A DNA stretch of 64,000 nt from an uncultured Bacteroidales bacterium (GTDB lineage Bacteria; Bacteroidota; Bacteroidia; Bacteroidales; Bacteroidaceae), in NCBI GenBank assembly GCA_902779845.1, contig CACZCZ010000002.1, positions 124,001-188,000 on the forward strand, in the 5' to 3' direction. Every line of letters begins with the position of its first letter. Position 1 is the stretch's first letter. Shown in pieces: positions 1 to 64,000 of the stretch. Both the position numbers and the translations under genes were made by a program. A model generated the notes under the pieces. It had not been told where the DNA came from. It ran no database searches and saw only the letters and a program-made list of their open reading frames with translations.

Positions 1-33
1 ATTTGGCATTTATTGTGTTATTTTGCAGCCTAA

Positions 34-879
34 ATGAAAACAATACACACTATTCAAGAACTCAAAGCCGAGTTGTCTGCCGCACGTGCTGCCGGCAAGA
101 CCATCGGCCTCGTGCCTACCATGGGTGCCCTGCACGCAGGCCACGCCTCATTGGTTCGCCGCTCAGTGGCTGAGAACGATGTCACTGTCGTTAGCATTTT
201 CCTGAACCCCACACAGTTCAACGACCCCCGCGATCTGGAACGCTATCCTCGTACGCTCGAAGCCGACTGCGCCCTGCTCACTGAGTGCGGCGCCCAGATT
301 GCCTTTGCGCCGAGCGTGGCTGAGATCTATCCGGAGCCCGACACGCGCCACTTCTCCTACCCGCCCACCGACGCCGTCATGGAAGGAGCCATGCGCCCGG
401 GGCACTTCAACGGTGTCTGTCAGATTGTCTCCAAGCTGTTCTCCTACGTGGAGCCCGACCGCGGTTACTTCGGCGAGAAGGACTTCCAGCAGATAGCTGT
501 CATCCGGCGCATGGCCGCAGACCTCGGCTTCAAGCTGCAGATTATCCCCTGCCCCGTCGTGCGCGAGGCTGACGGCCTGGCGATGTCCAGCCGCAACACC
601 CTCTTGGCCCCCGACGAGCGCGCCATAGCTCCACAGATCTACGCCGCCCTCTGTGCCAGCCGCGACTTCGCCCGCACACACAGCGTAGCCCTCACCCGCG
701 AGTACGTCGAGGCACGCATCAATGCCGTCCCCGGCCTGCGCGTGGAGTACTACTCCATCGTGGATGCCGACACCCTCGCCGATGTCAACGCCTGGACAGA
801 TGCCCCCGCCGTCGTCGGCTGCATCACCGTCTATTGCGGCAAGAAGCCCATCCGACTGATTGACCACATACACTATTAG
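34..879 (+). CDS. panC: Pantothenate synthetase PanC
   Basis: Joins pantoate and beta-alanine with ATP in the cytoplasm, the last step of pantothenate synthesis. The 281-residue length is normal for the family. The nucleotidyltransferase HIGH-type signature is seen as PTMGALHAGH (residues 28-37) and the KMSKS-like loop as MSSRN near residue 185. The C-terminal part (RVEYYSIVDADTL) is also typical. panD, which makes beta-alanine, follows 58 bp downstream, so the two steps that meet at pantothenate are adjacent. The start lies only 33 bp from the window edge, so the promoter cannot be judged. Confidence 0.97.
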   Translation: MKTIHTIQELKAELSAARAAGKTIGLVPTMGALHAGHASLVRRSVAENDVTVVSIFLNPTQFNDPRDLERYPRTLEADCALLTECGAQIAFAPSVAEIYPEPDTRHFSYPPTDAVMEGAMRPGHFNGVCQIVSKLFSYVEPDRGYFGEKDFQQIAVIRRMAADLGFKLQIIPCPVVREADGLAMSSRNTLLAPDERAIAPQIYAALCASRDFARTHSVALTREYVEARINAVPGLRVEYYSIVDADTLADVNAWTDAPAVVGCITVYCGKKPIRLIDHIHY

Positions 880-920
880 TTTAAGGTTTAAAGTTTAAAG
901 CTGATAGTTTAGAGTTTAAA
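879..920 (+). repeat. 7-bp tandem array upstream of panD
   Basis: Six 7-bp units related to GTTTAAA (879, 886, 893, 900, 907, 914) run from the panC stop codon to 17 nt before the panD start. The fourth unit is degenerate. It is the first of several short-period arrays in this window that end just before a start codon. It could tune translation or act as a slippage-prone spacer; this is inference. Confidence 0.75.
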
Positions 921-937
921 GAAGAATTCAAAGACTT

Positions 938-1291
938 ATGCTCGTAGAAGTTCTGAAAAGCAAGATTCACTGCGCCACCGTCACCGAGGCCAATCTCCAT
1001 TACATGGGCAGTATCACCATCGACGAGGCACTCATGGACGCCGCCGGCCTCATCGCAGGCGAACGTGTGTATATCGTCAACAACATGAATGGCGAACGCT
1101 TCGACACCTATGTCATCCGCGGTCCACGCAACAGCGGCTGCATCTGCCTCAACGGCGCAGCTGCCCGCAAAGTGCAGGTGGGCGATGTCGTCATCATCAT
1201 GGCCTATGCCCAGATGACTCCCGACGAGGCGCAGACCTTCACCCCGCACATCATCTTCCCCGCCGAAGGCAACACCCTACCCCAAGCCTAA
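938..1291 (+). CDS. panD: Aspartate 1-decarboxylase PanD
   Basis: Pyruvoyl enzyme that converts L-aspartate to beta-alanine for pantothenate. The 117 residues match the family. The self-cleavage site Gly24-Ser25 lies in MGSITID, and Ser25 would become the pyruvoyl group. Tyr and Asn residues of the active site are in the expected [16 protein letters not shown] stretch. It follows panC on the same strand and is separated from it by the 7-bp repeat array. A short C/G-rich hairpin lies just after the stop (1303-1315). Confidence 0.97.
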
Positions 1292-1302
1292 ACCCCTTCC
1301 GT

Positions 1303-1315
1303 CTCCCTCGGGGAG
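1303..1315 (+). repeat. Short C/G hairpin between panD and queF
   Basis: CTCCC-TCG-GGGAG forms a 5-bp stem with a 3-nt loop, 13 nt before the queF start. It resembles a single arm of the C/G-rich palindromic family found elsewhere in the window. There is no T-run, so it is not a standard terminator. Confidence 0.4.
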
Positions 1316-1327
1316 CGCCCCATAACA

Positions 1328-1786
1328 ATGAACCGCGAACAAGACAATCTGCAATCACTCGGTCGCAAGACAGAGTACCCTACAGACTATGCTCCGCAAC
1401 TGCTGGAGACCTTCGAGAACCGCCATCCCGACAACGACTACTGGGTGCGCTTCAACTGCCCGGAGTTCACCAGTCTCTGCCCCATCACCGGTCAGCCCGA
1501 CTTCGCCGAGATCCGCATCAACTACCTGCCGGGCAAGCTGATGGTGGAATCCAAGTCGCTGAAGCTCTACCTCTTCAGCTTCCGCAACCACGGTGACTTC
1601 CACGAGGACTGCGTGAACACCATCATGAAGGACCTCATCAAGCTGATGCAACCCAAGTACATCGAGGTCATCGGTATCTTCACGCCACGCGGCGGCATCA
1701 GCATCTATCCCTACGCCAACTACGGCCAGCCGGGCACGAAGTACGAGGAGATGGCGCAGTACCGTCTGCTGCACCACGACCTGTGA
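1328..1786 (+). CDS. queF: NADPH-dependent preQ0 reductase QueF
   Basis: Reduces 7-cyano-7-deazaguanine (preQ0) to preQ1 in queuosine synthesis. It is the short (type I, about 150-residue) form. The nucleophile Cys51 is in EFTSLCP and the catalytic acid Asp58 in GQPDF. The QueF motif ESKSLKLY...FRNHG is present. It follows panD by 36 bp and precedes the NhaC gene by 13 bp, so it sits in a mixed housekeeping operon. Other queuosine functions in the window are tgt, the precursor transporter and queC. Confidence 0.97.
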
Positions 1787-1799
1787 TACTCCCCCCCCG

Positions 1800-3203
1800 A
1801 TGAGCAAGTACCTGTCCCTCATCCCCTTCATCGCGCTGATAGCGCTGATTGCCACCTGCGTATCCGTCTTCGGCACCGATGCCCTCGACGGCGCCACGCA
1901 GGTGTCGCTGCTCATTGCCTCGGCGGTGTGCGTGTTTGTGGGCTTCCTCATGCGACGTGTGCAATGGGAAGCCCTGGAACAGGAGATGACAGACAAGGTC
2001 GCCAGCTGCATGCCCAGCATCATCATCCTGCTGCTCATCGGTGCCATCAGCGGCACATGGATGCTCTCAGGCATCGTCCCCACCATGATTTACTACGGCG
2101 TGCAGGTGCTGCGCCCCGAGTGGTTCCTCGTCAGCAGCAGCCTCTTCTGTGCGCTCGTCAGCGTGATGGTAGGCTCCTCATGGACCACCGTTGCCACCAT
2201 CGGTTTGGCGCTGATGGGCATCGGACGCGCCCATGGCTTCGATGACGGCTGGGTAGCAGGTAGCATCATCACGGGAGCCTACTTCGGCGACAAGCTATCC
2301 CCGCTCTCCGACACCACCGTGCTCGCCTCCAGCGTCTCCGGCACACCCCTCTTCAGTCATATCCGCTATATGATGAAGACCACCATCCCCACCTTCGCCG
2401 TCTCGCTCATCATCTTCCTCATAGCAGGCCTCGTCATGGACGTCTCCGGGCAGGGCGAGATGACATTCCTTGCCGAGCTGGAGCAGACGTTCATGATTTC
2501 ACCCTGGCTGCTGCTGGTGCCCGTGCTCACGGGCATCATGATAGCACGGCGCTGGCCCGCGATGGTCGTGCTGTTCCTGGCAGCGTTCATGGCAGGCATC
2601 GTGGCCGTCGTGTGGCAACCGGCACTCATCGCACAGGTCTCCGATGCAGGGTGGTACGAAGGCATCATGCGAGTCATCTACGGCCCCACCAACGTCAAGA
2701 CCGGCGCTCCCGCACTCGACCAGCTCGTGCGCACACACGGCATGGCCGGAATGATGCCAACCATCTGGCTCATCATCTGCGCCCAGGTCTTCGGCGGCGT
2801 CGTCACAGCCACCGGCGTGCTGCGCGATGTCATGCAGATGCTGCTGCGCTTCGTCCGCGGCACCACCTCCCTCGTCGCCTCCACAGCCCTCACCGGCATC
2901 TTCTGCAACATCGCCCTCTCCGACCAGTTCCTCAGCATCATCCTCACCAGCTCCATGTTCAAGGACATCTATCGCGAACGCGGCTACGAATCGCGCCTGC
3001 TCAGCCGCACCTGCGAGGATGGCGCCACTGTCACCAGCGTGCTCATACCCTGGAACACCTGCGGCCTCGTGCAGAGCACCGTCCTCGGCGTGGCCACCCT
3101 CGCCTACCTCCCCTACTGCTTCTTCAACCTCCTCTCCCCCCTCACCAGCATCCTCGTCGCCGCCTCCGGCCGCATCCAACCAGCGCCAACGAAGAAAGAA
3201 TGA
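1800..3203 (+). CDS. nhaC: Na+/H+ antiporter, NhaC family
   Basis: Inner-membrane secondary transporter of about 467 residues with roughly 11-12 hydrophobic segments. NhaC-type signatures are GSSWTTVATIG (near residue 122) and GAYFGDKLSPLSDTT (near residue 159). The family exchanges external protons for sodium; substrate specificity here is inferred. It begins 13 bp after queF. A NhaD-type antiporter at 35.2 kb gives a second sodium exchanger, which fits a sodium economy that includes the Rnf complex. Confidence 0.9.
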   Translation: MSKYLSLIPFIALIALIATCVSVFGTDALDGATQVSLLIASAVCVFVGFLMRRVQWEALEQEMTDKVASCMPSIIILLLIGAISGTWMLSGIVPTMIYYGVQVLRPEWFLVSSSLFCALVSVMVGSSWTTVATIGLALMGIGRAHGFDDGWVAGSIITGAYFGDKLSPLSDTTVLASSVSGTPLFSHIRYMMKTTIPTFAVSLIIFLIAGLVMDVSGQGEMTFLAELEQTFMISPWLLLVPVLTGIMIARRWPAMVVLFLAAFMAGIVAVVWQPALIAQVSDAGWYEGIMRVIYGPTNVKTGAPALDQLVRTHGMAGMMPTIWLIICAQVFGGVVTATGVLRDVMQMLLRFVRGTTSLVASTALTGIFCNIALSDQFLSIILTSSMFKDIYRERGYESRLLSRTCEDGATVTSVLIPWNTCGLVQSTVLGVATLAYLPYCFFNLLSPLTSILVAASGRIQPAPTKKE

Positions 3204-3219
3204 CATCTGAGAACCCCAT

Positions 3220-4404
3220 ATGTCTCATACCCTCGAAGAACTTCATCAGCTACATATCACCCCTCGGGAAATTCAGCACAACCAGCATCGCCGTGCCCCA
3301 TGGCAGGACTATAGCGATGCCGCTCTCTACATGATCACCCTCTGTATCGAAGGGCGACAGCCTCTTTTCGGCAAGTTGGCAGGGGACTTCCGCAACAAAC
3401 GCGGCACCGCAGACTTCCCACACATTGAGCTCAGTCCACTTGGCCGTGCCATTCTCGAAGAAGAACTTCCCAAGATTCATCATTTTTACCCACAAGTAGA
3501 GGTTTGGCAAGCCACCATTATGCCCGACCACCTTCACCTCCTCCTACGTATCACAGCCCCCTTGCCCCGCAATCGTCAACTCGGAGATGTCATCAGCGGC
3601 TTCAAAGGAGGATGCTCTCAAGCATGGTGGCGCCTCCACCCCTCCTCCCCCGCCCCTGCCGCGGTTCCCGTGCCATCCTCCCCCGCCTCAAATCCCACGC
3701 CATCCAACACCGCCGCAGTTCCCGCGCCGTTCGGCGCGGGTCCCTCCCCCTCTCGCCCCTCCCTCTTCGAGCCCGGCTACCACGACCGCATCATCAAGCG
3801 CCCCGGCATGTTAGAGAACATCAAGCAGTACATGGCCGATAATCCCCTCCGCGCCATCATGCGCCGCCAGCTCCCACACCTGTTAGAGCGGCGGCTGCAC
3901 CTCCGCATCGGCACCCATGAATACGCAGCCTTCGGAGCCCTCTTTCTGCTCAAGCGCGCTGAAAAAGAGCAAGTCTTCTATCATCGGAAAGACAAGAAAA
4001 CCGGAGCACCAACAGAGACCACTGAAGCATTCCGCAACAATCGCGACCGCCAGCTCGCAGAGGCACGCAATGGCGTTGTCCTTGTCTCGCCCGCCATCTC
4101 GAAAGGGGAAAGCATTGTGATCAATGCCGCCATTCAAGAAAGTCTCCCTGTCATACACTTGCAGAAAGAACCCATCTCGCGCTACTGGAAGCCCGAGCGC
4201 CGCCGCTTCGAGGCCTGTGCGCGTGGCTCCCTCCTCATCCTTTCTCCGTGGGGGCTGGATGAAGAGCTCACACCCGTACCGATCGGCACGGGAACCCCAG
4301 CTACCCCTTCCGACTACGCCCGTTTTCACCGCCTCAATGACCTCGCAGCTGAAATCTGTGCGACAACAGAGGCGGTGCTATTGGATGTCAAGGAGATTAT
4401 CTGA
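3220..4404 (+). CDS. RAYT-like Y1 (HUH) transposase with extra C-terminal domain
   Basis: The first ~210 residues match REP-associated tyrosine transposases (IS200-like HUH enzymes). The HUH motif is MPDHLHLL (His104, His106). Candidate catalytic tyrosines are Tyr187 in GYHDRII or Tyr204 in the IKQYMADNP helix. Between HUH and Tyr lies a proline/alanine-rich insert (about residues 141-182) that contains a C/G palindrome at DNA level. Residues about 225-394 form a second domain not seen in ordinary RAYTs. Its pattern GVVLVSPAISKGES...LPVIHL...GSLLILSPW suggests a Rossmann/DprA-SLOG-like fold, which is a tentative reading. RAYTs usually have 150-250 residues, so 394 is long. A dense group of palindromes follows directly. 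Confidence 0.75.
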   Translation: MSHTLEELHQLHITPREIQHNQHRRAPWQDYSDAALYMITLCIEGRQPLFGKLAGDFRNKRGTADFPHIELSPLGRAILEEELPKIHHFYPQVEVWQATIMPDHLHLLLRITAPLPRNRQLGDVISGFKGGCSQAWWRLHPSSPAPAAVPVPSSPASNPTPSNTAAVPAPFGAGPSPSRPSLFEPGYHDRIIKRPGMLENIKQYMADNPLRAIMRRQLPHLLERRLHLRIGTHEYAAFGALFLLKRAEKEQVFYHRKDKKTGAPTETTEAFRNNRDRQLAEARNGVVLVSPAISKGESIVINAAIQESLPVIHLQKEPISRYWKPERRRFEACARGSLLILSPWGLDEELTPVPIGTGTPATPSDYARFHRLNDLAAEICATTEAVLLDVKEII

Positions 4405-4660
4405 AGACCATGGTCTTCGGGCTGTAAGACCATGGTCCAATCGCAACTAGAGCATGGTCCAATCGCGTTTCTCACTGGTGATAAAAATGTTTCTCACCAG
4501 TGAGAAAACCAATCACGTCCTGTCCTTTCGACGAGTTCCACTGGTGGAACTCGCCAGAAGGGCCAGTCCTTCCGAGTGGTTCACCGCGGTGATCCGCCCA
4601 ACGCGATATATCGAATCGGCCTACACCCCATTGGGTATCGGCTGATTCGATACATCGCGT
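4403..4660. repeat. Cluster of palindromes downstream of the RAYT gene
   Basis: At least five inverted repeats lie within 260 bp: GAAGACCATGGTCTTC (4403-4418, overlapping the stop codon); arms 4468-4481 and 4494-4507 (TTTCTCACTGGTGA and its complement); 4532-4553 (10-bp stem, 2-nt centre); TCACCGCGGTGA (4581-4592); and arms 4602-4617/4644-4659 (15 of 16 matching). A direct repeat GCATGGTCCAATCGC-like also occurs. RAYT genes are known to be flanked by REP palindromes, so these are candidate substrates of the adjacent enzyme. I saw no further copies in the window. Confidence 0.7.
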
Positions 4661-4747
4661 TCGCATTTTCTTCTGCATAGCATTTTTACGAACCTTCATC
4701 ATTTATGCTTTATTGCGCAGTAAAACAATGATTTACGTCAAAACAAA

Positions 4748-4813
4748 CCTACATCAAACCTACATCAAACCTACATCAAACCTACATCAAACCTACATTC
4801 ATCCTACATCATT
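4748..4813. repeat. 11-bp tandem array, forward (6 units)
   Basis: Six units beginning CCTACAT start at 4748, 4759, 4770, 4781, 4792 and 4803. This is an exact 11-bp period. The first four units are identical (CCTACATCAAA). At one unit per helical turn, all copies face the same side of the DNA. The array lies upstream of a promoter-like sequence and is mirrored by an inverted array downstream. Confidence 0.9.
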
Positions 4814-4837
4814 TGTAAGCGTATCCGCTATTACGTC

Positions 4838-4868
4838 TTGCGTGCTATCTCAGAAGTCAGTACATTTG
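4838..4868 (+). promoter_or_regulatory. Promoter between two opposed 11-bp arrays
   Basis: TACATTTG (4861-4868) matches the Bacteroidota -7 box TAnnTTTG. A TTG lies about 20 nt upstream. The promoter sits between six forward and four inverted 11-bp units, as expected for an operator region. Transcription would begin near 4875, about 430 nt before the first clear gene. Confidence 0.55.
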
Positions 4869-4885
4869 CACATCATATCAGAGCC

Positions 4886-4925
4886 ATGTAGAAATGATGT
4901 AGGTACCATGTAGGTATGATGTAGG
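4886..4925. repeat. 11-bp array, inverted (4 units)
   Basis: ATGTAGG or ATGTAGA starts at 4886, 4897, 4908 and 4919, again an exact 11-bp period. These are the reverse complement of the CCTACAT units at 4748-4813. With the promoter-like box at 4861 between them, the two arrays form a large dyad. Confidence 0.88.
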
Positions 4926-5003
4926 TATGTTTTTATTCTACCTATTGTATATCATCCACTTAGTAGCAAAATGATGAAGGTTGTAAAAACTCCTTGTGTA
5001 AAT

Positions 5004-5079
5004 GTTAGCACATATCATAGAAATTCGTCAGGTGACCTCAGATGTGCCCCTAATGGGCGCTTCAGTGATATGTGCTAAC
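5004..5079 (+). ncRNA. Structured inverted repeat, candidate RNA or terminator
   Basis: A perfect 14-bp stem is formed by 5004-5017 (GTTAGCACATATCA) and 5066-5079. It encloses 48 nt that include a small hairpin GCCC-CTAAT-GGGC. A T-rich stretch follows (ACTTTTTTCTTTTTTC, from about 5091). It could be the 3' end and terminator of a short RNA from the 4861 promoter, a leader element of the next operon, or only a terminator. No known RNA family is recognised. Confidence 0.4.
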
Positions 5080-5131
5080 TATTTTGAAAAACTTTTTTCT
5101 TTTTTCTTCACTCCAGCTTGTTGTGACAAAT

Positions 5132-5196
5132 GTTATAATAACTATATAGAATACACATATTAAGTGGTATATTCTATATATCATTATTATAATAAC
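5132..5196. repeat. A+T-rich imperfect palindrome
   Basis: TATATAGAATA (5143-5153) pairs with TATTCTATATA (5170-5180). The stem extends outward as TTATAATA-type sequence on both sides. It lies between the candidate RNA and the promoter of the deiminase operon. Confidence 0.6.
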
Positions 5197-5233
5197 TTCT
5201 TCGAAAGATTTAACCTCGTTTTAACAAAAAATC

Positions 5234-5265
5234 TTTGGCGGAACGGAATCCTTTTTAGACCTTTG
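5234..5265 (+). promoter_or_regulatory. Promoter of the deiminase-protease operon
   Basis: TTTG (5234-5237), a 20-nt spacer and GACCTTTG (5258-5265) fit the Bacteroidota promoter pattern with one deviation in the -7 box. The coding start is 41 nt downstream of the box. Confidence 0.5.
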
Positions 5266-5306
5266 CAACAAGAGGTAAATAACTAATAATCATTAATTTA
5301 TTTATT

Positions 5307-6161
5307 ATGAACACTAATTATAATACGAACAAAATTTATCTTGCAAAAGGAATGACTGTACATGGTTATTTGGATACAACTGGGCATCTATTAAACATCA
5401 TAGATGCTCACAAGATTGCATGGGGTTTTCTGCCTGGCACATCTTCCCCTTTACACATTTGGGCACGCGACTATATGCCCGTACAAGTAAATAAGGAGAA
5501 GTTCGTCAGGTTCAACTATAGTCCTGACTATCTCAAAGACTGTCCTGAGTACAAGCCAGACACTGCGGCCATCCTATCGGAGCATGGTCTTCAAGTCATT
5601 GACTCTGATATCATCGTTGATGGCGGCAATGTCATTAGCTGTGGTAACAAGGTTATTATGACGGACAAGATTTTTAGGGAGAACCCACACTATCACCATC
5701 AGACACTTATTGACAAGCTAAGTCAACTATTAGAGGCGGAGATTGTACTTATTCCAGAAGATAACTATGATGAATACGGTCATGCCGACGGAATGGTGAG
5801 GTATATGGGCAATGATTGTGTGCTAATCAATAACTACTGCGATTTTGACAAATCGCTTCGTAAGAAACTATTAACAGTTCTCAGTCCTCATTTTGACATC
5901 ACAGAACTGCATTATGGGACATATTCAGATAGGAGTTGGGCTTATATCAATTTCCTACACGTTGGTCAGCACATCTTTATTCCAATGCTGGAAGGGGATA
6001 AATTGGGGGAGGTGGCTTTCAGACAGATTGCCGAGGCTTACCCCCAATGTGAATGCCATCAAATATGGGGTTGCGACAACATTGTTAATGAAGGTGGTGC
6101 GCTGAATTGTTGTACTTGGAATATACTCGAAGATTTACCAAAGAAAGAAGACATTAAATAA
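5307..6161 (+). CDS. PAD_porph/agmatine-deiminase-like guanidino hydrolase
   Basis: Member of the Porphyromonas-type peptidylarginine deiminase / agmatine deiminase superfamily. The core signatures are WARDYMP (52-58), DGGNVI (105-110), GHADGMVRY (158-166) and the nucleophile segment GGALNCCTW, with Cys268 at the family position. Agmatine deiminases usually carry GGGIHCITQ, so the His before Cys is Asn here. At 284 residues it is shorter than standard enzymes (about 340-370). No signal peptide is visible, so it is probably cytoplasmic. The substrate (agmatine, peptidyl-arginine or another guanidino group) cannot be read from sequence. Composition is far more A+T-rich than the flanks. It is followed 19 bp later by a papain-like protease gene. 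Confidence 0.75.
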   Translation: MNTNYNTNKIYLAKGMTVHGYLDTTGHLLNIIDAHKIAWGFLPGTSSPLHIWARDYMPVQVNKEKFVRFNYSPDYLKDCPEYKPDTAAILSEHGLQVIDSDIIVDGGNVISCGNKVIMTDKIFRENPHYHHQTLIDKLSQLLEAEIVLIPEDNYDEYGHADGMVRYMGNDCVLINNYCDFDKSLRKKLLTVLSPHFDITELHYGTYSDRSWAYINFLHVGQHIFIPMLEGDKLGEVAFRQIAEAYPQCECHQIWGCDNIVNEGGALNCCTWNILEDLPKKEDIK

Positions 6162-6180
6162 TTACCAAAAACGAAATAAC

Positions 6181-6876
6181 ATGTTTACAGCAAAATTTAT
6201 AAAGAATCTCGTCTATAACGGAGAGACGATACGCGCAATTGGACGTAGTGGTAGCCCTACGAGGGTATTAGCAGTACAAGGTGACTTGGATGGCTCATGC
6301 AGTGTTTACTGTCTGATGATGATGCTCATCTTCCATCAGAAACTTGATTGGGAAGATTTAAGTGATAAAGAACGAGCCAAAGAAAGCGCTTTTGTTCACA
6401 GCATCCAGCGAAAATTTCTACATGGCTTCAAAGGATTATGTAAGGGAGGTCATATGATGAGAGAACTATCTGACAAACTGAATCAGTGCTTTGGAGAAGA
6501 CGTAACTAGTGTGTACACTTCATTTCCAAATAGGATTAATTCTGTCAGTAGACGAGAATTGCACCAGATAATAAGATTTCATCTGGACTGCAGAAAACCT
6601 GTTCTCGTAGGCTTCCAAAGAAAAAACGGAATTGGGCATTCTGTTGTTGCAATTGGATACAGGCGGGAAAGCTGGAATCGGTTGCGTCTATTTTGCTTGG
6701 ATCCAGCACGAAAGATTCCTTATATGTCAATATGGAACAACGTTATTGACCTTGACTATATATCGAATGATGATGATACAATAACAGATTTCAATTATTA
6801 TGAAGAAGATAATGTTTGCGTGTCGAATATCTTAGTCATTCATGATAATCTTTTCGAGGTAGATTGCCCGTTCTGA
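6181..6876 (+). CDS. Papain-like/C39-like cysteine peptidase homologue
   Basis: 231 residues with the order Gln33-Cys40 (VQGDLDGSCSVYCLMM), His153 (GIGHSVVAIGY) and Asp174 (FCLDPA). This is the layout of papain-fold peptidases with an oxyanion Gln and a Cys-His-Asp triad. No signal peptide or membrane segment is seen. It is the second gene of a two-gene operon with the deiminase-like gene and ends 2 bp from the stop of a convergent gene. The pair may act on the same protein or peptide substrate; this is inference from linkage. A+T-rich coding sequence suggests transfer. Confidence 0.65.
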   Translation: MFTAKFIKNLVYNGETIRAIGRSGSPTRVLAVQGDLDGSCSVYCLMMMLIFHQKLDWEDLSDKERAKESAFVHSIQRKFLHGFKGLCKGGHMMRELSDKLNQCFGEDVTSVYTSFPNRINSVSRRELHQIIRFHLDCRKPVLVGFQRKNGIGHSVVAIGYRRESWNRLRLFCLDPARKIPYMSIWNNVIDLDYISNDDDTITDFNYYEEDNVCVSNILVIHDNLFEVDCPF

Positions 6877-6878
6877 GG

Positions 6879-7556
6879 CTATTTACAATAGACATATCTG
6901 TATTCGCTTTTAACGAATGTCTCAAAGTTGTCCCCTAAATCTCTTTTTGCTGATTCGGACACTATCACAAACCATTCTCCAATATTATAATTTGCTTTTG
7001 CTTTATATTTGTCTTCTTTATATTGGTAACTACCCAATAGATTATGTCGTTTTTTCTTTTCGAAGGTAATAGGATCCAGATAACCTTTTGGCTTAATCTC
7101 TAAAATAGGGTTTTTCTGATTTAGAGAGGCCGCATCAAGGACTCGAAAAAGTTCTGCGACCTTCCATGGGCCATCAAATACAACGTTGTCTGACAGCCTC
7201 TTAATCTGACGAATAAGGATTCCACCATAGTAAGAATCTTCTGTCAGTTCATATTTGAAAGACCACTTTTCTCCTTTGGGTTTATTAACCCTGCTCTCGA
7301 AATTCAAGTCAATACCACCAAATTCGTTGATGTACCAACACAAAGCCTCGGAAATTCTAGGATGAACTGAAATATCCTGATGGTTCTTATTGTAGAAATA
7401 GAACTCAATATCCAGAATGCGAAAATCCTTGTCTCCGTATTTAATCACGCATTCATTCATTAGGACTTCTGCAATCTCTTCAAAAGTCTTAGCGATGTCA
7501 TCCTTGCTTGCATCAGCAGAAATACACATCTTGTTTCTTAATTCTTCAATTTTCAT
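6879..7556 (-). CDS. Unknown protein, 225 residues
   Basis: I do not recognise a named family. The protein is mixed alpha/beta and charged, without signal peptide or membrane helices. Notable stretches are DIEFYFYNKNHQDISVHP (about 49-66), GGIDLNFESRV (79-89) and SYYGGILIRQIKRLSD (108-123). The pattern DIEFY...H.D...H followed by GID..F and YGGILIR recurs, as I recall, in Bacteroidota hypothetical proteins. Composition is A+T-rich like the deiminase-protease pair, and the gene converges on that operon with a 2-bp gap. It may be part of the same acquired island. Confidence 0.6.
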   Translation of the reverse strand: MKIEELRNKMCISADASKDDIAKTFEEIAEVLMNECVIKYGDKDFRILDIEFYFYNKNHQDISVHPRISEALCWYINEFGGIDLNFESRVNKPKGEKWSFKYELTEDSYYGGILIRQIKRLSDNVVFDGPWKVAELFRVLDAASLNQKNPILEIKPKGYLDPITFEKKKRHNLLGSYQYKEDKYKAKANYNIGEWFVIVSESAKRDLGDNFETFVKSEYRYVYCK

Positions 7557-7594
7557 TTTTACAGAGGATGAGAAATCGGTTATTAAAAACGAGT

Positions 7595-7891
7595 TTATAA
7601 ATACGACTCAACTACTGCCTGCAACTGATTGAGCGGCAAGGCACCGCTTTGGCGCCAGAGGAGTTGGCCACTGCGGAAGAGGGCAAGGGTTGGGACAGCT
7701 TGGACATTGTATTGGGCTGCGGTTTGCTGGTGCTTATCCACATCAACCTTGATGATGCGGAGGCGGTCACCAAGCTGTGCCTTGAGTTGTTCCAATACGG
7801 GGTGCATGGCTTTGCAGGGGCCACACCAAGTCGCAAAGAAATCTACCAGCACGAAGCGGTCAGCGGAGATGACATCGTTGAAGGTTTCCAT
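7595..7891 (-). CDS. trxA: Thioredoxin
   Basis: 98-residue single-domain thioredoxin with the redox motif WCGPCK (22-27), the cis-proline segment VQAVPTLALF and no signal peptide, so cytoplasmic. It reduces protein disulfides. Its start is 6 bp from the end of the Gfo/Idh gene upstream in the same operon. The family is usually 105-110 residues, so it is slightly short but complete. Confidence 0.93.
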   Translation of the reverse strand: METFNDVISADRFVLVDFFATWCGPCKAMHPVLEQLKAQLGDRLRIIKVDVDKHQQTAAQYNVQAVPTLALFRSGQLLWRQSGALPLNQLQAVVESYL

Positions 7892-7897
7892 AGGTCT

Positions 7898-8890
7898 TTA
7901 TGTTTTCGAAGTTGAGAGCTCATCCACTATCTGCATGACTGCTAGGGAGTGGTGGAGGAGGTGGTTCATGGTGGTGTAATCTTGATGATGGAGGATGGAG
8001 GCGAAGGCGGCGAATTCGGGGGCCAAGCGGTGAGAAACGGGAGCGAGGGGGATTTGCTGGGGTTGCTGGCCGCGGAGGCAGAGGGTGATGGAGGTCATCG
8101 TGCTGACAGGACCTTCGATGCGCAGCCAGCCGTTGTCGCACTGGAGGAGGCCGAAGCTGGGGGCATCGGTGTCCTTGGCACCTGTGCAGAGGCAGAGCCT
8201 CGCTTCGCTCGATTGCTGCGCGTTATATTCCAGAATGACTGTGCCGGAGAGATCGACGCCATTGAAGCCGCGACGACAGAAGTAACGGGCCGACTGCGGT
8301 GGACCAAGGAGGGCAAGGACGAAGTGGAGGTTGTAGATGTTGATGTCCATCAAGGCACCTCCACCAGCAGCGGGGTCGAAGGCAGGGAGGACTTCGCCAC
8401 GCAGGTAGGCATCGTAGCGACTGGAGCGCTGGCTGTAGTTGCACTCCACATGACGAATCTTCCCCAACTGCGGCAGGAGTTCTGTTTGCAGGAGGCGGAA
8501 GGCAGGCAGATGGAGGAGGGTGACAGCCTCGAAGAGCATCAGATGGCGGCTGCGGGCTTCGTCGGCCAGCGCCTGCAGCTCACGATAGCTCATGCAAGCG
8601 GTCTTCTCCAGGATGACGTGCTTGTCGGCCTGCAGCGCTTGCAGCGCATAGGCATAGTGAACGCTGTTGATCAGGGCGATATAGACGGTATCGACCTGCG
8701 GATCAGCGAGCAGCGAGGCATAATCGGTGGTGACAACAGGAATTGCAAAACGCTGTGCCAGCGCCTCGGCTTTGTCCAACGAGTGCGCACGGGCAAAGAT
8801 GGAGCGAACAGCGATGCCGTCGGTAGCCGCAATCACCGGCAATGCCTCGTGCACAATCTTCCCCGTTCCTATGATGGCAAGCTTCATCAT
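7898..8890 (-). CDS. Gfo/Idh/MocA-family oxidoreductase
   Basis: 330 residues. The N-terminal Rossmann motif is AIIGTGKIVHEALP and the region around residue 94 reads EKTACMS, in place of the more usual EKP. The second half has the alpha/beta Gfo C-terminal domain (GGGALMDINIYNLHFV). The family oxidises or reduces sugars and related compounds with NAD(P); the substrate is unknown. It lies between ald and trxA on the minus strand. Confidence 0.85.
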   Translation of the reverse strand: MMKLAIIGTGKIVHEALPVIAATDGIAVRSIFARAHSLDKAEALAQRFAIPVVTTDYASLLADPQVDTVYIALINSVHYAYALQALQADKHVILEKTACMSYRELQALADEARSRHLMLFEAVTLLHLPAFRLLQTELLPQLGKIRHVECNYSQRSSRYDAYLRGEVLPAFDPAAGGGALMDINIYNLHFVLALLGPPQSARYFCRRGFNGVDLSGTVILEYNAQQSSEARLCLCTGAKDTDAPSFGLLQCDNGWLRIEGPVSTMTSITLCLRGQQPQQIPLAPVSHRLAPEFAAFASILHHQDYTTMNHLLHHSLAVMQIVDELSTSKT

Positions 8891-8909
8891 CTTGAAAGGC
8901 CTGCCGCCC

Positions 8910-10016
8910 CTACAGCTCTATAGGGCTGAAGGGCAGGTTGAAGGCTTCGGCAACGGCCTTGTAGGTGATGCGGCCATCGACGATGTTGAGACCACGGCGG
9001 AGGCTCTCGTCATCGCGGCATGCCTGCTGCCAGCCTTTGTCGGCAAGGGCAAGGGCGTAGCGGAGGGTGGCATTGGTGAGGGCGATGGTGGAGGTGTTGG
9101 GCACTGCGCCAGGGATGTTGGCCACGCAGTAGTGGACGATGCCGTCGATGTCATAGACGGGTTCGCTGTGCGTGGTGGGTCGTGAGGTCTCGAAGCAGCC
9201 GCCCTGGTCGATGGCGACATCCACGAGGACGGTGCCACGCTGCATCAGAGGGAGCATGTCGCGTGTGATGAGATGGGGAGCCTTGGCACCCGGAATGAGG
9301 ACGGCCCCGATGACGATGTCCGTGGTGGGCAGTTCCTGGCGGATGTTGTGCTCGCTGGAGTAGAGGGTGCGCACATTGACTGGCAGCTCCATCGAGAGCT
9401 GACGCAGGCGGGGCAGCGAGATGTCGGCGATGGTGACGTCGGCCCCGAGGCCTGCTGCCATGCGGGCTGCAGCCTCGCCCACGATGCCGCCTCCGAGCAC
9501 CAGCACGCGCGCCGGCTTCACACCCGGCACACCGCTGATGAGCTTGCCCGAACCGCCCTTTGTCTTCTGGAGATAGTAGGCTCCGTTGAGGGCTGCCATG
9601 CGTCCGGCCACCTCGCTCATGGGCAGCAGCAATGGCAATGCGCCATTGGTCTGTTGCACGGTTTCGTAAGCCAGACAGACGGCACGGCTGGCGAGCATGG
9701 CGTCGGTGAGCGGACGGTCGCAGGCGAAATGGAAGTAGGTGAAGAGCAGCTGACCAGGGCGCACCAGCGGGTACTCCGGCTCGATGGGTTCCTTCACCTT
9801 CACAATCATCTCGGCCTGTGCATAGACATCTTCGATGGTTGGAAGCACCGTGGCGCCAGCCTTCAGATACGCCTCGTCGGGGAAACCGCTGCCTTCGCCT
9901 GCGGTGTGCTGTACGACCACGTCGTGTCCGTGGCGCACGAACTCTGCCACGCCGGCAGGAGTCATGCCGACACGATTCTCATTGTTTTTAATCTCCTTAG
10001 GAATTCCGATTTTCAT
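8910..10016 (-). CDS. ald: Alanine dehydrogenase
   Basis: NAD-dependent interconversion of L-alanine and pyruvate plus ammonia. The start at 10016 gives MKIGIPKEIKNNENRVG, the family N-terminus, and 368 residues; an in-frame upstream extension has no family match. The Rossmann motif is VLVLGGGIVGEAAARMA. The catalytic region KVKEPIEPEY and NGALPLLLPMSEVAGRM are intact. It precedes the Gfo/Idh gene by 19 bp. Confidence 0.95.
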   Translation of the reverse strand: MKIGIPKEIKNNENRVGMTPAGVAEFVRHGHDVVVQHTAGEGSGFPDEAYLKAGATVLPTIEDVYAQAEMIVKVKEPIEPEYPLVRPGQLLFTYFHFACDRPLTDAMLASRAVCLAYETVQQTNGALPLLLPMSEVAGRMAALNGAYYLQKTKGGSGKLISGVPGVKPARVLVLGGGIVGEAAARMAAGLGADVTIADISLPRLRQLSMELPVNVRTLYSSEHNIRQELPTTDIVIGAVLIPGAKAPHLITRDMLPLMQRGTVLVDVAIDQGGCFETSRPTTHSEPVYDIDGIVHYCVANIPGAVPNTSTIALTNATLRYALALADKGWQQACRDDESLRRGLNIVDGRITYKAVAEAFNLPFSPIEL

Positions 10017-10068
10017 AGCAAGTAAGTTTTTTGTGTTAATGTATGGTGTTAAAGGGTTTCGGATTGTG

Positions 10069-10368
10069 CTAAAGGGCTTCAAGATAGAAGCTTACGGGGC
10101 GGAAACCGTCGTTGCAGCTGATCATGGCGCTCATGGGGTTCTGCATCCAGCCGTCGAAGAAGTTGCCCTGGCCACGAGCCAGGGACTCCACGAAGGGCCG
10201 CATCACATCCCAGGCGGAAGGACACAAGCCCGCAGGGCGCTGACCATCGACGGAAAGCCACTGCTGTCCGATGCTGACGTCGCAGGCGTGCTCGATGGGG
10301 TTCTCATACTGCGCCATCAGGTCGTCATAGACGGTTTGGCGCACAGCGGTAATGCGGACTTGATTCAT
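10069..10368 (-). CDS. TIGR04076-family small protein
   Basis: 99 residues with the pattern of the TIGR04076 family: ALCPSAWD-like GLCPSAWDVMRPFV, FFDGWMQNP and a C-terminal CNDGFRPVSFYLE. The function is unknown, and members are often encoded near anaerobic redox genes. It starts 9 bp after the MFS gene ends and is probably co-transcribed with it. Confidence 0.75.
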   Translation of the reverse strand: MNQVRITAVRQTVYDDLMAQYENPIEHACDVSIGQQWLSVDGQRPAGLCPSAWDVMRPFVESLARGQGNFFDGWMQNPMSAMISCNDGFRPVSFYLEAL

Positions 10369-10377
10369 CGTAGGTAG

Positions 10378-11619
10378 TTATAATTGATGTTTTTGGTAGA
10401 AGGTGCGCGTAGCCAAGAGGAAGAGGGCGGCACCCACAAGCTGCGAGATGGCCACGACCCAGAAGGCGGGGGTGTAACCGGCGAGCTCGCTGACGACACC
10501 GCCACAGAGCACACCGAGACCGATGCCGACATCCCACGAGATGAGCAGCGTGGAGTTGGCGGTGCCGCGCTCGTTATGATGGGCCATGGAGATAATCATG
10601 TTCTGGAAGGCGGGCCAGAGGTGGCCGTTGCCGAGGCCCAGCAGAAGCGCCGAGCCGTAGTAGCCGAACTCGTTGGGGAAGAGGACGAAGAGTGTGTAGG
10701 CCACCGAAGAGATGATGACGCCCTCCGTGGCATTCAGCAGCAGTTTGCCCTCGCGCAGGGCACGGGCGCCTTGCAGACGGGAGGCGACAAGGCCCACGGA
10801 GAGAAGCAGGAACCAGGTGCCTGTGCCGCCGGTGATGCCCATCACCTCCTTGCTGTAGATGGCGAGGTAGTTGCTCACCACGCCGAAACAGAAACCGAAG
10901 AAGACCATGTTGACGGCCAACAGCCAGCCTCGGACGAGGAAGAAGCGGTCGAGGCGGATGAGCCCGCGGCGTGGGCTACTACAGGACGGGGCCTGCCCCT
11001 GCCCCTCAGCACGGGAGGCGAGCTGAGAAGAGGGAGCTGCGGCGAGCGGTTTCGACTGGAGCTTCACCTGGCTGTCAACAACCATGCCTAGGCCGGCAAT
11101 GAGCAGCGCCAGCCAGAACAGCAGCTGGAAATCGCCCGTCAGCCGATAGAGATAGATGGCCGCCATGGGGGCTGTGGCCATCGCCAGGTTATTGGAAAGG
11201 CCGTAGTAGCCGATGCCCTCATTGCGCCGCGACGACGGCAGCACATCGATGGCTACCGTGGAATTGGCAACGGTCAGCGCTCCGAAGGGGGCACCGTGCA
11301 ATGTCCTCACGATGGTGAAGAGCAGCAGCGACGAGGCTCCCAGATAGCCGCCGAAGAAGATGAAGAAGAGGAAGAAGCACACCATCAGCACCCGCTTGCG
11401 GGGGAAACTGTCCACCAGATAGCCGCTGAAAGGGCGCGCCAACAGGGCCGTCAGCGTGTAGCCGCTCAGCACGAGTCCCACCACATCCTTCGTGGCATCG
11501 AAGCGCTCCACGAGATACAGCGGCAACAGGGGTGTCAGCAGATAGAAGGCGAAGAACAGAGCGAAGTTCGCCGCCATCACGCGACAGTAGTTGCGGTTCC
11601 AAAGTCGTTCCTGCATCAT
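10378..11619 (-). CDS. MFS transporter, possible sialic-acid carrier
   Basis: 413 residues, about 12 hydrophobic segments and an MFS loop of the type DSFPRKRVLM between segments 2 and 3. It lies 43 bp downstream of the AGE-epimerase gene on the same strand. Bacteroidota sialate operons of the nanLET type encode an MFS NanT, so a sialate or acyl-amino-sugar role is plausible. The operon also encodes a sodium symporter, so the substrate could be something else. A polar, Pro/Ser-rich cytoplasmic loop lies around residues 195-215. Confidence 0.8.
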   Translation of the reverse strand: MMQERLWNRNYCRVMAANFALFFAFYLLTPLLPLYLVERFDATKDVVGLVLSGYTLTALLARPFSGYLVDSFPRKRVLMVCFFLFFIFFGGYLGASSLLLFTIVRTLHGAPFGALTVANSTVAIDVLPSSRRNEGIGYYGLSNNLAMATAPMAAIYLYRLTGDFQLLFWLALLIAGLGMVVDSQVKLQSKPLAAAPSSQLASRAEGQGQAPSCSSPRRGLIRLDRFFLVRGWLLAVNMVFFGFCFGVVSNYLAIYSKEVMGITGGTGTWFLLLSVGLVASRLQGARALREGKLLLNATEGVIISSVAYTLFVLFPNEFGYYGSALLLGLGNGHLWPAFQNMIISMAHHNERGTANSTLLISWDVGIGLGVLCGGVVSELAGYTPAFWVVAISQLVGAALFLLATRTFYQKHQL

Positions 11620-11662
11620 GGCATGGGCCCGCCGGGGTCACCGACGGGCCACTATGTTTGAG

Positions 11663-12967
11663 TTATGATCTGTTAGCGAGGTCTTCGAGAATCTTCCACA
11701 CGTTGAGGAGGCCACGGGGCACATGGAAGCAGCCCTTCCACTTACCACCCTTGAGGGGCAGCAGCACCTCGCCCTGGCGGTTGAGGTAGCCATACCACTC
11801 GGGGTAGTCGTCATCGCGGAAGTGTTTCCAGGCGTAGTCGTGGACGCGCTGGAACCAGTCGAGGCAACGCTGGTCGCCCGTGAGCTGGTAGCCCTTGATG
11901 AGGGAGATGAGGGTCTCGAAATGTACCCACCACAGCTTCTGGTCCCATTCGAGTTCGTGGCGCGGATGGCCGAGACGGTCCATGAAGTAGAAGATGCCGT
12001 CGTACTCCTTGTCCCAGCCGTACTCCACTTCCTGAAGGGTGATTTCCACAGCCTGCTTGATGAGTTCGGGACGGCCGAGACGCTTGCCGAGGTCCATGAC
12101 GAACCACATGGCTTCGATGGCGTGGCCGGGGTTCATCTTGCGACCGTCGAAGCAATCAACGAGGTTGCCGTCCTTGCCCAGCGCCTCCACAATCAAGCCG
12201 AGCTCGGGACGATAGAAGACGTCCATGACTTCGTGCAGGCAGTCGTCGATGGCTTTCTGCAGGAAGGCGGGCTCCAGCAGGGACTCTATCTCGAGGGCTA
12301 CGTTGCAGAGAATCATCGGCAGGTCGAAGGTCTTCAGGGCACGGGCACCGGGAGCGGCCTTCGACCAACGTCCCTTGGGGTTGTCGGTCTTGGAGAGCAC
12401 GATGTCGAAGGTGCGCTTGGCGATGTCAGCGTACTCGGCAGAAAGGGAATCTGCGGCGATGGAATCGCCGCACGCATTCACCGCAGAGAGGCCACTCTTG
12501 GCGGCTGTCTGCAGGGCGATGGAGAGCTGACCGAAGGCGATGACAGCGAAGGTGTAGGAGAAGATGTTGTAGGGCTCCACGAGGGCGTGGCCTTCGCGGT
12601 CGAGGGCGAAGTACCAGTTGAGGTTGCCGTCGTGGCCGTGCTTCTTCAGGAACTCGGCACCCTGGATGGCGGCGTCGAGCCACTCCTGGCGGGGCTCCAC
12701 GGTGTTGTAGAGTTTGGAGAACATCCACACCTCGCGGCCTTGCATCCACACGAACTTATCGGTGTCATAGACGTTGCCTACGCGGTCGAGGCAGGTGAAA
12801 TAGCCGCCGAACTCGGTGTCCTGGCTTTTGTTGAGCCAGAAGGGAATGGTGCGGTCAAGCAATTCTGATTTGTAGAGCTGGGCTAATGAGGAAAAAGAGA
12901 CCTCACCCCCCAGCCCCCTCTCCAAAGGGCGAGGGGGAGTAGTTTGTTGTGCAGATTGATTATTCAT
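11663..12967 (-). CDS. nanE: N-acylglucosamine 2-epimerase (AGE family)
   Basis: (alpha/alpha)6-barrel epimerase that converts N-acetylmannosamine to N-acetylglucosamine in sialate catabolism. Family segments are FWLNKSQDTEFGGYFTCLDR, KFVWMQGREVWMFSKLYN, GHAIEAMWFVMD and ELEWDQKLWWVHFET. The start at 12967 lies inside the core of a paired palindromic element. The next residues TTPPRPLERGLGGEV (about 9-23) are encoded by one arm of that element and have no family counterpart. Total length is 434 against the usual 390-400. It follows the fusion gene and precedes the MFS gene. Confidence 0.9.
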   Translation of the reverse strand: MNNQSAQQTTPPRPLERGLGGEVSFSSLAQLYKSELLDRTIPFWLNKSQDTEFGGYFTCLDRVGNVYDTDKFVWMQGREVWMFSKLYNTVEPRQEWLDAAIQGAEFLKKHGHDGNLNWYFALDREGHALVEPYNIFSYTFAVIAFGQLSIALQTAAKSGLSAVNACGDSIAADSLSAEYADIAKRTFDIVLSKTDNPKGRWSKAAPGARALKTFDLPMILCNVALEIESLLEPAFLQKAIDDCLHEVMDVFYRPELGLIVEALGKDGNLVDCFDGRKMNPGHAIEAMWFVMDLGKRLGRPELIKQAVEITLQEVEYGWDKEYDGIFYFMDRLGHPRHELEWDQKLWWVHFETLISLIKGYQLTGDQRCLDWFQRVHDYAWKHFRDDDYPEWYGYLNRQGEVLLPLKGGKWKGCFHVPRGLLNVWKILEDLANRS

Positions 12968-13060
12968 AATGATAGTTTTTATGTATTCGTTAAGACAAGC
13001 TTTGCCGTGAGAGGTAATTACGCCCCCTCGCCCTTTGGAGAGGGGGATTGGGGGGTGAGG
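12901..13060. repeat. Paired palindromic element E1
   Basis: Arms 12901-12937 and 13023-13060 are inverted copies of a C/G-rich sequence (CCTCACCCCCCA..CCCCTCTCCAAAGGGCGAGGGGG type). They flank an 85-bp core that carries the epimerase start codon. The right arm encodes the C-terminus of the mutarotase-symporter fusion; the left arm encodes residues near the N-terminus of the epimerase. The core begins AGTAGTTTGTTGTGC, closely matching element E2. Confidence 0.88.
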
Positions 13061-15897
13061 TCTTTCCATGTCAACCCCTTCTGCTCCTCCCGCTGTGGCA
13101 TGAAGATGCTGAGGAGGAGGGCGACGAGGACGCTGACGAGCATCGAGACGAAGCCGAAGAGCAGGAAGTTGGCCTGCGTGAAGAAATTCATGTAGAGCAC
13201 CGTTGCTGTGCCGCAGAGGAAGCCGATGATGGCTGCCTTCGAACCGATGCGCGGGAAGAAGATACCCATCATGAACAGACCGCCGATGGCACCGCTGAGG
13301 AGACCGAGGATGGTGTTGAAGTAGTCCAGCAGCGACTGGATGTCAACGGTAGCCATCAGCCACGCAATAGCCATGCCTATCATGCCGGCACAGATGCCTG
13401 CGATGCGGGCCACCTTCACCTCACCGCCCTTGGGCGTTTGCTTCTTCATCTTACCCCACAGGTCCACCGTGAAGGCGGTGGAGATGGAGTTGATGTTGGA
13501 GGCGATGGTGGACATCGTAGCGGCGAAGACGGCGGCTATGAGGAGACCGGCAAGACCGGCAGGCAGCTGGCTCATCATGAAGAAGGGGAAGATGGCATCG
13601 CCCTTGGCCATGGTGATGTCGAGCTCGGCGGGATGTGTCTTGAAGAAGGTGTAGAGACCTGTGCCGATGGTGAAGAAGGCGATGGTCACGACAACGGACA
13701 TGAGGCCATTGGTGAGGATGCCACGTGCAGCGCTCTTCTCGTCGCTGGTGGTCAGATAGCGCTGGATGACGGTCTGGTCGCTGGTGTAGCTGATGAGGTT
13801 GTTGGCCAAGCCGCCGAGGATGACCACCCACCACGTGGCGTTGACGAAGTCGAACGGATTCTCGGCATCGAAGAGGAAGAGGCGGAACTTGTCGTGGTCG
13901 GTGGCTATCTGCCAGAAGTCCGAGGCGCCGTTGTCGCCGGTGTTGACAATCAGATAGACGGCAGCGAGGATGGCACCACCCACGAGGATGATGCCCTGGA
14001 TGACATCGCCCCATACGACAGCCTCGACACCGCCCATCGTGCAGTAGAGGATGGTGATGAGGGCCATCAGCGCTATACATATATATATATTAATGCCCGT
14101 GACAGCGGTCATGGCCAACGATGGCAGGAAGAGCACGAGGGCCGTGCGCGCTACCATGAAGACGATGAACAGGATGCTGGCCATCAAGCGGGTGGCGCTG
14201 TTGAAGCGGCGCTCGAGATACTCGTAAGCGGTGGTGACGTTCAGACGACGGAAGAAAGGCAGATAGTACTTGATGACGGGGAACGACACCAGGAGGATGC
14301 AGATCTGCATCGGGTAGTAGGTCCAGTCTGTGGCATAGGCCTTGGCGGGGATGCTCATGTAGGTGATGGCGCTGAGCATGGTGGCGAAGATGCTGATGCC
14401 GGCAGCCCACCACGGGATGCGGCCGCCACCCTTGAAGAAGTCATCGCCAGAGTTGCCGGCACGCTTCATGAAGTAGTAGCCGAGATAGACCATTCCCAAG
14501 AGGTACAGGATGAGCACCACCCAGTTCAGCCAACCGAAGTGGGCTGTGTAGGTGATATCGACGCGCGTGGCATCCGCCGAGCGTACACCGGGCTTCTCCT
14601 CGCCGCCGATGACAAGGGCGCTGAGGGAACCGGAGGGCGAGGCCAACGGAACAATGGCAGCACCGGCACGTGCGATGAGGGGTGAGTCGAAGACTTCAGC
14701 CCAGGAGTCGGTGATGGTGTGATAGACGAGGATGCTGCGACGGAACTGATACCAAGCAGGGTCTTGCGTCATATAGGCATAAGCCTCGGCACGGAGCGTC
14801 TCCAGCTGCTCGGCAGTGGTCGTCGTGTCAGCGATGAGGGCGTTGCGCTCCAAGGCCGCCTCGAAGATCTCTTTGTTGACACCGCCGAAGCAAAGGATAT
14901 GAGCTGCGCCGGAAGGCAGGGCAGAAGCACCTACCAAGGAAAGAGCGGCCCCCCCTACGGCCCCCGAGGGGGCTTCTATTGTATTGTTGACAGAAGGCAA
15001 AGCATCCGTGTCCCCCTCGGGGGACGACAGGGGGGCCGGTCTGGTCTGCATCAAGGAAGTTGCCATCCACTCCCCCTTCCTCGTATCATAATAGACACCA
15101 TTGCTGACGGCCTTGCGATAGCGGGGATCGAAGCCACCGAGGAGGTAGAAGTTGCTGGCGAGGGCTCCCTTCTGCACGGCGGCAGCGGGTTGCACGCGGG
15201 CTGGACCGGGCACATCGGGAAGCGTTTCCCATGCGGCACCAGTTTGGGATTCAAACCACGAGGCGGGCAACGGCCATTTCAGGCGGAAGGCCTTGCGGTT
15301 GGGGATGCCATTATGCAGACCTCCAGCGACATAGATAAAGCCATCGCCGTAGGCGGCGGCGAAGTTGTCAAGGGCGCTGGGCAGAGGGGGAAGATCCTGA
15401 CTGATGGCCTCGCCGCTCGTTCCAAGCGTCAGGAGAACTGCAAAGTCCTCGCTCTTCTGACCATCGGCAGTACCGCCAAGGCAGACAAGACCTTCAGGGG
15501 TCGTGACACTGGCTCCGTAGGCAAGGGCACAAGGCAGCGAACCGGCACGCCACCAAGTCTCCTTTCCATCGAGCGCAATCGCATAAATATCAGTATAGAA
15601 GACCTTCTGTCCACCTTCGGCGGCAGGCACATCTGGGAAGTTGCAACCTCCGGCCACCAAAACGCGGTCGTGAGGCACTGAAAAGCCCTTCGGAATATAA
15701 CCGGCAAAAGCACCACTCACGCCCTGACCGCCAAAAGCGGAGAGAGCAGGAAGGGGCAAGAAGGAGGCGTTGTTGAAGCGATGGGAAACCTCACCCCCCG
15801 TCCCCCTCTCCAAGGGGCGAGGGGGAGTAGTATCTTGTGCTAATGAAAAGCTTGTTATGAGAATCGCCAAAGCGAAAAGAGACATGATTTTTTTCAT
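13018..15897 (-). CDS. Cyclically permuted mutarotase (NanM-like) fused to sodium:solute symporter
   Basis: About 959 residues. A signal peptide (MKKIMSLFALAILITSFSLAQ) is followed by a kelch beta-propeller of the YjhT/NanM mutarotase type (about 35-430, motifs such as VLVAGGCNFPD and YVAGGLHNG). Then come about 13 transmembrane segments of the SSS family (about 450-940). NanM interconverts sialate anomers, so the propeller could feed the carrier with the right anomer. I chose ATG at 15897 over GTG at 15901-15903. Three stretches derive from C/G repeats: TTPPRPLERGTGGEV after the signal peptide, an internal segment (about 290-325), and the last residues LTPQSPSPKGEGA. It lies in a sialate operon after nanA. 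Confidence 0.9.
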   Translation of the reverse strand: MKKIMSLFALAILITSFSLAQDTTPPRPLERGTGGEVSHRFNNASFLPLPALSAFGGQGVSGAFAGYIPKGFSVPHDRVLVAGGCNFPDVPAAEGGQKVFYTDIYAIALDGKETWWRAGSLPCALAYGASVTTPEGLVCLGGTADGQKSEDFAVLLTLGTSGEAISQDLPPLPSALDNFAAAYGDGFIYVAGGLHNGIPNRKAFRLKWPLPASWFESQTGAAWETLPDVPGPARVQPAAAVQKGALASNFYLLGGFDPRYRKAVSNGVYYDTRKGEWMATSLMQTRPAPLSSPEGDTDALPSVNNTIEAPSGAVGGAALSLVGASALPSGAAHILCFGGVNKEIFEAALERNALIADTTTTAEQLETLRAEAYAYMTQDPAWYQFRRSILVYHTITDSWAEVFDSPLIARAGAAIVPLASPSGSLSALVIGGEEKPGVRSADATRVDITYTAHFGWLNWVVLILYLLGMVYLGYYFMKRAGNSGDDFFKGGGRIPWWAAGISIFATMLSAITYMSIPAKAYATDWTYYPMQICILLVSFPVIKYYLPFFRRLNVTTAYEYLERRFNSATRLMASILFIVFMVARTALVLFLPSLAMTAVTGINIYICIALMALITILYCTMGGVEAVVWGDVIQGIILVGGAILAAVYLIVNTGDNGASDFWQIATDHDKFRLFLFDAENPFDFVNATWWVVILGGLANNLISYTSDQTVIQRYLTTSDEKSAARGILTNGLMSVVVTIAFFTIGTGLYTFFKTHPAELDITMAKGDAIFPFFMMSQLPAGLAGLLIAAVFAATMSTIASNINSISTAFTVDLWGKMKKQTPKGGEVKVARIAGICAGMIGMAIAWLMATVDIQSLLDYFNTILGLLSGAIGGLFMMGIFFPRIGSKAAIIGFLCGTATVLYMNFFTQANFLLFGFVSMLVSVLVALLLSIFMPQREEQKGLTWKDLTPQSPSPKGEGA
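14947..15037. repeat. Inverted C/G repeat pair inside the fusion gene
   Basis: Arms 14947-14972 and 15012-15037 (CCCCCTCGGGGG-type palindromes with GGCC ends) face each other across a 39-bp core. The whole unit is in frame and encodes APLSSPEGDTDALPS and following residues in the kelch domain. Arm sequence differs from elements E1-E6, so it may be a second subfamily. Confidence 0.75.
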
Positions 15898-15961
15898 AAT
15901 CACTCTTTTTAAAAGGTTACTACTCCCCCTTGCCCCTCAAAGAGGGGAACAGGGGGTGAGG
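15789..15961. repeat. Paired palindromic element E2
   Basis: Inverted arms 15789-15825 and 15925-15961 lie around a 99-bp core between nanA and the fusion gene. The core holds the start codon and signal-peptide coding of the fusion. The left arm is translated directly after the signal peptide. The first core bases AGTAGTATCTTGTGC match E1 (AGTAGTTTGTTGTGC). Confidence 0.88.
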
Positions 15962-15982
15962 CCATGCTTGGCCTAAAGTCTT

Positions 15983-16903
15983 CTACTTATTGCAATGATT
16001 GAAGAAGTCGATGGCGTCGAGCTCGGCTTTCAGGCGGACTTCCTCTTCGGGAGTGATGTTCTGGAAAGGTGTGCGGTTGGGGCCGAGGTCGAGACCGATG
16101 AGCTTCATGATGCGCTTGCCGCCAACGATGTTACCACGGAAGTGGCAGATGACATCGATGACATCCTGAGCGTAGTTCTGCAGCTCGCGAGCCTTCTCCA
16201 GATCACCGGCCTTCCAAGCATCGATGATGCCCACGAGGCAGCGGCCGTTGTAGTTCGTGGTGCCACCGATGCCACCCTGAGCGCCGCCCATAGCGAGGCA
16301 CGGGAGGATGGTCTCGTCCTGACCATGGAGCATATCGAACTTTCCGTCCTTGTAGCGACGGCAGCGGTTGTACTCATAGAGGCTCTCGAAGGTGTACTTG
16401 ATACCGGCGAAGTTGGGGATGCGACCATCGACAGCCTGCAGGAAGTCGAGCATCGAGAGGAAGGCGCCGTTGAAGGCGGGGATGTGATAGAAGTAGAAGG
16501 GAAGCTTCGGCGCACCGCAGGCAATCTCCTCGCAGTATTTCACCAGTTCCTCAATACGTCCTACCTTGGGAAAAGGAGGTGCCATGGCGCCGATACCGAA
16601 GGCACCGATGGCTTGGGCGTGCTCGGCAAGGTTACGGCTACTGCGGACACAGGTGCTGCCCACGTGCACGATGACCTTGAAGTCCTGGAAGTCCTTGGTG
16701 GCAGCCATCCAAGCTTCGGCAATCTGCTTGCGCTCGTCTTCGGTGAGCATATAGCCCTCACCGCTGGAGCCATTGATAAACACGCCTTTAAGGCCATTGC
16801 GATAGAGCAGGTTGGCGTACTCGGGGATGATAGACAGGTTGATGCTGCCGTCGGCGTTCATCGGGGTGAACGGGGCATCAATAAGGCCTTTGATTTTTTC
16901 CAT
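15983..16903 (-). CDS. nanA: N-acetylneuraminate lyase
   Basis: 306-residue class I aldolase that splits sialic acid to N-acetylmannosamine and pyruvate. The Schiff-base lysine is Lys169 in FAGIKYTFE, the catalytic tyrosine Tyr139 in YFYHIPAF, and the pyruvate-binding loop GSSGEGY (45-51). It begins 40 bp downstream of rsxA and is first in the run nanA - fusion - epimerase - MFS. No clear promoter is seen in the 40-bp gap, so it could start within rsxA or read through from the Rnf operon. Confidence 0.93.
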   Translation of the reverse strand: MEKIKGLIDAPFTPMNADGSINLSIIPEYANLLYRNGLKGVFINGSSGEGYMLTEDERKQIAEAWMAATKDFQDFKVIVHVGSTCVRSSRNLAEHAQAIGAFGIGAMAPPFPKVGRIEELVKYCEEIACGAPKLPFYFYHIPAFNGAFLSMLDFLQAVDGRIPNFAGIKYTFESLYEYNRCRRYKDGKFDMLHGQDETILPCLAMGGAQGGIGGTTNYNGRCLVGIIDAWKAGDLEKARELQNYAQDVIDVICHFRGNIVGGKRIMKLIGLDLGPNRTPFQNITPEEEVRLKAELDAIDFFNHCNK

Positions 16904-16943
16904 AATAAAAGGTTAGTTTTAGAGGTTTTCAAATAGTTGTTAA

Positions 16944-17561
16944 TTAAAGTCCGAACACCTTGGCGAGGCCGTTATCGACACCGCCGAAGCCCATGAAGGC
17001 CATGGCCAGCAGGCCGGCCACGACGAGGGCGATGGGCATGCCCTGCATCCCCTTGGGGATATCCATCATAGCCAGCTGTTCGCGGATAGCGGCGAAGATG
17101 GTAAGGGCGAGGCCGAAGCCGAGGGCTGTGGAGACGGCGAAGACGACGCCGGTCAGCAGGTTGGGCTCAAGACCCTGGGCGTTGTAGGTGTTCTGTGCCA
17201 CGAGGATAGCGACACCGAGGATGGCGCAGTTCGTGGTGATGAGCGGCAGGAAGACGCCGAGCGCCTGATAGAGCGCGGGCGACACCTTCTTCAAGATAAT
17301 CTCCACCATCTGCACGAGGGCGGCGATGACGAGGATGAAGGCGATGGTCTGCAGGTATTCGAGATGGTAGCTCACCAGGAGGCCCTGGATGAGATAGGTG
17401 ACAATCGTGGCAATGGTAAGCACGAAAGCAACAGCAGCGGACATGCCGAGTGCGGTGTCCACTTTCTTCGACACACCGAGGAACGGGCAGATTCCGAGGA
17501 ACTGCGAGAACACGATGTTGTTGACGAAGATGGCCGAGAAAAAGATTAATAGGTATGCCAT
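16944..17561 (-). CDS. rsxA: Rnf complex subunit A
   Basis: 205 residues, six membrane segments, typical RnfA/RsxA sequence (FVNNIVFSQFLGICPFLGVSKK; TNCAILGVA). It is an inner-membrane subunit of the ferredoxin:NAD+ oxidoreductase that couples electron transfer to ion pumping. Last gene of rseC-rsxBCDGEA. It is separated from rsxE by palindromic element E3. Confidence 0.96.
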   Translation of the reverse strand: MAYLLIFFSAIFVNNIVFSQFLGICPFLGVSKKVDTALGMSAAVAFVLTIATIVTYLIQGLLVSYHLEYLQTIAFILVIAALVQMVEIILKKVSPALYQALGVFLPLITTNCAILGVAILVAQNTYNAQGLEPNLLTGVVFAVSTALGFGLALTIFAAIREQLAMMDIPKGMQGMPIALVVAGLLAMAFMGFGGVDNGLAKVFGL

Positions 17562-17568
17562 AATTGAA

Positions 17569-17728
17569 GACCCACCCCCTTGCCCCTCCCGTGAGGGAGG
17601 GGAGCGGCTGGCGCAGGGATTGTTATAAGAGGGCTTTTAGGGTCATTATTTTTAAGATTTGACAATTAATTATTTAGCGTTCACCCCGCAGGTCTCCCCT
17701 CCCTTACGGGAGGGGTTGGGGGTGGGTC
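17569..17728. repeat. Paired palindromic element E3
   Basis: Arms 17569-17603 and 17694-17728 (GACCCACCCCC..CCCCTCCCGTGAGGGAGGGG type) are inverted around a 90-bp core between rsxE and rsxA. The core shares GGCTGGCGCA and TAGGGTCATT followed by a T-run with element E6 at 56.1 kb. The left arm ends 8 bp beyond the rsxA start, in its 5' leader. Confidence 0.9.
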
Positions 17729-17729
17729 T

Positions 17730-18314
17730 TTAAATCTTCGCCGTCTTCTTGACGATGGCAATCAGATAGCCGAGGGCGATGAAGGCACCGGGGGCGAGGA
17801 CGAAGAGGAGCATGCCGTAGTTCTCCGAGTAGATGACGGTGTCGAAGAGCTTACCGGTTCCGAGGAGCTCGCGGATGCCGCCGAGGAGCGTCAGGGCGAT
17901 GGTGAAGCCAAGGCCGATGCCGATGCCATCGCAGAGGCTCTCGATGGGACCGTGCTTGGCAGCGAAAGCCTCCGCACGACCGAGGATGATGCAGTTCACG
18001 ACGATGAGGGGGATGAACAGGCCGAGGGTCTTATAGACCTCAGGGGTGAAGGCCTGCATAATCATCTGCAGCGCTGTCACCAACGAGGCTATCACCACAA
18101 TGTACGAGGGGATGCGCACCATGTCGGGAATGAGGCTCTTGATGCAAGAGATAATCAGGTTGGAGAAGATGAGCACAGCCATCGTGGCCAGGCCCATCGA
18201 CATACCGTTGATGGCGCTGGAAGTGGTTCCCAGCGTGGGGCACATACCAAGGAGAAGTACGAAGGTGGGGTTCTCCTTGAGGATGCCGTTCCATAATATT
18301 TTAAAGTATTTCAT
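17730..18314 (-). CDS. rsxE: Rnf complex subunit E
   Basis: 194-residue membrane protein, paralogous to RsxA, with NPTFVLLLGMCPTLGTTSSA and VNCIILGRAEAFA. It forms the membrane core of Rnf with RsxA and RsxD. It lies between rsxG and rsxA. The stop codon touches the arm of E3; the start is preceded by element E4. Confidence 0.96.
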   Translation of the reverse strand: MKYFKILWNGILKENPTFVLLLGMCPTLGTTSSAINGMSMGLATMAVLIFSNLIISCIKSLIPDMVRIPSYIVVIASLVTALQMIMQAFTPEVYKTLGLFIPLIVVNCIILGRAEAFAAKHGPIESLCDGIGIGLGFTIALTLLGGIRELLGTGKLFDTVIYSENYGMLLFVLAPGAFIALGYLIAIVKKTAKI

Positions 18315-18325
18315 AAGAAAAATCG

Positions 18326-18474
18326 GACTCTCCCCCCGCCCTCCCTATAAGGGAGGGAGCAAAATGTTTTGCTATTGAGCAGGAATGAGTCATATTTTAA
18401 ATGATTATTTGCAACAATTACAAGTCTTGAACGGTGACCGCTCCCTCCCTCATAGGGAGGGCGGGGGGAGAGTC
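18326..18474. repeat. Paired palindromic element E4
   Basis: Two 35-bp arms (18326-18360 and 18440-18474) are inverted copies with 34 of 35 positions matching, around a 79-bp core between rsxG and rsxE. Each arm is itself a palindrome (CCCTCCCTATGAGGGAGGG type). The rsxG stop codon lies exactly in the loop of the right arm. Confidence 0.92.
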
Positions 18475-19067
18475 TGCTGCTTGCTGGCACCACTCTCTGC
18501 GTCTGTCGCACTTGCACCAGCATAGGCGTGGAAGGCTACGTTGACGGCACGGAGGAAGGCACGGGAGGTGATGGTGGAAGCGGTGATGGCGTCCACGTCG
18601 CCACCGTCCTTGCTGACGGTCAGCTCCTTCTCACCGGGGTTCTTGCCGATGATGTCGCCCTTCTCACCTTTCTGGAACCAGAAGCCGGCCTTGGCGCCGA
18701 GGCCCGGGGTCTCAGCATGTTCGAGGACGGTGTAGCCCTTGATGGCTCCAACCTCGTCGAAGCCGACAAGAACTTTCAGTTTGCCACCGAAGCCGTTGGG
18801 GTCGATGGCCTGCACAGCCACGCCTTTATCGGTGGCGTAGAGGATGACGGGGTTGCCGTTGGCGTCCTCGGCTTCGGTGGTTGATTCCACCTTGGCATCG
18901 GAAACGCCCAGCACCGAGTTGATACCCTCGGCCAGCACACGGGCCTTGTTCTCTTCAATGGGGCCTGCCGTTACTCCATTCACGTAGGCCAGAGCACCTG
19001 CGGCGATGACCGAGATGAGGGTCAGCACACAGAGCATATTGGGAAGTGTAGATGGTAACTTTTTCAT
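18450..19067 (-). CDS. rsxG: Rnf complex subunit G (covalent FMN protein)
   Basis: 205 residues with one N-terminal membrane anchor and an extracytoplasmic FMN-binding domain. The flavinylation motif appears as DAITASTITSRAF, where the second threonine of ASTIT would carry FMN. The last eight residues QTLPPPSL come from the arm of element E4, so the native C-terminus has been replaced or extended. The start overlaps rsxD by 4 bp. Confidence 0.94.
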   Translation of the reverse strand: MKKLPSTLPNMLCVLTLISVIAAGALAYVNGVTAGPIEENKARVLAEGINSVLGVSDAKVESTTEAEDANGNPVILYATDKGVAVQAIDPNGFGGKLKVLVGFDEVGAIKGYTVLEHAETPGLGAKAGFWFQKGEKGDIIGKNPGEKELTVSKDGGDVDAITASTITSRAFLRAVNVAFHAYAGASATDAESGASKQQTLPPPSL

Positions 19068-20041
19068 TTCTTGACCTCCCCGAAGCGTTTAGGTTTGACA
19101 TATGTGTTGATAAGCGGTGTGAAGCCGTTCATGATGAGGATGGCGAAGCTCATGCCCTCGGGATAGCTGCCGAAGTCGCGGATGAGCACCGTCAGCACAC
19201 CGATGGCGACGCCGTAGATGAGCTGCCCCTTGGCGGTCATGGGCGAGGTGACATAGTCCGTAGCCATGAAGCAGGCACCGAGCATCAGACCGCCAGAGAG
19301 GATGACCTGTGTAGGATCAGCATAGCTGGGATCGATGAGATGGAAGAGGCCAGCGAGCAACCACACGGTAGCGAGAATAGAGACGGGGATGTGCCAGGTG
19401 ATAATCCTGCGGCAGAGCATGAAGATGCAGCCGATGAGCAGGCACAGGGCGCTGACCTCACCCAAGGAACCGCCCGTCTGGCCGATAAGCATGTCCAAAG
19501 ACGAGGGCAGCTGGTTCAGGATGCTGGCGTCGCCGCTCTTGATGGCTTCCTTCATGAGGAAGAGGGGCGTGGCGCCTGTCTCCACATCCACATAGCCCAT
19601 CTGACCACTGACGGGCCAGGTGGTCATCTGCACGGGGAAGGAGATGAGCAGGAACACACGACCCACAAGGGCGGGGTTGAAAGGATTGGTGCCCAGACCG
19701 CCAAACGTCATCTTGCCGACGCCGATGGCCACGAGCGCACCGATAAGGATAATCCAGATGGGAAGGTTGGAGGGCAGGTTGAAGCCCAGCAACAGACCTG
19801 TCAGGATGGCGGAGCCGTCGCAGATAGTCAGCTGCTTGCGACCAAGGATAAAGCGTGTGATGGCCCACTCGAAGCACACGCAGGCTGCCACAGACGTCGC
19901 CAGGACGATGGCAGACCCCAGTCCGAAGAAATAGAGCGAGGCCACGAGTGCAGGAATCAGCGCGATGCACACGCCGTACATGTTCTTCTGCACCGAGTCG
20001 CCGCCGTGGACGTGGGGTGATAAAGATATAACTGGTTTCAT
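19064..20041 (-). CDS. rsxD: Rnf complex subunit D (covalent FMN protein)
   Basis: 325-residue NqrB/RnfD membrane protein. The flavinylation motif ETGATPL is seen near residue 178. Other typical stretches are SPHVHGGDSVQKNMYGV and GTNPFNPALVGRVFLL. It carries FMN within the membrane domain of Rnf. It is 24 bp after rsxC and overlaps rsxG. Confidence 0.96.
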   Translation of the reverse strand: MKPVISLSPHVHGGDSVQKNMYGVCIALIPALVASLYFFGLGSAIVLATSVAACVCFEWAITRFILGRKQLTICDGSAILTGLLLGFNLPSNLPIWIILIGALVAIGVGKMTFGGLGTNPFNPALVGRVFLLISFPVQMTTWPVSGQMGYVDVETGATPLFLMKEAIKSGDASILNQLPSSLDMLIGQTGGSLGEVSALCLLIGCIFMLCRRIITWHIPVSILATVWLLAGLFHLIDPSYADPTQVILSGGLMLGACFMATDYVTSPMTAKGQLIYGVAIGVLTVLIRDFGSYPEGMSFAILIMNGFTPLINTYVKPKRFGEVKK

Positions 20042-20065
20042 TTTTCTCTTTTCTCTTATTCTCTT

Positions 20066-21436
20066 TTATTTCTTTGTTATTGATTCCATGTGCCTTGCCT
20101 TGATGATGCCCATGACGGTCTGCTTGGCAACGCGGATGTTGTCGAGGAGCGGACGGTTGGAGGGGCAGGTGAAGGCGCAGGAGCCACATTCGATGCAGGA
20201 GGTGACGTCGTTCTTCTCGCAGCCGTCCCAGTTCTTCAGACGGGTGTAGGAAGCGAGGAGGTAAGGCTCCAGACCCATCGGGCAGGCGCTGACGCACTTG
20301 GCGCAACGGATGCAGGGGCTGACCTCGCCGCGACGGCTCTCCTTCTCGGTCATCAGCAGCAGACCGCTGGAGCCCTTGGTGACAGGCACTTCGAGCGACA
20401 TCAGCGCACGTCCCATCATGGGGCCGCCGCCGATAATCTTACCCGTGTCCTCGGGCAGACCGCCTGCCTCGTCGATGAGCTGCTGCATGGGTGTGCCGAT
20501 GCGGGCCAGGAAGTTCGAGGGATTCTTCACGCTCTTACCTGTGACGGTGATAATGCGTTCGATGAGCGGCTTATTCTTGGTCACAGCCTCGTAGATGGCA
20601 TAGACCGTGCCGACGTTCTGCACGATGGCGCCCACGTTAATAGGCAAGGCAGGAGGTGCAGGCACCTGACGACCGATGACAGCGTCAATGAGCTGTTTCT
20701 CGCCGCCCTGCGGGTACTTCACTTTCAGGGGAACGACCTCGATGCCAGGGTACTGAGCGGCTTTCTCTTTCAAGAGGTCGGTGAGGAGCTTGATGGCATC
20801 GGGCTTGTTCATCTCGATGCCGATGTAAGCCTTCGGGCAGTTCACAGCGTGCTTGATGAGCTGTATGCCCACGAGGATCTGTTCAGGTTTCTCGAGCATC
20901 AGGCGATGGTCGGCAGTGAGGTAAGGCTCGCACTCCACAGCATTCACGATGATGGCCTCGGCCTTCGTTCCGGGAGGGGGCATCAGCTTCACGCCCGTGG
21001 GGAAGGTGGCACCACCCATACCTACGATGCCGGCGGCTTTGATGCGGTTGACGACTTCCTCGGCGGTGATGTTGCCGAGGTCCTTCATGGTCACGAGTTT
21101 GTCAGAGCGGTCGATGCTCTCTTCCCATTCGTCGCCTTCGACATCCACGACGACGGCCATACGGCGTGTGCCGCTCGAATCGAGCACGGCATCGACCTTG
21201 TTGACCTTACCGCTGACGCTGGAGAAGACGGGGACGCTGAGGCCCTTGCCGGCCTCACCCAGTAGCGTGCCGACCTTCACCTCGTCGCCCTTCTTGACAA
21301 CGGGTACGGCAGGAGCGCCGATATGCTGGAACATCGAGAAGACAGCTTGCTTGGGGATGGCTGCAACGCGGATAGGCGAGGCAGCTGAGAGCTTATTCTC
21401 TGCGGGATGAACACCGCCAATATTAAATGTCTTCAT
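20066..21436 (-). CDS. rsxC: Rnf complex subunit C
   Basis: 456-residue soluble subunit that binds NADH, FMN and two [4Fe-4S] clusters. Seen are GGVHPAENK at the N-terminus, GMGGATFPTGVKL, and two cluster motifs CIRCAKCVSACP and CIECGSCAFTCP. The length is at the short end of the family, without the long Ala/Lys-rich tail of proteobacterial RsxC. It overlaps rsxB by 4 bp. Confidence 0.96.
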   Translation of the reverse strand: MKTFNIGGVHPAENKLSAASPIRVAAIPKQAVFSMFQHIGAPAVPVVKKGDEVKVGTLLGEAGKGLSVPVFSSVSGKVNKVDAVLDSSGTRRMAVVVDVEGDEWEESIDRSDKLVTMKDLGNITAEEVVNRIKAAGIVGMGGATFPTGVKLMPPPGTKAEAIIVNAVECEPYLTADHRLMLEKPEQILVGIQLIKHAVNCPKAYIGIEMNKPDAIKLLTDLLKEKAAQYPGIEVVPLKVKYPQGGEKQLIDAVIGRQVPAPPALPINVGAIVQNVGTVYAIYEAVTKNKPLIERIITVTGKSVKNPSNFLARIGTPMQQLIDEAGGLPEDTGKIIGGGPMMGRALMSLEVPVTKGSSGLLLMTEKESRRGEVSPCIRCAKCVSACPMGLEPYLLASYTRLKNWDGCEKNDVTSCIECGSCAFTCPSNRPLLDNIRVAKQTVMGIIKARHMESITKK

Positions 21437-22458
21437 GCTTTTTCTACTTCTTTAGCGGGTTCAACATTCCCCGTCGGAGAGACGGGCACAGTAGTTTCCT
21501 TTGCTGCGGGCTTCTCTGCTGCAGGTGCAGCAGGCTTCTCTGTAACAGGAGTGGCGGGCTTCTCTGCTGCGGGTGCAGCAGGCTTGACTGCAGCAGGTTT
21601 CTCTTCTGCAGGGGCCTCAGCCTTCGGCTTCCTCGGTGGGAAGTTGAAGGCGTGGATAGCGTTCTGCGGACATTCATCTTCGCACTTGCGGCAGAGCTTG
21701 CACTTCTCTGCATCGATGTAAGCGAGGTTAGCGTCCACGGTGATGGCCTCGAACTTGCAGACTTTCACGCACTTCTGGCAAGCGATACAACCTACGCTGC
21801 AAGCCTTGCGCGTCTGTGCGCCCTTGTCCTTGTTGTTGCAGAGCACCACGACGCGACGGTTCTTCAGGCCCTTCAGGCGAATCTCGATGACGCCGCGCGG
21901 ACAAGCCTTGGAGCAAGCACCGCAAGCGGTACACTTCTCTTCATCGACTTCGGGCAGACCCGTCTCGGGATTCATGCGGATAGCGTCGAACTGGCAGGCA
22001 GCTACGCAGTCGCCACAGCCCAGACAGCCATAGGCACACGCGGTCTCGCCGGAGCCCAGCATCTGCTGCACATTACAACTCTGAGCGCCGTCGAACTCCG
22101 CGATACGCGGACGGCTCTCACACGTGCCGTTGCAACGCACGACAGCCACCTTGGGCGCAGCAGCCTCAGCCTTCATGCCAAGGATGTCTGCCACCTGCTC
22201 CATCACGGGCTGACCGCCCACGGGGCAGAGCAGTCCTTCGAGCGAACCTTTGTCGGCCGCCTTCACACAAGCGCCGGCAAAACCGCCACAGCCCGGAAAA
22301 CCGCAACCGCCGCAGTTGGCACCAGGCAACACTTCCTGCACCTGGCCGATGCGCTCGTCTTCATGCACAGCGAATTTCTTGCCGGCAAGGAACAGGATGA
22401 GCGCTGCCACCAGTCCGATGCTGCCAAGAACAATCACTGCAATCAGGATTACATTCAT
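21433..22458 (-). CDS. rsxB: Rnf complex subunit B (polyferredoxin)
   Basis: Electron-entry subunit of Rnf. Start at 22458 (MNVILIAVIVLGSIGL) gives 341 residues with an N-terminal membrane anchor. The Fe-S domain GANCGGCGFPGCGGFA and several ferredoxin motifs (CLGCGDCVAACQ, CTACGACSKACP, CIACQKCVKVCK, CKLCRKCEDECP) follow. The last ~65 residues are a low-complexity tail with repeated AAEKPA units, longer than in most RnfB proteins. Promoter and rseC lie upstream. Confidence 0.95.
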   Translation of the reverse strand: MNVILIAVIVLGSIGLVAALILFLAGKKFAVHEDERIGQVQEVLPGANCGGCGFPGCGGFAGACVKAADKGSLEGLLCPVGGQPVMEQVADILGMKAEAAAPKVAVVRCNGTCESRPRIAEFDGAQSCNVQQMLGSGETACAYGCLGCGDCVAACQFDAIRMNPETGLPEVDEEKCTACGACSKACPRGVIEIRLKGLKNRRVVVLCNNKDKGAQTRKACSVGCIACQKCVKVCKFEAITVDANLAYIDAEKCKLCRKCEDECPQNAIHAFNFPPRKPKAEAPAEEKPAAVKPAAPAAEKPATPVTEKPAAPAAEKPAAKETTVPVSPTGNVEPAKEVEKA

Positions 22459-22474
22459 AATTTTAGTTTGATGT

Positions 22475-22969
22475 TTATAATTTTTGAGATGATAATAACT
22501 TGCTAGAGTCATCAGGCCAACAGGACTCATGAGAATCATTAGATCCACCGGTCTTGTGGGCTATCTTGAAAGAAAAACTTTGCTGAAGCTTTCCCCTGAA
22601 GAAGAGGAATACGACGAGATAATACAGAGCAACCACAGACAGCGCTAACAGAGCACTGTACGTATCGCTTCCCGTTAGTGCCTTTGCAATAAACAGAGTC
22701 GGCAACAGCGCAAATAAGGGAAGTCCATAAGCTATTAACGCGGCACGTCGCCCGTCGGACAACCGCCCTTCGAGCAACACATTCTCCCCCACCCTATACG
22801 ATGAAGCCTGGGACGTGAAGACTTCCACGTCCTTCTCTTTGGCCTCGGCACTATTGCACATTTTCTTTGCTGCACAGCCCTCACACGCCGACGACTGTAG
22901 AATAGTCACGCGAACGCGCTCACTGTCAATTGATTTGACAACAGCATCATGGGATATTGTTTGAATCAT
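22475..22969 (-). CDS. rseC: RseC/MucC-family protein
   Basis: 164 residues with cysteines in SSACEGCAAKKMCN near the N-terminus and two membrane segments (about 83-130). The SoxR-reducing-system/RseC family is commonly the first gene of Rnf operons in Bacteroidota. Its exact role is unclear; a redox or assembly function for Rnf is likely. The rsxB start is 17 nt downstream. Confidence 0.88.
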   Translation of the reverse strand: MIQTISHDAVVKSIDSERVRVTILQSSACEGCAAKKMCNSAEAKEKDVEVFTSQASSYRVGENVLLEGRLSDGRRAALIAYGLPLFALLPTLFIAKALTGSDTYSALLALSVVALYYLVVFLFFRGKLQQSFSFKIAHKTGGSNDSHESCWPDDSSKLLSSQKL

Positions 22970-23007
22970 TCCGGTCTTTTTGCAAGGTCAGCTTAGCATA
23001 TTTGCCA

Positions 23008-23015
23008 CAAAGGTA
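23008..23015 (-). promoter_or_regulatory. -7 box of the rseC-rsx operon
   Basis: On the minus strand the sequence reads TACCTTTG, a full match to TAnnTTTG, 39 nt before the rseC start. No clear -33 TTG is seen. Confidence 0.6.
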
Positions 23016-23080
23016 ACACTATTAGATGATGTACCCGCGCGCGAAGTTGAGAAAAGACCGACTTTTTAAAATATTTAACA

Positions 23081-24256
23081 CTATGCGGAGAGAATACGAC
23101 GGAGCGCTTCAGCAAGGCGTGAGCGCTGGGTGGCAAGATTCACGCGGAGGAAGCCACCCTGACCGTACATTTCTCCGCCATTGATCCACACCTTCCGCTT
23201 TAGGCGAAGCTCCGTCGCAAGGCGCTCACTACTGCCGTCATAAGGTGGCTGACTCGCCCATGAGCTGACATCTACCCAAGCTAGATAAGTCCCTTCGAGA
23301 TGCGCAATGGGAAGCTCCGGACGTGCAGCCTTCATGGTTTCGCGGAAGAAACAGTAGTTCGCGTAGATATACGCTACAAGTTGGTCAAGCCATTCTTCGC
23401 CTTCAGGCGTATAGGCAGCTTGAAGCGCTACGAAACTGAAGCAGTTGATGTCGCAGACCTCATTGTCATTGATGGCCCTGTCAATACGCGTGCGAAAGTC
23501 CTTGTCAGAAGCAACTATATATGCCGTCTGCAAGCCTGCAATGTTAAAGGCTTTGTTCGGTGCATTGGCAATGACCCATGAACAATCAGCCTTCTCGGCA
23601 ATCGGTGCAAAAGGCTGATAGCGACGGCCCAGTTCAGGATCTACGAACTCACAGTGAATCTCATCGGAAAGGACAATGACATCATGGCGGCAGCATAGCT
23701 GAGCGAGCGTTTCCAACTCCTCGAATGTCCATACACGTCCCGTAGGATTATGGGGGTTGCACAAAAGGAGAAGACGCGGCTTTTCACGAATAATCGTCTG
23801 CTCAAGCGCTTCAAAATCAATCGTATAATATTCATCCATTGAAGCCCACGTTAAAGGAAACTCCACCAGCCGACAGCCGTTGTTGCGGACGCTGGAAAAG
23901 AAACAGTTATAGGCAGGTGTAAAGAAAAGCACGCCATCTCCTGGCCTACAGAGTCCTTTGATAATGGCAGAGATGGCGGGCACAACTCCACTTGTGTAGA
24001 GCATCCATTCGCGGCGTGGTGTCCAGCCGTGACGATGGCTATTCCACCAGATGATGGCATCATAGAAGCTCTCTGGAACAAGGTTGTAACCATAAACGCC
24101 ATGCTGCGCACGCTGGAGAATGGCCTCCTGCACACAGGGGGCTGTCTCGAAATCCATATCGGCAACCCACAGGGGCAGCACACCTTCTTCGGCCTCGTCC
24201 CATTTCACACAATTGGTGCCGCGGCGCTCTATTTCTTTGTTGAAATCGTAGATCAT
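23081..24256 (-). CDS. MalY/PatB-family PLP-dependent C-S lyase or aminotransferase
   Basis: 391-residue fold-type I PLP enzyme. The PLP lysine lies in NAPNKAFNIAGLQTAY. Other motifs are LLLCNPHNPTGRVW and LSDEIHCEFV. MalY/PatB enzymes split cystathionine-like C-S bonds. The N-terminus (YDFNKEIERRGTNCVKWD) is typical. It is the last gene of a three-gene unit with MATE and DUF3737. Confidence 0.9.
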   Translation of the reverse strand: MIYDFNKEIERRGTNCVKWDEAEEGVLPLWVADMDFETAPCVQEAILQRAQHGVYGYNLVPESFYDAIIWWNSHRHGWTPRREWMLYTSGVVPAISAIIKGLCRPGDGVLFFTPAYNCFFSSVRNNGCRLVEFPLTWASMDEYYTIDFEALEQTIIREKPRLLLLCNPHNPTGRVWTFEELETLAQLCCRHDVIVLSDEIHCEFVDPELGRRYQPFAPIAEKADCSWVIANAPNKAFNIAGLQTAYIVASDKDFRTRIDRAINDNEVCDINCFSFVALQAAYTPEGEEWLDQLVAYIYANYCFFRETMKAARPELPIAHLEGTYLAWVDVSSWASQPPYDGSSERLATELRLKRKVWINGGEMYGQGGFLRVNLATQRSRLAEALRRILSA

Positions 24257-24296
24257 GAAGTGATTGTGCCGCTACAGCGGCATCCTTAATGGCGTA

Positions 24297-25238
24297 TTAG
24301 GAGCGAGTGGTGATTTGGCAATTAGCAGGTTGCTTGACATTCTCGTCGATGGTGACAGAACCGATGCTGTCGGCCACGATGCTTCCGCTAATGGGATTCT
24401 TGATATTAGTGATGCCTCCACGAATTTCAGCATGGATATCCGTGCAATCCTCAAAGGCACGGTCGCTGGCGGCATCGAAGGTGCAGTCCTCCAACGTGAC
24501 GCCATCAATGTAGCAAAGTGGCTGTTCGCCAGCGATATGACAACGCACAAGGCGCAGGTTCTTGGAATGCCATCCCAGATACTCGCCATCGAGCAACGAG
24601 TCATAGATGGTCACATTCTCCGTTTCCCAGAAGGCATCTTTCGTGACAATCTTCGCGTTGCGGACAACGGCATTGCGGACATACTGGAAGACATACTTGG
24701 AATCACTCTCAAGGCCATCAACATCCACATTCTCACAGAACATGAATGGATAGGTGCCGTCATGCAATTTCACATTGCGGACCTTCAAGTCGCTGACACG
24801 CCAGAAAGTCTCGTCGGCATCTGTGATGTTCACGTTCTCCAGCGTCAGCCCCCGCATCTCACGGAAGAATTTCGGCCCATCGATGATGCAGTCGCGCATC
24901 ACCATATCATTACTGTACCAAATAGCCGAACGCGAGCCCACCTCAAAGTAACAGTTGGTGATGAGCGAACCATCAACGTGCCACCATGGGTATTTCCCGA
25001 TGAAGCGGCAGCGGTCTGCCTCGATGCGTTGGCAGCATTTGATGCCGCTCTCACCCTCCGTGATGGTTACGTTTTCAAGTCGTGTATCATGGATGGCAAA
25101 CAAGGGGCGTTCACCACCAAACGATTGGTCTTTAATAAGCGTACATTCTCCTTTACTTACAGGATGTGTAGTCGATTCTTTTAACAGTTGCTTTTCTTCC
25201 ATAAGAATAACAGGATATAATAGTTTATTATCATTCAT
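24297..25238 (-). CDS. DUF3737 right-handed beta-helix protein
   Basis: 313 residues of regularly spaced short beta strands (DTRLENVTI, ADRCRFIG, NCYFEVGS, DCIIDGP), as in parallel beta-helices. It matches my recollection of DUF3737, a family often encoded next to MalY/PatB genes. No signal peptide. The function is unknown. It overlaps the MATE gene by 8 bp and ends 40 bp before the MalY gene. Confidence 0.82.
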   Translation of the reverse strand: MNDNKLLYPVILMEEKQLLKESTTHPVSKGECTLIKDQSFGGERPLFAIHDTRLENVTITEGESGIKCCQRIEADRCRFIGKYPWWHVDGSLITNCYFEVGSRSAIWYSNDMVMRDCIIDGPKFFREMRGLTLENVNITDADETFWRVSDLKVRNVKLHDGTYPFMFCENVDVDGLESDSKYVFQYVRNAVVRNAKIVTKDAFWETENVTIYDSLLDGEYLGWHSKNLRLVRCHIAGEQPLCYIDGVTLEDCTFDAASDRAFEDCTDIHAEIRGGITNIKNPISGSIVADSIGSVTIDENVKQPANCQITTRS

Positions 25239-26709
25239 TTATCGCCCTCTGCGAGACAGTTTCTTGGGAGAGAGACTGAGTTTTTATCTTCATCCAGTTC
25301 TCCCATTTCAGCCTTACCAGGAAAATTACGCCACGGAACGTGAGCTCAATGGCCATTCCCATCCAAACGCCGTGCAACCCGTATTTGGGCGCCAACAGGG
25401 CAGCCAGTGTGACACGCACGAACCACATGGAGAAGAGGTTCATGAATGCAGGTCTCTTTGTGTCGCCGACACCGATGAAACAGCTCATGGCCACGATGCT
25501 GGCCGCAAAGCCGGGCTCTGCCCATGCCTCTATGCGCAAGCATTCTACGCCCAACTGGCGCACCATCTCGTCTGGTGTCAAGGAAGCCATCATCAGCGGT
25601 GCCGCAATGTACATAATCAATCCCATCAGCGTCATCACACCCATCCCCAACAGCGTGGTCATCCACGCGAAACGTTCGGTGAGACGGTAACGCTTGGCAC
25701 CATAGCTCTGCCCCACCAACGTCGTGGCCGCCTCGCCAATGCCATAGCCCGGCATGTAGCATAAGCTTTCTGCTGTGATTCCCAGCGTGTTGGCAGCAAT
25801 AGCAATAGCACCGAGTGGAGCCACGATAATCGTAGTAACAATCTGTGCGGCATTCATCAAAGCACGCTGAAGGAAGACGGGGCCTGCAATATCGACAGCT
25901 TTACGTAGAATGGCGCGCTCTGGCATATAAGAGCCGGGGGAACCCTTCAGCCGCAACTCAGGACAGCGTGTGGAGGCATACCAAAACAAATAGCTTGCAC
26001 AGAGCACCTCTGCCGTCAACGTGCCAAGTGCAGCACCAGCCACGCCCAAGCCAGCGCCAGGGATGGACAAGTAAACATTGAAAGAGAGGAATGTGAAAAA
26101 CACAGAGCGGGACGGCAGTATCAGGAAGAAGTTGAAGACTACGTCCAACACGCACATCACCACATTGGTCACCGATGGAACTTTGATGTTTCCCGCGCAG
26201 CGAAGCATGGAACTCGACAGCATATTAATCATCGCCATCGGAGTGCCCAAAATAAAAATGAAGAAGTAGATTGAGGCATCGACAGCAATATCCTCGCCGC
26301 CACCTAACCATAACGGCAATGAGCCGGAGATGAGCACTCCCACCGTCATCGTGATAGCTGACACCACGATAGCCGCCAACAGGCTCTGCCGAAAGACATC
26401 GCGGGCGCGGGACAGGTTATTGGCGCCCACGAGATGAGCCACCTGCACCGAGAACCCTGTAGCCACACATGAGATGATGCTCCAGAACAGCCACGTCGTC
26501 GTGGCAATGATGCCAATGCTGGCCGAAGCCTGTGCACCCAACGAGCCCACCATCGCATCGTCGATATAAAACATGAGGATGGTGGAGAGCTGTGCCACGA
26601 TGGCAGGAAACGACAACAACAGAGTCAGCCGCAGCTGTTCAGCTGTAGATAACTTCCCGTGATCGCGAATGCGTAAAAGCAGTTCGTCTTTCTTGCTAAG
26701 CGTGCTCAT
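25231..26709 (-). CDS. MATE-family efflux transporter
   Basis: 492 residues with 12 hydrophobic segments and MATE features in both halves (FYIDDAMVGSLGAQASASIGI; GYGIGEAATTLVGQSYGAKR). The family exports drugs or metabolites using Na+ or H+. It is first of a unit with DUF3737 and MalY. Confidence 0.92.
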   Translation of the reverse strand: MSTLSKKDELLLRIRDHGKLSTAEQLRLTLLLSFPAIVAQLSTILMFYIDDAMVGSLGAQASASIGIIATTTWLFWSIISCVATGFSVQVAHLVGANNLSRARDVFRQSLLAAIVVSAITMTVGVLISGSLPLWLGGGEDIAVDASIYFFIFILGTPMAMINMLSSSMLRCAGNIKVPSVTNVVMCVLDVVFNFFLILPSRSVFFTFLSFNVYLSIPGAGLGVAGAALGTLTAEVLCASYLFWYASTRCPELRLKGSPGSYMPERAILRKAVDIAGPVFLQRALMNAAQIVTTIIVAPLGAIAIAANTLGITAESLCYMPGYGIGEAATTLVGQSYGAKRYRLTERFAWMTTLLGMGVMTLMGLIMYIAAPLMMASLTPDEMVRQLGVECLRIEAWAEPGFAASIVAMSCFIGVGDTKRPAFMNLFSMWFVRVTLAALLAPKYGLHGVWMGMAIELTFRGVIFLVRLKWENWMKIKTQSLSQETVSQRAINE

Positions 26710-26725
26710 TGCCTGATTTACGGCG

Positions 26726-26733
26726 CAAAAATA
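26726..26733 (-). promoter_or_regulatory. -7 box upstream of the MATE gene
   Basis: Minus-strand TATTTTTG matches TAnnTTTG, 16 nt before the MATE start. Confidence 0.5.
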
Positions 26734-26795
26734 GTCAAAAAAAGGGATTCCTCATCTACAAATGACCCTTTTTCTGTAAAAAAAGGGCTAAGAAT

Positions 26796-26826
26796 GATGT
26801 TCGAACATCAGAAATCACTATCTTTG
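26796..26826 (+). promoter_or_regulatory. Promoter with palindromic operator
   Basis: TATCTTTG (26819-26826) is a consensus -7 box. The perfect 14-bp palindrome GATGTTCGAACATC (26796-26809) lies in the promoter spacer, where a repressor would block RNA polymerase. Confidence 0.6.
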
Positions 26827-26865
26827 CAGCATTGAAACATGAGTGTAATCATAAAAAATGAAACG

Positions 26866-27741
26866 ATGGAATATTTGTCCAATGGAATCATCGAGATTGA
26901 GATTGCACCAATAGGTGCAGAACTGCAAAGCATCCGACGTGTAGCTGCGCCCACCGAATATCTCTGGCAGGGCGACCCGACTTACTGGGGACGTCGTGCG
27001 CCCATACTCTTTCCCATCGTAGGTCGCTTATGGGAAAACACGGCGCATTTCGGCGATAAAAGTTACGAAATTTTCCAACACGGTTTCGCTCGGGATATGC
27101 TCTTCACGAAGATTGTGGACGAAGACCGCCACTTGGCGTTCAGCGTTCGATCCAACGAGGAGAGCCTCCGTCTTTGGCCCTTCAACTTCGAGTTGCGCAT
27201 CGACTACACACTTCTGCGTAACGTTCTGACAGTTTCCTGGAGCGTCACGAACCTCGACACACGCGTTATGCCCTTCCAAATTGGCGCTCATCCCGCGTTC
27301 ATGTACACCCATTACAATCCCGATGACGAAGTCCATGGTTTCCTCTCCTTCAACGCCGACAGTCCACTCGTCAGTACCAAGATTGCCCCTGGCGGCTATG
27401 CCGATGCCACAACCTTCGACGTGGAGATTCCGGCAGACGGTCTGCTTCCACTGACGAATGAAACCTTCCTGTGTGACACCATTCTGGAAGCCACAGGCCG
27501 CCTCAATCGCATCACATTGCACGACAAGGACGGACGACCGCTCGTCACCATGCGCCACTCTATGCCCATCACGGCACTGTGGTCTCCCAACAACGGCCGC
27601 GCACCCTTCATGTGCATCGAACCATGGCACGGTTGCTGCGACCCAACAGGCTACACAAGCGACTTCTCTAACCGTCAATTCATTGAATGCGTGGCTCCCG
27701 GTGAGACTTGGAGCACCGCCTATGAAATCATGATCGAATGA
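26866..27741 (+). CDS. Aldose 1-epimerase-family (LacX-like) protein
   Basis: Beta-sandwich mutarotase family; LacX-like members open with a segment such as IIEIEIAPIGAELQSI. I prefer the start at 26866 (MEYLSNGIIEIE, 291 residues) because the ATG at 26839 is only 12 nt from the -7 box. The catalytic His is likely in IGAHPAFM and the acid near the C-terminal MCIEPWHG. The sugar is unknown. It overlaps the glycosyltransferase gene by 4 bp (ATGA). Confidence 0.83.
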   Translation: MEYLSNGIIEIEIAPIGAELQSIRRVAAPTEYLWQGDPTYWGRRAPILFPIVGRLWENTAHFGDKSYEIFQHGFARDMLFTKIVDEDRHLAFSVRSNEESLRLWPFNFELRIDYTLLRNVLTVSWSVTNLDTRVMPFQIGAHPAFMYTHYNPDDEVHGFLSFNADSPLVSTKIAPGGYADATTFDVEIPADGLLPLTNETFLCDTILEATGRLNRITLHDKDGRPLVTMRHSMPITALWSPNNGRAPFMCIEPWHGCCDPTGYTSDFSNRQFIECVAPGETWSTAYEIMIE

Positions 27742-28616
27742 AACTCTCTATTCTCATCCCCACCTATAATTATAACGCGCGCGCATTAGTGTGCAATCTC
27801 CATCGCTTGGCACAGGAAGAAGGTGTCGAAGCTGAAATCATCATCGGCGACGACGCCTCTACCAACGATACCGAATGGTTTGCCGAAGTGGAACAACTCA
27901 GTCATGTGAGCGTGATGCACGAGACCGTCAATCAGGGACGTGCCATCATCCGCAACCATCTTGCCGATGCCTCCCATGGGGAATGGCTTTGGTTCATCGA
28001 TGCCGATGCCGAAGTGCCTCCCACCTTCTCGCTCAGCATCGCCCTCCACACGGGCACCATGGCCCCGGCTGTCTGCGGCGGACTGTACCACGCCGATGTC
28101 AAGCCCGCGCCCGAGAAGATGCTCCGCTACAAATACGAGATGGATGCCGACGAGAAACGCTCGGCAGACCAGCGCAGCGAGTTTCCCCACCACCACATCA
28201 CCACCTTCAACCTGCTCGTTCGGCGCGATGTATTCCTTCAGATTCGCTTCAATGAACACTGCGACAAGTACGGCTACGAAGATGTCATGTTCGGGTTGGA
28301 GCTGGAGCGTCACCGAATCGCTGTCCTACACATCGAAGACCCTCTCATTCACAACGGATTAGACACAAACAGCGAATTCTTAGAGAAGACCGAGATTGCC
28401 ATGCACTCGCTCCACAAGATATCAAGCAGTATGCCTTCGGATGGTAATGGTATCGTGAGAGTGGCACGCCATCTGCAGGAAACCAAAATGACGTGGGCCG
28501 TGCGCCTGCTGTTCAAACTCCTGCGTCGTCCCATTCGCAAGAACCTGCTGGGCAGTCATCCCCTCCTACCCCTCTTCCAATTCTATAAACTCGGCTACTA
28601 CCTGTGCCTGAAATAG
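27738..28616 (+). CDS. Glycosyltransferase family 2
   Basis: 292 residues with a GT-A fold start (LSILIPTYNYNARALV), IGDDASTND, and the metal-binding region FIDADAEVPP. There is a weakly hydrophobic C-terminus but no clear membrane anchor. It probably transfers a sugar in cell-surface glycan assembly; the acceptor is unknown. Translationally coupled to the preceding gene. Confidence 0.88.
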   Translation: MKLSILIPTYNYNARALVCNLHRLAQEEGVEAEIIIGDDASTNDTEWFAEVEQLSHVSVMHETVNQGRAIIRNHLADASHGEWLWFIDADAEVPPTFSLSIALHTGTMAPAVCGGLYHADVKPAPEKMLRYKYEMDADEKRSADQRSEFPHHHITTFNLLVRRDVFLQIRFNEHCDKYGYEDVMFGLELERHRIAVLHIEDPLIHNGLDTNSEFLEKTEIAMHSLHKISSSMPSDGNGIVRVARHLQETKMTWAVRLLFKLLRRPIRKNLLGSHPLLPLFQFYKLGYYLCLK

Positions 28617-28638
28617 TCCTCCCCCTCTCAACACTCAG

Positions 28639-29910
28639 CTAACTCTTATACCTTTCTCCCCACAGCTGGATCATGCGCTCGTGAAGTTTACTCTCGGCAG
28701 GATTCTGCTGTGCATGCCAGAAACGTTGGGTGACGCCGTCGGGCAAGAACTGCTGATCCACGAAATGGCCTTCGTAGTCGTGTGCATATTTGTAGCCCTT
28801 GGCATAGCCCAGTTCTTCCATCAATTCTGTAGGCGCATTGCGCAGGTGCAGTGGAACAGGTTGATTGCCCGTTTGCTTCACGAACGCGAGGGCATCATTG
28901 ATAGCCATATATGCCGAATTGCTCTTGGGCGATGTAGCCAGATAGATGGTAGCTTCGGCCAAGGGAATGCGCCCCTCAGGCCACCCTATCTTCATCACCG
29001 TGTCGAAGGCAGCGTTGGCCAGCAGCAACGCGTTGGGATTTGCCAGTCCGATATCTTCTGAAGCCGAGATGACCAGACGACGAGCGATGAAAGCCGGGTC
29101 TTCGCCACCTTCAATCATGCGTGCAAGCCAGTAGATGGCACCGTCAGGGTCGCTGCCCCGGATGCTCTTGATGAACGCCGAAATGATGTCATAATGCATC
29201 TCGCCACCTTTGTCATAGGCCAAAGGATTCTGCTGCAGGCGGTCAGCCACCAACTGATCCGTAATCTCTACGGGGTGATCCTCACTGCCAGTATCAGTCA
29301 CCAGTTCCAAGATGTTCAACAACTTACGAGCATCACCACCACTGTAACGCAGCAGTGCGTCTGTCTCCTTCACGCTGATCTGCTTCTGTTTCAGCTCCGC
29401 ATCTTCATGAATAGCGCGGTCCACCAACTGTAGCAAGTCCTCCTTGCCCAACGATTTCAGGACATAAACGGCACAGCGCGACAGCAATGGCCTAATCACC
29501 TCAAAAGACGGATTCTCAGTAGTGGCTCCAATGAGCGTCACCACACCCTGCTCCACAGCACCAAGCAGTGAGTCCTGCTGGGATTTCGAAAAGCGATGGA
29601 TTTCGTCAATAAACAGAATCGGGCTTTTCTGTTGGAAGAAGCGATTCCCTTTGGCACGATCAATCACCTCACGAACCTCCTTCACGCCACTCGTCACTGC
29701 CGACAACGTGTAGAAAGGCGTCTCAAGTGTGTGTGCAATAATCTGCGCCAACGTTGTCTTTCCTACACCCGGCGGTCCCCACAGGATAAAGCTTGAGATG
29801 CGTCCACTCTCGATCATGCGACGTAAAACAGCATCACGGCCAACAAGATGTTGCTGACCGATATACCCGTCAAGCGTAACGGGGCGCATTCGTTCTGCTA
29901 AGGGTTTCAC
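28639..29910 (-). CDS. rarA: Replication-associated recombination protein A
   Basis: 423-residue AAA+ ATPase (RarA/MgsA) acting at stalled replication forks. Walker A is GPPGVGKTT (45-53), Walker B ILFIDEIHRF and sensor 1 GATTENPSF. The C-terminal tetramerisation region (GDPDGAIYWLARMIEGGEDP) is intact. It converges with the glycosyltransferase gene. Confidence 0.96.
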   Translation of the reverse strand: MKPLAERMRPVTLDGYIGQQHLVGRDAVLRRMIESGRISSFILWGPPGVGKTTLAQIIAHTLETPFYTLSAVTSGVKEVREVIDRAKGNRFFQQKSPILFIDEIHRFSKSQQDSLLGAVEQGVVTLIGATTENPSFEVIRPLLSRCAVYVLKSLGKEDLLQLVDRAIHEDAELKQKQISVKETDALLRYSGGDARKLLNILELVTDTGSEDHPVEITDQLVADRLQQNPLAYDKGGEMHYDIISAFIKSIRGSDPDGAIYWLARMIEGGEDPAFIARRLVISASEDIGLANPNALLLANAAFDTVMKIGWPEGRIPLAEATIYLATSPKSNSAYMAINDALAFVKQTGNQPVPLHLRNAPTELMEELGYAKGYKYAHDYEGHFVDQQFLPDGVTQRFWHAQQNPAESKLHERMIQLWGERYKS

Positions 29911-29940
29911 TGATGGATGAACGAATTAACGGTTGAATGA

Positions 29941-29994
29941 ATTAACAGATTAACAACTTAGCATACTTCTATGTTAACCTGTTAATCTGTTAAT
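29941..29994. repeat. 15-bp inverted repeat between tRNA-Gly and rarA
   Basis: ATTAACAGATTAACA (29941-29955) and its exact complement (29980-29994) are separated by 24 nt. It lies 9 nt downstream of the tRNA and upstream of rarA, so it may end the tRNA transcript, act as a processing site, or regulate rarA. GAATTAACG-like partial copies occur beside it. Confidence 0.6.
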
Positions 29995-30003
29995 GAGTTT
30001 CGA

Positions 30004-30075
30004 GCGATAGACGGGACTCGAACCCGCGACCCTCGGCTTGGGAAGCCAATGCTCTACCAACTGAGCTACTATCGC
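30004..30075 (-). tRNA. tRNA-Gly (CCC)
   Basis: 72 nt fold as a complete cloverleaf on the minus strand. The acceptor GCGATAG/CTATCGC has 7 perfect pairs, the D stem is GCTC/GAGC and the T loop is TTCGAGT. The anticodon arm TTGGC-TTCCCAA-GCCGA has T33 and anticodon CCC, which reads GGG (Gly). CCA is not encoded. Confidence 0.95.
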
Positions 30076-30095
30076 AATCTTGCGAAATGCGACTG

Positions 30096-30126
30096 CAAAG
30101 GTACAAACCTTTAGCGATTCACGCAA
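30096..30126 (-). promoter_or_regulatory. Promoter of tRNA-Gly
   Basis: Minus-strand TACCTTTG (30096-30103) with TTG (30124-30126) at a 20-nt spacing, 20 nt upstream of the tRNA. Confidence 0.65.
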
Positions 30127-30152
30127 GGTTTTAAGGCTTTTTAAACATTTTT

Positions 30153-33100
30153 TCAGCGGATAAAGTTACGAAACTGCATAATCCCAAGATGATTGCCATC
30201 CAGCGCCTCCACTTCTTCCAGGAACTTTTCGGCCTTCTGTCTGTCACCCATGCCGTAGTAACCAAGGGCCAGCATATACTTGCAGTGGATCAGGTTCTTC
30301 GTGTCGAGCGAGTCTTCCCAAATCAGCAGATCAGGCAGCGAAACGGCAAAGTAGTCCATAACCTGCTTTTCGAAGATGTGCTGTTTGCCGTAGTTGATGA
30401 GCTTGTAGAAACGTCCGTGAGCCTCGTCGGTGCGCCCCAGTTTCAACAGTGCCATGCCCTGATAGAAAATCTTGTCTGGTTTGGCATCGTTGTAGTACAT
30501 GGCAGCGGCAGGCTCCTGAGGTCCCTTAGTGGCCTCTTCCCAGCACGCAACAGCCTTATTCTGCTGACCAAGGCCCTCATAGGCCACGCCTAACAGATAG
30601 TAGAAGTCGTTCTCCTGAGCGCCATAGAGTTTGCCTTCACCGAGATGGCTGGGATATTCCAGGCACTCACGCAGCAGGCTTACAGCCTCCTCAAAATCTT
30701 TGGTTTCCAATGCCTTTAGAGCCAATCCCACGCGACACATCTGGTACTGCGCAGGCACCTTTCCTTCACCTCCTTCCCACGGGTGGAAGATGTGAGCATC
30801 AAGTTTCTTCATGGCCTCTTCATAGCGACCCAATTGGTTCAATAGCGTGATTTCTTCCAATACGAGGTCGTCGCGCTGAGCTACCAGTTCCGGGTATCTC
30901 TGTAGGAAGGCCAGACGTTCTGCATGAGGCTTCTGCAGCCGCTTGTAGAGTTGGTCGAGTTCCATGAGGATACGTGAGTCCGTCTCATCAAGGGCAAAAG
31001 CTTTTTCCATCATCACCAGCGCCTCCTGCTGCTTGTTCTGCTTATTGAATCGTGCCAGAGCAAGGTTGCGCCATACGCTTGGGAACGTGGCATCAAGTTC
31101 TGAGGAGCGCTCCCAGTTCTCGACGGCCACATCATACTGGCGCTTGTCGTAAAACAGACAGCCCAGGTAATAGGGAGCCTTGGCACCTGCAGGATTCAAG
31201 TTCTTTGCACACTCCAGTGCAAGGATATCCTCCAGACGATTGGGGAAGCAACAGTAAGGATCTGTTTCCTCAGCCTTCACGAAGCAGGCCTTGGCTTCAT
31301 CCGTTTCGCCCATCATGGCCAGGGCATAGCCCATATAATAATAGGTCATCGGGTGGTTCTGTGCACCCTCCAGGCTAAGCACCTCTATACACTCCTTCCA
31401 TAGTCCCGCCTGGGCGTAGTCAAGGGCCAGTTCGTGGTAATTGTAAGCATTCCCATGCATCAGGCTGGTCATGCGGCTCAGCGGCTCCTGGTCACCTGAG
31501 AGTAAAGACTCCTCAAACATACATCCATAGTTAAAGTGGTCTTTATCATACGATTCAGTAATCCATCCTAAAGCCTCGTCATAACGTTCCAGTTTTCGCA
31601 GGACAGAAGCTTTCAAGGCACGTGCCTTGTGGTTGTTGGCATTGAACTGCAATGCACGTTCCACCTCGTCAAGTGCATCGTCATAGCGCGCCTCACTCAC
31701 GCTGACACACGCAGCCTCGAAATAGCCGGCATCAGCCCACGCCTTATTCCATGTGGACTTCCAGAACAACTGGTAAGCATCGTGGGAAAGGCCCTGGTAT
31801 TTCAGGGCGAGTGCAAGATTGAAGATAGCCTCGCCGTCATAGGGGTTCGGATTGCGCTTCTGCCAGATTCTTACAGCACGACGCAGGTACTCCTCAGCCC
31901 GACTGAAACGTCCGCGACGCAGATACCACAGCCCCATCTGGTTCAGGCAACGCACATCATTAGGATCGCGGCGCAGCGCCTCATCGTAGTAGTCAAGTGC
32001 AGACCATGTTGCATGACGGTACTGCTCAAGATGAACACCCGTCAAATAAAGCTGATCGTTGGTCTTGGTTTCTTGTGGCGACAGCGCAGCCTCTGCGGCA
32101 TCGGGGATCGGTCGGATTTCATCATCCTCGGCACACCACATCAACAGCGGCGACGGATGGGAAGTCTGCAGTGAGAGGATTGAAAATACCAGCTCGTGGA
32201 GTTTGGCGCCCTGCACATTGACATCTTCCTGCAGCACAGCCTCCGGCGACAGCGTAACACGCTTGTCCATATACACCTGCCCCGACTTGTTCTGCAGCAC
32301 AAGACGAACTTCCTGCTTCGAAGTGGCAAGCACCTTGAGATGCCCACCTTCTTCAATATTGAATATGAAGTCCTTGGTGGCCTGTTTCACAATGCCAATC
32401 TCGCGATAGGGCATGAAGTATTGCACAAACTGTTTCTCCTCATACGGCATAAGCCATGTGAAATCGGGCTGATTCTCAGTATATACGCCCGCCATCAACT
32501 CTATGTAAGGGCGAAATCCCCGGCGCTGCACGTCCCACTTCGCGGCTTCCTCCGGGGTCGCTTCGTCAGTCAGGTTGCGGTCCCATGCGCGACCGAAGTC
32601 GCCATTTCCCCATGTCCACTGCTTCTTCCCGGGCGAGTAGTGATGACTGGCCACATGTAGCATCCCTGCCTTGGTGTCGTTTTCGTAGCCACCTTCGAAG
32701 TCGTACTTCGAGTTGACAGCCATATAGCTGGTAGGTACAAAGATGTTCTTATAGTTGGAGATGTCAACGCCAGCTGAATAGTCCATCTTATAATATGTAC
32801 CCGTAGCTATCGGGAAACTCGACACTGCACGCTTACCATGGTCGAAGACAGCGTTCACATCGGGCGGGAACACACTCTGGTACTCATCGTTCACCTCCAC
32901 AGCGGGATTGGCCCACCAGAGGAAAGTCTGTGGCAAACTGGTGCGATTGCTCACGCGCCCTTGAATCTCCAGATAAGCACAACCCGGGCGCAGCGTAAAG
33001 CCAGCCATACCTTTCTGATGGAACATACGCTCCATCTCATTGACCCAAACCGTGACCGAGCCATCGGCGTTCTCCACAATCGTAGAATCAACGGGCATAT

Positions 33101-33476
33101 AGGTGCTGGGGCGATGGTGCTGAGGCCAGTTGAACTCGATGCCGCCAGAAATCCAAGGGCCCGCGAGCCCCACAAGGGCGGGCTTGATCACATGGTTGTA
33201 GTAAACGAAGTGGCGTTTACGAATCTTGTCGTATGCCATCTGCACGCGTCCGCCCAGTTCGGGCAGTACCATCACCTTGATGTACTCGTTCTCCAGCCAG
33301 ACGGCGTGATAGTCCACATCCTTCTTCTCGTCACTCATTGATTCGATAACGGGATAGGGATAGACGACACCGCTTGAGCCTTGATACACTCTCTTCTCCA
33401 AGAAGATGGGGTTCTTCTCGGGTGCTCCCACTTCATACGTGGGAATCGTTACTACTTCTCTCCAAGCCTTAACCAT
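30153..33476 (-). CDS. DUF5107 domain protein with TPR array
   Basis: 1107 residues without a signal peptide. About residues 40-330 form the DUF5107 domain (LPELGGRVQMAYDKIRKRHFVYYNHV; WISGGIEFNWPQHHRP), a beta-sandwich resembling aldose-epimerase or glycosidase folds. Residues about 485-1080 are helical tetratricopeptide repeats (for example DALDEVERALQFNANNHKARAL). The family occurs near carbohydrate genes; function is unproven. It starts 2 bp after the sugar-porter gene ends, so the two are co-expressed. Confidence 0.87.
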   Translation of the reverse strand: MVKAWREVVTIPTYEVGAPEKNPIFLEKRVYQGSSGVVYPYPVIESMSDEKKDVDYHAVWLENEYIKVMVLPELGGRVQMAYDKIRKRHFVYYNHVIKPALVGLAGPWISGGIEFNWPQHHRPSTYMPVDSTIVENADGSVTVWVNEMERMFHQKGMAGFTLRPGCAYLEIQGRVSNRTSLPQTFLWWANPAVEVNDEYQSVFPPDVNAVFDHGKRAVSSFPIATGTYYKMDYSAGVDISNYKNIFVPTSYMAVNSKYDFEGGYENDTKAGMLHVASHHYSPGKKQWTWGNGDFGRAWDRNLTDEATPEEAAKWDVQRRGFRPYIELMAGVYTENQPDFTWLMPYEEKQFVQYFMPYREIGIVKQATKDFIFNIEEGGHLKVLATSKQEVRLVLQNKSGQVYMDKRVTLSPEAVLQEDVNVQGAKLHELVFSILSLQTSHPSPLLMWCAEDDEIRPIPDAAEAALSPQETKTNDQLYLTGVHLEQYRHATWSALDYYDEALRRDPNDVRCLNQMGLWYLRRGRFSRAEEYLRRAVRIWQKRNPNPYDGEAIFNLALALKYQGLSHDAYQLFWKSTWNKAWADAGYFEAACVSVSEARYDDALDEVERALQFNANNHKARALKASVLRKLERYDEALGWITESYDKDHFNYGCMFEESLLSGDQEPLSRMTSLMHGNAYNYHELALDYAQAGLWKECIEVLSLEGAQNHPMTYYYMGYALAMMGETDEAKACFVKAEETDPYCCFPNRLEDILALECAKNLNPAGAKAPYYLGCLFYDKRQYDVAVENWERSSELDATFPSVWRNLALARFNKQNKQQEALVMMEKAFALDETDSRILMELDQLYKRLQKPHAERLAFLQRYPELVAQRDDLVLEEITLLNQLGRYEEAMKKLDAHIFHPWEGGEGKVPAQYQMCRVGLALKALETKDFEEAVSLLRECLEYPSHLGEGKLYGAQENDFYYLLGVAYEGLGQQNKAVACWEEATKGPQEPAAAMYYNDAKPDKIFYQGMALLKLGRTDEAHGRFYKLINYGKQHIFEKQVMDYFAVSLPDLLIWEDSLDTKNLIHCKYMLALGYYGMGDRQKAEKFLEEVEALDGNHLGIMQFRNFIR

Positions 33477-33478
33477 GA

Positions 33479-34783
33479 TTATTTTTTTATCAGTTCACAC
33501 TCAATTTCTTCCAAGCTCTTGCCTTTTGTTTCAGGGCAACGGCGGAACAGAAACACGAAGGCACACATACAGATGGCACTGTAGATCCAGAAAGTACCGC
33601 TGCTGCCTAAGGCTGCATTCATCGAGGGGAATGAGAAGGTGAGCGTGCAGCACCCCACCCACAGGGCGAACGTGCACGTTGCCATAGCGACGCCCCTGAC
33701 ACGGTGTGGGAAGATCTCCGCCAACAGCGTCCACGTGACGGGCCCCAGTGTCATCGCATAGACAGAGATGGCTGCTACGACCAATGCCACCATCAGGAAA
33801 CCTGTCATTCCCATATAATAGCACATGCCTAACGTCAGATAAATCAGGCCCAGCCCGCCGGCGCCAATAAGCATCAGCGTGCGGCGCCCCCACTTCTCAA
33901 TGGCGTAAAGTGCCACGAAAGTGAACAGCACATTGGCAATGCCTGTGATGACGATGTTAATGAACATCCCGTCAACATCAAAGCCTGCACCTACGAATAT
34001 CTCCTGAGCGTAGTTGAAAATCACGTTCGTTCCGCACCACTGCTGAAACACAGCAATCACCAACCCCAACAGCAGCACCCTTCCGTATCTTCCATGGAAC
34101 AGTTCGCCCAACCCAGCCTCTGCGTGAGAGCCGACAGCCCTGGGCGCAGACTTCATCTGCAGATATACGGGTGATTCTGGAATGAAGAAACTCATCAGCA
34201 GAAACAGCGCAGCCGGCAACGTCTCGGCCCAGAACATCCATCGCCAACCCCACTCCACATTCCAAGTCTGTGCCTCCGCGATGGTGGTATCGCGTGCCAG
34301 CAGCATATTCACAATCTGAGCCGACAGTATTCCCAGCACAATCGTCATCTGGTTCCAGCTGACCATGCGACCGCGAATCTCCGCCGGACTCACCTCGGCA
34401 ATATACATCGGTGCCAAGGCCGAGGCCACGCCGATGCCCACGCCACCCACGAAACGCGCTATATTAAATAAGGTGAAGTCGTTGAACAGTCCCGTGGCAA
34501 TAGCTGATGCCGTAAACAACACCGCCGACAGCATCAGCAGCGGCTTGCGGCCATACCTGTCAGCCGCCGCTCCAGCCACCATTGCTCCCAGCAGGCAGCC
34601 CACCAACGCTGTTGTCATAGCCACGCCCTGCATTACAGGCGAATCACCAATACCAAAGTAAAGTTCATAAAACGGCTTTGCGCCGCCAATTACTACCCAG
34701 TCGTATCCAAACAGCAGTCCTCCCATTGCTGATACGGCACAGATAAAATACAGGAATCCTTTATTGTAGCTCTTCATTGTCAT
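33479..34783 (-). CDS. Sugar porter (SP) family MFS transporter
   Basis: About 434 residues from the start at 34783 (MTMKSYNKGFLYFICAVSAM). Sugar-porter signatures are GGLLFGYDWVVIGGA, DRYGRKPLLM, the PMYIAEVSPAEIRGRMVSWNQ helix and a C-terminal PETKGKSLEEIE. Probable H+-coupled hexose or pentose uptake. In-frame upstream ATGs lie too close to the -7 box at 34835-34842 to be likely starts. The operon partner is the DUF5107-TPR gene. Confidence 0.93.
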   Translation of the reverse strand: MTMKSYNKGFLYFICAVSAMGGLLFGYDWVVIGGAKPFYELYFGIGDSPVMQGVAMTTALVGCLLGAMVAGAAADRYGRKPLLMLSAVLFTASAIATGLFNDFTLFNIARFVGGVGIGVASALAPMYIAEVSPAEIRGRMVSWNQMTIVLGILSAQIVNMLLARDTTIAEAQTWNVEWGWRWMFWAETLPAALFLLMSFFIPESPVYLQMKSAPRAVGSHAEAGLGELFHGRYGRVLLLGLVIAVFQQWCGTNVIFNYAQEIFVGAGFDVDGMFINIVITGIANVLFTFVALYAIEKWGRRTLMLIGAGGLGLIYLTLGMCYYMGMTGFLMVALVVAAISVYAMTLGPVTWTLLAEIFPHRVRGVAMATCTFALWVGCCTLTFSFPSMNAALGSSGTFWIYSAICMCAFVFLFRRCPETKGKSLEEIECELIKK

Positions 34784-34834
34784 TAAGATGCCCCTGCGCC
34801 CTTTCGGCTCAGACATCGATATACTTTTCTGCTG

Positions 34835-34842
34835 CAAAGATA
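34835..34842 (-). promoter_or_regulatory. -7 box of the sugar-porter operon
   Basis: Minus-strand TATCTTTG, 51 nt before the chosen start at 34783. Confidence 0.6.
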
Positions 34843-34975
34843 GAGAATAATTCTTTACGCCACGCAAAAAATCTCAAAAATATATTCAAAGGCGAAGAAA
34901 AGAAGGGAAAAAGCGAAATCCGAGCAAGATTGAATGCTTATCTCCTTTCGAGTCAAACAATCAGCTTTCGCGCGT

Positions 34976-35103
34976 GATGCAGCATGGTGCGAAAGGCGAT
35001 GCAGCAAGGTGCGAAAGGCGATGCAGCAAGGTGCGGAAGGCGATGCAGCAAGGTGTGCAGCTCAACACACCATGGTGCACAAGTCGATGCAGCATGGTGT
35101 GTC
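34976..35103. repeat. 22-bp tandem array between divergent operons
   Basis: Three full units of GATGCAGCAAGGTGCGAAAG plus GC start at 34976, 34998 and 35020, an exact 22-bp period. A fourth diverged unit begins at 35042 and a partial one near 35085 (GATGCAGCATGGTG). Together with the palindrome TAAAACATGTTTTA (35106-35119) and a hairpin near 35148-35169, it fills the 450 bp between the sugar-porter operon and nhaD. No coding potential is evident. Confidence 0.85.
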
Positions 35104-35195
35104 AATAAAACATGTTTTACGATGCTTGCAACACAAAAAGTTCGCCTTCTCATTAAAAAAATGAGAATTAAAGACGCCAAATCGTATATTTTCAT

Positions 35196-35203
35196 TATCT
35201 TTG
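35196..35203 (+). promoter_or_regulatory. -7 box of nhaD
   Basis: TATCTTTG, 30 nt before the nhaD start. Confidence 0.6.
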
Positions 35204-35233
35204 CACCCATAAAACGTTTTCAAATCACGTCGT

Positions 35234-36646
35234 ATGACCATCGCTATTCTCTGTCTGATTCTGTTCGGCTATGTTCTCATCGCCTACGAACATCTGACGC
35301 ATATCAACAAAGCCACGATTGCGCTGTTCGCAGCTGTGGTGGGATGGATACTCTTTATGTGCACGGGCACCGACTTTGTATTGAAGAGCCATGGGCCGGA
35401 GTTCATGGATTTCACACAGGGCGGTGCGTTCGACGCTGAGACGACGAAGGAGTTCATAGCCTCGCACGTCTTTATCCACTACAGTGCGGCTCTGTGCAGC
35501 ATCGTGCTGTTCCTGCTGGCGACGATGAGCATCGTCAACGTGCTGAATGCCAACGGTTGCTTCGACTTCATCACTGATACTGTGCGCTCCAAGGACAGTC
35601 GCGTGCTGTTATGGGGGATGGTGGGGTTCACGTGGCTGCTGAGTATCAATCTGGACAACCTGACCACGACTGTGCTGATGCTGATGATTATGCGACGCAT
35701 TGTACAGCAAACGCGCTGGAGGATGTGGATAGGTTCAGCCATCGTGATTGCCGCCAACTGCGGTGGTGCCACTACGGTCATCGGAGACCCGACGTCGTTG
35801 GTGGTGTGGACAAAAGGGGCTGTAACGCCCACCGACTTCACGGCAGCGCTGCTGCTGCCCGCATTGGTGGCCACGGTCATCCCGACAGCCCTCATCGCCC
35901 GTGTTCTGCCCTCGCACATTGACATTATCCGCCCTGCCACACATTATCGTGGCGATGACAGCGCACTGCACATTTGGCAAAAGATTGTCATGCTGGTCGT
36001 GGGCTTGGGCGGCCTGTGGTTTATTCCAACATTCCACCGCATCACGCTACTGCCGCCGTTTCTGGGAGCGCTGTGTGTGCTGGGAGTATTGTGGGTGATG
36101 CATGAGGTGATGAACCACCGTCGAATCAAAACCGACCAACCGCTGTACGTAGCTGAGGAGCGCCAGTTCCAATTCACGACGCTGCAGACGGTGATGTATT
36201 TCGTCGGCATCTTCATGTGTGTGGCATTGCTGATAGAGACGGGTGTGATGACAAGCATCTCCACTTGGTGCGACGAATGGATTCATAATATATATATCAT
36301 GAGTGTCGCTATGGGAGCGCTCAGTGCCGTGCTGGACAACATCGCGCTGGTGCTCACAGCCATCAACATCTACCCCGTAGCCGAGAGCGCAGGTGCCCTC
36401 TCTCCTGCCCTCGACCCTGCCTATGCCCAGGCATTCCTGCAGAACGGGCAGTACTGGCACCTGATTATCTACAGCGGCTGCGTGGCCGGCTGCCTGCTGC
36501 CAATCGGCAATGTCGGCGGTTTCACATTGATGAAGGCCGAGGATGTCAGCATTGCATGGTACACCCGTCATATCATGCCCAAAGTACTGTTAGGCTGGGG
36601 CTTAGGATTAGGTGTGTATTTCCTTGTTGACTTGTGGCTAAGATAA
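35234..36646 (+). CDS. nhaD: Na+/H+ antiporter, NhaD type
   Basis: 470 residues with about 12 membrane segments of the ArsB/NhaD (ion transporter) superfamily. Typical are INKATIALFAAVVGW, NLDNLTTTVLMLMIMR and NCGGATTVIGDPTSLVVW. It expels sodium in exchange for protons. Monocistronic with its own promoter. Confidence 0.88.
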   Translation: MTIAILCLILFGYVLIAYEHLTHINKATIALFAAVVGWILFMCTGTDFVLKSHGPEFMDFTQGGAFDAETTKEFIASHVFIHYSAALCSIVLFLLATMSIVNVLNANGCFDFITDTVRSKDSRVLLWGMVGFTWLLSINLDNLTTTVLMLMIMRRIVQQTRWRMWIGSAIVIAANCGGATTVIGDPTSLVVWTKGAVTPTDFTAALLLPALVATVIPTALIARVLPSHIDIIRPATHYRGDDSALHIWQKIVMLVVGLGGLWFIPTFHRITLLPPFLGALCVLGVLWVMHEVMNHRRIKTDQPLYVAEERQFQFTTLQTVMYFVGIFMCVALLIETGVMTSISTWCDEWIHNIYIMSVAMGALSAVLDNIALVLTAINIYPVAESAGALSPALDPAYAQAFLQNGQYWHLIIYSGCVAGCLLPIGNVGGFTLMKAEDVSIAWYTRHIMPKVLLGWGLGLGVYFLVDLWLR

Positions 36647-36682
36647 AAATGTAGTTAAAAGTTCTGAATAAATTGCACATTA

Positions 36683-36714
36683 TTTGCAGGACTCAAAGGA
36701 AATCACTACTTTAG
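36683..36714 (+). promoter_or_regulatory. Promoter of the 36.7-41 kb operon
   Basis: TTTG (36683-36686), a 20-nt spacer and TACTTTAG (36707-36714), a near match to the -7 consensus, 28 nt before the small gene. Confidence 0.5.
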
Positions 36715-36742
36715 CGCCGAATTATTTAAAGAAGTATTGACT

Positions 36743-37012
36743 ATGGCTAAAAGAAGAACTCTCAAAAAGACTGTGAACGAAATATGCGCAGACCTCCTGC
36801 GCGAATTGTTGGCTTACCAGCAGAGTAACCCCAACATCCCCGTTGCCGACGTGGAGAACACGGCACAAAGCATTATCCTGATGCAGGATGATTTCGTGGC
36901 TCGGCTCAGCCATGTTGATAAACATCAGGTGAAGCGTTTCTTTACCCAGTTGCAGGATGACCTGACGGTAAGCACCAACGAGATTATCGATCACATCTAT
37001 CATCTGTCATAA
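36743..37012 (+). CDS. Small conserved-type helical protein
   Basis: 89 residues from MAKRRTLKKTVNEIC, basic N-terminus, otherwise amphipathic helices (ICADLLRELLAYQQ; QVKRFFTQLQDDL). No named family recognised, no signal peptide. The position 11 bp before an acyltransferase gene suggests co-transcription. I chose the second Met because the first lies two codons upstream without family support. Confidence 0.7.
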   Translation: MAKRRTLKKTVNEICADLLRELLAYQQSNPNIPVADVENTAQSIILMQDDFVARLSHVDKHQVKRFFTQLQDDLTVSTNEIIDHIYHLS

Positions 37013-37023
37013 CCTCACCCACG

Positions 37024-37566
37024 ATGCAGCGATTTTTTCGTTTCATACTCTATCGACTCATGGGTTGGAAGACCGAGGTCAGCGTGGCGCTGCCACGGAA
37101 GTACATCATCGCCTTGGCACCACACACCAGCAACTGGGACTTCCTCATGGGACAGCTCTATAGCCGTGCCGAAGGCTTCCGCTGTGAGTTCCTGATGAAG
37201 AAAGAGTGGTTCGTGTGGCCTCTCGGCCCCATCTTCCGCAGTATGGGTGGCATACCCGTACAGCGTAGCAAGCACACCAGCATGACGGACCAGCTGGCAG
37301 CCATCGCCCGCCAGCGCGACACCTTTGGTCTCTGCATTACACCTGAGGGCACACGCAAGCCCACCACGGAATGGAAGCACGGCTTCTACTACATCGCCCT
37401 CAAGGCCGAACTCCCAATCCTGCTCTTCGGCCTCGACTACGGACAGAAACGCATCGTCTGCACCAAAGCCATCATCCCCGACGGCAATGTGGAAGCACAG
37501 ATGAGCGAGATCAAACAGTATTTCAAACCCTTCCAAGGCAAATACCCAGAGAACTTTGCCATCTAA
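37024..37566 (+). CDS. PlsC-like acyltransferase
   Basis: 180 residues with the glycerophosphate acyltransferase motif H-x4-D as HTSNWD (about 39-44) and the substrate motif TPEGTRKP (about 110-117). No membrane helix is obvious. It is shorter than PlsC and resembles the small Bacteroidota acyltransferases of unknown acceptor. It likely acts on phospholipid or lipid intermediates at the membrane face. Confidence 0.85.
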   Translation: MQRFFRFILYRLMGWKTEVSVALPRKYIIALAPHTSNWDFLMGQLYSRAEGFRCEFLMKKEWFVWPLGPIFRSMGGIPVQRSKHTSMTDQLAAIARQRDTFGLCITPEGTRKPTTEWKHGFYYIALKAELPILLFGLDYGQKRIVCTKAIIPDGNVEAQMSEIKQYFKPFQGKYPENFAI

Positions 37567-37587
37567 CACACAGACTCTATCCTACAC

Positions 37588-40503
37588 GTGAGACTACGAC
37601 ACACAACACTCTTAGGGCTTCTGTTCATGACAGAAGCCGTTTGTTTTGCTCAGAACAGCAAAGGAATACAAACCGACATTACCACTCATTTTCAGGACTA
37701 TGAGCTCAGCTGCTCCAGCCGCGGCGAACAGATCCGCGTGGAGAGAGTGGCAATCATGGACAAGGAGAAGGAGCTGCGCATCTTCATGAACGAGACGCTG
37801 GGCGTACAGCACTACGACGAGGCACGCGTGGCTGCCCTCTACGATGAAGTACGCAGCATCCTGCCTGCGGCCATCCGCTCCTATCGTCTGCGAATCTACA
37901 TCAAAGGCATCCTGCTGGGGGAACTCGTCTGCGGTGGCACCAAGGACGGCACGGGCCCCATCCGCACATGGAAGGACAACTACAGCGGCAACGCATGGGT
38001 AACACCCTTGCAACGCCCCTACCCGACCGACCACGGCCTCAATGGTCGTCACATCAGCGTGTGGGCCAGCCACGGCATCTTCTATGCCATCCGCGAGAAA
38101 GAGTGGCGGTGGCAGAGACCGCGCCTCTTCTCCACGTGCGAAGACCTGCTCTCGCAGACCTTCGTCATTCCCTACATCATCCCCATGCTGGAAAACGCCG
38201 GCGCCATTGTCTTCTCACCGCGCGAGCGCGATTGGCAGAAAAACGAGGCTGTCGTCGATAACGACACGCCAGAACAGCAGGGCATCTACTCAGAGACCAA
38301 CGGCAACCATACATGGAGCACGGCAGGCGTCGGCTTCGCCCACCTCAAAGCCACTTACCGCAACGGCGAGAACCCGTTTATAGACGGCACGGCACGCCAA
38401 GTGACCACGCAGCAGCGCCAGACGGGCCTCAGCACTGTTGAATGGACGCCCACGATTCCTGCCGACGGGCGCTATGCCGTCTATGTCTCCTACGCGACCC
38501 TTCCCAACAGCGTCCCTGATGCCACCTACACCGTTCGCCACAAGGGACAGAGCACCCTTTTCCGCGTCAACCAACAGATGGGCGGCGGTACATGGGTCTA
38601 TCTCGGAACTTTTGATTTTGCTGCAGGCAACAGCATGGACAACTGCGTCACGCTCAGCAACCACAGCAGCCATCACGGTGTCATCACCGCCGATGCAGTA
38701 CGTTTCGGAGGCGGCATGGGCAATATCGCACGCGGCGCTACCGGAGCCGAGAGCACCAGCGGTCTTCCTCGCTTCCTTGAAGGTGCACGCTACGCTGCAC
38801 AATGGGCTGGCATGGCACCTGAAGTATATGCCAACAAGGACTTCACCAACGACTATGCCGAAGACATCAACGCACGCTCGCTCATGACCAACTACCTGGC
38901 CGGAGGTTCCATCTACCTGCCCTCCGACACAGGTCTCCACGTGCCGATTGAGATGAGCCTTGCTTTCCACACAGACGCCGGTGTGGCAGAAAACGACGGC
39001 ATCGTAGGCTCGCTGAGCATCTATACACGCGATTTTAACGATGGTCTCTACGCAGGCGGCATCTCGAGACTGACTTCGCGTGACATCTGCGACAAAGTAC
39101 TCTCACAAGTCGATGCCGACCTCACTGCCATTTACGGACAGTGGACGCGGCGCCAGACGTGGGACCGCAACTACAGCGAGTCGCGCGAGCCCGGTGTGCC
39201 CTCGATGATTCTGGAAATGCTCTCGCACCAGAATTTCACAGACCTGCGTTACGCCCACGACCCCAACTTCAAGTTCACCCTCGCACGTGCCGCCTACAAA
39301 GGAATCCTGCGTGCTGTACACACGCTGCATGGCAGCCGCGATGTGGTGGTGCAGCCCCTGCCCGTGACAGCAGCCGGTGCCTACGTCGTACCTAACACAC
39401 GCGAGATCAACCTAAGCTGGCTGGCAGTAGAGGACCCGCTGGAGCCCACAGCCATGCCTACGGGCTTCGTGGTCTATCACGCTGAAGATGACGGTGATTT
39501 CGACAACGGAACTCTCGTTCACGACGCCCACTTCACGCTCAGCGACGCCAGTCCAGAGACACTGCACCGCTTCCGCATCACCGCCTGCAACAGCGGCGGA
39601 CAGAGTATGCCATCCACCGAGGTGTGCGCCTACATCCCTCTGCGTGGCACACGCCACGTGCTGCTCGTGGACGCCTTCGACCGCCTGGCAGCACCACAGA
39701 ACGTGGACAACGACAGTCTCCAGGGCTTTGATCTACAGGGCGACCCGGGCGTTCCGATGGGGCAGATGCCGGGCTACTGCGGTCAGCAGCAATGCTTCAA
39801 CCCTGCCATGCGAGGGATGGAAGGGCCAGGCGCATTGGGCTACAGCACCGGTGAGTTGGAAGGGATGATCATCGCCGGCAACACCATGGATTGGGCCACA
39901 CGCCACGCACGCGACATCATCGCTGCCACCGATGGTCATATCACACTGAGCAGTTGTGCACAAACCGCTGTGGGACGCGCCACATTCGACACCCGCGAGA
40001 TCGACCTCTTCGACATCATCTTCGGACTTGACAAAGTAGATGGCTACAGTACGCGGCAGAGCAAGGTCTTCGCACCACAGCTTACGCAGGCAGTAGCCGA
40101 GTTCGTGCGCGCTGGAGGCAGTCTGCTGGTGAGCGGTGCCTTCGTAGGCTCTGACATGACCAGTGAAGCCGACCGTCTCTTCACGCGTTCCATCTTGAAA
40201 TACGAATACGCGGGAGCCCTCGATGCCGACATCATCACGGGCATCAATGGACTCAACACCGACTTTGACCTCTATCGCCGCCTGAATGAGCAGCGCTACT
40301 GCGTCCCCGCCGTCGATTGTCTCGCACCCACCAGCGAGAGTTTCTGCTCGATGGTTTATAGTCCCGGTGGCGAATCAGCAGCCGTCGCCTACCAGGGCAA
40401 CAACTACCGCAGTTTCGTCATGGGCTTCCCCTTGGAGTCCATTTCAAACACGGAGAAACGCGTTGGGATTCTACGCGGCGTGCTACAATTCCTCATCCCA
40501 TAA
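37588..40503 (+). CDS. Exported N-acetylmuramoyl-L-alanine amidase-like protein with golvesin and Fn3 domains
   Basis: 971 residues beginning with GTG; this start gives a signal peptide (MRLRHTTLLGLLFMTEAVCFAQ). Amidase_3-like zinc motifs are split: GRHISVWASHG (153-163) and ENAGAIVFSPRERDW (202-216) lie before an inserted golvesin/xanthan-lyase-type beta domain (about 230-375). SLAFHTDAG, the likely second His motif, lies near residue 455. A fibronectin type III-like domain (about 605-690) and a class I-amidotransferase-like C-terminal region follow. Bacteroidota often annotate such proteins as xanthan lyase, but the split amidase core argues for cell-wall hydrolysis. It shares an operon with trmN6. 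Confidence 0.8.
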   Translation: MRLRHTTLLGLLFMTEAVCFAQNSKGIQTDITTHFQDYELSCSSRGEQIRVERVAIMDKEKELRIFMNETLGVQHYDEARVAALYDEVRSILPAAIRSYRLRIYIKGILLGELVCGGTKDGTGPIRTWKDNYSGNAWVTPLQRPYPTDHGLNGRHISVWASHGIFYAIREKEWRWQRPRLFSTCEDLLSQTFVIPYIIPMLENAGAIVFSPRERDWQKNEAVVDNDTPEQQGIYSETNGNHTWSTAGVGFAHLKATYRNGENPFIDGTARQVTTQQRQTGLSTVEWTPTIPADGRYAVYVSYATLPNSVPDATYTVRHKGQSTLFRVNQQMGGGTWVYLGTFDFAAGNSMDNCVTLSNHSSHHGVITADAVRFGGGMGNIARGATGAESTSGLPRFLEGARYAAQWAGMAPEVYANKDFTNDYAEDINARSLMTNYLAGGSIYLPSDTGLHVPIEMSLAFHTDAGVAENDGIVGSLSIYTRDFNDGLYAGGISRLTSRDICDKVLSQVDADLTAIYGQWTRRQTWDRNYSESREPGVPSMILEMLSHQNFTDLRYAHDPNFKFTLARAAYKGILRAVHTLHGSRDVVVQPLPVTAAGAYVVPNTREINLSWLAVEDPLEPTAMPTGFVVYHAEDDGDFDNGTLVHDAHFTLSDASPETLHRFRITACNSGGQSMPSTEVCAYIPLRGTRHVLLVDAFDRLAAPQNVDNDSLQGFDLQGDPGVPMGQMPGYCGQQQCFNPAMRGMEGPGALGYSTGELEGMIIAGNTMDWATRHARDIIAATDGHITLSSCAQTAVGRATFDTREIDLFDIIFGLDKVDGYSTRQSKVFAPQLTQAVAEFVRAGGSLLVSGAFVGSDMTSEADRLFTRSILKYEYAGALDADIITGINGLNTDFDLYRRLNEQRYCVPAVDCLAPTSESFCSMVYSPGGESAAVAYQGNNYRSFVMGFPLESISNTEKRVGILRGVLQFLIP

Positions 40504-40516
40504 CAAGCTGCTATTC

Positions 40517-41233
40517 ATGAGTAATAGCTACTTCCAATTCAAGCAGTTCACCATCCACCACGACCGCTGTGCAATGAAGGTCGGGACAGACGGTGTGCTG
40601 CTGGGAGCCTGGGCGCCACTCATACAGCCACGGCACATTCTGGACATCGGCACAGGCAGCGGATTGATAGCCCTGATGCTGGCACAGCGCTACCCCCAAG
40701 CACAGGTCACTGGCATCGACATTGACACGGCCTCCATCGAGCAAGCCGCAGCGAATGTGGCGGCATCGCCCTTTGCAGAACGCGTAGCTGTCAAGTGCCA
40801 GGCCCTGCAAGCACTGCAAGACGCCACCGCTTCGTTCGATGCCATCGCCTGCAACCCGCCCTTCTTCGAGGAGACGCTGCTGCCGCCTGATGCAGGTCGA
40901 GCCGCTGCCCGCCACACCACCTCCCTGCCCTTCCAGGAGCTTGTTGCCATCAGCGCGCAGTTGCTCTGTGAGGGAGGCCGCTTCTGCGTTGTCTTGCCCA
41001 CGACGGCCTTCGATGCCTTCCGTTTGTTGTGTTTCCGCGAGGGACTGTTCCTTGTTGCGCGCTGCGATGTGCAGACGTCCCCTCGCAAGGCTCCCAAGCG
41101 CACGCTCGCCTGTTTCACAAAAGGCAGCAAAACCAGCCCTGCACAAACAACGACAACGCAACTGATTCTCATGGAAAACGGCCATCGCAGCTCCGATTAT
41201 TCCACTCTTACGCGCGATTTTTACCTCGCATGA
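40517..41233 (+). CDS. trmN6: tRNA1(Val) A37 N6-methyltransferase TrmN6
   Basis: 238-residue Rossmann methyltransferase. The SAM motif is LDIGTGSGLIALMLAQR and the N6-adenine catalytic motif CNPPFFE replaces NPPY. The start MSNSYFQFKQFTIHHDRCAMKVGTD is the family N-terminus; frame upstream of it is unrelated. 13 bp after the amidase gene. Confidence 0.93.
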   Translation: MSNSYFQFKQFTIHHDRCAMKVGTDGVLLGAWAPLIQPRHILDIGTGSGLIALMLAQRYPQAQVTGIDIDTASIEQAAANVAASPFAERVAVKCQALQALQDATASFDAIACNPPFFEETLLPPDAGRAAARHTTSLPFQELVAISAQLLCEGGRFCVVLPTTAFDAFRLLCFREGLFLVARCDVQTSPRKAPKRTLACFTKGSKTSPAQTTTTQLILMENGHRSSDYSTLTRDFYLA

Positions 41234-41277
41234 GGATTCTGTAGGCCTTTTATGCCTGCTATTTCAGAAAAAATCAC

Positions 41278-41285
41278 TACCTTTG
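41278..41285 (+). promoter_or_regulatory. -7 box of lon
   Basis: TACCTTTG, 19 nt before the lon start codon. Confidence 0.6.
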
Positions 41286-41304
41286 CGCGCTTTTTAAGGC
41301 TATT

Positions 41305-43752
41305 ATGAATTCAGATACACAGAATCCCTTCTCTTTCATCGCTGAATACGACGGCGACGAAGAGTCCATCTACAAGGTCTCCTTCGACGAGAACCTGCCT
41401 TTGATGCCGCTGCGCGACATCGCTCTCTTCCCGGGTGTCATCCTGCCCATTGCCGTAGGACGCATCAGTTCTATCCGCGTGTGCAAGGAAGCCTATGAGA
41501 CGGGCTCCTTCATCGTCTGTGCCAGCCAGCTGGTGCCCGAGCAGAACAACCCCGGAATCAACGACCTCTACGACATCGCCGTCGTGGCGCGTGTCATCCG
41601 CATCTTTGAGAATCCCAATGACACCACGACCGTCATTGTGCAAGGCTTCTCACCCGTGAAGTTGCTGGAGGTTTATGCCGTCGATGGTACACTCATCGGA
41701 CACGTCTCTCCCCTGCACGAGCAGTACGAGGAGATGAAATCCAAGAACTACCGTTTGCTCTGCGACACCCTCCTCAGCCAGCTGCGCGAGTATGTGCAGC
41801 TCAACGAGCAATACGGTGCCGAGATGCAGAGCGCCATCACCAACGCTGCCAGTATGCGCTTCTTTGTCAACTTCGTGTGCGCCAATATGCCCATCGACGT
41901 GAAGGCGCGCATCGAGCTGTTACGTGAGATGAGCCCCACGTTGCGAGCCATGGCCTTGTTGCGCGAGGTGTCCCGCGAGATTCAGTTCTCCCGCATTCGC
42001 AGCGACATCCGCCAGAAGACGCAGGTGGACATCGACAAGCAGCAGCGCGACTACTTCCTGCAACGCCAGCTGCAGAACATCCAGGAGGAACTGGGCACCG
42101 CCGCCTCTGATGACATCGCCAAGCTCCGCAAGAAAGCCGAGCACATCCAATGGAAGGAGGATGTCAAGGAGACCTTCTACGATGAACTCAACAAGCTGGA
42201 GCGCATGAACCCGCAGAGCCCTGACTATCAGGTTCAGCTCACCTATCTGGAGACCCTCGTGCAGCTGCCTTGGAACAAGCGCACCACCTGCAACTACGAC
42301 CTGCGCAAGGCAGAACGTATCCTGGAGAAAAACCACTACGGCATGAAGGAAGTTAAGGAACGCATCCTGGAGCACATCGCCGTGCGCTACTACAGCCATG
42401 ATGCCGCCCGGCCTACCATCCTCTGCCTCTACGGTCCTCCGGGTGTAGGAAAGACCTCGCTCTGCCGCAGCATCGCTGATGCCATGGGCCGCAAGTATGT
42501 GCGCGCATCACTGGGCGGCCTGCATGACGAAGCCGAAATCCGCGGACACCGCCGCACCTACATCGGTGCCATGCCCGGCCGCATCATCAAGAGCCTCATC
42601 AAAGCCGACTCGTGCAACCCCGTCTTCGTGCTCGACGAAATCGACAAGATCACGGAACACACACACAACGGCGACCCTGCCAGTGCGTTGCTGGAAGTGC
42701 TCGACCCCGAACAGAACAAAGCCTTCCACGACAACTTCCTTGAAGTGGATGTGGATCTTTCGGATGTCATGTTCATCGCCACCGCCAACACCATTGGCTC
42801 CATCCCCCGTCCTTTGCTCGACCGCATGGAACTCATTGAGGTGAACGGATACATCACCGAAGAAAAGATACAGATTGCCAAGCGCCATCTCGTTCCGCGC
42901 GTCAAGGAAGGCTGCGGTCTGAAGAGCGACAAGAGCATCAAGCTGAACAAAGGCGCCCTGGAGTTCCTCATCGAGAACTACACCCGCGAGAGCGGTGTGC
43001 GCGGCTTGGAGAAGGAGCTGGACCGCTTCTTCCGCAAGATGGTGCTGGCCCACGAACGCACGGGTGAATGGCCAGTTCTCAACGTTACACCCGATGACAT
43101 TGAGCAGCTGCTGGGCAAGCCCAAGTACCAGCGCGACATCTATCAGGGCAACGGCTTCGCCGGCGTCGTCACAGGCTTGGCATGGACCAGCGTCGGCGGC
43201 GAGATTCTCTTCATCGAGACCAGCCTCAGCCGCGGTAAGGGCCAGAAGCTCACCCTCACCGGCAACCTGGGCGACGTAATGAAGGAGTCGGCAGTCCTCG
43301 CACTGGAGTTCATCAAGGCACACGCCGAGGACATCGGCATTGACATGCGTATCTTTGATTACTACAACCTGCACATCCACGTCCCCGAGGGAGCTGTGCC
43401 CAAGGACGGCCCCAGCGCCGGCATCACCATGGCCACATCACTCGTCTCCGCTCTCACCCAACGCAAGGTACGGCGCGGCATCGCCATGACAGGCGAGATC
43501 ACGCTGCGCGGCAAGGTGCTCCCCGTGGGGGGCATCAAAGAGAAGATTCTCGCCGCCAAGCGAGCCGGCATCACAGACATCCTGCTGTGTGAGTCCAACC
43601 GCAAGGACATCGAGGCTATTGATGCCATGTATGTCTCCGGCCTCACCTTCCACTACGTGGAGAATGTCCTGCAGGTGCTCGACTACGCACTCCTCAAGGA
43701 GAAAGTGGATCACCCCATTAAGTTTAAGTTGGAAGAGGAGAAAAAGGAATAG
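41305..43752 (+). CDS. lon: ATP-dependent protease Lon
   Basis: 815 residues: N-terminal substrate domain (LPLMPLRDIALFPGVILP), AAA+ module (Walker A GPPGVGKTS, Walker B VFVLDEIDKI) and C-terminal Ser-Lys protease (catalytic Ser in KDGPSAGITMA, Lys in KEKILAAKRAG). Cytoplasmic quality-control and regulatory proteolysis. It has its own promoter and is followed by a single C/G palindrome arm and tgt. Confidence 0.98.
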   Translation: MNSDTQNPFSFIAEYDGDEESIYKVSFDENLPLMPLRDIALFPGVILPIAVGRISSIRVCKEAYETGSFIVCASQLVPEQNNPGINDLYDIAVVARVIRIFENPNDTTTVIVQGFSPVKLLEVYAVDGTLIGHVSPLHEQYEEMKSKNYRLLCDTLLSQLREYVQLNEQYGAEMQSAITNAASMRFFVNFVCANMPIDVKARIELLREMSPTLRAMALLREVSREIQFSRIRSDIRQKTQVDIDKQQRDYFLQRQLQNIQEELGTAASDDIAKLRKKAEHIQWKEDVKETFYDELNKLERMNPQSPDYQVQLTYLETLVQLPWNKRTTCNYDLRKAERILEKNHYGMKEVKERILEHIAVRYYSHDAARPTILCLYGPPGVGKTSLCRSIADAMGRKYVRASLGGLHDEAEIRGHRRTYIGAMPGRIIKSLIKADSCNPVFVLDEIDKITEHTHNGDPASALLEVLDPEQNKAFHDNFLEVDVDLSDVMFIATANTIGSIPRPLLDRMELIEVNGYITEEKIQIAKRHLVPRVKEGCGLKSDKSIKLNKGALEFLIENYTRESGVRGLEKELDRFFRKMVLAHERTGEWPVLNVTPDDIEQLLGKPKYQRDIYQGNGFAGVVTGLAWTSVGGEILFIETSLSRGKGQKLTLTGNLGDVMKESAVLALEFIKAHAEDIGIDMRIFDYYNLHIHVPEGAVPKDGPSAGITMATSLVSALTQRKVRRGIAMTGEITLRGKVLPVGGIKEKILAAKRAGITDILLCESNRKDIEAIDAMYVSGLTFHYVENVLQVLDYALLKEKVDHPIKFKLEEEKKE

Positions 43753-43783
43753 CCCCCCTGCCCCTCCCTGTAAGGGTGGGGAG
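43753..43783. repeat. Single C/G palindromic arm between lon and tgt
   Basis: CCCCTCCCTGTAAGGGTGGGG-like palindrome directly after the lon stop, resembling one arm of elements E1-E6. No second arm is found near it. The sequence after it (GAGTAGAATGTACTGCA) recalls the AGTAG start of E1/E2 cores. Confidence 0.65.
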
Positions 43784-43798
43784 TAGAATGTACTGCAA

Positions 43799-44950
<1,152 letters not shown>

Positions 44951-44965
44951 AGCCCCCACCCCAGC

Positions 44966-45102
44966 AGACCCACCCCCACCCTCTCCCGTGGAGGGAGAGG
45001 AGTTTCAGTCCTCTGGACTACGCTACTACTGAGAAGTATGACTAAAAATATAGAACCTACGCGCAATCCTGCTCCCCTCCCTACAAGGGAGGGCGGGGGG
45101 AG
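44966..45102. repeat. Paired palindromic element E5
   Basis: Arms 44966-45001 (GACCCACCCCC start) and 45072-45102 are inverted C/G palindromes around a 70-bp core between tgt and lptF/G. The core contains the lptF/G start codon, and the right arm encodes its residues about 10-22. Arm identity is lower than in E4. Confidence 0.8.
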
Positions 45103-46222
45103 GCTCCGTTCTTTCTTTTTTACTTTTAAGCGCAACCTCTTCTCCCGCTTCGACCGTTACATCATCACCAAGTTCCTGGGGACCTACTTCTTCAGCATCA
45201 TCCTCATCATCTCCATCGCTGTGGTCTTTGACTTCTCCGAACACTCGGACAAGTTCACGATGAACCATGCGCCGCTGGACGGTCTTTTCTACTACTACCT
45301 CAACTTCATCCCCTTCTATAGCAACCTCTTCTCGGCCCTCTTCGTGTTCATCTCCGTCATTTTCTTCACCTCGAAGCTGGCGGAGAACTCCGAGATTATC
45401 GCCATGATGAGCACCGGCGTCAGCTTCGGACGCCTGCTGCGGCCCTATTTGCTGTCTTCAGCCATCCTGGCCGCCATCAGTTTCTACCTCGGCTCCGAGG
45501 TCATCCCTGCAGGTTCCGTGAAGCGTTTGGAGTTCGAGATGCTCTACAAGAGTCGCCGCAAGCCGCAGATGGCTGAGCATGTGCAGCTGCAGGTCGATAC
45601 AGGCGTCATCGCTTACATCGACCACTTCGACGGGCAGGTCAAGAGCGGCTACCGCTTCTCCTTGGACAAGTTCCAGAACAAGAGCCTCGTCAGCCACCTC
45701 ACCGCTCAGCGCATCCAGTATGACACGCTGGCCGACGAGCGCTACCACTGGAAACTCTACGACGTGAAAATCCGCACACTACAAGGCTTGCGCGAAGAAA
45801 TCACACGCAAGAACTTCGTCGATAGCGTCATCTTCATGGAACCCAAAGACTTCCTGGCCACCAAGAACCAACAGGAAACGCTCACCAACAGCGAGCTGCT
45901 TGACTATATCGAGCGACAGAAGCTACGCGGTTCCGGCAACGTCAAGGTCTTCGAAGTGGAGTACCACAAGCGCTTTGCCGCGCCCTTCGCTGCCTTCATC
46001 CTATCGACCATCGGCCTCTGTCTCTCCTTCCGCAAGCGCAAGGGCGGCATGGGCACCGCACTCGGTCTCGGCATCGCCCTCTCAGCCACCTACATCATGT
46101 TCCAGACCGTCAGTTCCACCTTCGCCATCAACAGCAGCTGGCCCCCTATCCTCGCGGCCTGGTTCCCCAATATCATCTTCACCTTCATCGCCATTTATCT
46201 CTACCGGCGTTCCCTCAGATAA
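45038..46222 (+). CDS. LptF/LptG-family permease
   Basis: 394 residues, six membrane helices with a periplasmic domain between helices 3 and 4; part of the ABC complex that extracts LPS from the inner membrane. The conserved N-terminus begins at FDRYIITKFLGTYFFS (about residue 37). No ATG lies between it and 45038, so the start sits in element E5 and residues NPAPLPTREGGGRLRS are repeat-encoded. LptF and LptG cannot be told apart here. Confidence 0.88.
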   Translation: MTKNIEPTRNPAPLPTREGGGRLRSFFFTFKRNLFSRFDRYIITKFLGTYFFSIILIISIAVVFDFSEHSDKFTMNHAPLDGLFYYYLNFIPFYSNLFSALFVFISVIFFTSKLAENSEIIAMMSTGVSFGRLLRPYLLSSAILAAISFYLGSEVIPAGSVKRLEFEMLYKSRRKPQMAEHVQLQVDTGVIAYIDHFDGQVKSGYRFSLDKFQNKSLVSHLTAQRIQYDTLADERYHWKLYDVKIRTLQGLREEITRKNFVDSVIFMEPKDFLATKNQQETLTNSELLDYIERQKLRGSGNVKVFEVEYHKRFAAPFAAFILSTIGLCLSFRKRKGGMGTALGLGIALSATYIMFQTVSSTFAINSSWPPILAAWFPNIIFTFIAIYLYRRSLR

Positions 46223-46225
46223 TAA

Positions 46226-46270
46226 CCTATTAGTCCCATAAGTCCTATTAGCCCTATAGGCCCTATTAGC
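46226..46270 (+). repeat. 9-bp tandem array upstream of the DEAD-box gene
   Basis: Five units of CCTATTAGC type at 46226, 46235, 46244, 46253 and 46262, ending 8 nt before the ATG at 46279. Confidence 0.8.
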
Positions 46271-46278
46271 CAACAATT

Positions 46279-47697
46279 ATGCAATTCGAAGAACTCGACC
46301 TCAACTACGATGTCCTTGACGCCCTCGACGACATGAACTTCACAGAGTGCACGCCCATTCAGGAACAAGCCATCCCGCCTCTGCTCGAAGGCCGCGACCT
46401 CATCGGCGTAGCCCAGACGGGCACCGGCAAGACAGCCGCCTACCTGCTGCCCGTGCTCTCGCAGCTGCGCGACGGCGGCTTCCCGCGCGATGCCATCAAC
46501 TGTATCATCATGTCCCCCACCCGCGAACTGGCCCAGCAGATTGACCAGGCCATGCAGGGTTTCGCCTACTACCTCGACGACATCTCCAGCGTCAGCGTCT
46601 ATGGCGGCAACGACGGCATCCGCTACGAGCAGGAGAAGCGCGCCCTGCAGCTCGGTGCCGACGTGGTCATCGCCACCCCCGGCCGCCTCATCAGCCACCT
46701 CTCGCTGGGCAATGTGGATCTCTCGCGCGTCAGCTTCTTCATCCTCGACGAGGCCGACCGTATGCTCGACATGGGCTTCTCCGAGGACATCATGCAGATT
46801 GTCTCCTTCCTGCCCAAGGAGCGACAGACCATCATGTTCTCAGCCACCATGCCCGACAAGATTGTGGAGCTGGCCAAGACCATCCTCACCAACCCCGTCG
46901 AAGTCAAGATAGCCCTCAACAAGCCCGCCGAGGGCATCCGTCAGAGCGCCTTCGTGTGCTACGAAGCCCAGAAGCTCCGCATCGTGGAGCACCTCTTCCA
47001 CGAGCGCAAGCCCGAGCGCGTCATCATCTTTGTGGGTAAGAAAGTGCACACCAAGGACGTGGCCATCGCCCTCAAGCGCAAAGGCTACAACGCCGAAGCC
47101 ATGCACAGCGACCTGCTGCAGGAACAGCGCGACGACGTCATGTACCGCTTCAAGACCGGTCAGGTCGATATCCTCGTGGCCACAGACATCGTAGCCCGCG
47201 GCATCGACATCGACGACATCCAGCTCGTCATCAACTACGACGTACCCCACGACGAGGAAGACTACGTCCACCGCATCGGGCGCACCGCCCGTGCCGGCCG
47301 CGACGGTCGCGCCATCACCCTCGTCAGCGAGAAGGACCAGCCCCTCTTCGCCGCCATCGAGCGCTTCCTCGAGAAAGAATTTCCCAAGGAAGCCATTCCC
47401 GAAGAACTCGGCGAGGCACCCGCCTACACCGGTCGTGGTTCAGCATCGCGCACCGGCGGCAAAGGGCGTGGCCACGGCAGGGGTCGGGGTGGTCATGGCC
47501 GAGGCGGTCATGGCCGAGGGAACGGACACGGCAAAGGAAAAGAACAAGGTAAAGGACAAGGACAAAGCAAAGATAACGGGCAAGGTAATGCCCCTAAGGC
47601 TGAGAACAGCGGCAACAATGCCGAAGCCAAGCCCGCAGGCGAAGGCAAGAAGAAGAAACACCGCGGCGGGCACCATCACCGCAAGGAAGCTGAATAA
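46279..47697 (+). CDS. DEAD-box RNA helicase
   Basis: 472 residues. Motifs: Q motif (CTPIQEQAIPPLLEGRD), I AQTGTGKT, II DEAD, III SAT, V VARGIDID, VI HRIGRTARAGR. The tail (about 385-472) is low-complexity Gly/Arg/His then Lys-rich, likely for RNA binding. The family remodels RNA in ribosome assembly or decay. A 9-bp repeat array ends just before the start. Confidence 0.95.
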   Translation: MQFEELDLNYDVLDALDDMNFTECTPIQEQAIPPLLEGRDLIGVAQTGTGKTAAYLLPVLSQLRDGGFPRDAINCIIMSPTRELAQQIDQAMQGFAYYLDDISSVSVYGGNDGIRYEQEKRALQLGADVVIATPGRLISHLSLGNVDLSRVSFFILDEADRMLDMGFSEDIMQIVSFLPKERQTIMFSATMPDKIVELAKTILTNPVEVKIALNKPAEGIRQSAFVCYEAQKLRIVEHLFHERKPERVIIFVGKKVHTKDVAIALKRKGYNAEAMHSDLLQEQRDDVMYRFKTGQVDILVATDIVARGIDIDDIQLVINYDVPHDEEDYVHRIGRTARAGRDGRAITLVSEKDQPLFAAIERFLEKEFPKEAIPEELGEAPAYTGRGSASRTGGKGRGHGRGRGGHGRGGHGRGNGHGKGKEQGKGQGQSKDNGQGNAPKAENSGNNAEAKPAGEGKKKKHRGGHHHRKEAE

Positions 47698-47714
47698 TTC
47701 CGAGAAATTCACCA

Positions 47715-48527
47715 ATGAAGTATGCCTTCATCCTGCTAACGATGTTCCTCACCCTGAGCGCTCATGCCCAGGATGATGATGACATCGCCTACACGCTTGA
47801 CATGCCCGAGGCGGTGGTGCTGGCCAATGGCATGTCCTTCGAGGAATATCTGCTGCAGCAGGTGCTGGAAAATGCCAAGCCGCTCAGCGCACGCACCAAG
47901 ACGCTGGACTACTCCGTGACGTGCAAATTGGAGAAAGACATCGACTTGAAGAAGTTCCCCCACCGCCGCGTCGTCACCTTCGCCGCCCGACTGGCAGGCT
48001 ACGGACCTATCGTGTCAGCCCTCAGGGAGCACAAGCATTTCGGCATCACGATGGCAGAGGATGTTCACTATGCCGACGGGAAGACGACAGCGTCGAATGT
48101 CCGCATGGTGGAGATGAAGCAGGAACTGACGCCCAAGCAGGTGGCCTCTTTCCTCAAGCACGACAAGATGCTCAGCGCCAACGTATATGACAAGTTCTAC
48201 AAGAAAGTGCGTGAGAAGGTCAAGGACTTGCAGAAGAAACGTAAGAAGAAGCAGGACACCGGCATGAAATATGTCGGCAGCTACACCGCCAACGAGAAGA
48301 CCTTCTTCGTCGTGAAACTTGGCAGCATGACTGTGCACATTGCCGACGGCTGCTGGCAGATTGCCCGTCTCAGCTACAGCGAGGGGCAGAACTACATGCA
48401 ACATGAGTTCCGCGAGATAAAGCCCAACCTCTACCTCCTCTCCCACGGCACAGCCAAGTTCTACATCGACCGTGCCAAATGGCCAAAAGGCTACATGTCT
48501 ATGGTCATCGATTACACCTATCGGTGA
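47715..48527 (+). CDS. Exported protein of unknown function
   Basis: 270 residues with a clear signal peptide (MKYAFILLTMFLTLSAHAQ) and an acidic DDDD start of the mature chain. The remainder is mostly beta with a very basic stretch near 160-180 (KKRKKKQD). No family recognised. It begins 17 bp after the helicase gene and ends 27 bp before the thioesterase gene. Confidence 0.75.
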   Translation: MKYAFILLTMFLTLSAHAQDDDDIAYTLDMPEAVVLANGMSFEEYLLQQVLENAKPLSARTKTLDYSVTCKLEKDIDLKKFPHRRVVTFAARLAGYGPIVSALREHKHFGITMAEDVHYADGKTTASNVRMVEMKQELTPKQVASFLKHDKMLSANVYDKFYKKVREKVKDLQKKRKKKQDTGMKYVGSYTANEKTFFVVKLGSMTVHIADGCWQIARLSYSEGQNYMQHEFREIKPNLYLLSHGTAKFYIDRAKWPKGYMSMVIDYTYR

Positions 48528-48554
48528 ACTTCTTTAAATTAAACATATACCTCA

Positions 48555-49346
48555 ATGATAGAACAAGGTAAATTCCAACACACCTACACCTCTACAGCAT
48601 CGGACATCACGCCGCTGTATCGTCTGACACCCAACGCGTTGCTGATGTACTTCCAGGACAGCTTCGCCCGGCTGATGACCATCCACGGGCTTGCCGCCTT
48701 CGACATCGTCAAGCAGCGCCGCATGTGGGTCATCACAGAGGTGCAGATGGACGTGCAGCCCACCGTCACCTTCTGGTCGGAGGACTTCACCGTGGAACTG
48801 TGGGTCAGCGAGCTGACATCGTTGCGCATCTACTGCGATTTCCGCATCGTCCGTGCCGACAACGGAGCGTTGATAGCCTCCGGCACCAGCCAGTGGAACA
48901 TCCTCAACCTCGACACCAAGCGGTTGGAGACGACAGACTTCATGGCCGAACGTCTGACGGTCGTGCCGGAGCTGATGACCGCCAGCCACAAGAAGGTGCG
49001 GTTCCCGAAGCCACAGGGCGTAGATCTGCAGATGGAACACCGTGCCACGCGCCTCGACCTCGACTTCAACTTCCACGTCAGCAACCGCAGCTACGTCAGC
49101 ATCGCCCTGCTGACCATGCCCGAGGATGTCCTTGCCTCGCAGGCCCTCTCCTCCCTCACCGTCCACTGGCTCCACGAGACCTATCTCGACGACCTCCTCA
49201 CATGCAACATGTCGCACACCGAGGATGGCAGCTACCTCCACACCCTCACCAACGCCGATGGCGTTGTCGTCTGCGAGCTCATGAGCCGTTGGCAGCCGCA
49301 GCCCCACGCCGCTGATGTCAGCGAGGTGCTCGACAGAAATCTGTAA
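48555..49346 (+). CDS. Acyl-ACP thioesterase
   Basis: 263 residues with a double hot-dog layout, as in FatA/FatB-type bacterial acyl-ACP thioesterases. The first repeat has TPNALLMYFQDSFARLM and WVITEVQMDV, and NILNLDTKR follows. It would release free fatty acid from ACP. Last gene before a 0.9-kb gene-free stretch. Confidence 0.88.
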   Translation: MIEQGKFQHTYTSTASDITPLYRLTPNALLMYFQDSFARLMTIHGLAAFDIVKQRRMWVITEVQMDVQPTVTFWSEDFTVELWVSELTSLRIYCDFRIVRADNGALIASGTSQWNILNLDTKRLETTDFMAERLTVVPELMTASHKKVRFPKPQGVDLQMEHRATRLDLDFNFHVSNRSYVSIALLTMPEDVLASQALSSLTVHWLHETYLDDLLTCNMSHTEDGSYLHTLTNADGVVVCELMSRWQPQPHAADVSEVLDRNL

Positions 49347-49467
49347 GAGTACTCGCCACCAATGCCAAGCGTGAGTATTTTCGGGCATGAACCTTATATT
49401 ATATAAAAGCCCCTGAAAAAAGAAGTACCAGCCAACCACCCAAGACATGCGGAATCCCCCGAAAATG

Positions 49468-49880
49468 TAAACAGATTACAGATTACAGTTTTTTTTCTCG
49501 ACCCCACAACCAGCCGTGGAGGGACTTTTAAGTGTAATAATTATTTAGTGTATTATTATTTATAATATATTGATATATAATAATATATATAATAATTATA
49601 TCATAGATATATCTATCTCTTCTTCTCTCTTCTCAGCCCTCATCCTGCAAAATCCTCGCCGAAAAAAACTGTTTACTGTTTACATCTGTGGACATGAAAA
49701 CTCACCCCTACGATGAGAGAAAAAACGCCCCCAGCCGAGAGATACCCCCTCGCGAAAAAAACTGTAATCTGTTGACATCTGTTGACATCTGTCCTCGTTG
49801 ACCTTCGGAGTTGAATGAGGACAGCTCTGACGGGCAACCTCGGCGATGGCAATGTAAACAGATGTCAACAGATTACAGTT
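49468..49880. repeat. Clusters of CTGT-type repeats around an A+T-rich segment
   Basis: Four clusters of related units (ACAGATTACAG, CTGTTTAC, CTGTTGACAT) lie at about 49468-49490, 49669-49688, 49760-49793 and 49854-49880. The last two contain a perfect 24-bp inverted repeat: 49760-49783 and 49857-49880, with 73 nt between. Within 49768-49791 CTGTTGACAT repeats at a 10-bp period. Between the first two clusters, 49525-49620 is almost pure A/T with overlapping palindromes. No gene is seen. Confidence 0.75.
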
Positions 49881-49902
49881 ATTTTCTACACGGTCAACAC
49901 AC

Positions 49903-49954
49903 CTTGGTGCATCGCCCTGAGATGCTTGGTGCATCGCCCTGAGATGCTTGGTGC
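49903..49954. repeat. 22-bp tandem array A in the 49.3-50.2 kb gap
   Basis: CTTGGTGCATCGCCCTGAGA plus TG repeats at 49903, 49925 and 49947 (last copy partial), an exact 22-bp period. The TTGGTGC core resembles the GGTGC core of the 34.98-kb array. Confidence 0.85.
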
Positions 49955-49975
49955 GTTTTTTGAAGACCTTGATCT

Positions 49976-50068
49976 TATGGCCGGAAGAGCAAGGTCTTAT
50001 CGCCGGAAGAGCAAGGTCTTATCGCCGGAAGGACTTGACCTTTTGGCCGGAAGGACTTGACCTTCGTG
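49976..50068. repeat. 22-bp tandem array B in the 49.3-50.2 kb gap
   Basis: CCGGAAGAGCAAGGTCTTAT plus CG repeats at 49981, 50003, 50025 and 50047, again exactly 22 bp. The last two units carry GGACTTGACC in place of GAGCAAGGTC. It ends about 85 bp before the promoter of the phosphatase gene. Confidence 0.87.
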
Positions 50069-50129
50069 CCTGAGGGCTTGAGGGCTTGAAAAATGTGGGG
50101 GGCGAGGGGATGGTATAGAGGGTTTTTTC

Positions 50130-50160
50130 TTGGTGCTTTGCCAAATAAGGGCTATCTTTG
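50130..50160 (+). promoter_or_regulatory. Promoter of the LMW phosphatase gene
   Basis: TTG (50130-50132), a 20-nt spacer and TATCTTTG (50153-50160), a full consensus. The start codon is 78 nt downstream. Confidence 0.65.
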
Positions 50161-50238
50161 CATCGCAGTTGAACAAACAGCTTTCGAGCTGGCGAACATC
50201 GTTCACGCTATCTGTTGGAACATTTTGGAACAAGACGC

Positions 50239-50688
50239 ATGAAAAGAATCCTCTTTGTCTGCCACGGCAACATCTGCCGCAGTCCGATGGCGGAGTTCGT
50301 GATGAAAGACCTCGTGATGAAAGCCGGTCGCGAAGCAGACTTCTATATCGAGTCCGCAGCCACCTCCACGGAAGAGATTGGCAACCCCGTCTATCCCCCT
50401 GCCCGCCGCAAGCTCGCCGAGCACGGCATCGGCTGTGCGGGCAAGACGGCCCGCCAGATGACGCGCGCCGACTACGACCGCTTCGACCTCATCGTGGGCA
50501 TGGACTCCTGGAACCTGCGCAACATGCACCGCATCTGTGGCGGCGATGCCGAAGGCAAAATCCACCTGCTCATGGACTTCACACGTCGCCCCGGCGATGT
50601 CGCCGACCCCTGGTACACCGATGACTTCGACGCCACCTGGCGCGACGTCCTCGAAGGCTGCACGGCCATCCTCCAGCAAGAGGGCTAA
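50239..50688 (+). CDS. Low-molecular-weight protein-tyrosine phosphatase
   Basis: 149 residues. The P-loop C-x5-R-S is at the start (FVCHGNICRSPMAE) and the acid motif is DPWYTDDF. The start MKRILFVCHGN at 50239 fits the family; an upstream in-frame ATG does not. Such enzymes often control capsule or exopolysaccharide tyrosine kinases, but no partner kinase is nearby. Confidence 0.93.
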   Translation: MKRILFVCHGNICRSPMAEFVMKDLVMKAGREADFYIESAATSTEEIGNPVYPPARRKLAEHGIGCAGKTARQMTRADYDRFDLIVGMDSWNLRNMHRICGGDAEGKIHLLMDFTRRPGDVADPWYTDDFDATWRDVLEGCTAILQQEG

Positions 50689-50712
50689 GAGACATCCCAC
50701 CCCTACGGAATA

Positions 50713-50755
50713 CAGAAAAGAGGCCGTGTCAAAATAACGACATAGCCCCTTTTCC
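50713..50755. terminator. Possible bidirectional terminator
   Basis: AAAAGAGGC...GCCCCTTTTC with an inner TGTC/GACA pair forms an imperfect stem between the convergent phosphatase and yebC genes, with A and T runs on either side. Confidence 0.5.
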
Positions 50756-50791
50756 GTATATATATAATAAGGTATAGGCGAAGGGGGCGTA

Positions 50792-51463
50792 TTATGCCTC
50801 TTCGGGCTTCATGTTGGTATAGACGGTCTGGACGTCGTCGAACTCTTCGAGGCGCTCCACCATCTTGTCGATGCTCTCGCGCTGCTCGGGGGTCACGTCC
50901 TTGAGGTCGTTGGGGATGTAGGTGAACTCACCGCCGACATCCTCGAAGCCGCTCTCCTCGAGATGCTTCTGGATGGCGCCGTAGCTCTTGGGGTCGCCGT
51001 AGATGGTGAGTGTGCCTTCTTCCTCGTCCTCGTCGTACTCGTCCTCCACACCGTAGTCGATGAGGTCGAGGATGAGCTCGTCCATGTCGATGCCGTCCTT
51101 CTTCTTGAAGGTGAACACACACTTGTGGTCGAAGAGGAATGCGAGGCTACCCATCGTGCCGAGGTTGCCGCCGAACTTGTTGAAGACGCTGCGCACGTCG
51201 GCCACGGTGCGCGTGGGGTTGTCGGTGAGGGTGTCCACGAAGACGGCGACGCCGTGGGGGCCGTAGCCCTCGTAGGTCATGCCCTTGTAGTCGCTCTGGT
51301 CCTTGCCCATCGCGTTCTTGATGGCGCGGTCGATGTTGTCCTTCGGCATGTTCTCGCGCTTGCAGGTGATGGCGATCTGCTTGCCTAACTTGGTGAATGT
51401 CTTTGCCATGTGGCCCCAGCGCTTCAGCTTGGCGGCCTTGCGGTATTCAAATGCTCTTCCCAT
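50792..51463 (-). CDS. yebC: YebC/PmpR-family protein
   Basis: 223 residues. N-terminus MGRAFEYRKAAKLKRW matches the YebC family, with GYGPHGVAVFVDTLTDNPTRT and SLAFLFDHKCVF downstream. The family was named as transcription regulators and is now linked to translation of polyproline stretches. This is notable beside the Pro-rich repeat-encoded peptides of this genome, though that link is speculative. It is slightly shorter than the usual 240. Confidence 0.94.
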   Translation of the reverse strand: MGRAFEYRKAAKLKRWGHMAKTFTKLGKQIAITCKRENMPKDNIDRAIKNAMGKDQSDYKGMTYEGYGPHGVAVFVDTLTDNPTRTVADVRSVFNKFGGNLGTMGSLAFLFDHKCVFTFKKKDGIDMDELILDLIDYGVEDEYDEDEEEGTLTIYGDPKSYGAIQKHLEESGFEDVGGEFTYIPNDLKDVTPEQRESIDKMVERLEEFDDVQTVYTNMKPEEA

Positions 51464-51475
51464 GGATTAATTTGA

Positions 51476-51515
51476 CGATTTTACGATTATACGATTTTAC
51501 GATTTAACGACTTTA
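51476..51515 (-). repeat. 8-bp tandem array upstream of yebC
   Basis: CGATT-type units start every 8 bp at 51476, 51484, 51492, 51500 and 51508, ending 12 nt upstream of the yebC start. Confidence 0.8.
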
Positions 51516-51828
51516 GTAATAAAAGAATATTAAATTTCCTATTTATTTTCCTTTTTATCCTTATTATCTTTCTTTGCAAGATATTCTCTGGTAGAGATAA
51601 TGGACCCGTTTCATCCAATTCCTCCTCAACCATTTTCAACTTGTTAAGAAAATCCTTTTCTGATTTTCCAATACAAGCAGCTCTATAATTGGCTCCAGGA
51701 GAAGTCCCCGATCTCACAATTTGCTTACCTATTGCATTGGCAGAATTGGTTTGAGGCAAATTATCCACCAGATTGATAATCCGTTTGGAAAATGCCTTCA
51801 ACCGTTCCTTCAATTCAAGTTCTGTCAT
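51487..51828 (-). pseudogene. Four-helix-bundle (23S insertion-type) protein, decayed C-terminus
   Basis: The N-terminal ~75 residues match the TIGR02436 four-helix-bundle family (AFSKRIINLVDNLP; IGKQIVRSGTSPGANYRAAC; FLNKLKMVEEELDET). The following residues lose the family pattern. A +1 frame after DET reads SIISTREYLAKK, which looks like the natural continuation, so a frameshift, probably with an internal deletion, is likely. The product would end in basic residues inside the yebC repeat array. Such proteins are often mobile or encoded within 23S rRNA insertions; function unknown. Confidence 0.6.
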
Positions 51829-51837
51829 GCTATGCAG

Positions 51838-51869
51838 GTGAAATCGTGAAATCGTGAAATTGTGAAATC
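51838..51869 (-). repeat. 8-bp tandem array between pheT and the four-helix-bundle gene
   Basis: GTGAAATC repeats four times (51838, 51846, 51854, 51862), ending 9 nt from the four-helix-bundle start and touching the pheT stop. Confidence 0.82.
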
Positions 51870-54375
51870 AACGCAGCTCCGCATTGAGCTGCTTGGTCAG
51901 GTTCTGAATCAGCTTCTGCATGATGGCGTCGATGGCCTTGTCGTTGAGGGTCTTGGACTCATCCTGCAGGATGAAGTTGACAGCGTAGGATTTCTTGCCG
52001 GCAGGCAGGTTCTTGCCTTCATAGACATCGAAGAGGCGGACGTCCTTGAGGAGCTTGCGCTCGCTCTGGTAGGCGATGGCCTCGATCTGTGCGAACTCGA
52101 CGCTCTTGTCCACGAGGAGGGCGAGGTCGCGGCTGACGGCGGGGTACTTGGGCAGGTCGTTGTAGCTGACCTTCTCCTTGCGGATGAGGCGCATGACCTG
52201 CTGCCAGGCGATGTCGGCGAAATAGACTTCCGTGGGGATGTCGAAGGCTACCTGCAGGCGCTTGGCCACGATGCCGAGCTGCGCGATGACCTTGCCGCCG
52301 CGGTTCTCGATGAGGATGCTCTTGGAGAAGATGTCGTTGGTGCCGGCCTTGAAGACGAGGGAGCCGAAGGGCACGCCCACGCGCTGGAGGATGTTCAGCA
52401 CCTGTGCCTTGAGGACGTAGAAGGACTGGTCCTCGTCGGGATGTGCCCACGAGCCGCTGACGCGCTTGCCCGTAATCCACAGGCCGAGGTGGTAGTCCTC
52501 GCTGTAGGCATCAAGGACATGCTTGATGACTTCGGGGTCGCGACTGCTGCTGACGCCGGGGATGATGTCGGCGCACTTCTTCTCGGCGTGGAAGTAGTAG
52601 CAGTTGCCGAACTCGAAGAACTGCAGGTCGCCACGACGGCGGTTGACGTTGCGGCTGATGCTCTCCAAGCCGCCGAAGAGCAACGTCTGGCGCAGCACGG
52701 CAAGATCCTGCGAGAGCGGGTTCAGCAGGCGCACACAGTTGGCAGCGGGGTAGTTCTGTACGTCGTCGTAGTACGACGACTTACTCAACGAATTATTCAG
52801 AATCTCGTTGAAGCCGGCTCCCACGAGCTGCTCGGAGACGAGGTTCTGCAGCTTGAAGCTCTTATCGACATCGCCCTTGATGGCGATGGTGGAGTTCAGT
52901 GAGAGGGGTATCTCCACATTATTATATCCGTAGATGCGCAGGATGTCTTCGACCACGTCGCAGGGGCGCTGCACATCGACGCGGTAGGCAGGCACGAGGA
53001 GCTGCAGCCCCTCGGCCGTCTCGCTGACAATCTTCATCTCCAGGGAGGTGACGATGCTCTTGACGGTCTCGGCGGGGATGTGCTTGCCGATGAGGTTATC
53101 GACGTAGTCGTACTTCAAATCCACGGGGAAGTCCTGCATGGGCGTGGGATAGACATCCACAATCTCCATGCTGACCTTGCCGCCCGCGAGCTCCTGGCAC
53201 ATCTTGGCAGCCAGCTTCAGGGCGTAGATCTGGCCGTTGGGGTCGATGCCGCGTTCGAAGCGGAAGCTGGCATCGGTCTGCAGGCCGTGGCGACGGGCGC
53301 TCTTGCGAATCCATGTGGGGTTGAAGTAGGCGCTCTCGAGGAGCACGTTGCGGGTGGTCTCATAGGTGCCGCTGCCCTTGCCGCCATAGACACCGCCGAT
53401 GCACATGGGCTCCTGGGTGTTGCAGATCATCAGGTCGTGGTCGCTGAGCTTGCGGTCGATGCCGTCGAGGGTCTGGAAGGGTGTGCCCTCGGGCATGGTC
53501 TTCACGATGACCTCGCCGCCGGTGATCATGTCTGCATCGAAGCAGTGCAGGGGCTGACCGAAAGCCATCATGATGTAGTTGGTGATATCGACGATGTTGT
53601 TGATGGGACGCAGACCGATGGTGGTCAGGTGGTCCTTCAGCCACTGCGGGCTCTCCTTGACCTCGCAGTCCGTGACGGTCACGGCAGCGTAGCGGGGGCA
53701 AGCCTCGGTGTTCTCCACGCGGATGGGAATCTCGAGGTCGTGGTTATCGACCTTGAAGTCCTCGACAGAGGGACGGTGGAGGGCTGTCTTGTAGCCGTTC
53801 TGGATGAGCCAGGCGTAGAGGTCGCGGGCCACGCCGTAGTGCGAGCAGGCATCGGCGCGGTTGGCGGTGATATCGACTTCGATGAGCCAGTCGCTCTCAA
53901 GGCCGTAGTACTCGGCAGCGGGAGTGCCCACGACAGCGTCGGCGGGCAGCACGATGATGCCGCTGTGGTCGGTGCCTACGCCAATCTCGTCTTCAGCGCA
54001 GATCATGCCGTTGGACTCGATGCCACGCAGCTTGCTCTTCTTGATGACGAACTCCTGGTCGCCGTCGTAGAGCTTGGTGCCGAGGGTGGCCACGATGACC
54101 TTCTGGCCGGCAGCCACATTGGGCGCACCGCAGACAATCTGCTGCACCTCGGGGGTGCCGATGTTCACGGTGCAGACGTGCATGTGGTCGCTGTTGGGAT
54201 GTGCTTCGCAGGTGAGCACCTCGCCCACGACGAGACCCTGGAGGCCTCCCTTGATGGTCTGTACTTCTTCCACGCCATCTACTTCGAGACCTGCAGAAGT
54301 GAGGGCTGCTGCGACTTCCTGCGCCGACAAGGTTGTCTCGACGTACTCACGAAGCCATTTGTAGGAGATATTCAT
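51868..54375 (-). CDS. pheT: Phenylalanine-tRNA ligase beta subunit
   Basis: 835 residues with the tRNA-binding OB domain (VVGEVLTCEAHPNSDHMHVC), the B3/B4 editing domain, B5 (DVQRPCDVVEDILRIYGYNNVEIP) and the C-terminal ferredoxin-like anticodon-binding domain (YPAVSRDLALLVD). It forms an alpha2-beta2 enzyme with PheS, which is not in this window. Confidence 0.97.
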   Translation of the reverse strand: MNISYKWLREYVETTLSAQEVAAALTSAGLEVDGVEEVQTIKGGLQGLVVGEVLTCEAHPNSDHMHVCTVNIGTPEVQQIVCGAPNVAAGQKVIVATLGTKLYDGDQEFVIKKSKLRGIESNGMICAEDEIGVGTDHSGIIVLPADAVVGTPAAEYYGLESDWLIEVDITANRADACSHYGVARDLYAWLIQNGYKTALHRPSVEDFKVDNHDLEIPIRVENTEACPRYAAVTVTDCEVKESPQWLKDHLTTIGLRPINNIVDITNYIMMAFGQPLHCFDADMITGGEVIVKTMPEGTPFQTLDGIDRKLSDHDLMICNTQEPMCIGGVYGGKGSGTYETTRNVLLESAYFNPTWIRKSARRHGLQTDASFRFERGIDPNGQIYALKLAAKMCQELAGGKVSMEIVDVYPTPMQDFPVDLKYDYVDNLIGKHIPAETVKSIVTSLEMKIVSETAEGLQLLVPAYRVDVQRPCDVVEDILRIYGYNNVEIPLSLNSTIAIKGDVDKSFKLQNLVSEQLVGAGFNEILNNSLSKSSYYDDVQNYPAANCVRLLNPLSQDLAVLRQTLLFGGLESISRNVNRRRGDLQFFEFGNCYYFHAEKKCADIIPGVSSSRDPEVIKHVLDAYSEDYHLGLWITGKRVSGSWAHPDEDQSFYVLKAQVLNILQRVGVPFGSLVFKAGTNDIFSKSILIENRGGKVIAQLGIVAKRLQVAFDIPTEVYFADIAWQQVMRLIRKEKVSYNDLPKYPAVSRDLALLVDKSVEFAQIEAIAYQSERKLLKDVRLFDVYEGKNLPAGKKSYAVNFILQDESKTLNDKAIDAIMQKLIQNLTKQLNAELR

Positions 54376-54378
54376 CTA

Positions 54379-54431
54379 TTTGACAATTTGACAATTTTAC
54401 GATTTGACAATTTGCGATTTGCGATTTGCGG
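54379..54431 (-). repeat. 8/7-bp tandem array upstream of pheT
   Basis: Four 8-bp units (TTTGACAA type at 54379, 54387, 54395, 54403), then three 7-bp TTTGCGA units (54411, 54418, 54425). The array begins 3 nt from the pheT start. Confidence 0.82.
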
Positions 54432-54496
54432 GCGCAAAAGTACAAAAAAGATTTGAATCGCACATGATTTTTCATCAGGAATTTAATTCCTGACGC

Positions 54497-56065
54497 TCAG
54501 AATGGCATATCACCGGCTGGCGGAGGGGGGCCAAAGGGTGTGTCGGCATCGTTGACCACGGGTGGCGCTTCAGGGGCAGGTGCATTGGGAGCATCGGTGT
54601 CTTCGGCGTTGAGAGACGAGCCGAGGGTGACACTCTCGCCGGGAGCCGGGATATAGACATCCTCGTCGGGGTCCTGGAAGCGGGCGTATTCATTGCGGAA
54701 GCGCAGCAGCACGGTATCGACAGCGCCATTACGATGCTTGGCAATGATGAACTCTGCCATGCCGCGCAGGTTGCGACCCTTCTCGTCCTGATAGATTTTG
54801 TAGTATTCGGGGCGATGGATGAAGCACACCATGTCGGCATCCTGCTCGATAGCACCGGACTCACGCAGGTCGCTGAGCTGCGGGCGCTTGCCCTCGTCGC
54901 CCTCGCGCTTCTCCACGCTACGGTTGAGCTGCGACAGCGCGATGATGGGGATGTTCAGCTCCTTGGCAAGTCCCTTCAGCGAACGACTGATGTTGGAGAC
55001 CTCCTCCTGGCGCGAACCGAAGCTCATGCCCGAGGCGTTCATCAGCTGCAGGTAGTCGATGAGGATGATTCTCACGCCATGCTCACGGACAAGGCGACGG
55101 GCCTTGGTGCGCAATTCGAAGACAGAGAGCGAGGGCGTGTCGTCGATATAGAAGGGTGCATCATAAAGCTGGCGGATGCGGTTGTCCAGCTGGCCCCATT
55201 CGTAGGGCAGCAGCTGGCCGCTCTTGATCTTCTCGCCCGGCAGTTCGCAGACGTTCACAATCAGGCGGTTCACCAACTGCACATTGCTCATCTCCAACGA
55301 GAACATGGCACAAGGCACCTTCGCGTCCACGGCAATCTTCTTGGCCATAGACAGCACGAAAGCCGTCTTACCCATGGCCGGGCGGGCTGCGATGATGATG
55401 AGGTCGGAGTTCTGCCAGCCGCTGGTGATCTTGTCGATTTTGGCAAAACCGCTGGAGAGGCCCGAGAGGCCATCCTGCCTGGCTGCGGCCTTCTGCAGCA
55501 TCACATAGGCTTCATGGATGACGGGATTGATCTGCGTGTAGTCCTTCTTGAGGTTCTGCTGGGAGATGGCAAAGAGCTTGCCCTCGGCCTCCTGCATCAG
55601 GTCGTCAACGTCGATGGTGGTGTCAAAAGCCTGCTGCGAGACCTGGCTGGCAAAGGTAATCAGCTCGCGAGCCAGGAATTTCTGGGCGATGATGCGGGCA
55701 TGGTACTCGATGTGAGCCGACGAGGTGACGCTGGAAGACAGCTGCAGCAGGTAGGCCACGCCGCCGGCATCCTCCAGCACGTTCTGCGACTCGAGATAGT
55801 CCTGAACAGTCAGGATATCCACGGGCCGCTGCTGGGCGCTCAGCGAGCGCACGGCATCGAAGATGACCTGATGGCGGTGGTCATAGAAACTCTCGGGACG
55901 CAGGAGTTCACTCACCTGCGAGTAGGCATCCTGCTCAATCATCAGCGCACCGATGACGGCACGCTCCATCTCCAGGTTCTGAGGCTGCTGGCGGCCAAAG
56001 GCATCTTCCGTGGGTACCGCAACCTGTTTTGTCCGTGTACGCGGACGGCGATTTGTATCTGGCAT
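54497..56065 (-). CDS. dnaB: Replicative DNA helicase
   Basis: 522 residues: N-terminal DnaB domain (PQNLEMERAVIGALMIEQDAY) and C-terminal RecA-like domain with Walker A ARPAMGKTAF, IILIDYLQLM and ESGAIEQDADMVCF. No intein is present. The tail is Pro/Ala-rich (about 485-522). It unwinds DNA at the fork. Element E6 lies between its start and kdsB. Confidence 0.97.
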   Translation of the reverse strand: MPDTNRRPRTRTKQVAVPTEDAFGRQQPQNLEMERAVIGALMIEQDAYSQVSELLRPESFYDHRHQVIFDAVRSLSAQQRPVDILTVQDYLESQNVLEDAGGVAYLLQLSSSVTSSAHIEYHARIIAQKFLARELITFASQVSQQAFDTTIDVDDLMQEAEGKLFAISQQNLKKDYTQINPVIHEAYVMLQKAAARQDGLSGLSSGFAKIDKITSGWQNSDLIIIAARPAMGKTAFVLSMAKKIAVDAKVPCAMFSLEMSNVQLVNRLIVNVCELPGEKIKSGQLLPYEWGQLDNRIRQLYDAPFYIDDTPSLSVFELRTKARRLVREHGVRIILIDYLQLMNASGMSFGSRQEEVSNISRSLKGLAKELNIPIIALSQLNRSVEKREGDEGKRPQLSDLRESGAIEQDADMVCFIHRPEYYKIYQDEKGRNLRGMAEFIIAKHRNGAVDTVLLRFRNEYARFQDPDEDVYIPAPGESVTLGSSLNAEDTDAPNAPAPEAPPVVNDADTPFGPPPPAGDMPF

Positions 56066-56094
56066 ATATTAAATAGCAGACCCGTCCCCCAACA

Positions 56095-56301
56095 GACCCA
56101 CCCCCAACCCCTCCCGTTAGGGAGGGGAGTAGGGCTGGCGCATAGAAGGTTTATAGGGTCATTCTTTTTAGAGTTTATGTTTACTATTTATTTAAATCAA
56201 GTCAAATACCATCCCGAAACTCCCCCGAGACTCTCACTATCCGGAGGCTCTCACTATCCGGAGGCTCTCCCCTCCCTCACGGGAGGGGTTGGGGGTGGGT
56301 C
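56095..56301. repeat. Paired palindromic element E6
   Basis: Arms 56095-56129 and 56267-56301 are near-perfect inverted copies (GACCCACCCCCAACCCCTCC start). The 137-bp core shares GGCTGGCGCA and TAGGGTCATT plus a T-run with E3 at 17.6 kb. The core also holds a 17-bp direct repeat (56231-56247, 56248-56264). The right arm encodes the last residues and the stop of kdsB. Confidence 0.9.
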
Positions 56302-57050
56302 TTCAGGAACTCTTCTGCCCGTTGCAAGTCTTCTGGGGTGTCGATGCCAATGGTCTCGACATCTGAGATGCCCACCTGAATGTGGTAGCCGGCTTGAAGC
56401 CAGCGCAACTGCTCAAGACTCTCGGCAAGCTCCAGCGGAGACTGAGGCAGCGACGTAATCTCGCGCAGCACCTGAGGACGATAGGCATAGAGCCCGATAT
56501 GCTTGTAGAAGGTGTGGCAAGACAACCACTCCGCAGGCTCCACGCCACGGAGATAAGGGATGACGCTGCGACTGAAGTAGAGGGCACGACCTTGACCATC
56601 GACCACCACCTTAGGGCTGTTAGGGTTCTGCAACGCCGCGAGGCCGTCGGCAGGCGTGAAGGGTTTCACAAGCGTAGCTATCTGTGTGGCAGGGGTGTCG
56701 AAGCACGCCTTGATGGCTTGCAGCTGCGAAGGCTGGATGAAAGGCTCATCGCCCTGGATGTTGACAATCACATCGAAGGGCTGCCCCAAAATCTCATAGG
56801 CCTCACGGACACGATCGGTGCCACTCTTATGATGTGTCCCTGTCATGACAGCCTTGCCGCCAAAAGCAACCACAGCATCGTAGATCCGGGCATCATCAGT
56901 GGCGACAACGGCATCATCCAATTGACCTTCCACCTGCCTGTACACTCTTTCGATGACTGTGACGCCTCCAAGACGCGCTAAAGGCTTCGCAGGGAAGCGT
57001 GTAGAGGCGTATCTGGCAGGAATTATGCCTATGAATGAATTTTTTTTCAT
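56277..57050 (-). CDS. kdsB: CMP-KDO synthetase
   Basis: Activates KDO with CTP for lipid A-core assembly. The start at 57050 (MKKNSFIGIIPARYASTRFP) gives 257 residues; the longer frame adds unrelated residues. Motifs: IPARYASTRFPAKPLA, NIQGDEPFI and KHIGLYAYR. The C-terminus ends KTHPQPLP, encoded by the arm of E6, with the stop codon in the palindrome loop. Confidence 0.94.
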   Translation of the reverse strand: MKKNSFIGIIPARYASTRFPAKPLARLGGVTVIERVYRQVEGQLDDAVVATDDARIYDAVVAFGGKAVMTGTHHKSGTDRVREAYEILGQPFDVIVNIQGDEPFIQPSQLQAIKACFDTPATQIATLVKPFTPADGLAALQNPNSPKVVVDGQGRALYFSRSVIPYLRGVEPAEWLSCHTFYKHIGLYAYRPQVLREITSLPQSPLELAESLEQLRWLQAGYHIQVGISDVETIGIDTPEDLQRAEEFLKTHPQPLP

Positions 57051-57066
57051 ATTTTTTTCTAATTTT

Positions 57067-57098
57067 TTTGGTCTGTTGATGAAAATGTTGTACCTTCG
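57067..57098 (+). promoter_or_regulatory. Promoter of the folK-like gene
   Basis: TTTG (57067-57070), a spacer of exactly 20 nt and TACCTTCG (57091-57098), one mismatch to consensus. The ATG follows 8 nt after the box, so the mRNA would be leaderless or nearly so. Confidence 0.5.
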
Positions 57099-57106
57099 CA
57101 AGCGAA

Positions 57107-57490
57107 ATGAGCAAACATGTTATTTATATTGGGTTAGGCACGAATGCCGAATATGGCTCTTTGTTGCTGCAATCTGCCCGTCGTAAACTGGGCATCGCCT
57201 TCCGTGGCGAACAGCGTTTTAGCGAGCTGGTGCAGACGGCTCCTGTGGGTTTGAACTCCAAGCGGATGTTCACCAATCAGCTGGCTGTCATCGAGACAAC
57301 GGTGCCCCCTACCCTCGTCCGCTCATTGCTCAAAGGCATTGAGCGTGAATTGGGCCGTAAGCCCGAAGATGTCCAAGAGGGCATCGTGAAGATTGACCTC
57401 GACTTGCTGTGCATGGACGGTCAAGTACTGAAACCCGAGGACTGGCAGCGCGACTACGTCCAAGCGGCGCTCGCTGAGCTGGGGGCATAA
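57107..57490 (+). CDS. Short HPPK-like protein (FolK family)
   Basis: 127 residues resembling 6-hydroxymethyl-dihydropterin pyrophosphokinase: YIGLGTNAEYG at the N-terminus, FTNQLAVIETT, LLKGIERELGRKPED and IDLDLLCMDG. Full HPPKs have about 160 residues and end with an HPR...AFVLVPL segment, which is replaced here by RDYVQAALAEL. It may be a compact HPPK or a non-catalytic relative. It is divergent from kdsB and convergent with PBP1A. Confidence 0.75.
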   Translation: MSKHVIYIGLGTNAEYGSLLLQSARRKLGIAFRGEQRFSELVQTAPVGLNSKRMFTNQLAVIETTVPPTLVRSLLKGIERELGRKPEDVQEGIVKIDLDLLCMDGQVLKPEDWQRDYVQAALAELGA

Positions 57491-57500
57491 GTTCCACGCG

Positions 57501-59846
57501 CTATTGTGTCAGGGGAACGTCGGCATCCAAGTTGTCGAGTCCCACGTTTTCTTCTGTATCATCACCACCCATTTCAAACGATGTGCCACAAGGGTCGAAG
57601 CCCTCTGGCATGTCGAATTGTTCTGTGTCTGAATAACCCAGAGAGCTGTCTGACAAGACATTCTTGATGAAGGCAGCGCAGATAGGCAGAGAGGCTGAAG
57701 CACCCTGGCCATAGGCCATGCTGTTGAAGTGGACGTCGCGCTCGTCGCCGCCGACCCAAGCTCCGAAAGAGAGGGACGGTGTGTAGCCGATGAACCAGCC
57801 GTCGGAGTTGTCGTTGGTCGTTCCAGTCTTGCCGCCCATCGGCGCCATCACATTATAGCGGAAACGCATACGCGAACCTGTGCCGCCATCCAGAACGCCA
57901 CGCATGAGGACAATCATCTTGGCAGCGCTCTCCTCGTTGATGACTTCGTTCATGCGAGGCACAAACTCTCCAACGATATTGCCGTCGCTGTCCTCGATGC
58001 GCGTCACAAACAGCGGCGCCGTACGGATGCCGTGATTGGCAAAGGCTGTGTAGGCCGACACCATCTCCAAGACAGAGATGTCACAGGGGCCTAAGCACAA
58101 CGACATGGAGGGATGTATGTCCTGATTGAGGATGCCGAACTCATGCAGCAGGCGTACGAAAGCCCGCGGGTTGAGCTGGCTCATCAGGTAGGCGGAGATC
58201 CAGTTGTTGGACTGCGCCAAGCCCCATTTCAGCGTCACCATCTCACCATAGCGCGCGCGGCTGCCGTTGCGGGGTGTCCAGGTCTGGTTGCCGACCTGGT
58301 AAGTCTGCTGGACGTTGGGGGCTACATCACACGGTGTCCAGCCATTCTCCATCGCCAGCGCATAGAGATAAGGCTTGATGGTAGAGCCCACCTGACGGCG
58401 TCCCATGCCTGCCATGTCGTATTGGAAGTGGCGGTAGTCGAGACCGCCGACGTAAGCCTTCACCTGTCCGTTGCGCGTGTCCATGCAAACAAAACCTGAG
58501 CGCAGGAAGCTCTTGTAGTACTTGATGCTGTCCATGGGCGTCATCGTAGTGTCAATGTCGCCATGGGAGCTATAGACAGTCATCTCTAGGGGCGTGTTGA
58601 AAGCCTTCTCTATTTCCTGTGCTGAAGCGCCAGCGTGCTTCATCATCAGATAGCGTTCGCTCTGCTGCATGGCACGCTGCAGGTTCTGCTTCACTTTTTC
58701 CATCGGAATAGCTGCTGCATAGGGAGCATTGGGCTTACCTTTGCGCTCGGCGTCGAAGAGCGGCTGCAGATTCTTGGCAACGTGGTTGTACATCGCCTGC
58801 TCGGCATAGCGCTGCATGCGGCTGTCTATGGTGGTGTAGATCTTCAAGCCGTCGGTGTAAATGTTATAGTTGCTGCCGTCCTTTTTGCGGTTCTTGTTGC
58901 ACCAGCCATAGAGCGGGTCGTCAGCCCATGCGAGGCTGTCCTCATAGTACTTCTGGCGCTGCCAGGAAGCATACTTGCTGGGGTCGGGCTCGTGAGCCAT
59001 GAGAATCGTGCGAAGATACTCGCGAACGTAAGCGCCCTCCCCTTCCTTGTGATCTACGCGATGGAAGTTGAGCCCCAAGTCCTTGGAGGACAGCGAATCA
59101 ACCTCGGACTGAGAAAGATAACCTGCCTTCAGCATCTGACCCAGCACCACATTGCGCCGGCTCAAAGCCCTGTCAGGGAAGCGGACTGGATTGAAGTAAG
59201 ACGGGTTCTTGCACAAGCCTATCAGCAGGGCGCTCTCGTTGACAGTCAGGTCTTTGGGGTCCTTGCCAAAATAAGTCTTGGCTGCGGTCTTCAGGCCTAC
59301 GGCATTGTGCAGGAAGTCGAAGTAATTCAGGTACATCGATACAATCTCCTCCTTGGTGTAGAAACGCTCCAGCTGTACAGCGATGACCCATTCGATGGGC
59401 TTCTGCAGGAGACGCTCCGTGGTGGAATGTGCCGTCTCGGAATAGAGCTGCTTGGCCAGCTGCTGCGTAATCGTGCTGCCGCCGCCCGCATTCTTCTGGC
59501 GCATAAAGCCACGCTTCACGACAGCGCGCATGAGCGCCTTGAAGTCAATGCCGGAATGGTCATAGAAGCGGACATCCTCGGTAGCTACCAGCGCCTGAAT
59601 GGTCGAGGGGGCGATGTCGTTGTAGTCAACAAAGATGCGGTTGGCACGCTGGTAACTCCATGTGCCCAGCAACTTGCCGTCGGCCGTGAGCACCTGCGAC
59701 GCAAACTTGTTCACAGGATTCTCCAGCTGATTCAAGTCGGGCATATAGCCAATATATCCCTTGGCAATGGCCCAAAAGGCTATCACCACAAACAAGATGA
59801 CCGCAAAGAAAACGGCCCAAATCGTGATAAAGAACTTCTTTCGCAT
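57501..59846 (-). CDS. Penicillin-binding protein 1A (class A)
   Basis: 781 residues from MRKKFFITIWAVFFAVILF (start at 59846; the in-frame extension upstream is not family-like). One membrane anchor, a GT51 glycosyltransferase domain (TEDVRFYDHSGIDFKALMRA; GGSTITQQLAKQLY) and a transpeptidase domain with SxxK (GSTIKPYLYA), SxN (SNNWISAYL) and KTGTT. It polymerises and crosslinks peptidoglycan. Confidence 0.96.
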   Translation of the reverse strand: MRKKFFITIWAVFFAVILFVVIAFWAIAKGYIGYMPDLNQLENPVNKFASQVLTADGKLLGTWSYQRANRIFVDYNDIAPSTIQALVATEDVRFYDHSGIDFKALMRAVVKRGFMRQKNAGGGSTITQQLAKQLYSETAHSTTERLLQKPIEWVIAVQLERFYTKEEIVSMYLNYFDFLHNAVGLKTAAKTYFGKDPKDLTVNESALLIGLCKNPSYFNPVRFPDRALSRRNVVLGQMLKAGYLSQSEVDSLSSKDLGLNFHRVDHKEGEGAYVREYLRTILMAHEPDPSKYASWQRQKYYEDSLAWADDPLYGWCNKNRKKDGSNYNIYTDGLKIYTTIDSRMQRYAEQAMYNHVAKNLQPLFDAERKGKPNAPYAAAIPMEKVKQNLQRAMQQSERYLMMKHAGASAQEIEKAFNTPLEMTVYSSHGDIDTTMTPMDSIKYYKSFLRSGFVCMDTRNGQVKAYVGGLDYRHFQYDMAGMGRRQVGSTIKPYLYALAMENGWTPCDVAPNVQQTYQVGNQTWTPRNGSRARYGEMVTLKWGLAQSNNWISAYLMSQLNPRAFVRLLHEFGILNQDIHPSMSLCLGPCDISVLEMVSAYTAFANHGIRTAPLFVTRIEDSDGNIVGEFVPRMNEVINEESAAKMIVLMRGVLDGGTGSRMRFRYNVMAPMGGKTGTTNDNSDGWFIGYTPSLSFGAWVGGDERDVHFNSMAYGQGASASLPICAAFIKNVLSDSSLGYSDTEQFDMPEGFDPCGTSFEMGGDDTEENVGLDNLDADVPLTQ

Positions 59847-59932
59847 GACACCATAGGTGGAAATGGGTTGCAAATATAGTGGATTTCTCTCACATGAGCG
59901 CGAAGAAATGATGAAAAGTGTGTTTTTTTTGC

Positions 59933-59940
59933 TATCTTTG
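59933..59940 (+). promoter_or_regulatory. -7 box of the pyrB operon
   Basis: TATCTTTG, 76 nt before pyrB. Confidence 0.6.
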
Positions 59941-60016
59941 TAACTATTCACACTTTCGTGTGTGCTCATTTCAATCTTTTGCAGTACATTTGCCGAGAGA
60001 TTACGTAACCCTGCAT

Positions 60017-60961
60017 ATGAATAGAAGTCTCGTCACCATCGCTGACCATTCACGGGAGAAGATTGAATACCTTATCCGCATGGCCCAGGAATTTGAGAAG
60101 CATCCCAATCGGCTTCTCCTGCAAGGGCGCGTCGTTGCCACACTCTTCTTTGAGCCCAGCACGCGCACACGCCTGAGTTTCGAAACTGCCGCCAACCGCC
60201 TCGGAGCCAGAGTCATCGGCTTTGCCGACCCGAAAGTCACCAGCGGCACCAAAGGCGAAACGCTCAAAGACACCATTATGATGGTCAGCAACTACGCCGA
60301 CGTCATCGTGATGCGCCACCATCTGGAGGGTGCCGCACGCTATGCCAGCGAGATTGCGCCTGTGCCCATCATCAATGCCGGTGACGGTGCCAACCAACAT
60401 CCCTCACAGACGATGCTGGACCTCTACACCATCAACCAGACACAAGGCAGACTGGACGACCTGAACATCTATCTCGTCGGCGATCTGAAATATGGGCGCA
60501 CCGTACACAGCCTGCTCACGGCCATGCGACACTTCAACCCGACATTCCATTTCATTGCTCCCGACGAACTGGCGATGCCACAGACATACAAGGATTACTG
60601 CAAGCAGTATGGCATTCGTTACGTTGAGCACCAGGATTTCGATGCCGACGTCATCGCGGGCGCGGACATATTATATATGACACGCGTGCAACGCGAGCGT
60701 TTCACAGACCTCATGGAATACGAGCGCGTCAAGGACCGCTACCTGCTGAAGCTGGATATGCTGTCCAAGGCAAAGGATAATATGCGCATTCTCCACCCCC
60801 TGCCCCGTGTCAATGAGATTGAATACAGCATCGATGACGACCCCCACGCCTACTATTTCCAGCAGGCTCGCAACGGTCTCTTCGCCCGACAAGCCCTCAT
60901 CTGCGACACGCTGGGCATCACGCTGGAACAAATTCAAAACGACAAAACCATTATCTCATAA
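60017..60961 (+). CDS. pyrB: Aspartate carbamoyltransferase catalytic subunit
   Basis: 314 residues. First committed step of pyrimidine synthesis. Carbamoyl-phosphate motif [13 protein letters not shown] and aspartate-side motif [12 protein letters not shown] are intact. The start [19 protein letters not shown] fits the family and lies downstream of the -7 box. pyrI follows in the same operon. Confidence 0.97.
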
Positions 60962-60974
60962 CCCTATAAGTGCG

Positions 60975-60995
60975 CCTGTCGGTTCCCCCGACAGG
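60975..60995 (+). promoter_or_regulatory. Hairpin in the pyrB-pyrI gap
   Basis: CCTGTCGG and CCGACAGG pair over a 5-nt loop (8-bp stem), 9 nt before the pyrI start. It could adjust the PyrB:PyrI ratio by RNA stability or initiation; no T-run follows. Confidence 0.55.
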
Positions 60996-61004
60996 AGATA
61001 TCTC

Positions 61005-61460
61005 ATGAAACGACAAGAACTGATTGTCTCCGCCCTTGACCACGGAACTGTCATCGACCATATCCCCTGCGACCGGCTCTTTGAGGTCATCAACCTCCTG
61101 CATCTCGACCAGATGACATCGAAGGTGACGATTGGCTTCAACCTGAAGTCCCATAAGATGGGCACGAAGAGCATCATCAAGATTGCCGACCGTTTCTTTA
61201 CGGACGAGGAGCTGAACCAGCTATCCGTAGTAGCACCCAATGTGACGCTCACCATCATTCGCGACTATGAGGTCGTGGAGAAACGACCTGTTGTGCTGCC
61301 CGACGAGCTACACGGCATTGTACACTGCGACAACCCCAAATGCATCACCAATAACGAGCCCATGTCCACACACTTTCATGTCGTTGACAAACAACAGGGC
61401 ATCATCCGTTGCCATTACTGCAACCACGAACAAGACATCAAACAAGTAAAACTAGTATAA
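61005..61460 (+). CDS. pyrI: Aspartate carbamoyltransferase regulatory subunit
   Basis: 151 residues with the allosteric nucleotide domain ([19 protein letters not shown]) and the C-terminal zinc domain, four cysteines as HCDNPKC and RCHYC. It makes the enzyme sensitive to CTP and ATP. glyA follows at once. Confidence 0.96.
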
Positions 61461-62741
61461 ATGAAACGAGACAACACTATCTTCGAGCTCATCCAGGAGG
61501 AAAGAGCACGACAAGAGCGCGGCATTGAGCTCATCGCATCCGAAAACTTCGTAAGCCCACAGGTCATGGAGGCCATGGGCTCACCCCTCACCAATAAATA
61601 TGCTGAAGGCTACCCCGGCCACCGCTACTATGGCGGCTGTCAGGTGGTGGATAAGGTGGAGCAACTGGCCATCGACCGCATCTGCGAGCTCTTCGGTGCC
61701 GAATATGCCAACGTGCAACCCCACTCCGGTGCTCAGGCTAACGCTGCCGTTTTCCTTGCCTGCCTGAATCCCGGTGACACCTTCATGGGCCTGAACCTCG
61801 ACCACGGTGGTCACCTCAGCCACGGGTCCCTCGTCAACACCAGCGGTATCATCTACCGTCCTGTCGGCTATAACCTCAACAAGGAAACGGGCCGCGTGGA
61901 CTACGACGAGATGGAAAAACTGGCCCTGCAGCACAAGCCCAAACTCATCATCGGTGGCGGCTCTGCCTACAGCCGTGAATGGGACTACAAGCGTATGCGC
62001 GAGATAGCCGACAAGGTCGGAGCTATCTTCATGGTTGACATGGCACACCCTGCAGGTCTCATCGCTGCCGGCTTGCTGGACAACCCGCTGAAGTGGGCTC
62101 ACATCGTGACCTCCACGACGCACAAGACACTGCGCGGTCCCCGTGGCGGCATCATCCTCATGGGCAAGGACTTCGAGAATCCGTGGGGCAAGACAACACC
62201 CAAGGGTCAGGTGAAGATGATGTCAGCACTCCTCAACAGCGCTGTATTCCCCGGCATACAGGGTGGCCCGCTGGAGCATGTCATCGCTGCCAAGGCTGTA
62301 GCCTTCGGAGAAGCGCTCACCCCCGAGTTCCGTGAGTATCAGGCACAGGTGAAGAAGAACGCCGCCTGCCTCGCCGGCGAACTCATCAAGCGCGGCTTCG
62401 ACATTGTCAGCGGCGGCACAGACAACCACTCCATGCTCGTGGATCTGCGCAGCAAGTACCCCGACCTCACCGGCAAGGTGGCAGAGAACGCCCTCGTAGC
62501 TGCTGACATCACCGTGAACAAGAACATGGTGCCCTTCGACAGCCGCAGCGCCTTCCAGACCAGCGGCATCCGCCTCGGCACACCCGCCATCACCACACGC
62601 GGTGCCAAGGAAGACCTCATGGTGAAGATTGCCGAACTCATCGAGCGCGTACTCAACACCCCCGAGGACGAGAGCGTCATCGCTGCCGTACGCGCTGAAG
62701 TGAACGGCATCATGAAGGATTATCCACTTTTCGCCTATTAA
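61461..62741 (+). CDS. glyA: Serine hydroxymethyltransferase
   Basis: 426-residue PLP enzyme that interconverts serine and glycine with tetrahydrofolate. The PLP lysine is in [14 protein letters not shown]. Also seen are [20 protein letters not shown] and [15 protein letters not shown]. Begins directly after pyrI. Confidence 0.98.
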
Positions 62742-62751
62742 GAACAAGACT

Positions 62752-63423
62752 TTGAAAAAACAAGAACCAGTCAGCGTGACGTTCATGTTACTGGGCGTCA
62801 CGTTTTGCGTGTGCCTCATTCTGGCAAACCTCCTCGCTACCAAGCAAGTACAATTTGGCCCGCTTAACCTGACAGCTGGTGCCCTCGTATTCCCCATCTC
62901 TTATGTCGTTAACGACTGCATCACAGAGGTGTGGGGCTACCGGAGGGCCAAGCTCATCATCTGGACAGGCTTCGTGATGAACTTCGCCTTTGTGTTTCTG
63001 GCGTGGCTGGCAGACTTGATTCCAGGTGCTCCCTATTGGACCAACCAAGAAGGCTTCCACGCCCTCTTCGGGCTGGCTCCGCGCGTCGCCCTGGCATCCT
63101 TTGCGGCCTTCCTCATCGGTTCCTTCCTCAACGCCTATGTCATGAGCCGGATGAAGATTCACGATAAGGGGCATCGCTTCTCCCTGCGCGCCATCGCATC
63201 AACAATCGTTGGCGAGCTCTCGGATTCGCTCATCTTCTTCCCCATCGCCTTAGGAGGCATTGTGCCTGAAGAGAACCTCGCACTAATGATGGTTAGCCAA
63301 GTGGTTGTCAAGACATTATGCGAAGTGGTCATACTGCCCCTCACCGTTCGCATCGTGGCATGGCTGAAGCGCACTGAAGGCATCGATGTTTATGACAACG
63401 ACGTCAATTACAGCGTAATATGA
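62752..63423 (+). CDS. Queuosine precursor transporter (YhhQ/DUF165 family)
   Basis: 223 residues with about six membrane helices. Family motifs: [43 protein letters not shown] and a C-terminal segment near [12 protein letters not shown]. YhhQ imports preQ0/preQ1. The start is TTG at 62752. The stop overlaps the queC start (ATGA), which supports a queuosine role. Confidence 0.92.
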
Positions 63424-64000
63424 GACCCATGAATAAGGAGACCGCCCTCGTCATTTTCAGCGGCGGACAAGACTCGACAACCTGCCTCTTCTGGGCGCTG
63501 AAGCACTTCCAAAAGGTTGTAGCTCTGACATTCACTTATGGTCAGAAGCATGTCCTGGAAGTGAAGATGGCAGAGAAAATCGCAGCTAAAGCCGGCGAGG
63601 TGGCCCGCAAGAACGGACTGAACTGTGGCGGAGGTGATGTGGAATGGCACCAAATGGATGTGTCGTTCATCAGCCAGCTATCCCATAATTCACTCACGGA
63701 CAGCAGCATTGAAATGGATCAGGAGAAGCCCGCCGAGGGACCTCCCAACACCTTCGTGCCCGGGCGAAACCTGTTCTTCATCTCCGTGGCAGCAGTTTTC
63801 GCACGCGAACGAGGAATCAACCACCTCGTGACGGGCGTGTCGCAGACGGACTACAGCGGCTACCCCGATTGCAGAGATGCTTTCATCAAGGCGCTTAACG
63901 TCAGCCTTAACCTCGGCATGGACGAACAGTTCGTGGTTCACACGCCGCTGATGTGGATTGACAAAGCACAGACATGGGCAAAAGCCGACAGACTGGGCGT
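63420..64000 (+). CDS. queC: 7-cyano-7-deazaguanine synthase QueC (partial, runs off the window)
   Basis: The reading frame is open from ATG at 63420 to the window end (193 codons). PP-loop ATPase motif [15 protein letters not shown]; also [16 protein letters not shown] and [14 protein letters not shown], all diagnostic for QueC. It makes preQ0 from CDG. Coupled to the transporter gene by a 4-bp overlap. The C-terminal zinc cysteines lie beyond the window. Confidence 0.96.

What the first reader, a model, noticed from the sequence alone, without database searches (positions are those of the whole stretch)
12901..56301. Family of paired palindromic elements sited inside operons
Six elements (12901-13060, 15789-15961, 17569-17728, 18326-18474, 44966-45102, 56095-56301) share one plan: two inverted arms of about 30-38 bp, each itself a C/G palindrome with a 1-5-nt loop, around a core of 70-137 bp. 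All lie between co-directional genes, and the downstream start codon is in or near the core. Core sequence is shared between distant copies: GGCTGGCGCA and TAGGGTCATT plus a T-run in E3 and E6; AGTAGTnTnTTGTGC in E1 and E2. They look like non-autonomous mobile units that settled in operons and would fold into large hairpins in mRNA around initiation sites.
Basis: partly seen in the sequence, partly recalled or inferred. Interest (0 to 1): 0.85.

Follow-up and report, generated by a model that had tools for sequence, protein, structure and literature searches.

The report
Nuclease-bearing palindromic elements inside genes
The six hairpin-like repeats belong to a large family of mobile DNA in Prevotella-related bacteria whose full-length members carry a small homing-type nuclease and settle between and inside working genes without breaking the reading frame, which points to a nuclease as the possible driver of palindromic repeats that have no known transposase.

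Summary
E1-E6 are real. The host genome holds at least 150 similar arms (capped count). In 90 stretches, 208 arms form 75 inverted pairs and 58 singles; neighbours within 200 bp are 73 '+-', 4 '++', 0 '-+', 0 '--'. The E1, E3, E4 and E5 sites are occupied in some species of the genus and empty in others, so these are insertions. First, elements are translated: 72 of 133 lie in an open frame with at least 40 codons on each side (RecG, CarA, IspD, PolA and others; at least two frames spurious), and E1, E2 and E5 supply the downstream gene's start codon. Second, about 500-bp versions carry a DUF559 nuclease gene: all 4 DUF559 hits in this genome and 96 of 109 Bacteroidota loci (92 of 105 without duplicates; control 0 of 198) lie between inverted palindromic arms; 12 of 20 hand-picked loci elsewhere too (control 1 of 40). 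The predicted fold matches homing endonuclease I-Bth0305I. Best reading: a splicing-free, homing-like element with short nuclease-less relatives. Arm-nuclease association and in-frame insertion are shown; mobilisation by the nuclease is inferred. RAYT transposases correlate with arm number equally well but are rarely near arms.

The parts
12898..13063 (.). E1: type-C element between a NanM-kelch/SSF symporter gene (upstream on - strand) and a GlcNAc 2-epimerase gene; arms 12898-12947 (+) and 13013-13063 (-)
   Evidence: arm model, inverted repeat, genes; relative G107 has it (L385), L386, L391 and L412 lack it
12965..12967 (-). start codon supplied by E1: MNNQSAQQTTPPRPLERGLGGEV leads into SFSSLAQLYKSELL of the epimerase; without the element the gene starts MIDFKKLAEQY
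   Evidence: translation; empty sites L386 and L412, read by hand
13018..13020 (-). stop codon of the upstream gene, inside E1; its tail TPQSPSPKGEGA is element-encoded
15786..15964 (.). E2: type-C element between a nanA-like lyase (DHDPS family) gene and the NanM-SSF gene; arms 15786-15835 (+), 15915-15964 (-); core encodes a signal-peptide-like N-terminus MKKIMSLFALAILITSFSLAQD followed by arm peptide TTPPRPLERGTGGEV
   Evidence: relative L411 has a signal-peptide-like start without arms (by eye)
15895..15897 (-). start codon inside the E2 core
   Evidence: reading of the sequence
17567..17730 (.). E3: type-A element between rnfE-like and rnfA-like genes; arms 17567-17616 (+), 17681-17730 (-); core mini-ORF ATGACCCTA
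   Evidence: of the 30 loci fetched 28 readable, own genome included: 12 C/G-arm elements (2 degenerate), 7 other AT-rich sequence, 9 empty (sorted by eye)
18324..18476 (.). E4: type-B element between rnfG-like and rnfE-like genes; replaces the last codons of RnfG (PKN*) and the ribosome-binding region; RnfG tail TLPPPSL is arm-encoded
   Evidence: ortholog in L305; clearly empty in 9 of 30 loci (L310, L313, L318, L320, L325, L327-L330)
44965..45108 (.). E5: mismatched-arm element between tgt and an LptF/LptG gene; in several relatives the two genes overlap (ATGA or TAATG)
   Evidence: empty sites L420, L433, L434, L435, L437 by eye
45038..45040 (+). start codon supplied by the E5 core: MTKNIEPTRNPAPLPTREGGG leads into the LptF/G protein
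   Evidence: Pfam LptF_LptG match begins at residue 40 of 394
56093..56303 (.). E6: type-A element between a CTP_transf_3 (KdsB-like) gene and dnaB; arms 56093-56143 (+), 56255-56303 (-); stop of the upstream gene (56277) lies in the arm
   Evidence: empty sites not looked for
14942..15042 (.). further palindrome pair of another arm type, in frame inside the NanM-SSF gene (RPAPLSSPEGDTDALPSVNNTIEAPSGAVGGA)
   Evidence: NANM domain matched in two stretches

Best explanation
E1-E6 are short, nuclease-less members of a family of mobile elements bounded by inverted C/G-rich palindromic arms. The full-length member is about 500 bp: arm, a 120-aa DUF559 (Vsr/EDxHD-type homing) endonuclease gene, arm. 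Inferred steps: the nuclease cuts a target site and the element is copied into the break by host repair, as in homing; short elements are nuclease-less copies moved in trans. The element survives in operons and inside genes because its arms are open in the frame used (peptides such as LPSLTGGVGGGS, TAPSLTGRAGGES) and its core often supplies a stop for the upstream gene and a start for the downstream one, so host proteins gain a loop, tail or leader, or even a whole nuclease domain, without splicing. Shown: arms, inverted pairing, insertion polymorphism, in-frame insertion, nuclease between arms, constraint on the nuclease. Inferred: that the nuclease drives movement, and that the short forms depend on it.
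For: DUF559 genes lie between inverted arms: 4 of 4 hits in the own genome, one a remnant; 96 of 109 Bacteroidota loci against 0 of 198 shifted controls (the first run, with one misplaced locus, gave 92 of 109), 92 of 105 after merging five duplicate pairs; 12 of 20 hand-picked loci of Cyanobacteria, Deinococcus, Proteobacteria and one phage contig against 1 of 40. The arm model built from E1-E6 and own-genome arms finds arms on both sides of DUF559 in 19 of 30 genus loci at E<=0.1 (read off). The C21 nuclease element is present in G137 and absent (13-47 nt gap) in 7 of 18 readable loci, own genome included. Close nuclease pairs (>=75% nt identity): 15 of 28 have unrelated flanks; median dN/dS 0.17 over the 15 unsaturated pairs among 72 sequences. 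Fold: 3hrl E=1e-6 and homing endonuclease I-Bth0305I (3r3p) E=1e-4, prob 1.00, TM 0.78 by target length and 0.64 by query; Vsr weaker, E=0.045. In-frame: nuclease domain inside a Cap5F homologue between its residues 311 and 314, inside a GH31 and an ABC protein; arms inside RecG, CarA, IspD; 20 of 20 frames sampled have, for at least one insert, Pfam domains spanning it or on both sides; open in host frame 111 of 130 against 86.7 +/- 4.7 expected, and exit phases of pairs [25,14,57], P=2e-7. Genomes with arms have DUF559 more often: 35 of 47 against 2 of 14, P=8e-5 (related genomes, so not independent).
Against: No movement or cleavage was observed. Arm number correlates as well with RAYT-like transposases (rho 0.66) as with DUF559 (rho 0.62) over 61 genomes. 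12 of 47 genomes with arms show no DUF559, among them G018 with 99 arms (incomplete MAGs). Core ends of short elements resemble those of nuclease elements only weakly: 11 of 150, one of them the C21 nuclease element itself, against 2 and 5 in controls. Some cores are host-like sequence (E2; IspD). 8 of 20 loci from other phyla do not pass the arm test. DUF559 in Caulobacter has been proposed as a mismatch-repair enzyme (PMC12907096, passages).
Confidence: 0.6

Rival explanations
1. The arms are REP sequences and the pairs REPINs, moved by HUH tyrosine transposases (RAYTs); DUF559 is a passenger.
For: Pairs are inverted doublets with hairpins, as in REPINs; intragenic REPs are known (PMC3733652 section 15); RAYT-like genes in the own genome, one in the window at 3220-4404; arm number correlates with RAYT matches, rho 0.66.
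Against: Arms occur in only 2 of 53 genus Y1/RAYT-type loci (171 kb, some loci overlapping; one of the two hits weak) and beside 1 of 8 own RAYT-like genes, whereas DUF559 genes mostly lie between arms. No GT[AG]G tag directly 5' of the hairpin in the 28 aligned arms (read by eye). The window RAYT has different repeats beside it.
Confidence: 0.2
2. A different, unidentified enzyme moves the arms, and the DUF559 gene is cargo that benefits from riding in them.
For: 12 of 47 genomes with arms show no DUF559; most copies seen have no gene; core ends match poorly.
Against: DUF559 is found between arms in four phyla (Bacteroidota, Cyanobacteriota, Deinococcota, Pseudomonadota) with quite different arm sequences and is under purifying selection. 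No other gene was seen repeatedly between arms, but none was searched for systematically.
Confidence: 0.15
3. The pairs are not units: single arms insert independently or are copied locally in inverted orientation, so the core is simply host DNA caught between two arms.
For: E2, L078 and L085 cores look like signal peptides of the downstream gene (by eye); in IspD the two arms flank a native segment.
Against: 73 '+-' against 4 '++', 0 '-+', 0 '--' within 200 bp; at E3 the empty site has only 4-6 nt between stop and ATG, so that core arrived with the arms.
Confidence: 0.25
4. Host-maintained RNA hairpins that tune translation at operon junctions.
For: Very stable predicted folds, position at start codons.
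Against: Presence varies between species at the same junction and unrelated sequences with other inverted repeats replace them; many copies lie inside domains; no Rfam match.
Confidence: 0.08

Closest known systems
Rickettsia palindromic elements (RPE) and CGTC-tagged REPs
   Same: Palindromic elements in frame inside protein genes, singles and dimers; no dedicated transposase known for CGTC repeats (PMC3733652 abstract, sections 15 and 16; PMC10969869 passages).
   Different: No nuclease is linked to them in the parts of those papers that I read; sequence relation to our arms was not tested; here full-length members carry DUF559.
REPIN / RAYT systems
   Same: Inverted hairpin doublets, many copies, intergenic and intragenic (PMC3116915 passages; PMC6006769 sections 12 and 25).
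   Different: No GT[AG]G tag at the 5' foot, little physical link to RAYT genes here; a nuclease of another fold between the arms. PMC6006769 notes that subclass 2.6 RAYTs of Bacteroidetes have atypical structures without that tag, which I could not compare.
EDxHD / Vsr-like homing endonucleases (I-Bth0305I)
   Same: Fold match; DUF559 has been assigned to this family in print (PMC9403480 passage); same-site occupancy in CapF-like genes of different genera.
   Different: No intron or intein found; bounded by palindromic arms; many target sites; no further domain beside DUF559 in the 121- and 129-aa proteins.
MITEs
   Same: Short, inverted-repeat ended, gene-less copies beside a longer coding form.
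   Different: No target-site duplication seen at E4 or E5; partner gene is not a known transposase.

Membership tests
REPIN/GTAG REP | GT[AG]G tetranucleotide at the 5' foot of the hairpin | tested here: not met
   28 arms aligned, read by eye on both strands
REPIN/GTAG REP | repeats flank a RAYT gene | tested here: not met
   2 of 53 genus Y1/RAYT-type loci and 1 of 8 own RAYT-like genes have an arm within about 1.5 kb
REPIN/GTAG REP | inverted doublets forming hairpins | tested here: met
   73 of 77 neighbouring arm pairs within 200 bp are '+-'
Rickettsia palindromic elements | in-frame insertion in unrelated protein genes | tested here: met
Rickettsia palindromic elements | sequence homology to RPE families | not tested
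   no RPE sequence was fetched
EDxHD homing endonuclease | Vsr-like fold as in I-Bth0305I | tested here: met
   AF2 pLDDT 88.7; Foldseek 3r3p E=1e-4, prob 1.00
EDxHD homing endonuclease | conserved catalytic residues | tested here: inconclusive
   16 invariant columns in 34 sequences, among them E29, D57, E68, D70, H74, D83; not mapped on the 3r3p active site
EDxHD homing endonuclease | site-specific cleavage and homing | not testable with these tools
   needs enzyme assays
Intein or self-splicing intron | intein domain or intron RNA around the nuclease | tested here: not met
   no intein domain in 10 proteins; no intron family by Rfam in window, L106, L118, L059, L288
MITE / insertion sequence | terminal inverted repeats | tested here: met
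MITE / insertion sequence | target-site duplication | tested here: not met
   none seen at E4 or E5 against empty sites of other species; E4 replaces about 22 nt, read by eye

The most novel reading that the evidence does not exclude
A cross-phylum class of mobile elements in which a tiny Vsr-type homing nuclease, bounded by palindromic arms and without any splicing device, spreads itself and gene-less arms into genes by making every insertion translatable. DUF559 would then be the missing partner of the palindromic repeats that lack a known transposase (RPE, CGTC REPs, the C/G repeats of Cyanobacteria and Bacteroidota).
Probability: 0.45. Interest if true: 0.93.

Novelty: new variant of a known kind. 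Interest (0 to 1): 0.85.

Why it matters
REP-like palindromes are common repeats of bacteria, yet for the CGTC-tagged ones no dedicated transposase is known (PMC3733652, abstract and section 16). A gene that mostly sits between such arms, in four phyla, makes the question of what moves them directly testable. It would also be a route by which enzymes such as CarA, RecG, DNA polymerase I, MutS2 and guanylate kinase acquire loops, tails, leaders and fusions in nature, and it would explain odd in-frame insertions in predicted proteins.

Tried and rejected
RAYT as cognate enzyme: searched in own genome and genus; little physical link, though copy numbers correlate, so it stays a rival. Derivation of short-element cores from nuclease elements by sequence: weak. 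Known RNA family: only a tRNA in the window and four loci. Structure library pdb_via not available.

Literature: DUF559 gives 14 papers, none about palindromic repeats by title or by the listed start of the abstract; five element peptides give none; 'endonuclease domain-containing protein', palindromic repeat, in-frame insertion and Bacteroidetes: no paper holds 3 of 4; palindromic repeats, REP sequences, homing endonuclease and mobile: 133 papers hold 3 of 4, 15 were listed and none links the two in bacteria by title. Other searches. The library is open-access PMC only, so absence is weak. Papers seen: PMC3733652 (abstract, sections 15 and 16, passages), PMC6006769 (sections 12 and 25, passages); passages only of PMC3116915, PMC10969869, PMC9403480, PMC3943268, PMC12907096.

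Loci were the best-scoring ones: 30 of the DUF559 places, 80 of 90 relatives, 30 per DNA search. A few near-palindromic arms are counted on both strands (L054 434/437). The 72 of 133 includes a spurious frame at E1 (it runs on upstream) and at E6 (antisense); others may be spurious too; Pfam was run on 20 of those frames, chosen by hand in list order. One search misplaced one locus (L219); one search corrects it. L237 was too short to test. Of the 13 misses, 11 show arms on both sides by eye; L275 and L279 show one side. E6 and own-genome sites other than C21 were not tested for empty sites. The 20 loci were picked by hand from 36 plasmid-collection records (19) and 9 phage records (1); some are from one genus; the cut-off 14.5 was set after the first 12; at 15 it is 11 of 20 against 1 of 40. 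Notebook entries written hold two slips (7-10 nt counts the stop codon; '71ish' is 73); the report has the corrected values. Gene names such as rnf, tgt, kdsB are recalled labels for the Pfam families; signal peptides were judged by eye.

Full report
What is there. The six elements exist as described. Each is a pair of inverted arms; each arm is an outer tail (A)GACCCACCCCC-like, a C/G hairpin such as CCCCTCCC-GTNA-GGGAGGGG, and an inner tag (GGCTGGCGC, or AGTARTTACC-like). E5 differs: its two arms are of different type. A pattern search gave 88 hits in the host genome (a 2.92-Mb, 47-contig assembly, 86% complete) against 0 for the reversed pattern. A covariance model of the arm (R1) scored 150 arms, its cap. 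In the window plus 89 stretches fetched around hits, 208 arms form 75 inverted pairs and 58 singles. Neighbouring arms within 200 bp are 73 '+-', 4 '++', 0 '-+', 0 '--'. In the genus 47 of 61 genomes, own included, have arms.

They are insertions. For the rnf operon the 30 best of 133 matching genomes were fetched. At the E3 site (rnfE|rnfA) 28 of these 30, own included, could be read: 12 have an element with C/G arms (two degenerate), 7 have other AT-rich sequence, mostly with inverted repeats of another kind, and 9 are empty with 4-6 nt between stop and ATG. E4 has one ortholog (L305) and 9 clearly empty sites with a GGAG- or GAAG-type leader; several more lack arms but have longer RnfG tails. 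E4 replaced the last codons of RnfG and about 22 nt, with no target-site duplication visible. E1 is shared with a relative that is 92% identical over the region (L385) and absent in L386, L391 and L412, where the epimerase starts MIDFKKLAEQY (L412, L386 by eye). At E5, tgt and lptF/G overlap in several relatives (ATGA in L420, L433, L434, L435; TAATG in L437), so E5 split an overlap and supplied a spacer with its own start.

They are translated. E1, E2 and E5 supply the start codon of the downstream gene, read through the outgoing arm; the stop of the upstream gene lies inside E1, E4 and E6. Genome-wide, 72 of 133 elements lie in an open frame with at least 40 codons on both sides, at least two of them spurious. 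In all 20 frames sampled, at least one insert has Pfam domains spanning it or on both sides. Alignments to solved structures place arm peptides as insertions in RecG (1gm5), in CarA at several points, and in IspD, where two arms flank a native segment. Host frames are open through the arm in 111 of 130 cases, against 86.7 +/- 4.7 expected for a random frame, and exit phases are biased, [25,14,57] for pairs and [11,4,19] for singles. Selection on host genes can create this bias after insertion; it does not by itself show targeting.

The nuclease form. One 493-bp element (L106, C21) had a DUF559 gene in its core. All four DUF559 hits of the genome, one of them a remnant, lie between inverted arms. 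A scan of public genomes with this protein gave 80 loci, all labelled Bacteroidota, mostly Prevotellaceae or Bacteroidaceae assemblies. With 30 genus loci, 109 could be tested for inverted repeats in the 300 bp on either side: 96 score 15 or more, 81 score 20 or more; shifted controls 0 of 198, maximum 14.5. Five pairs of loci are the same or nearly the same DNA; merged, 92 of 105 pass. Median element length is 504 bp over the 92 of the first run. In 20 hand-picked loci of Cyanobacteria, Deinococcus, Proteobacteria and one phage contig, 12 score 14.5 or more against 1 of 40 controls; some again sit inside gene clusters (suf, paa; hpa on the opposite strand). In the phage contig the repeat found is not C/G rich. 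The C21 element is present in G137 and absent in 7 of the 18 loci that could be read at that site; some of the rest hold other C/G-arm elements there.

In-frame nuclease fusions. In L288 (Parabacteroides) an insert of about 150 aa with the nuclease sits between residues 311 and 314 of a Cap5F homologue. L199 has the same domain order, with the same cupin-type domain split in the same way, and L298 shows the same flanking sequence by eye. This recalls homing into a conserved site, though vertical inheritance is not excluded. Other hosts: guanylate kinase, IspF (YgbB family), phosphoglycerate mutase, a GH31 and an ABC protein. In 16 of 110 loci the nuclease lies in a frame longer than 200 aa. 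No intein or intron was found.

What the nuclease is. The alignment of 34 proteins has 16 invariant columns. The model (pLDDT 88.7) matches the Neisseria protein 3hrl and the homing endonuclease I-Bth0305I (E=1e-4, prob 1.00), then Vsr more weakly (E=0.045). DUF559 was already called EDxHD homing-type in print (PMC9403480, passage) and, in Caulobacter, Vsr-like (PMC12907096, passages). dN/dS is 0.17 (median of 15 unsaturated pairs); 15 of 28 close nuclease pairs have unrelated flanks, so the element has changed sites.

RAYT or nuclease? Arm number correlates with both (rho 0.66 and 0.62). Physical linkage separates them: an arm near 2 of 53 genus Y1/RAYT-type loci and 1 of 8 own RAYT-like genes against most DUF559 loci. 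The presence test favours DUF559 (P=8e-5 against 0.06). The genomes are related, so these P values are not independent tests.

Open points. No movement was observed; short-element cores do not clearly derive from nuclease elements; some cores are host sequence, so the pair may not always be the mobile unit; 12 of 47 genomes with arms show no DUF559. I therefore hold the association, insertion polymorphism and in-frame reading as shown by sequence, and the homing-like mechanism as the likeliest inference.

Noticed in passing
window 3220-4404 (+) and 4600-4995: A RAYT-like tyrosine transposase paralogue followed by inverted and tandem CCTACATCAAA / ATGATGTAGGT repeats: probably a separate transposase-repeat unit.
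   Followed up: partly
window 14942-15042: GCCCCC...GGGGGC palindrome pair in frame inside the NanM-SSF fusion gene.
   Followed up: partly
window 49465-49886: Several inverted copies of AACTGTAATCTGTTGACAT-like sequence in a stretch without long ORFs.
   Followed up: no
L315, L316, L322, L325 (E3 site); L387, L394, L400, L413 (E1 site): AT-rich sequences with other inverted repeats occupy the same junctions in relatives; gaps up to about 800 nt.
   Followed up: no
L001 1261-2565: The 434-aa RAYT-like protein has a low-complexity repeat (EVHGGERDAA, GARGDEG) between its HUH and Y motifs; in-frame REP inserts at that place are described for subclass 2.4 (PMC6006769 section 12).
   Followed up: no
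L119 1098-3932: CarA with several element inserts is joined in one frame to CarB through an element; FeoA-FeoB are likewise in one frame around an element in L077.
   Followed up: partly
L321, L323, L332 (E3 site): Empty sites reading TAGACTCT-ATG, TAAAAGACA-ATG and TAAAAGACT-ATG resemble the element end AGACTC and may be excision footprints.
   Followed up: no
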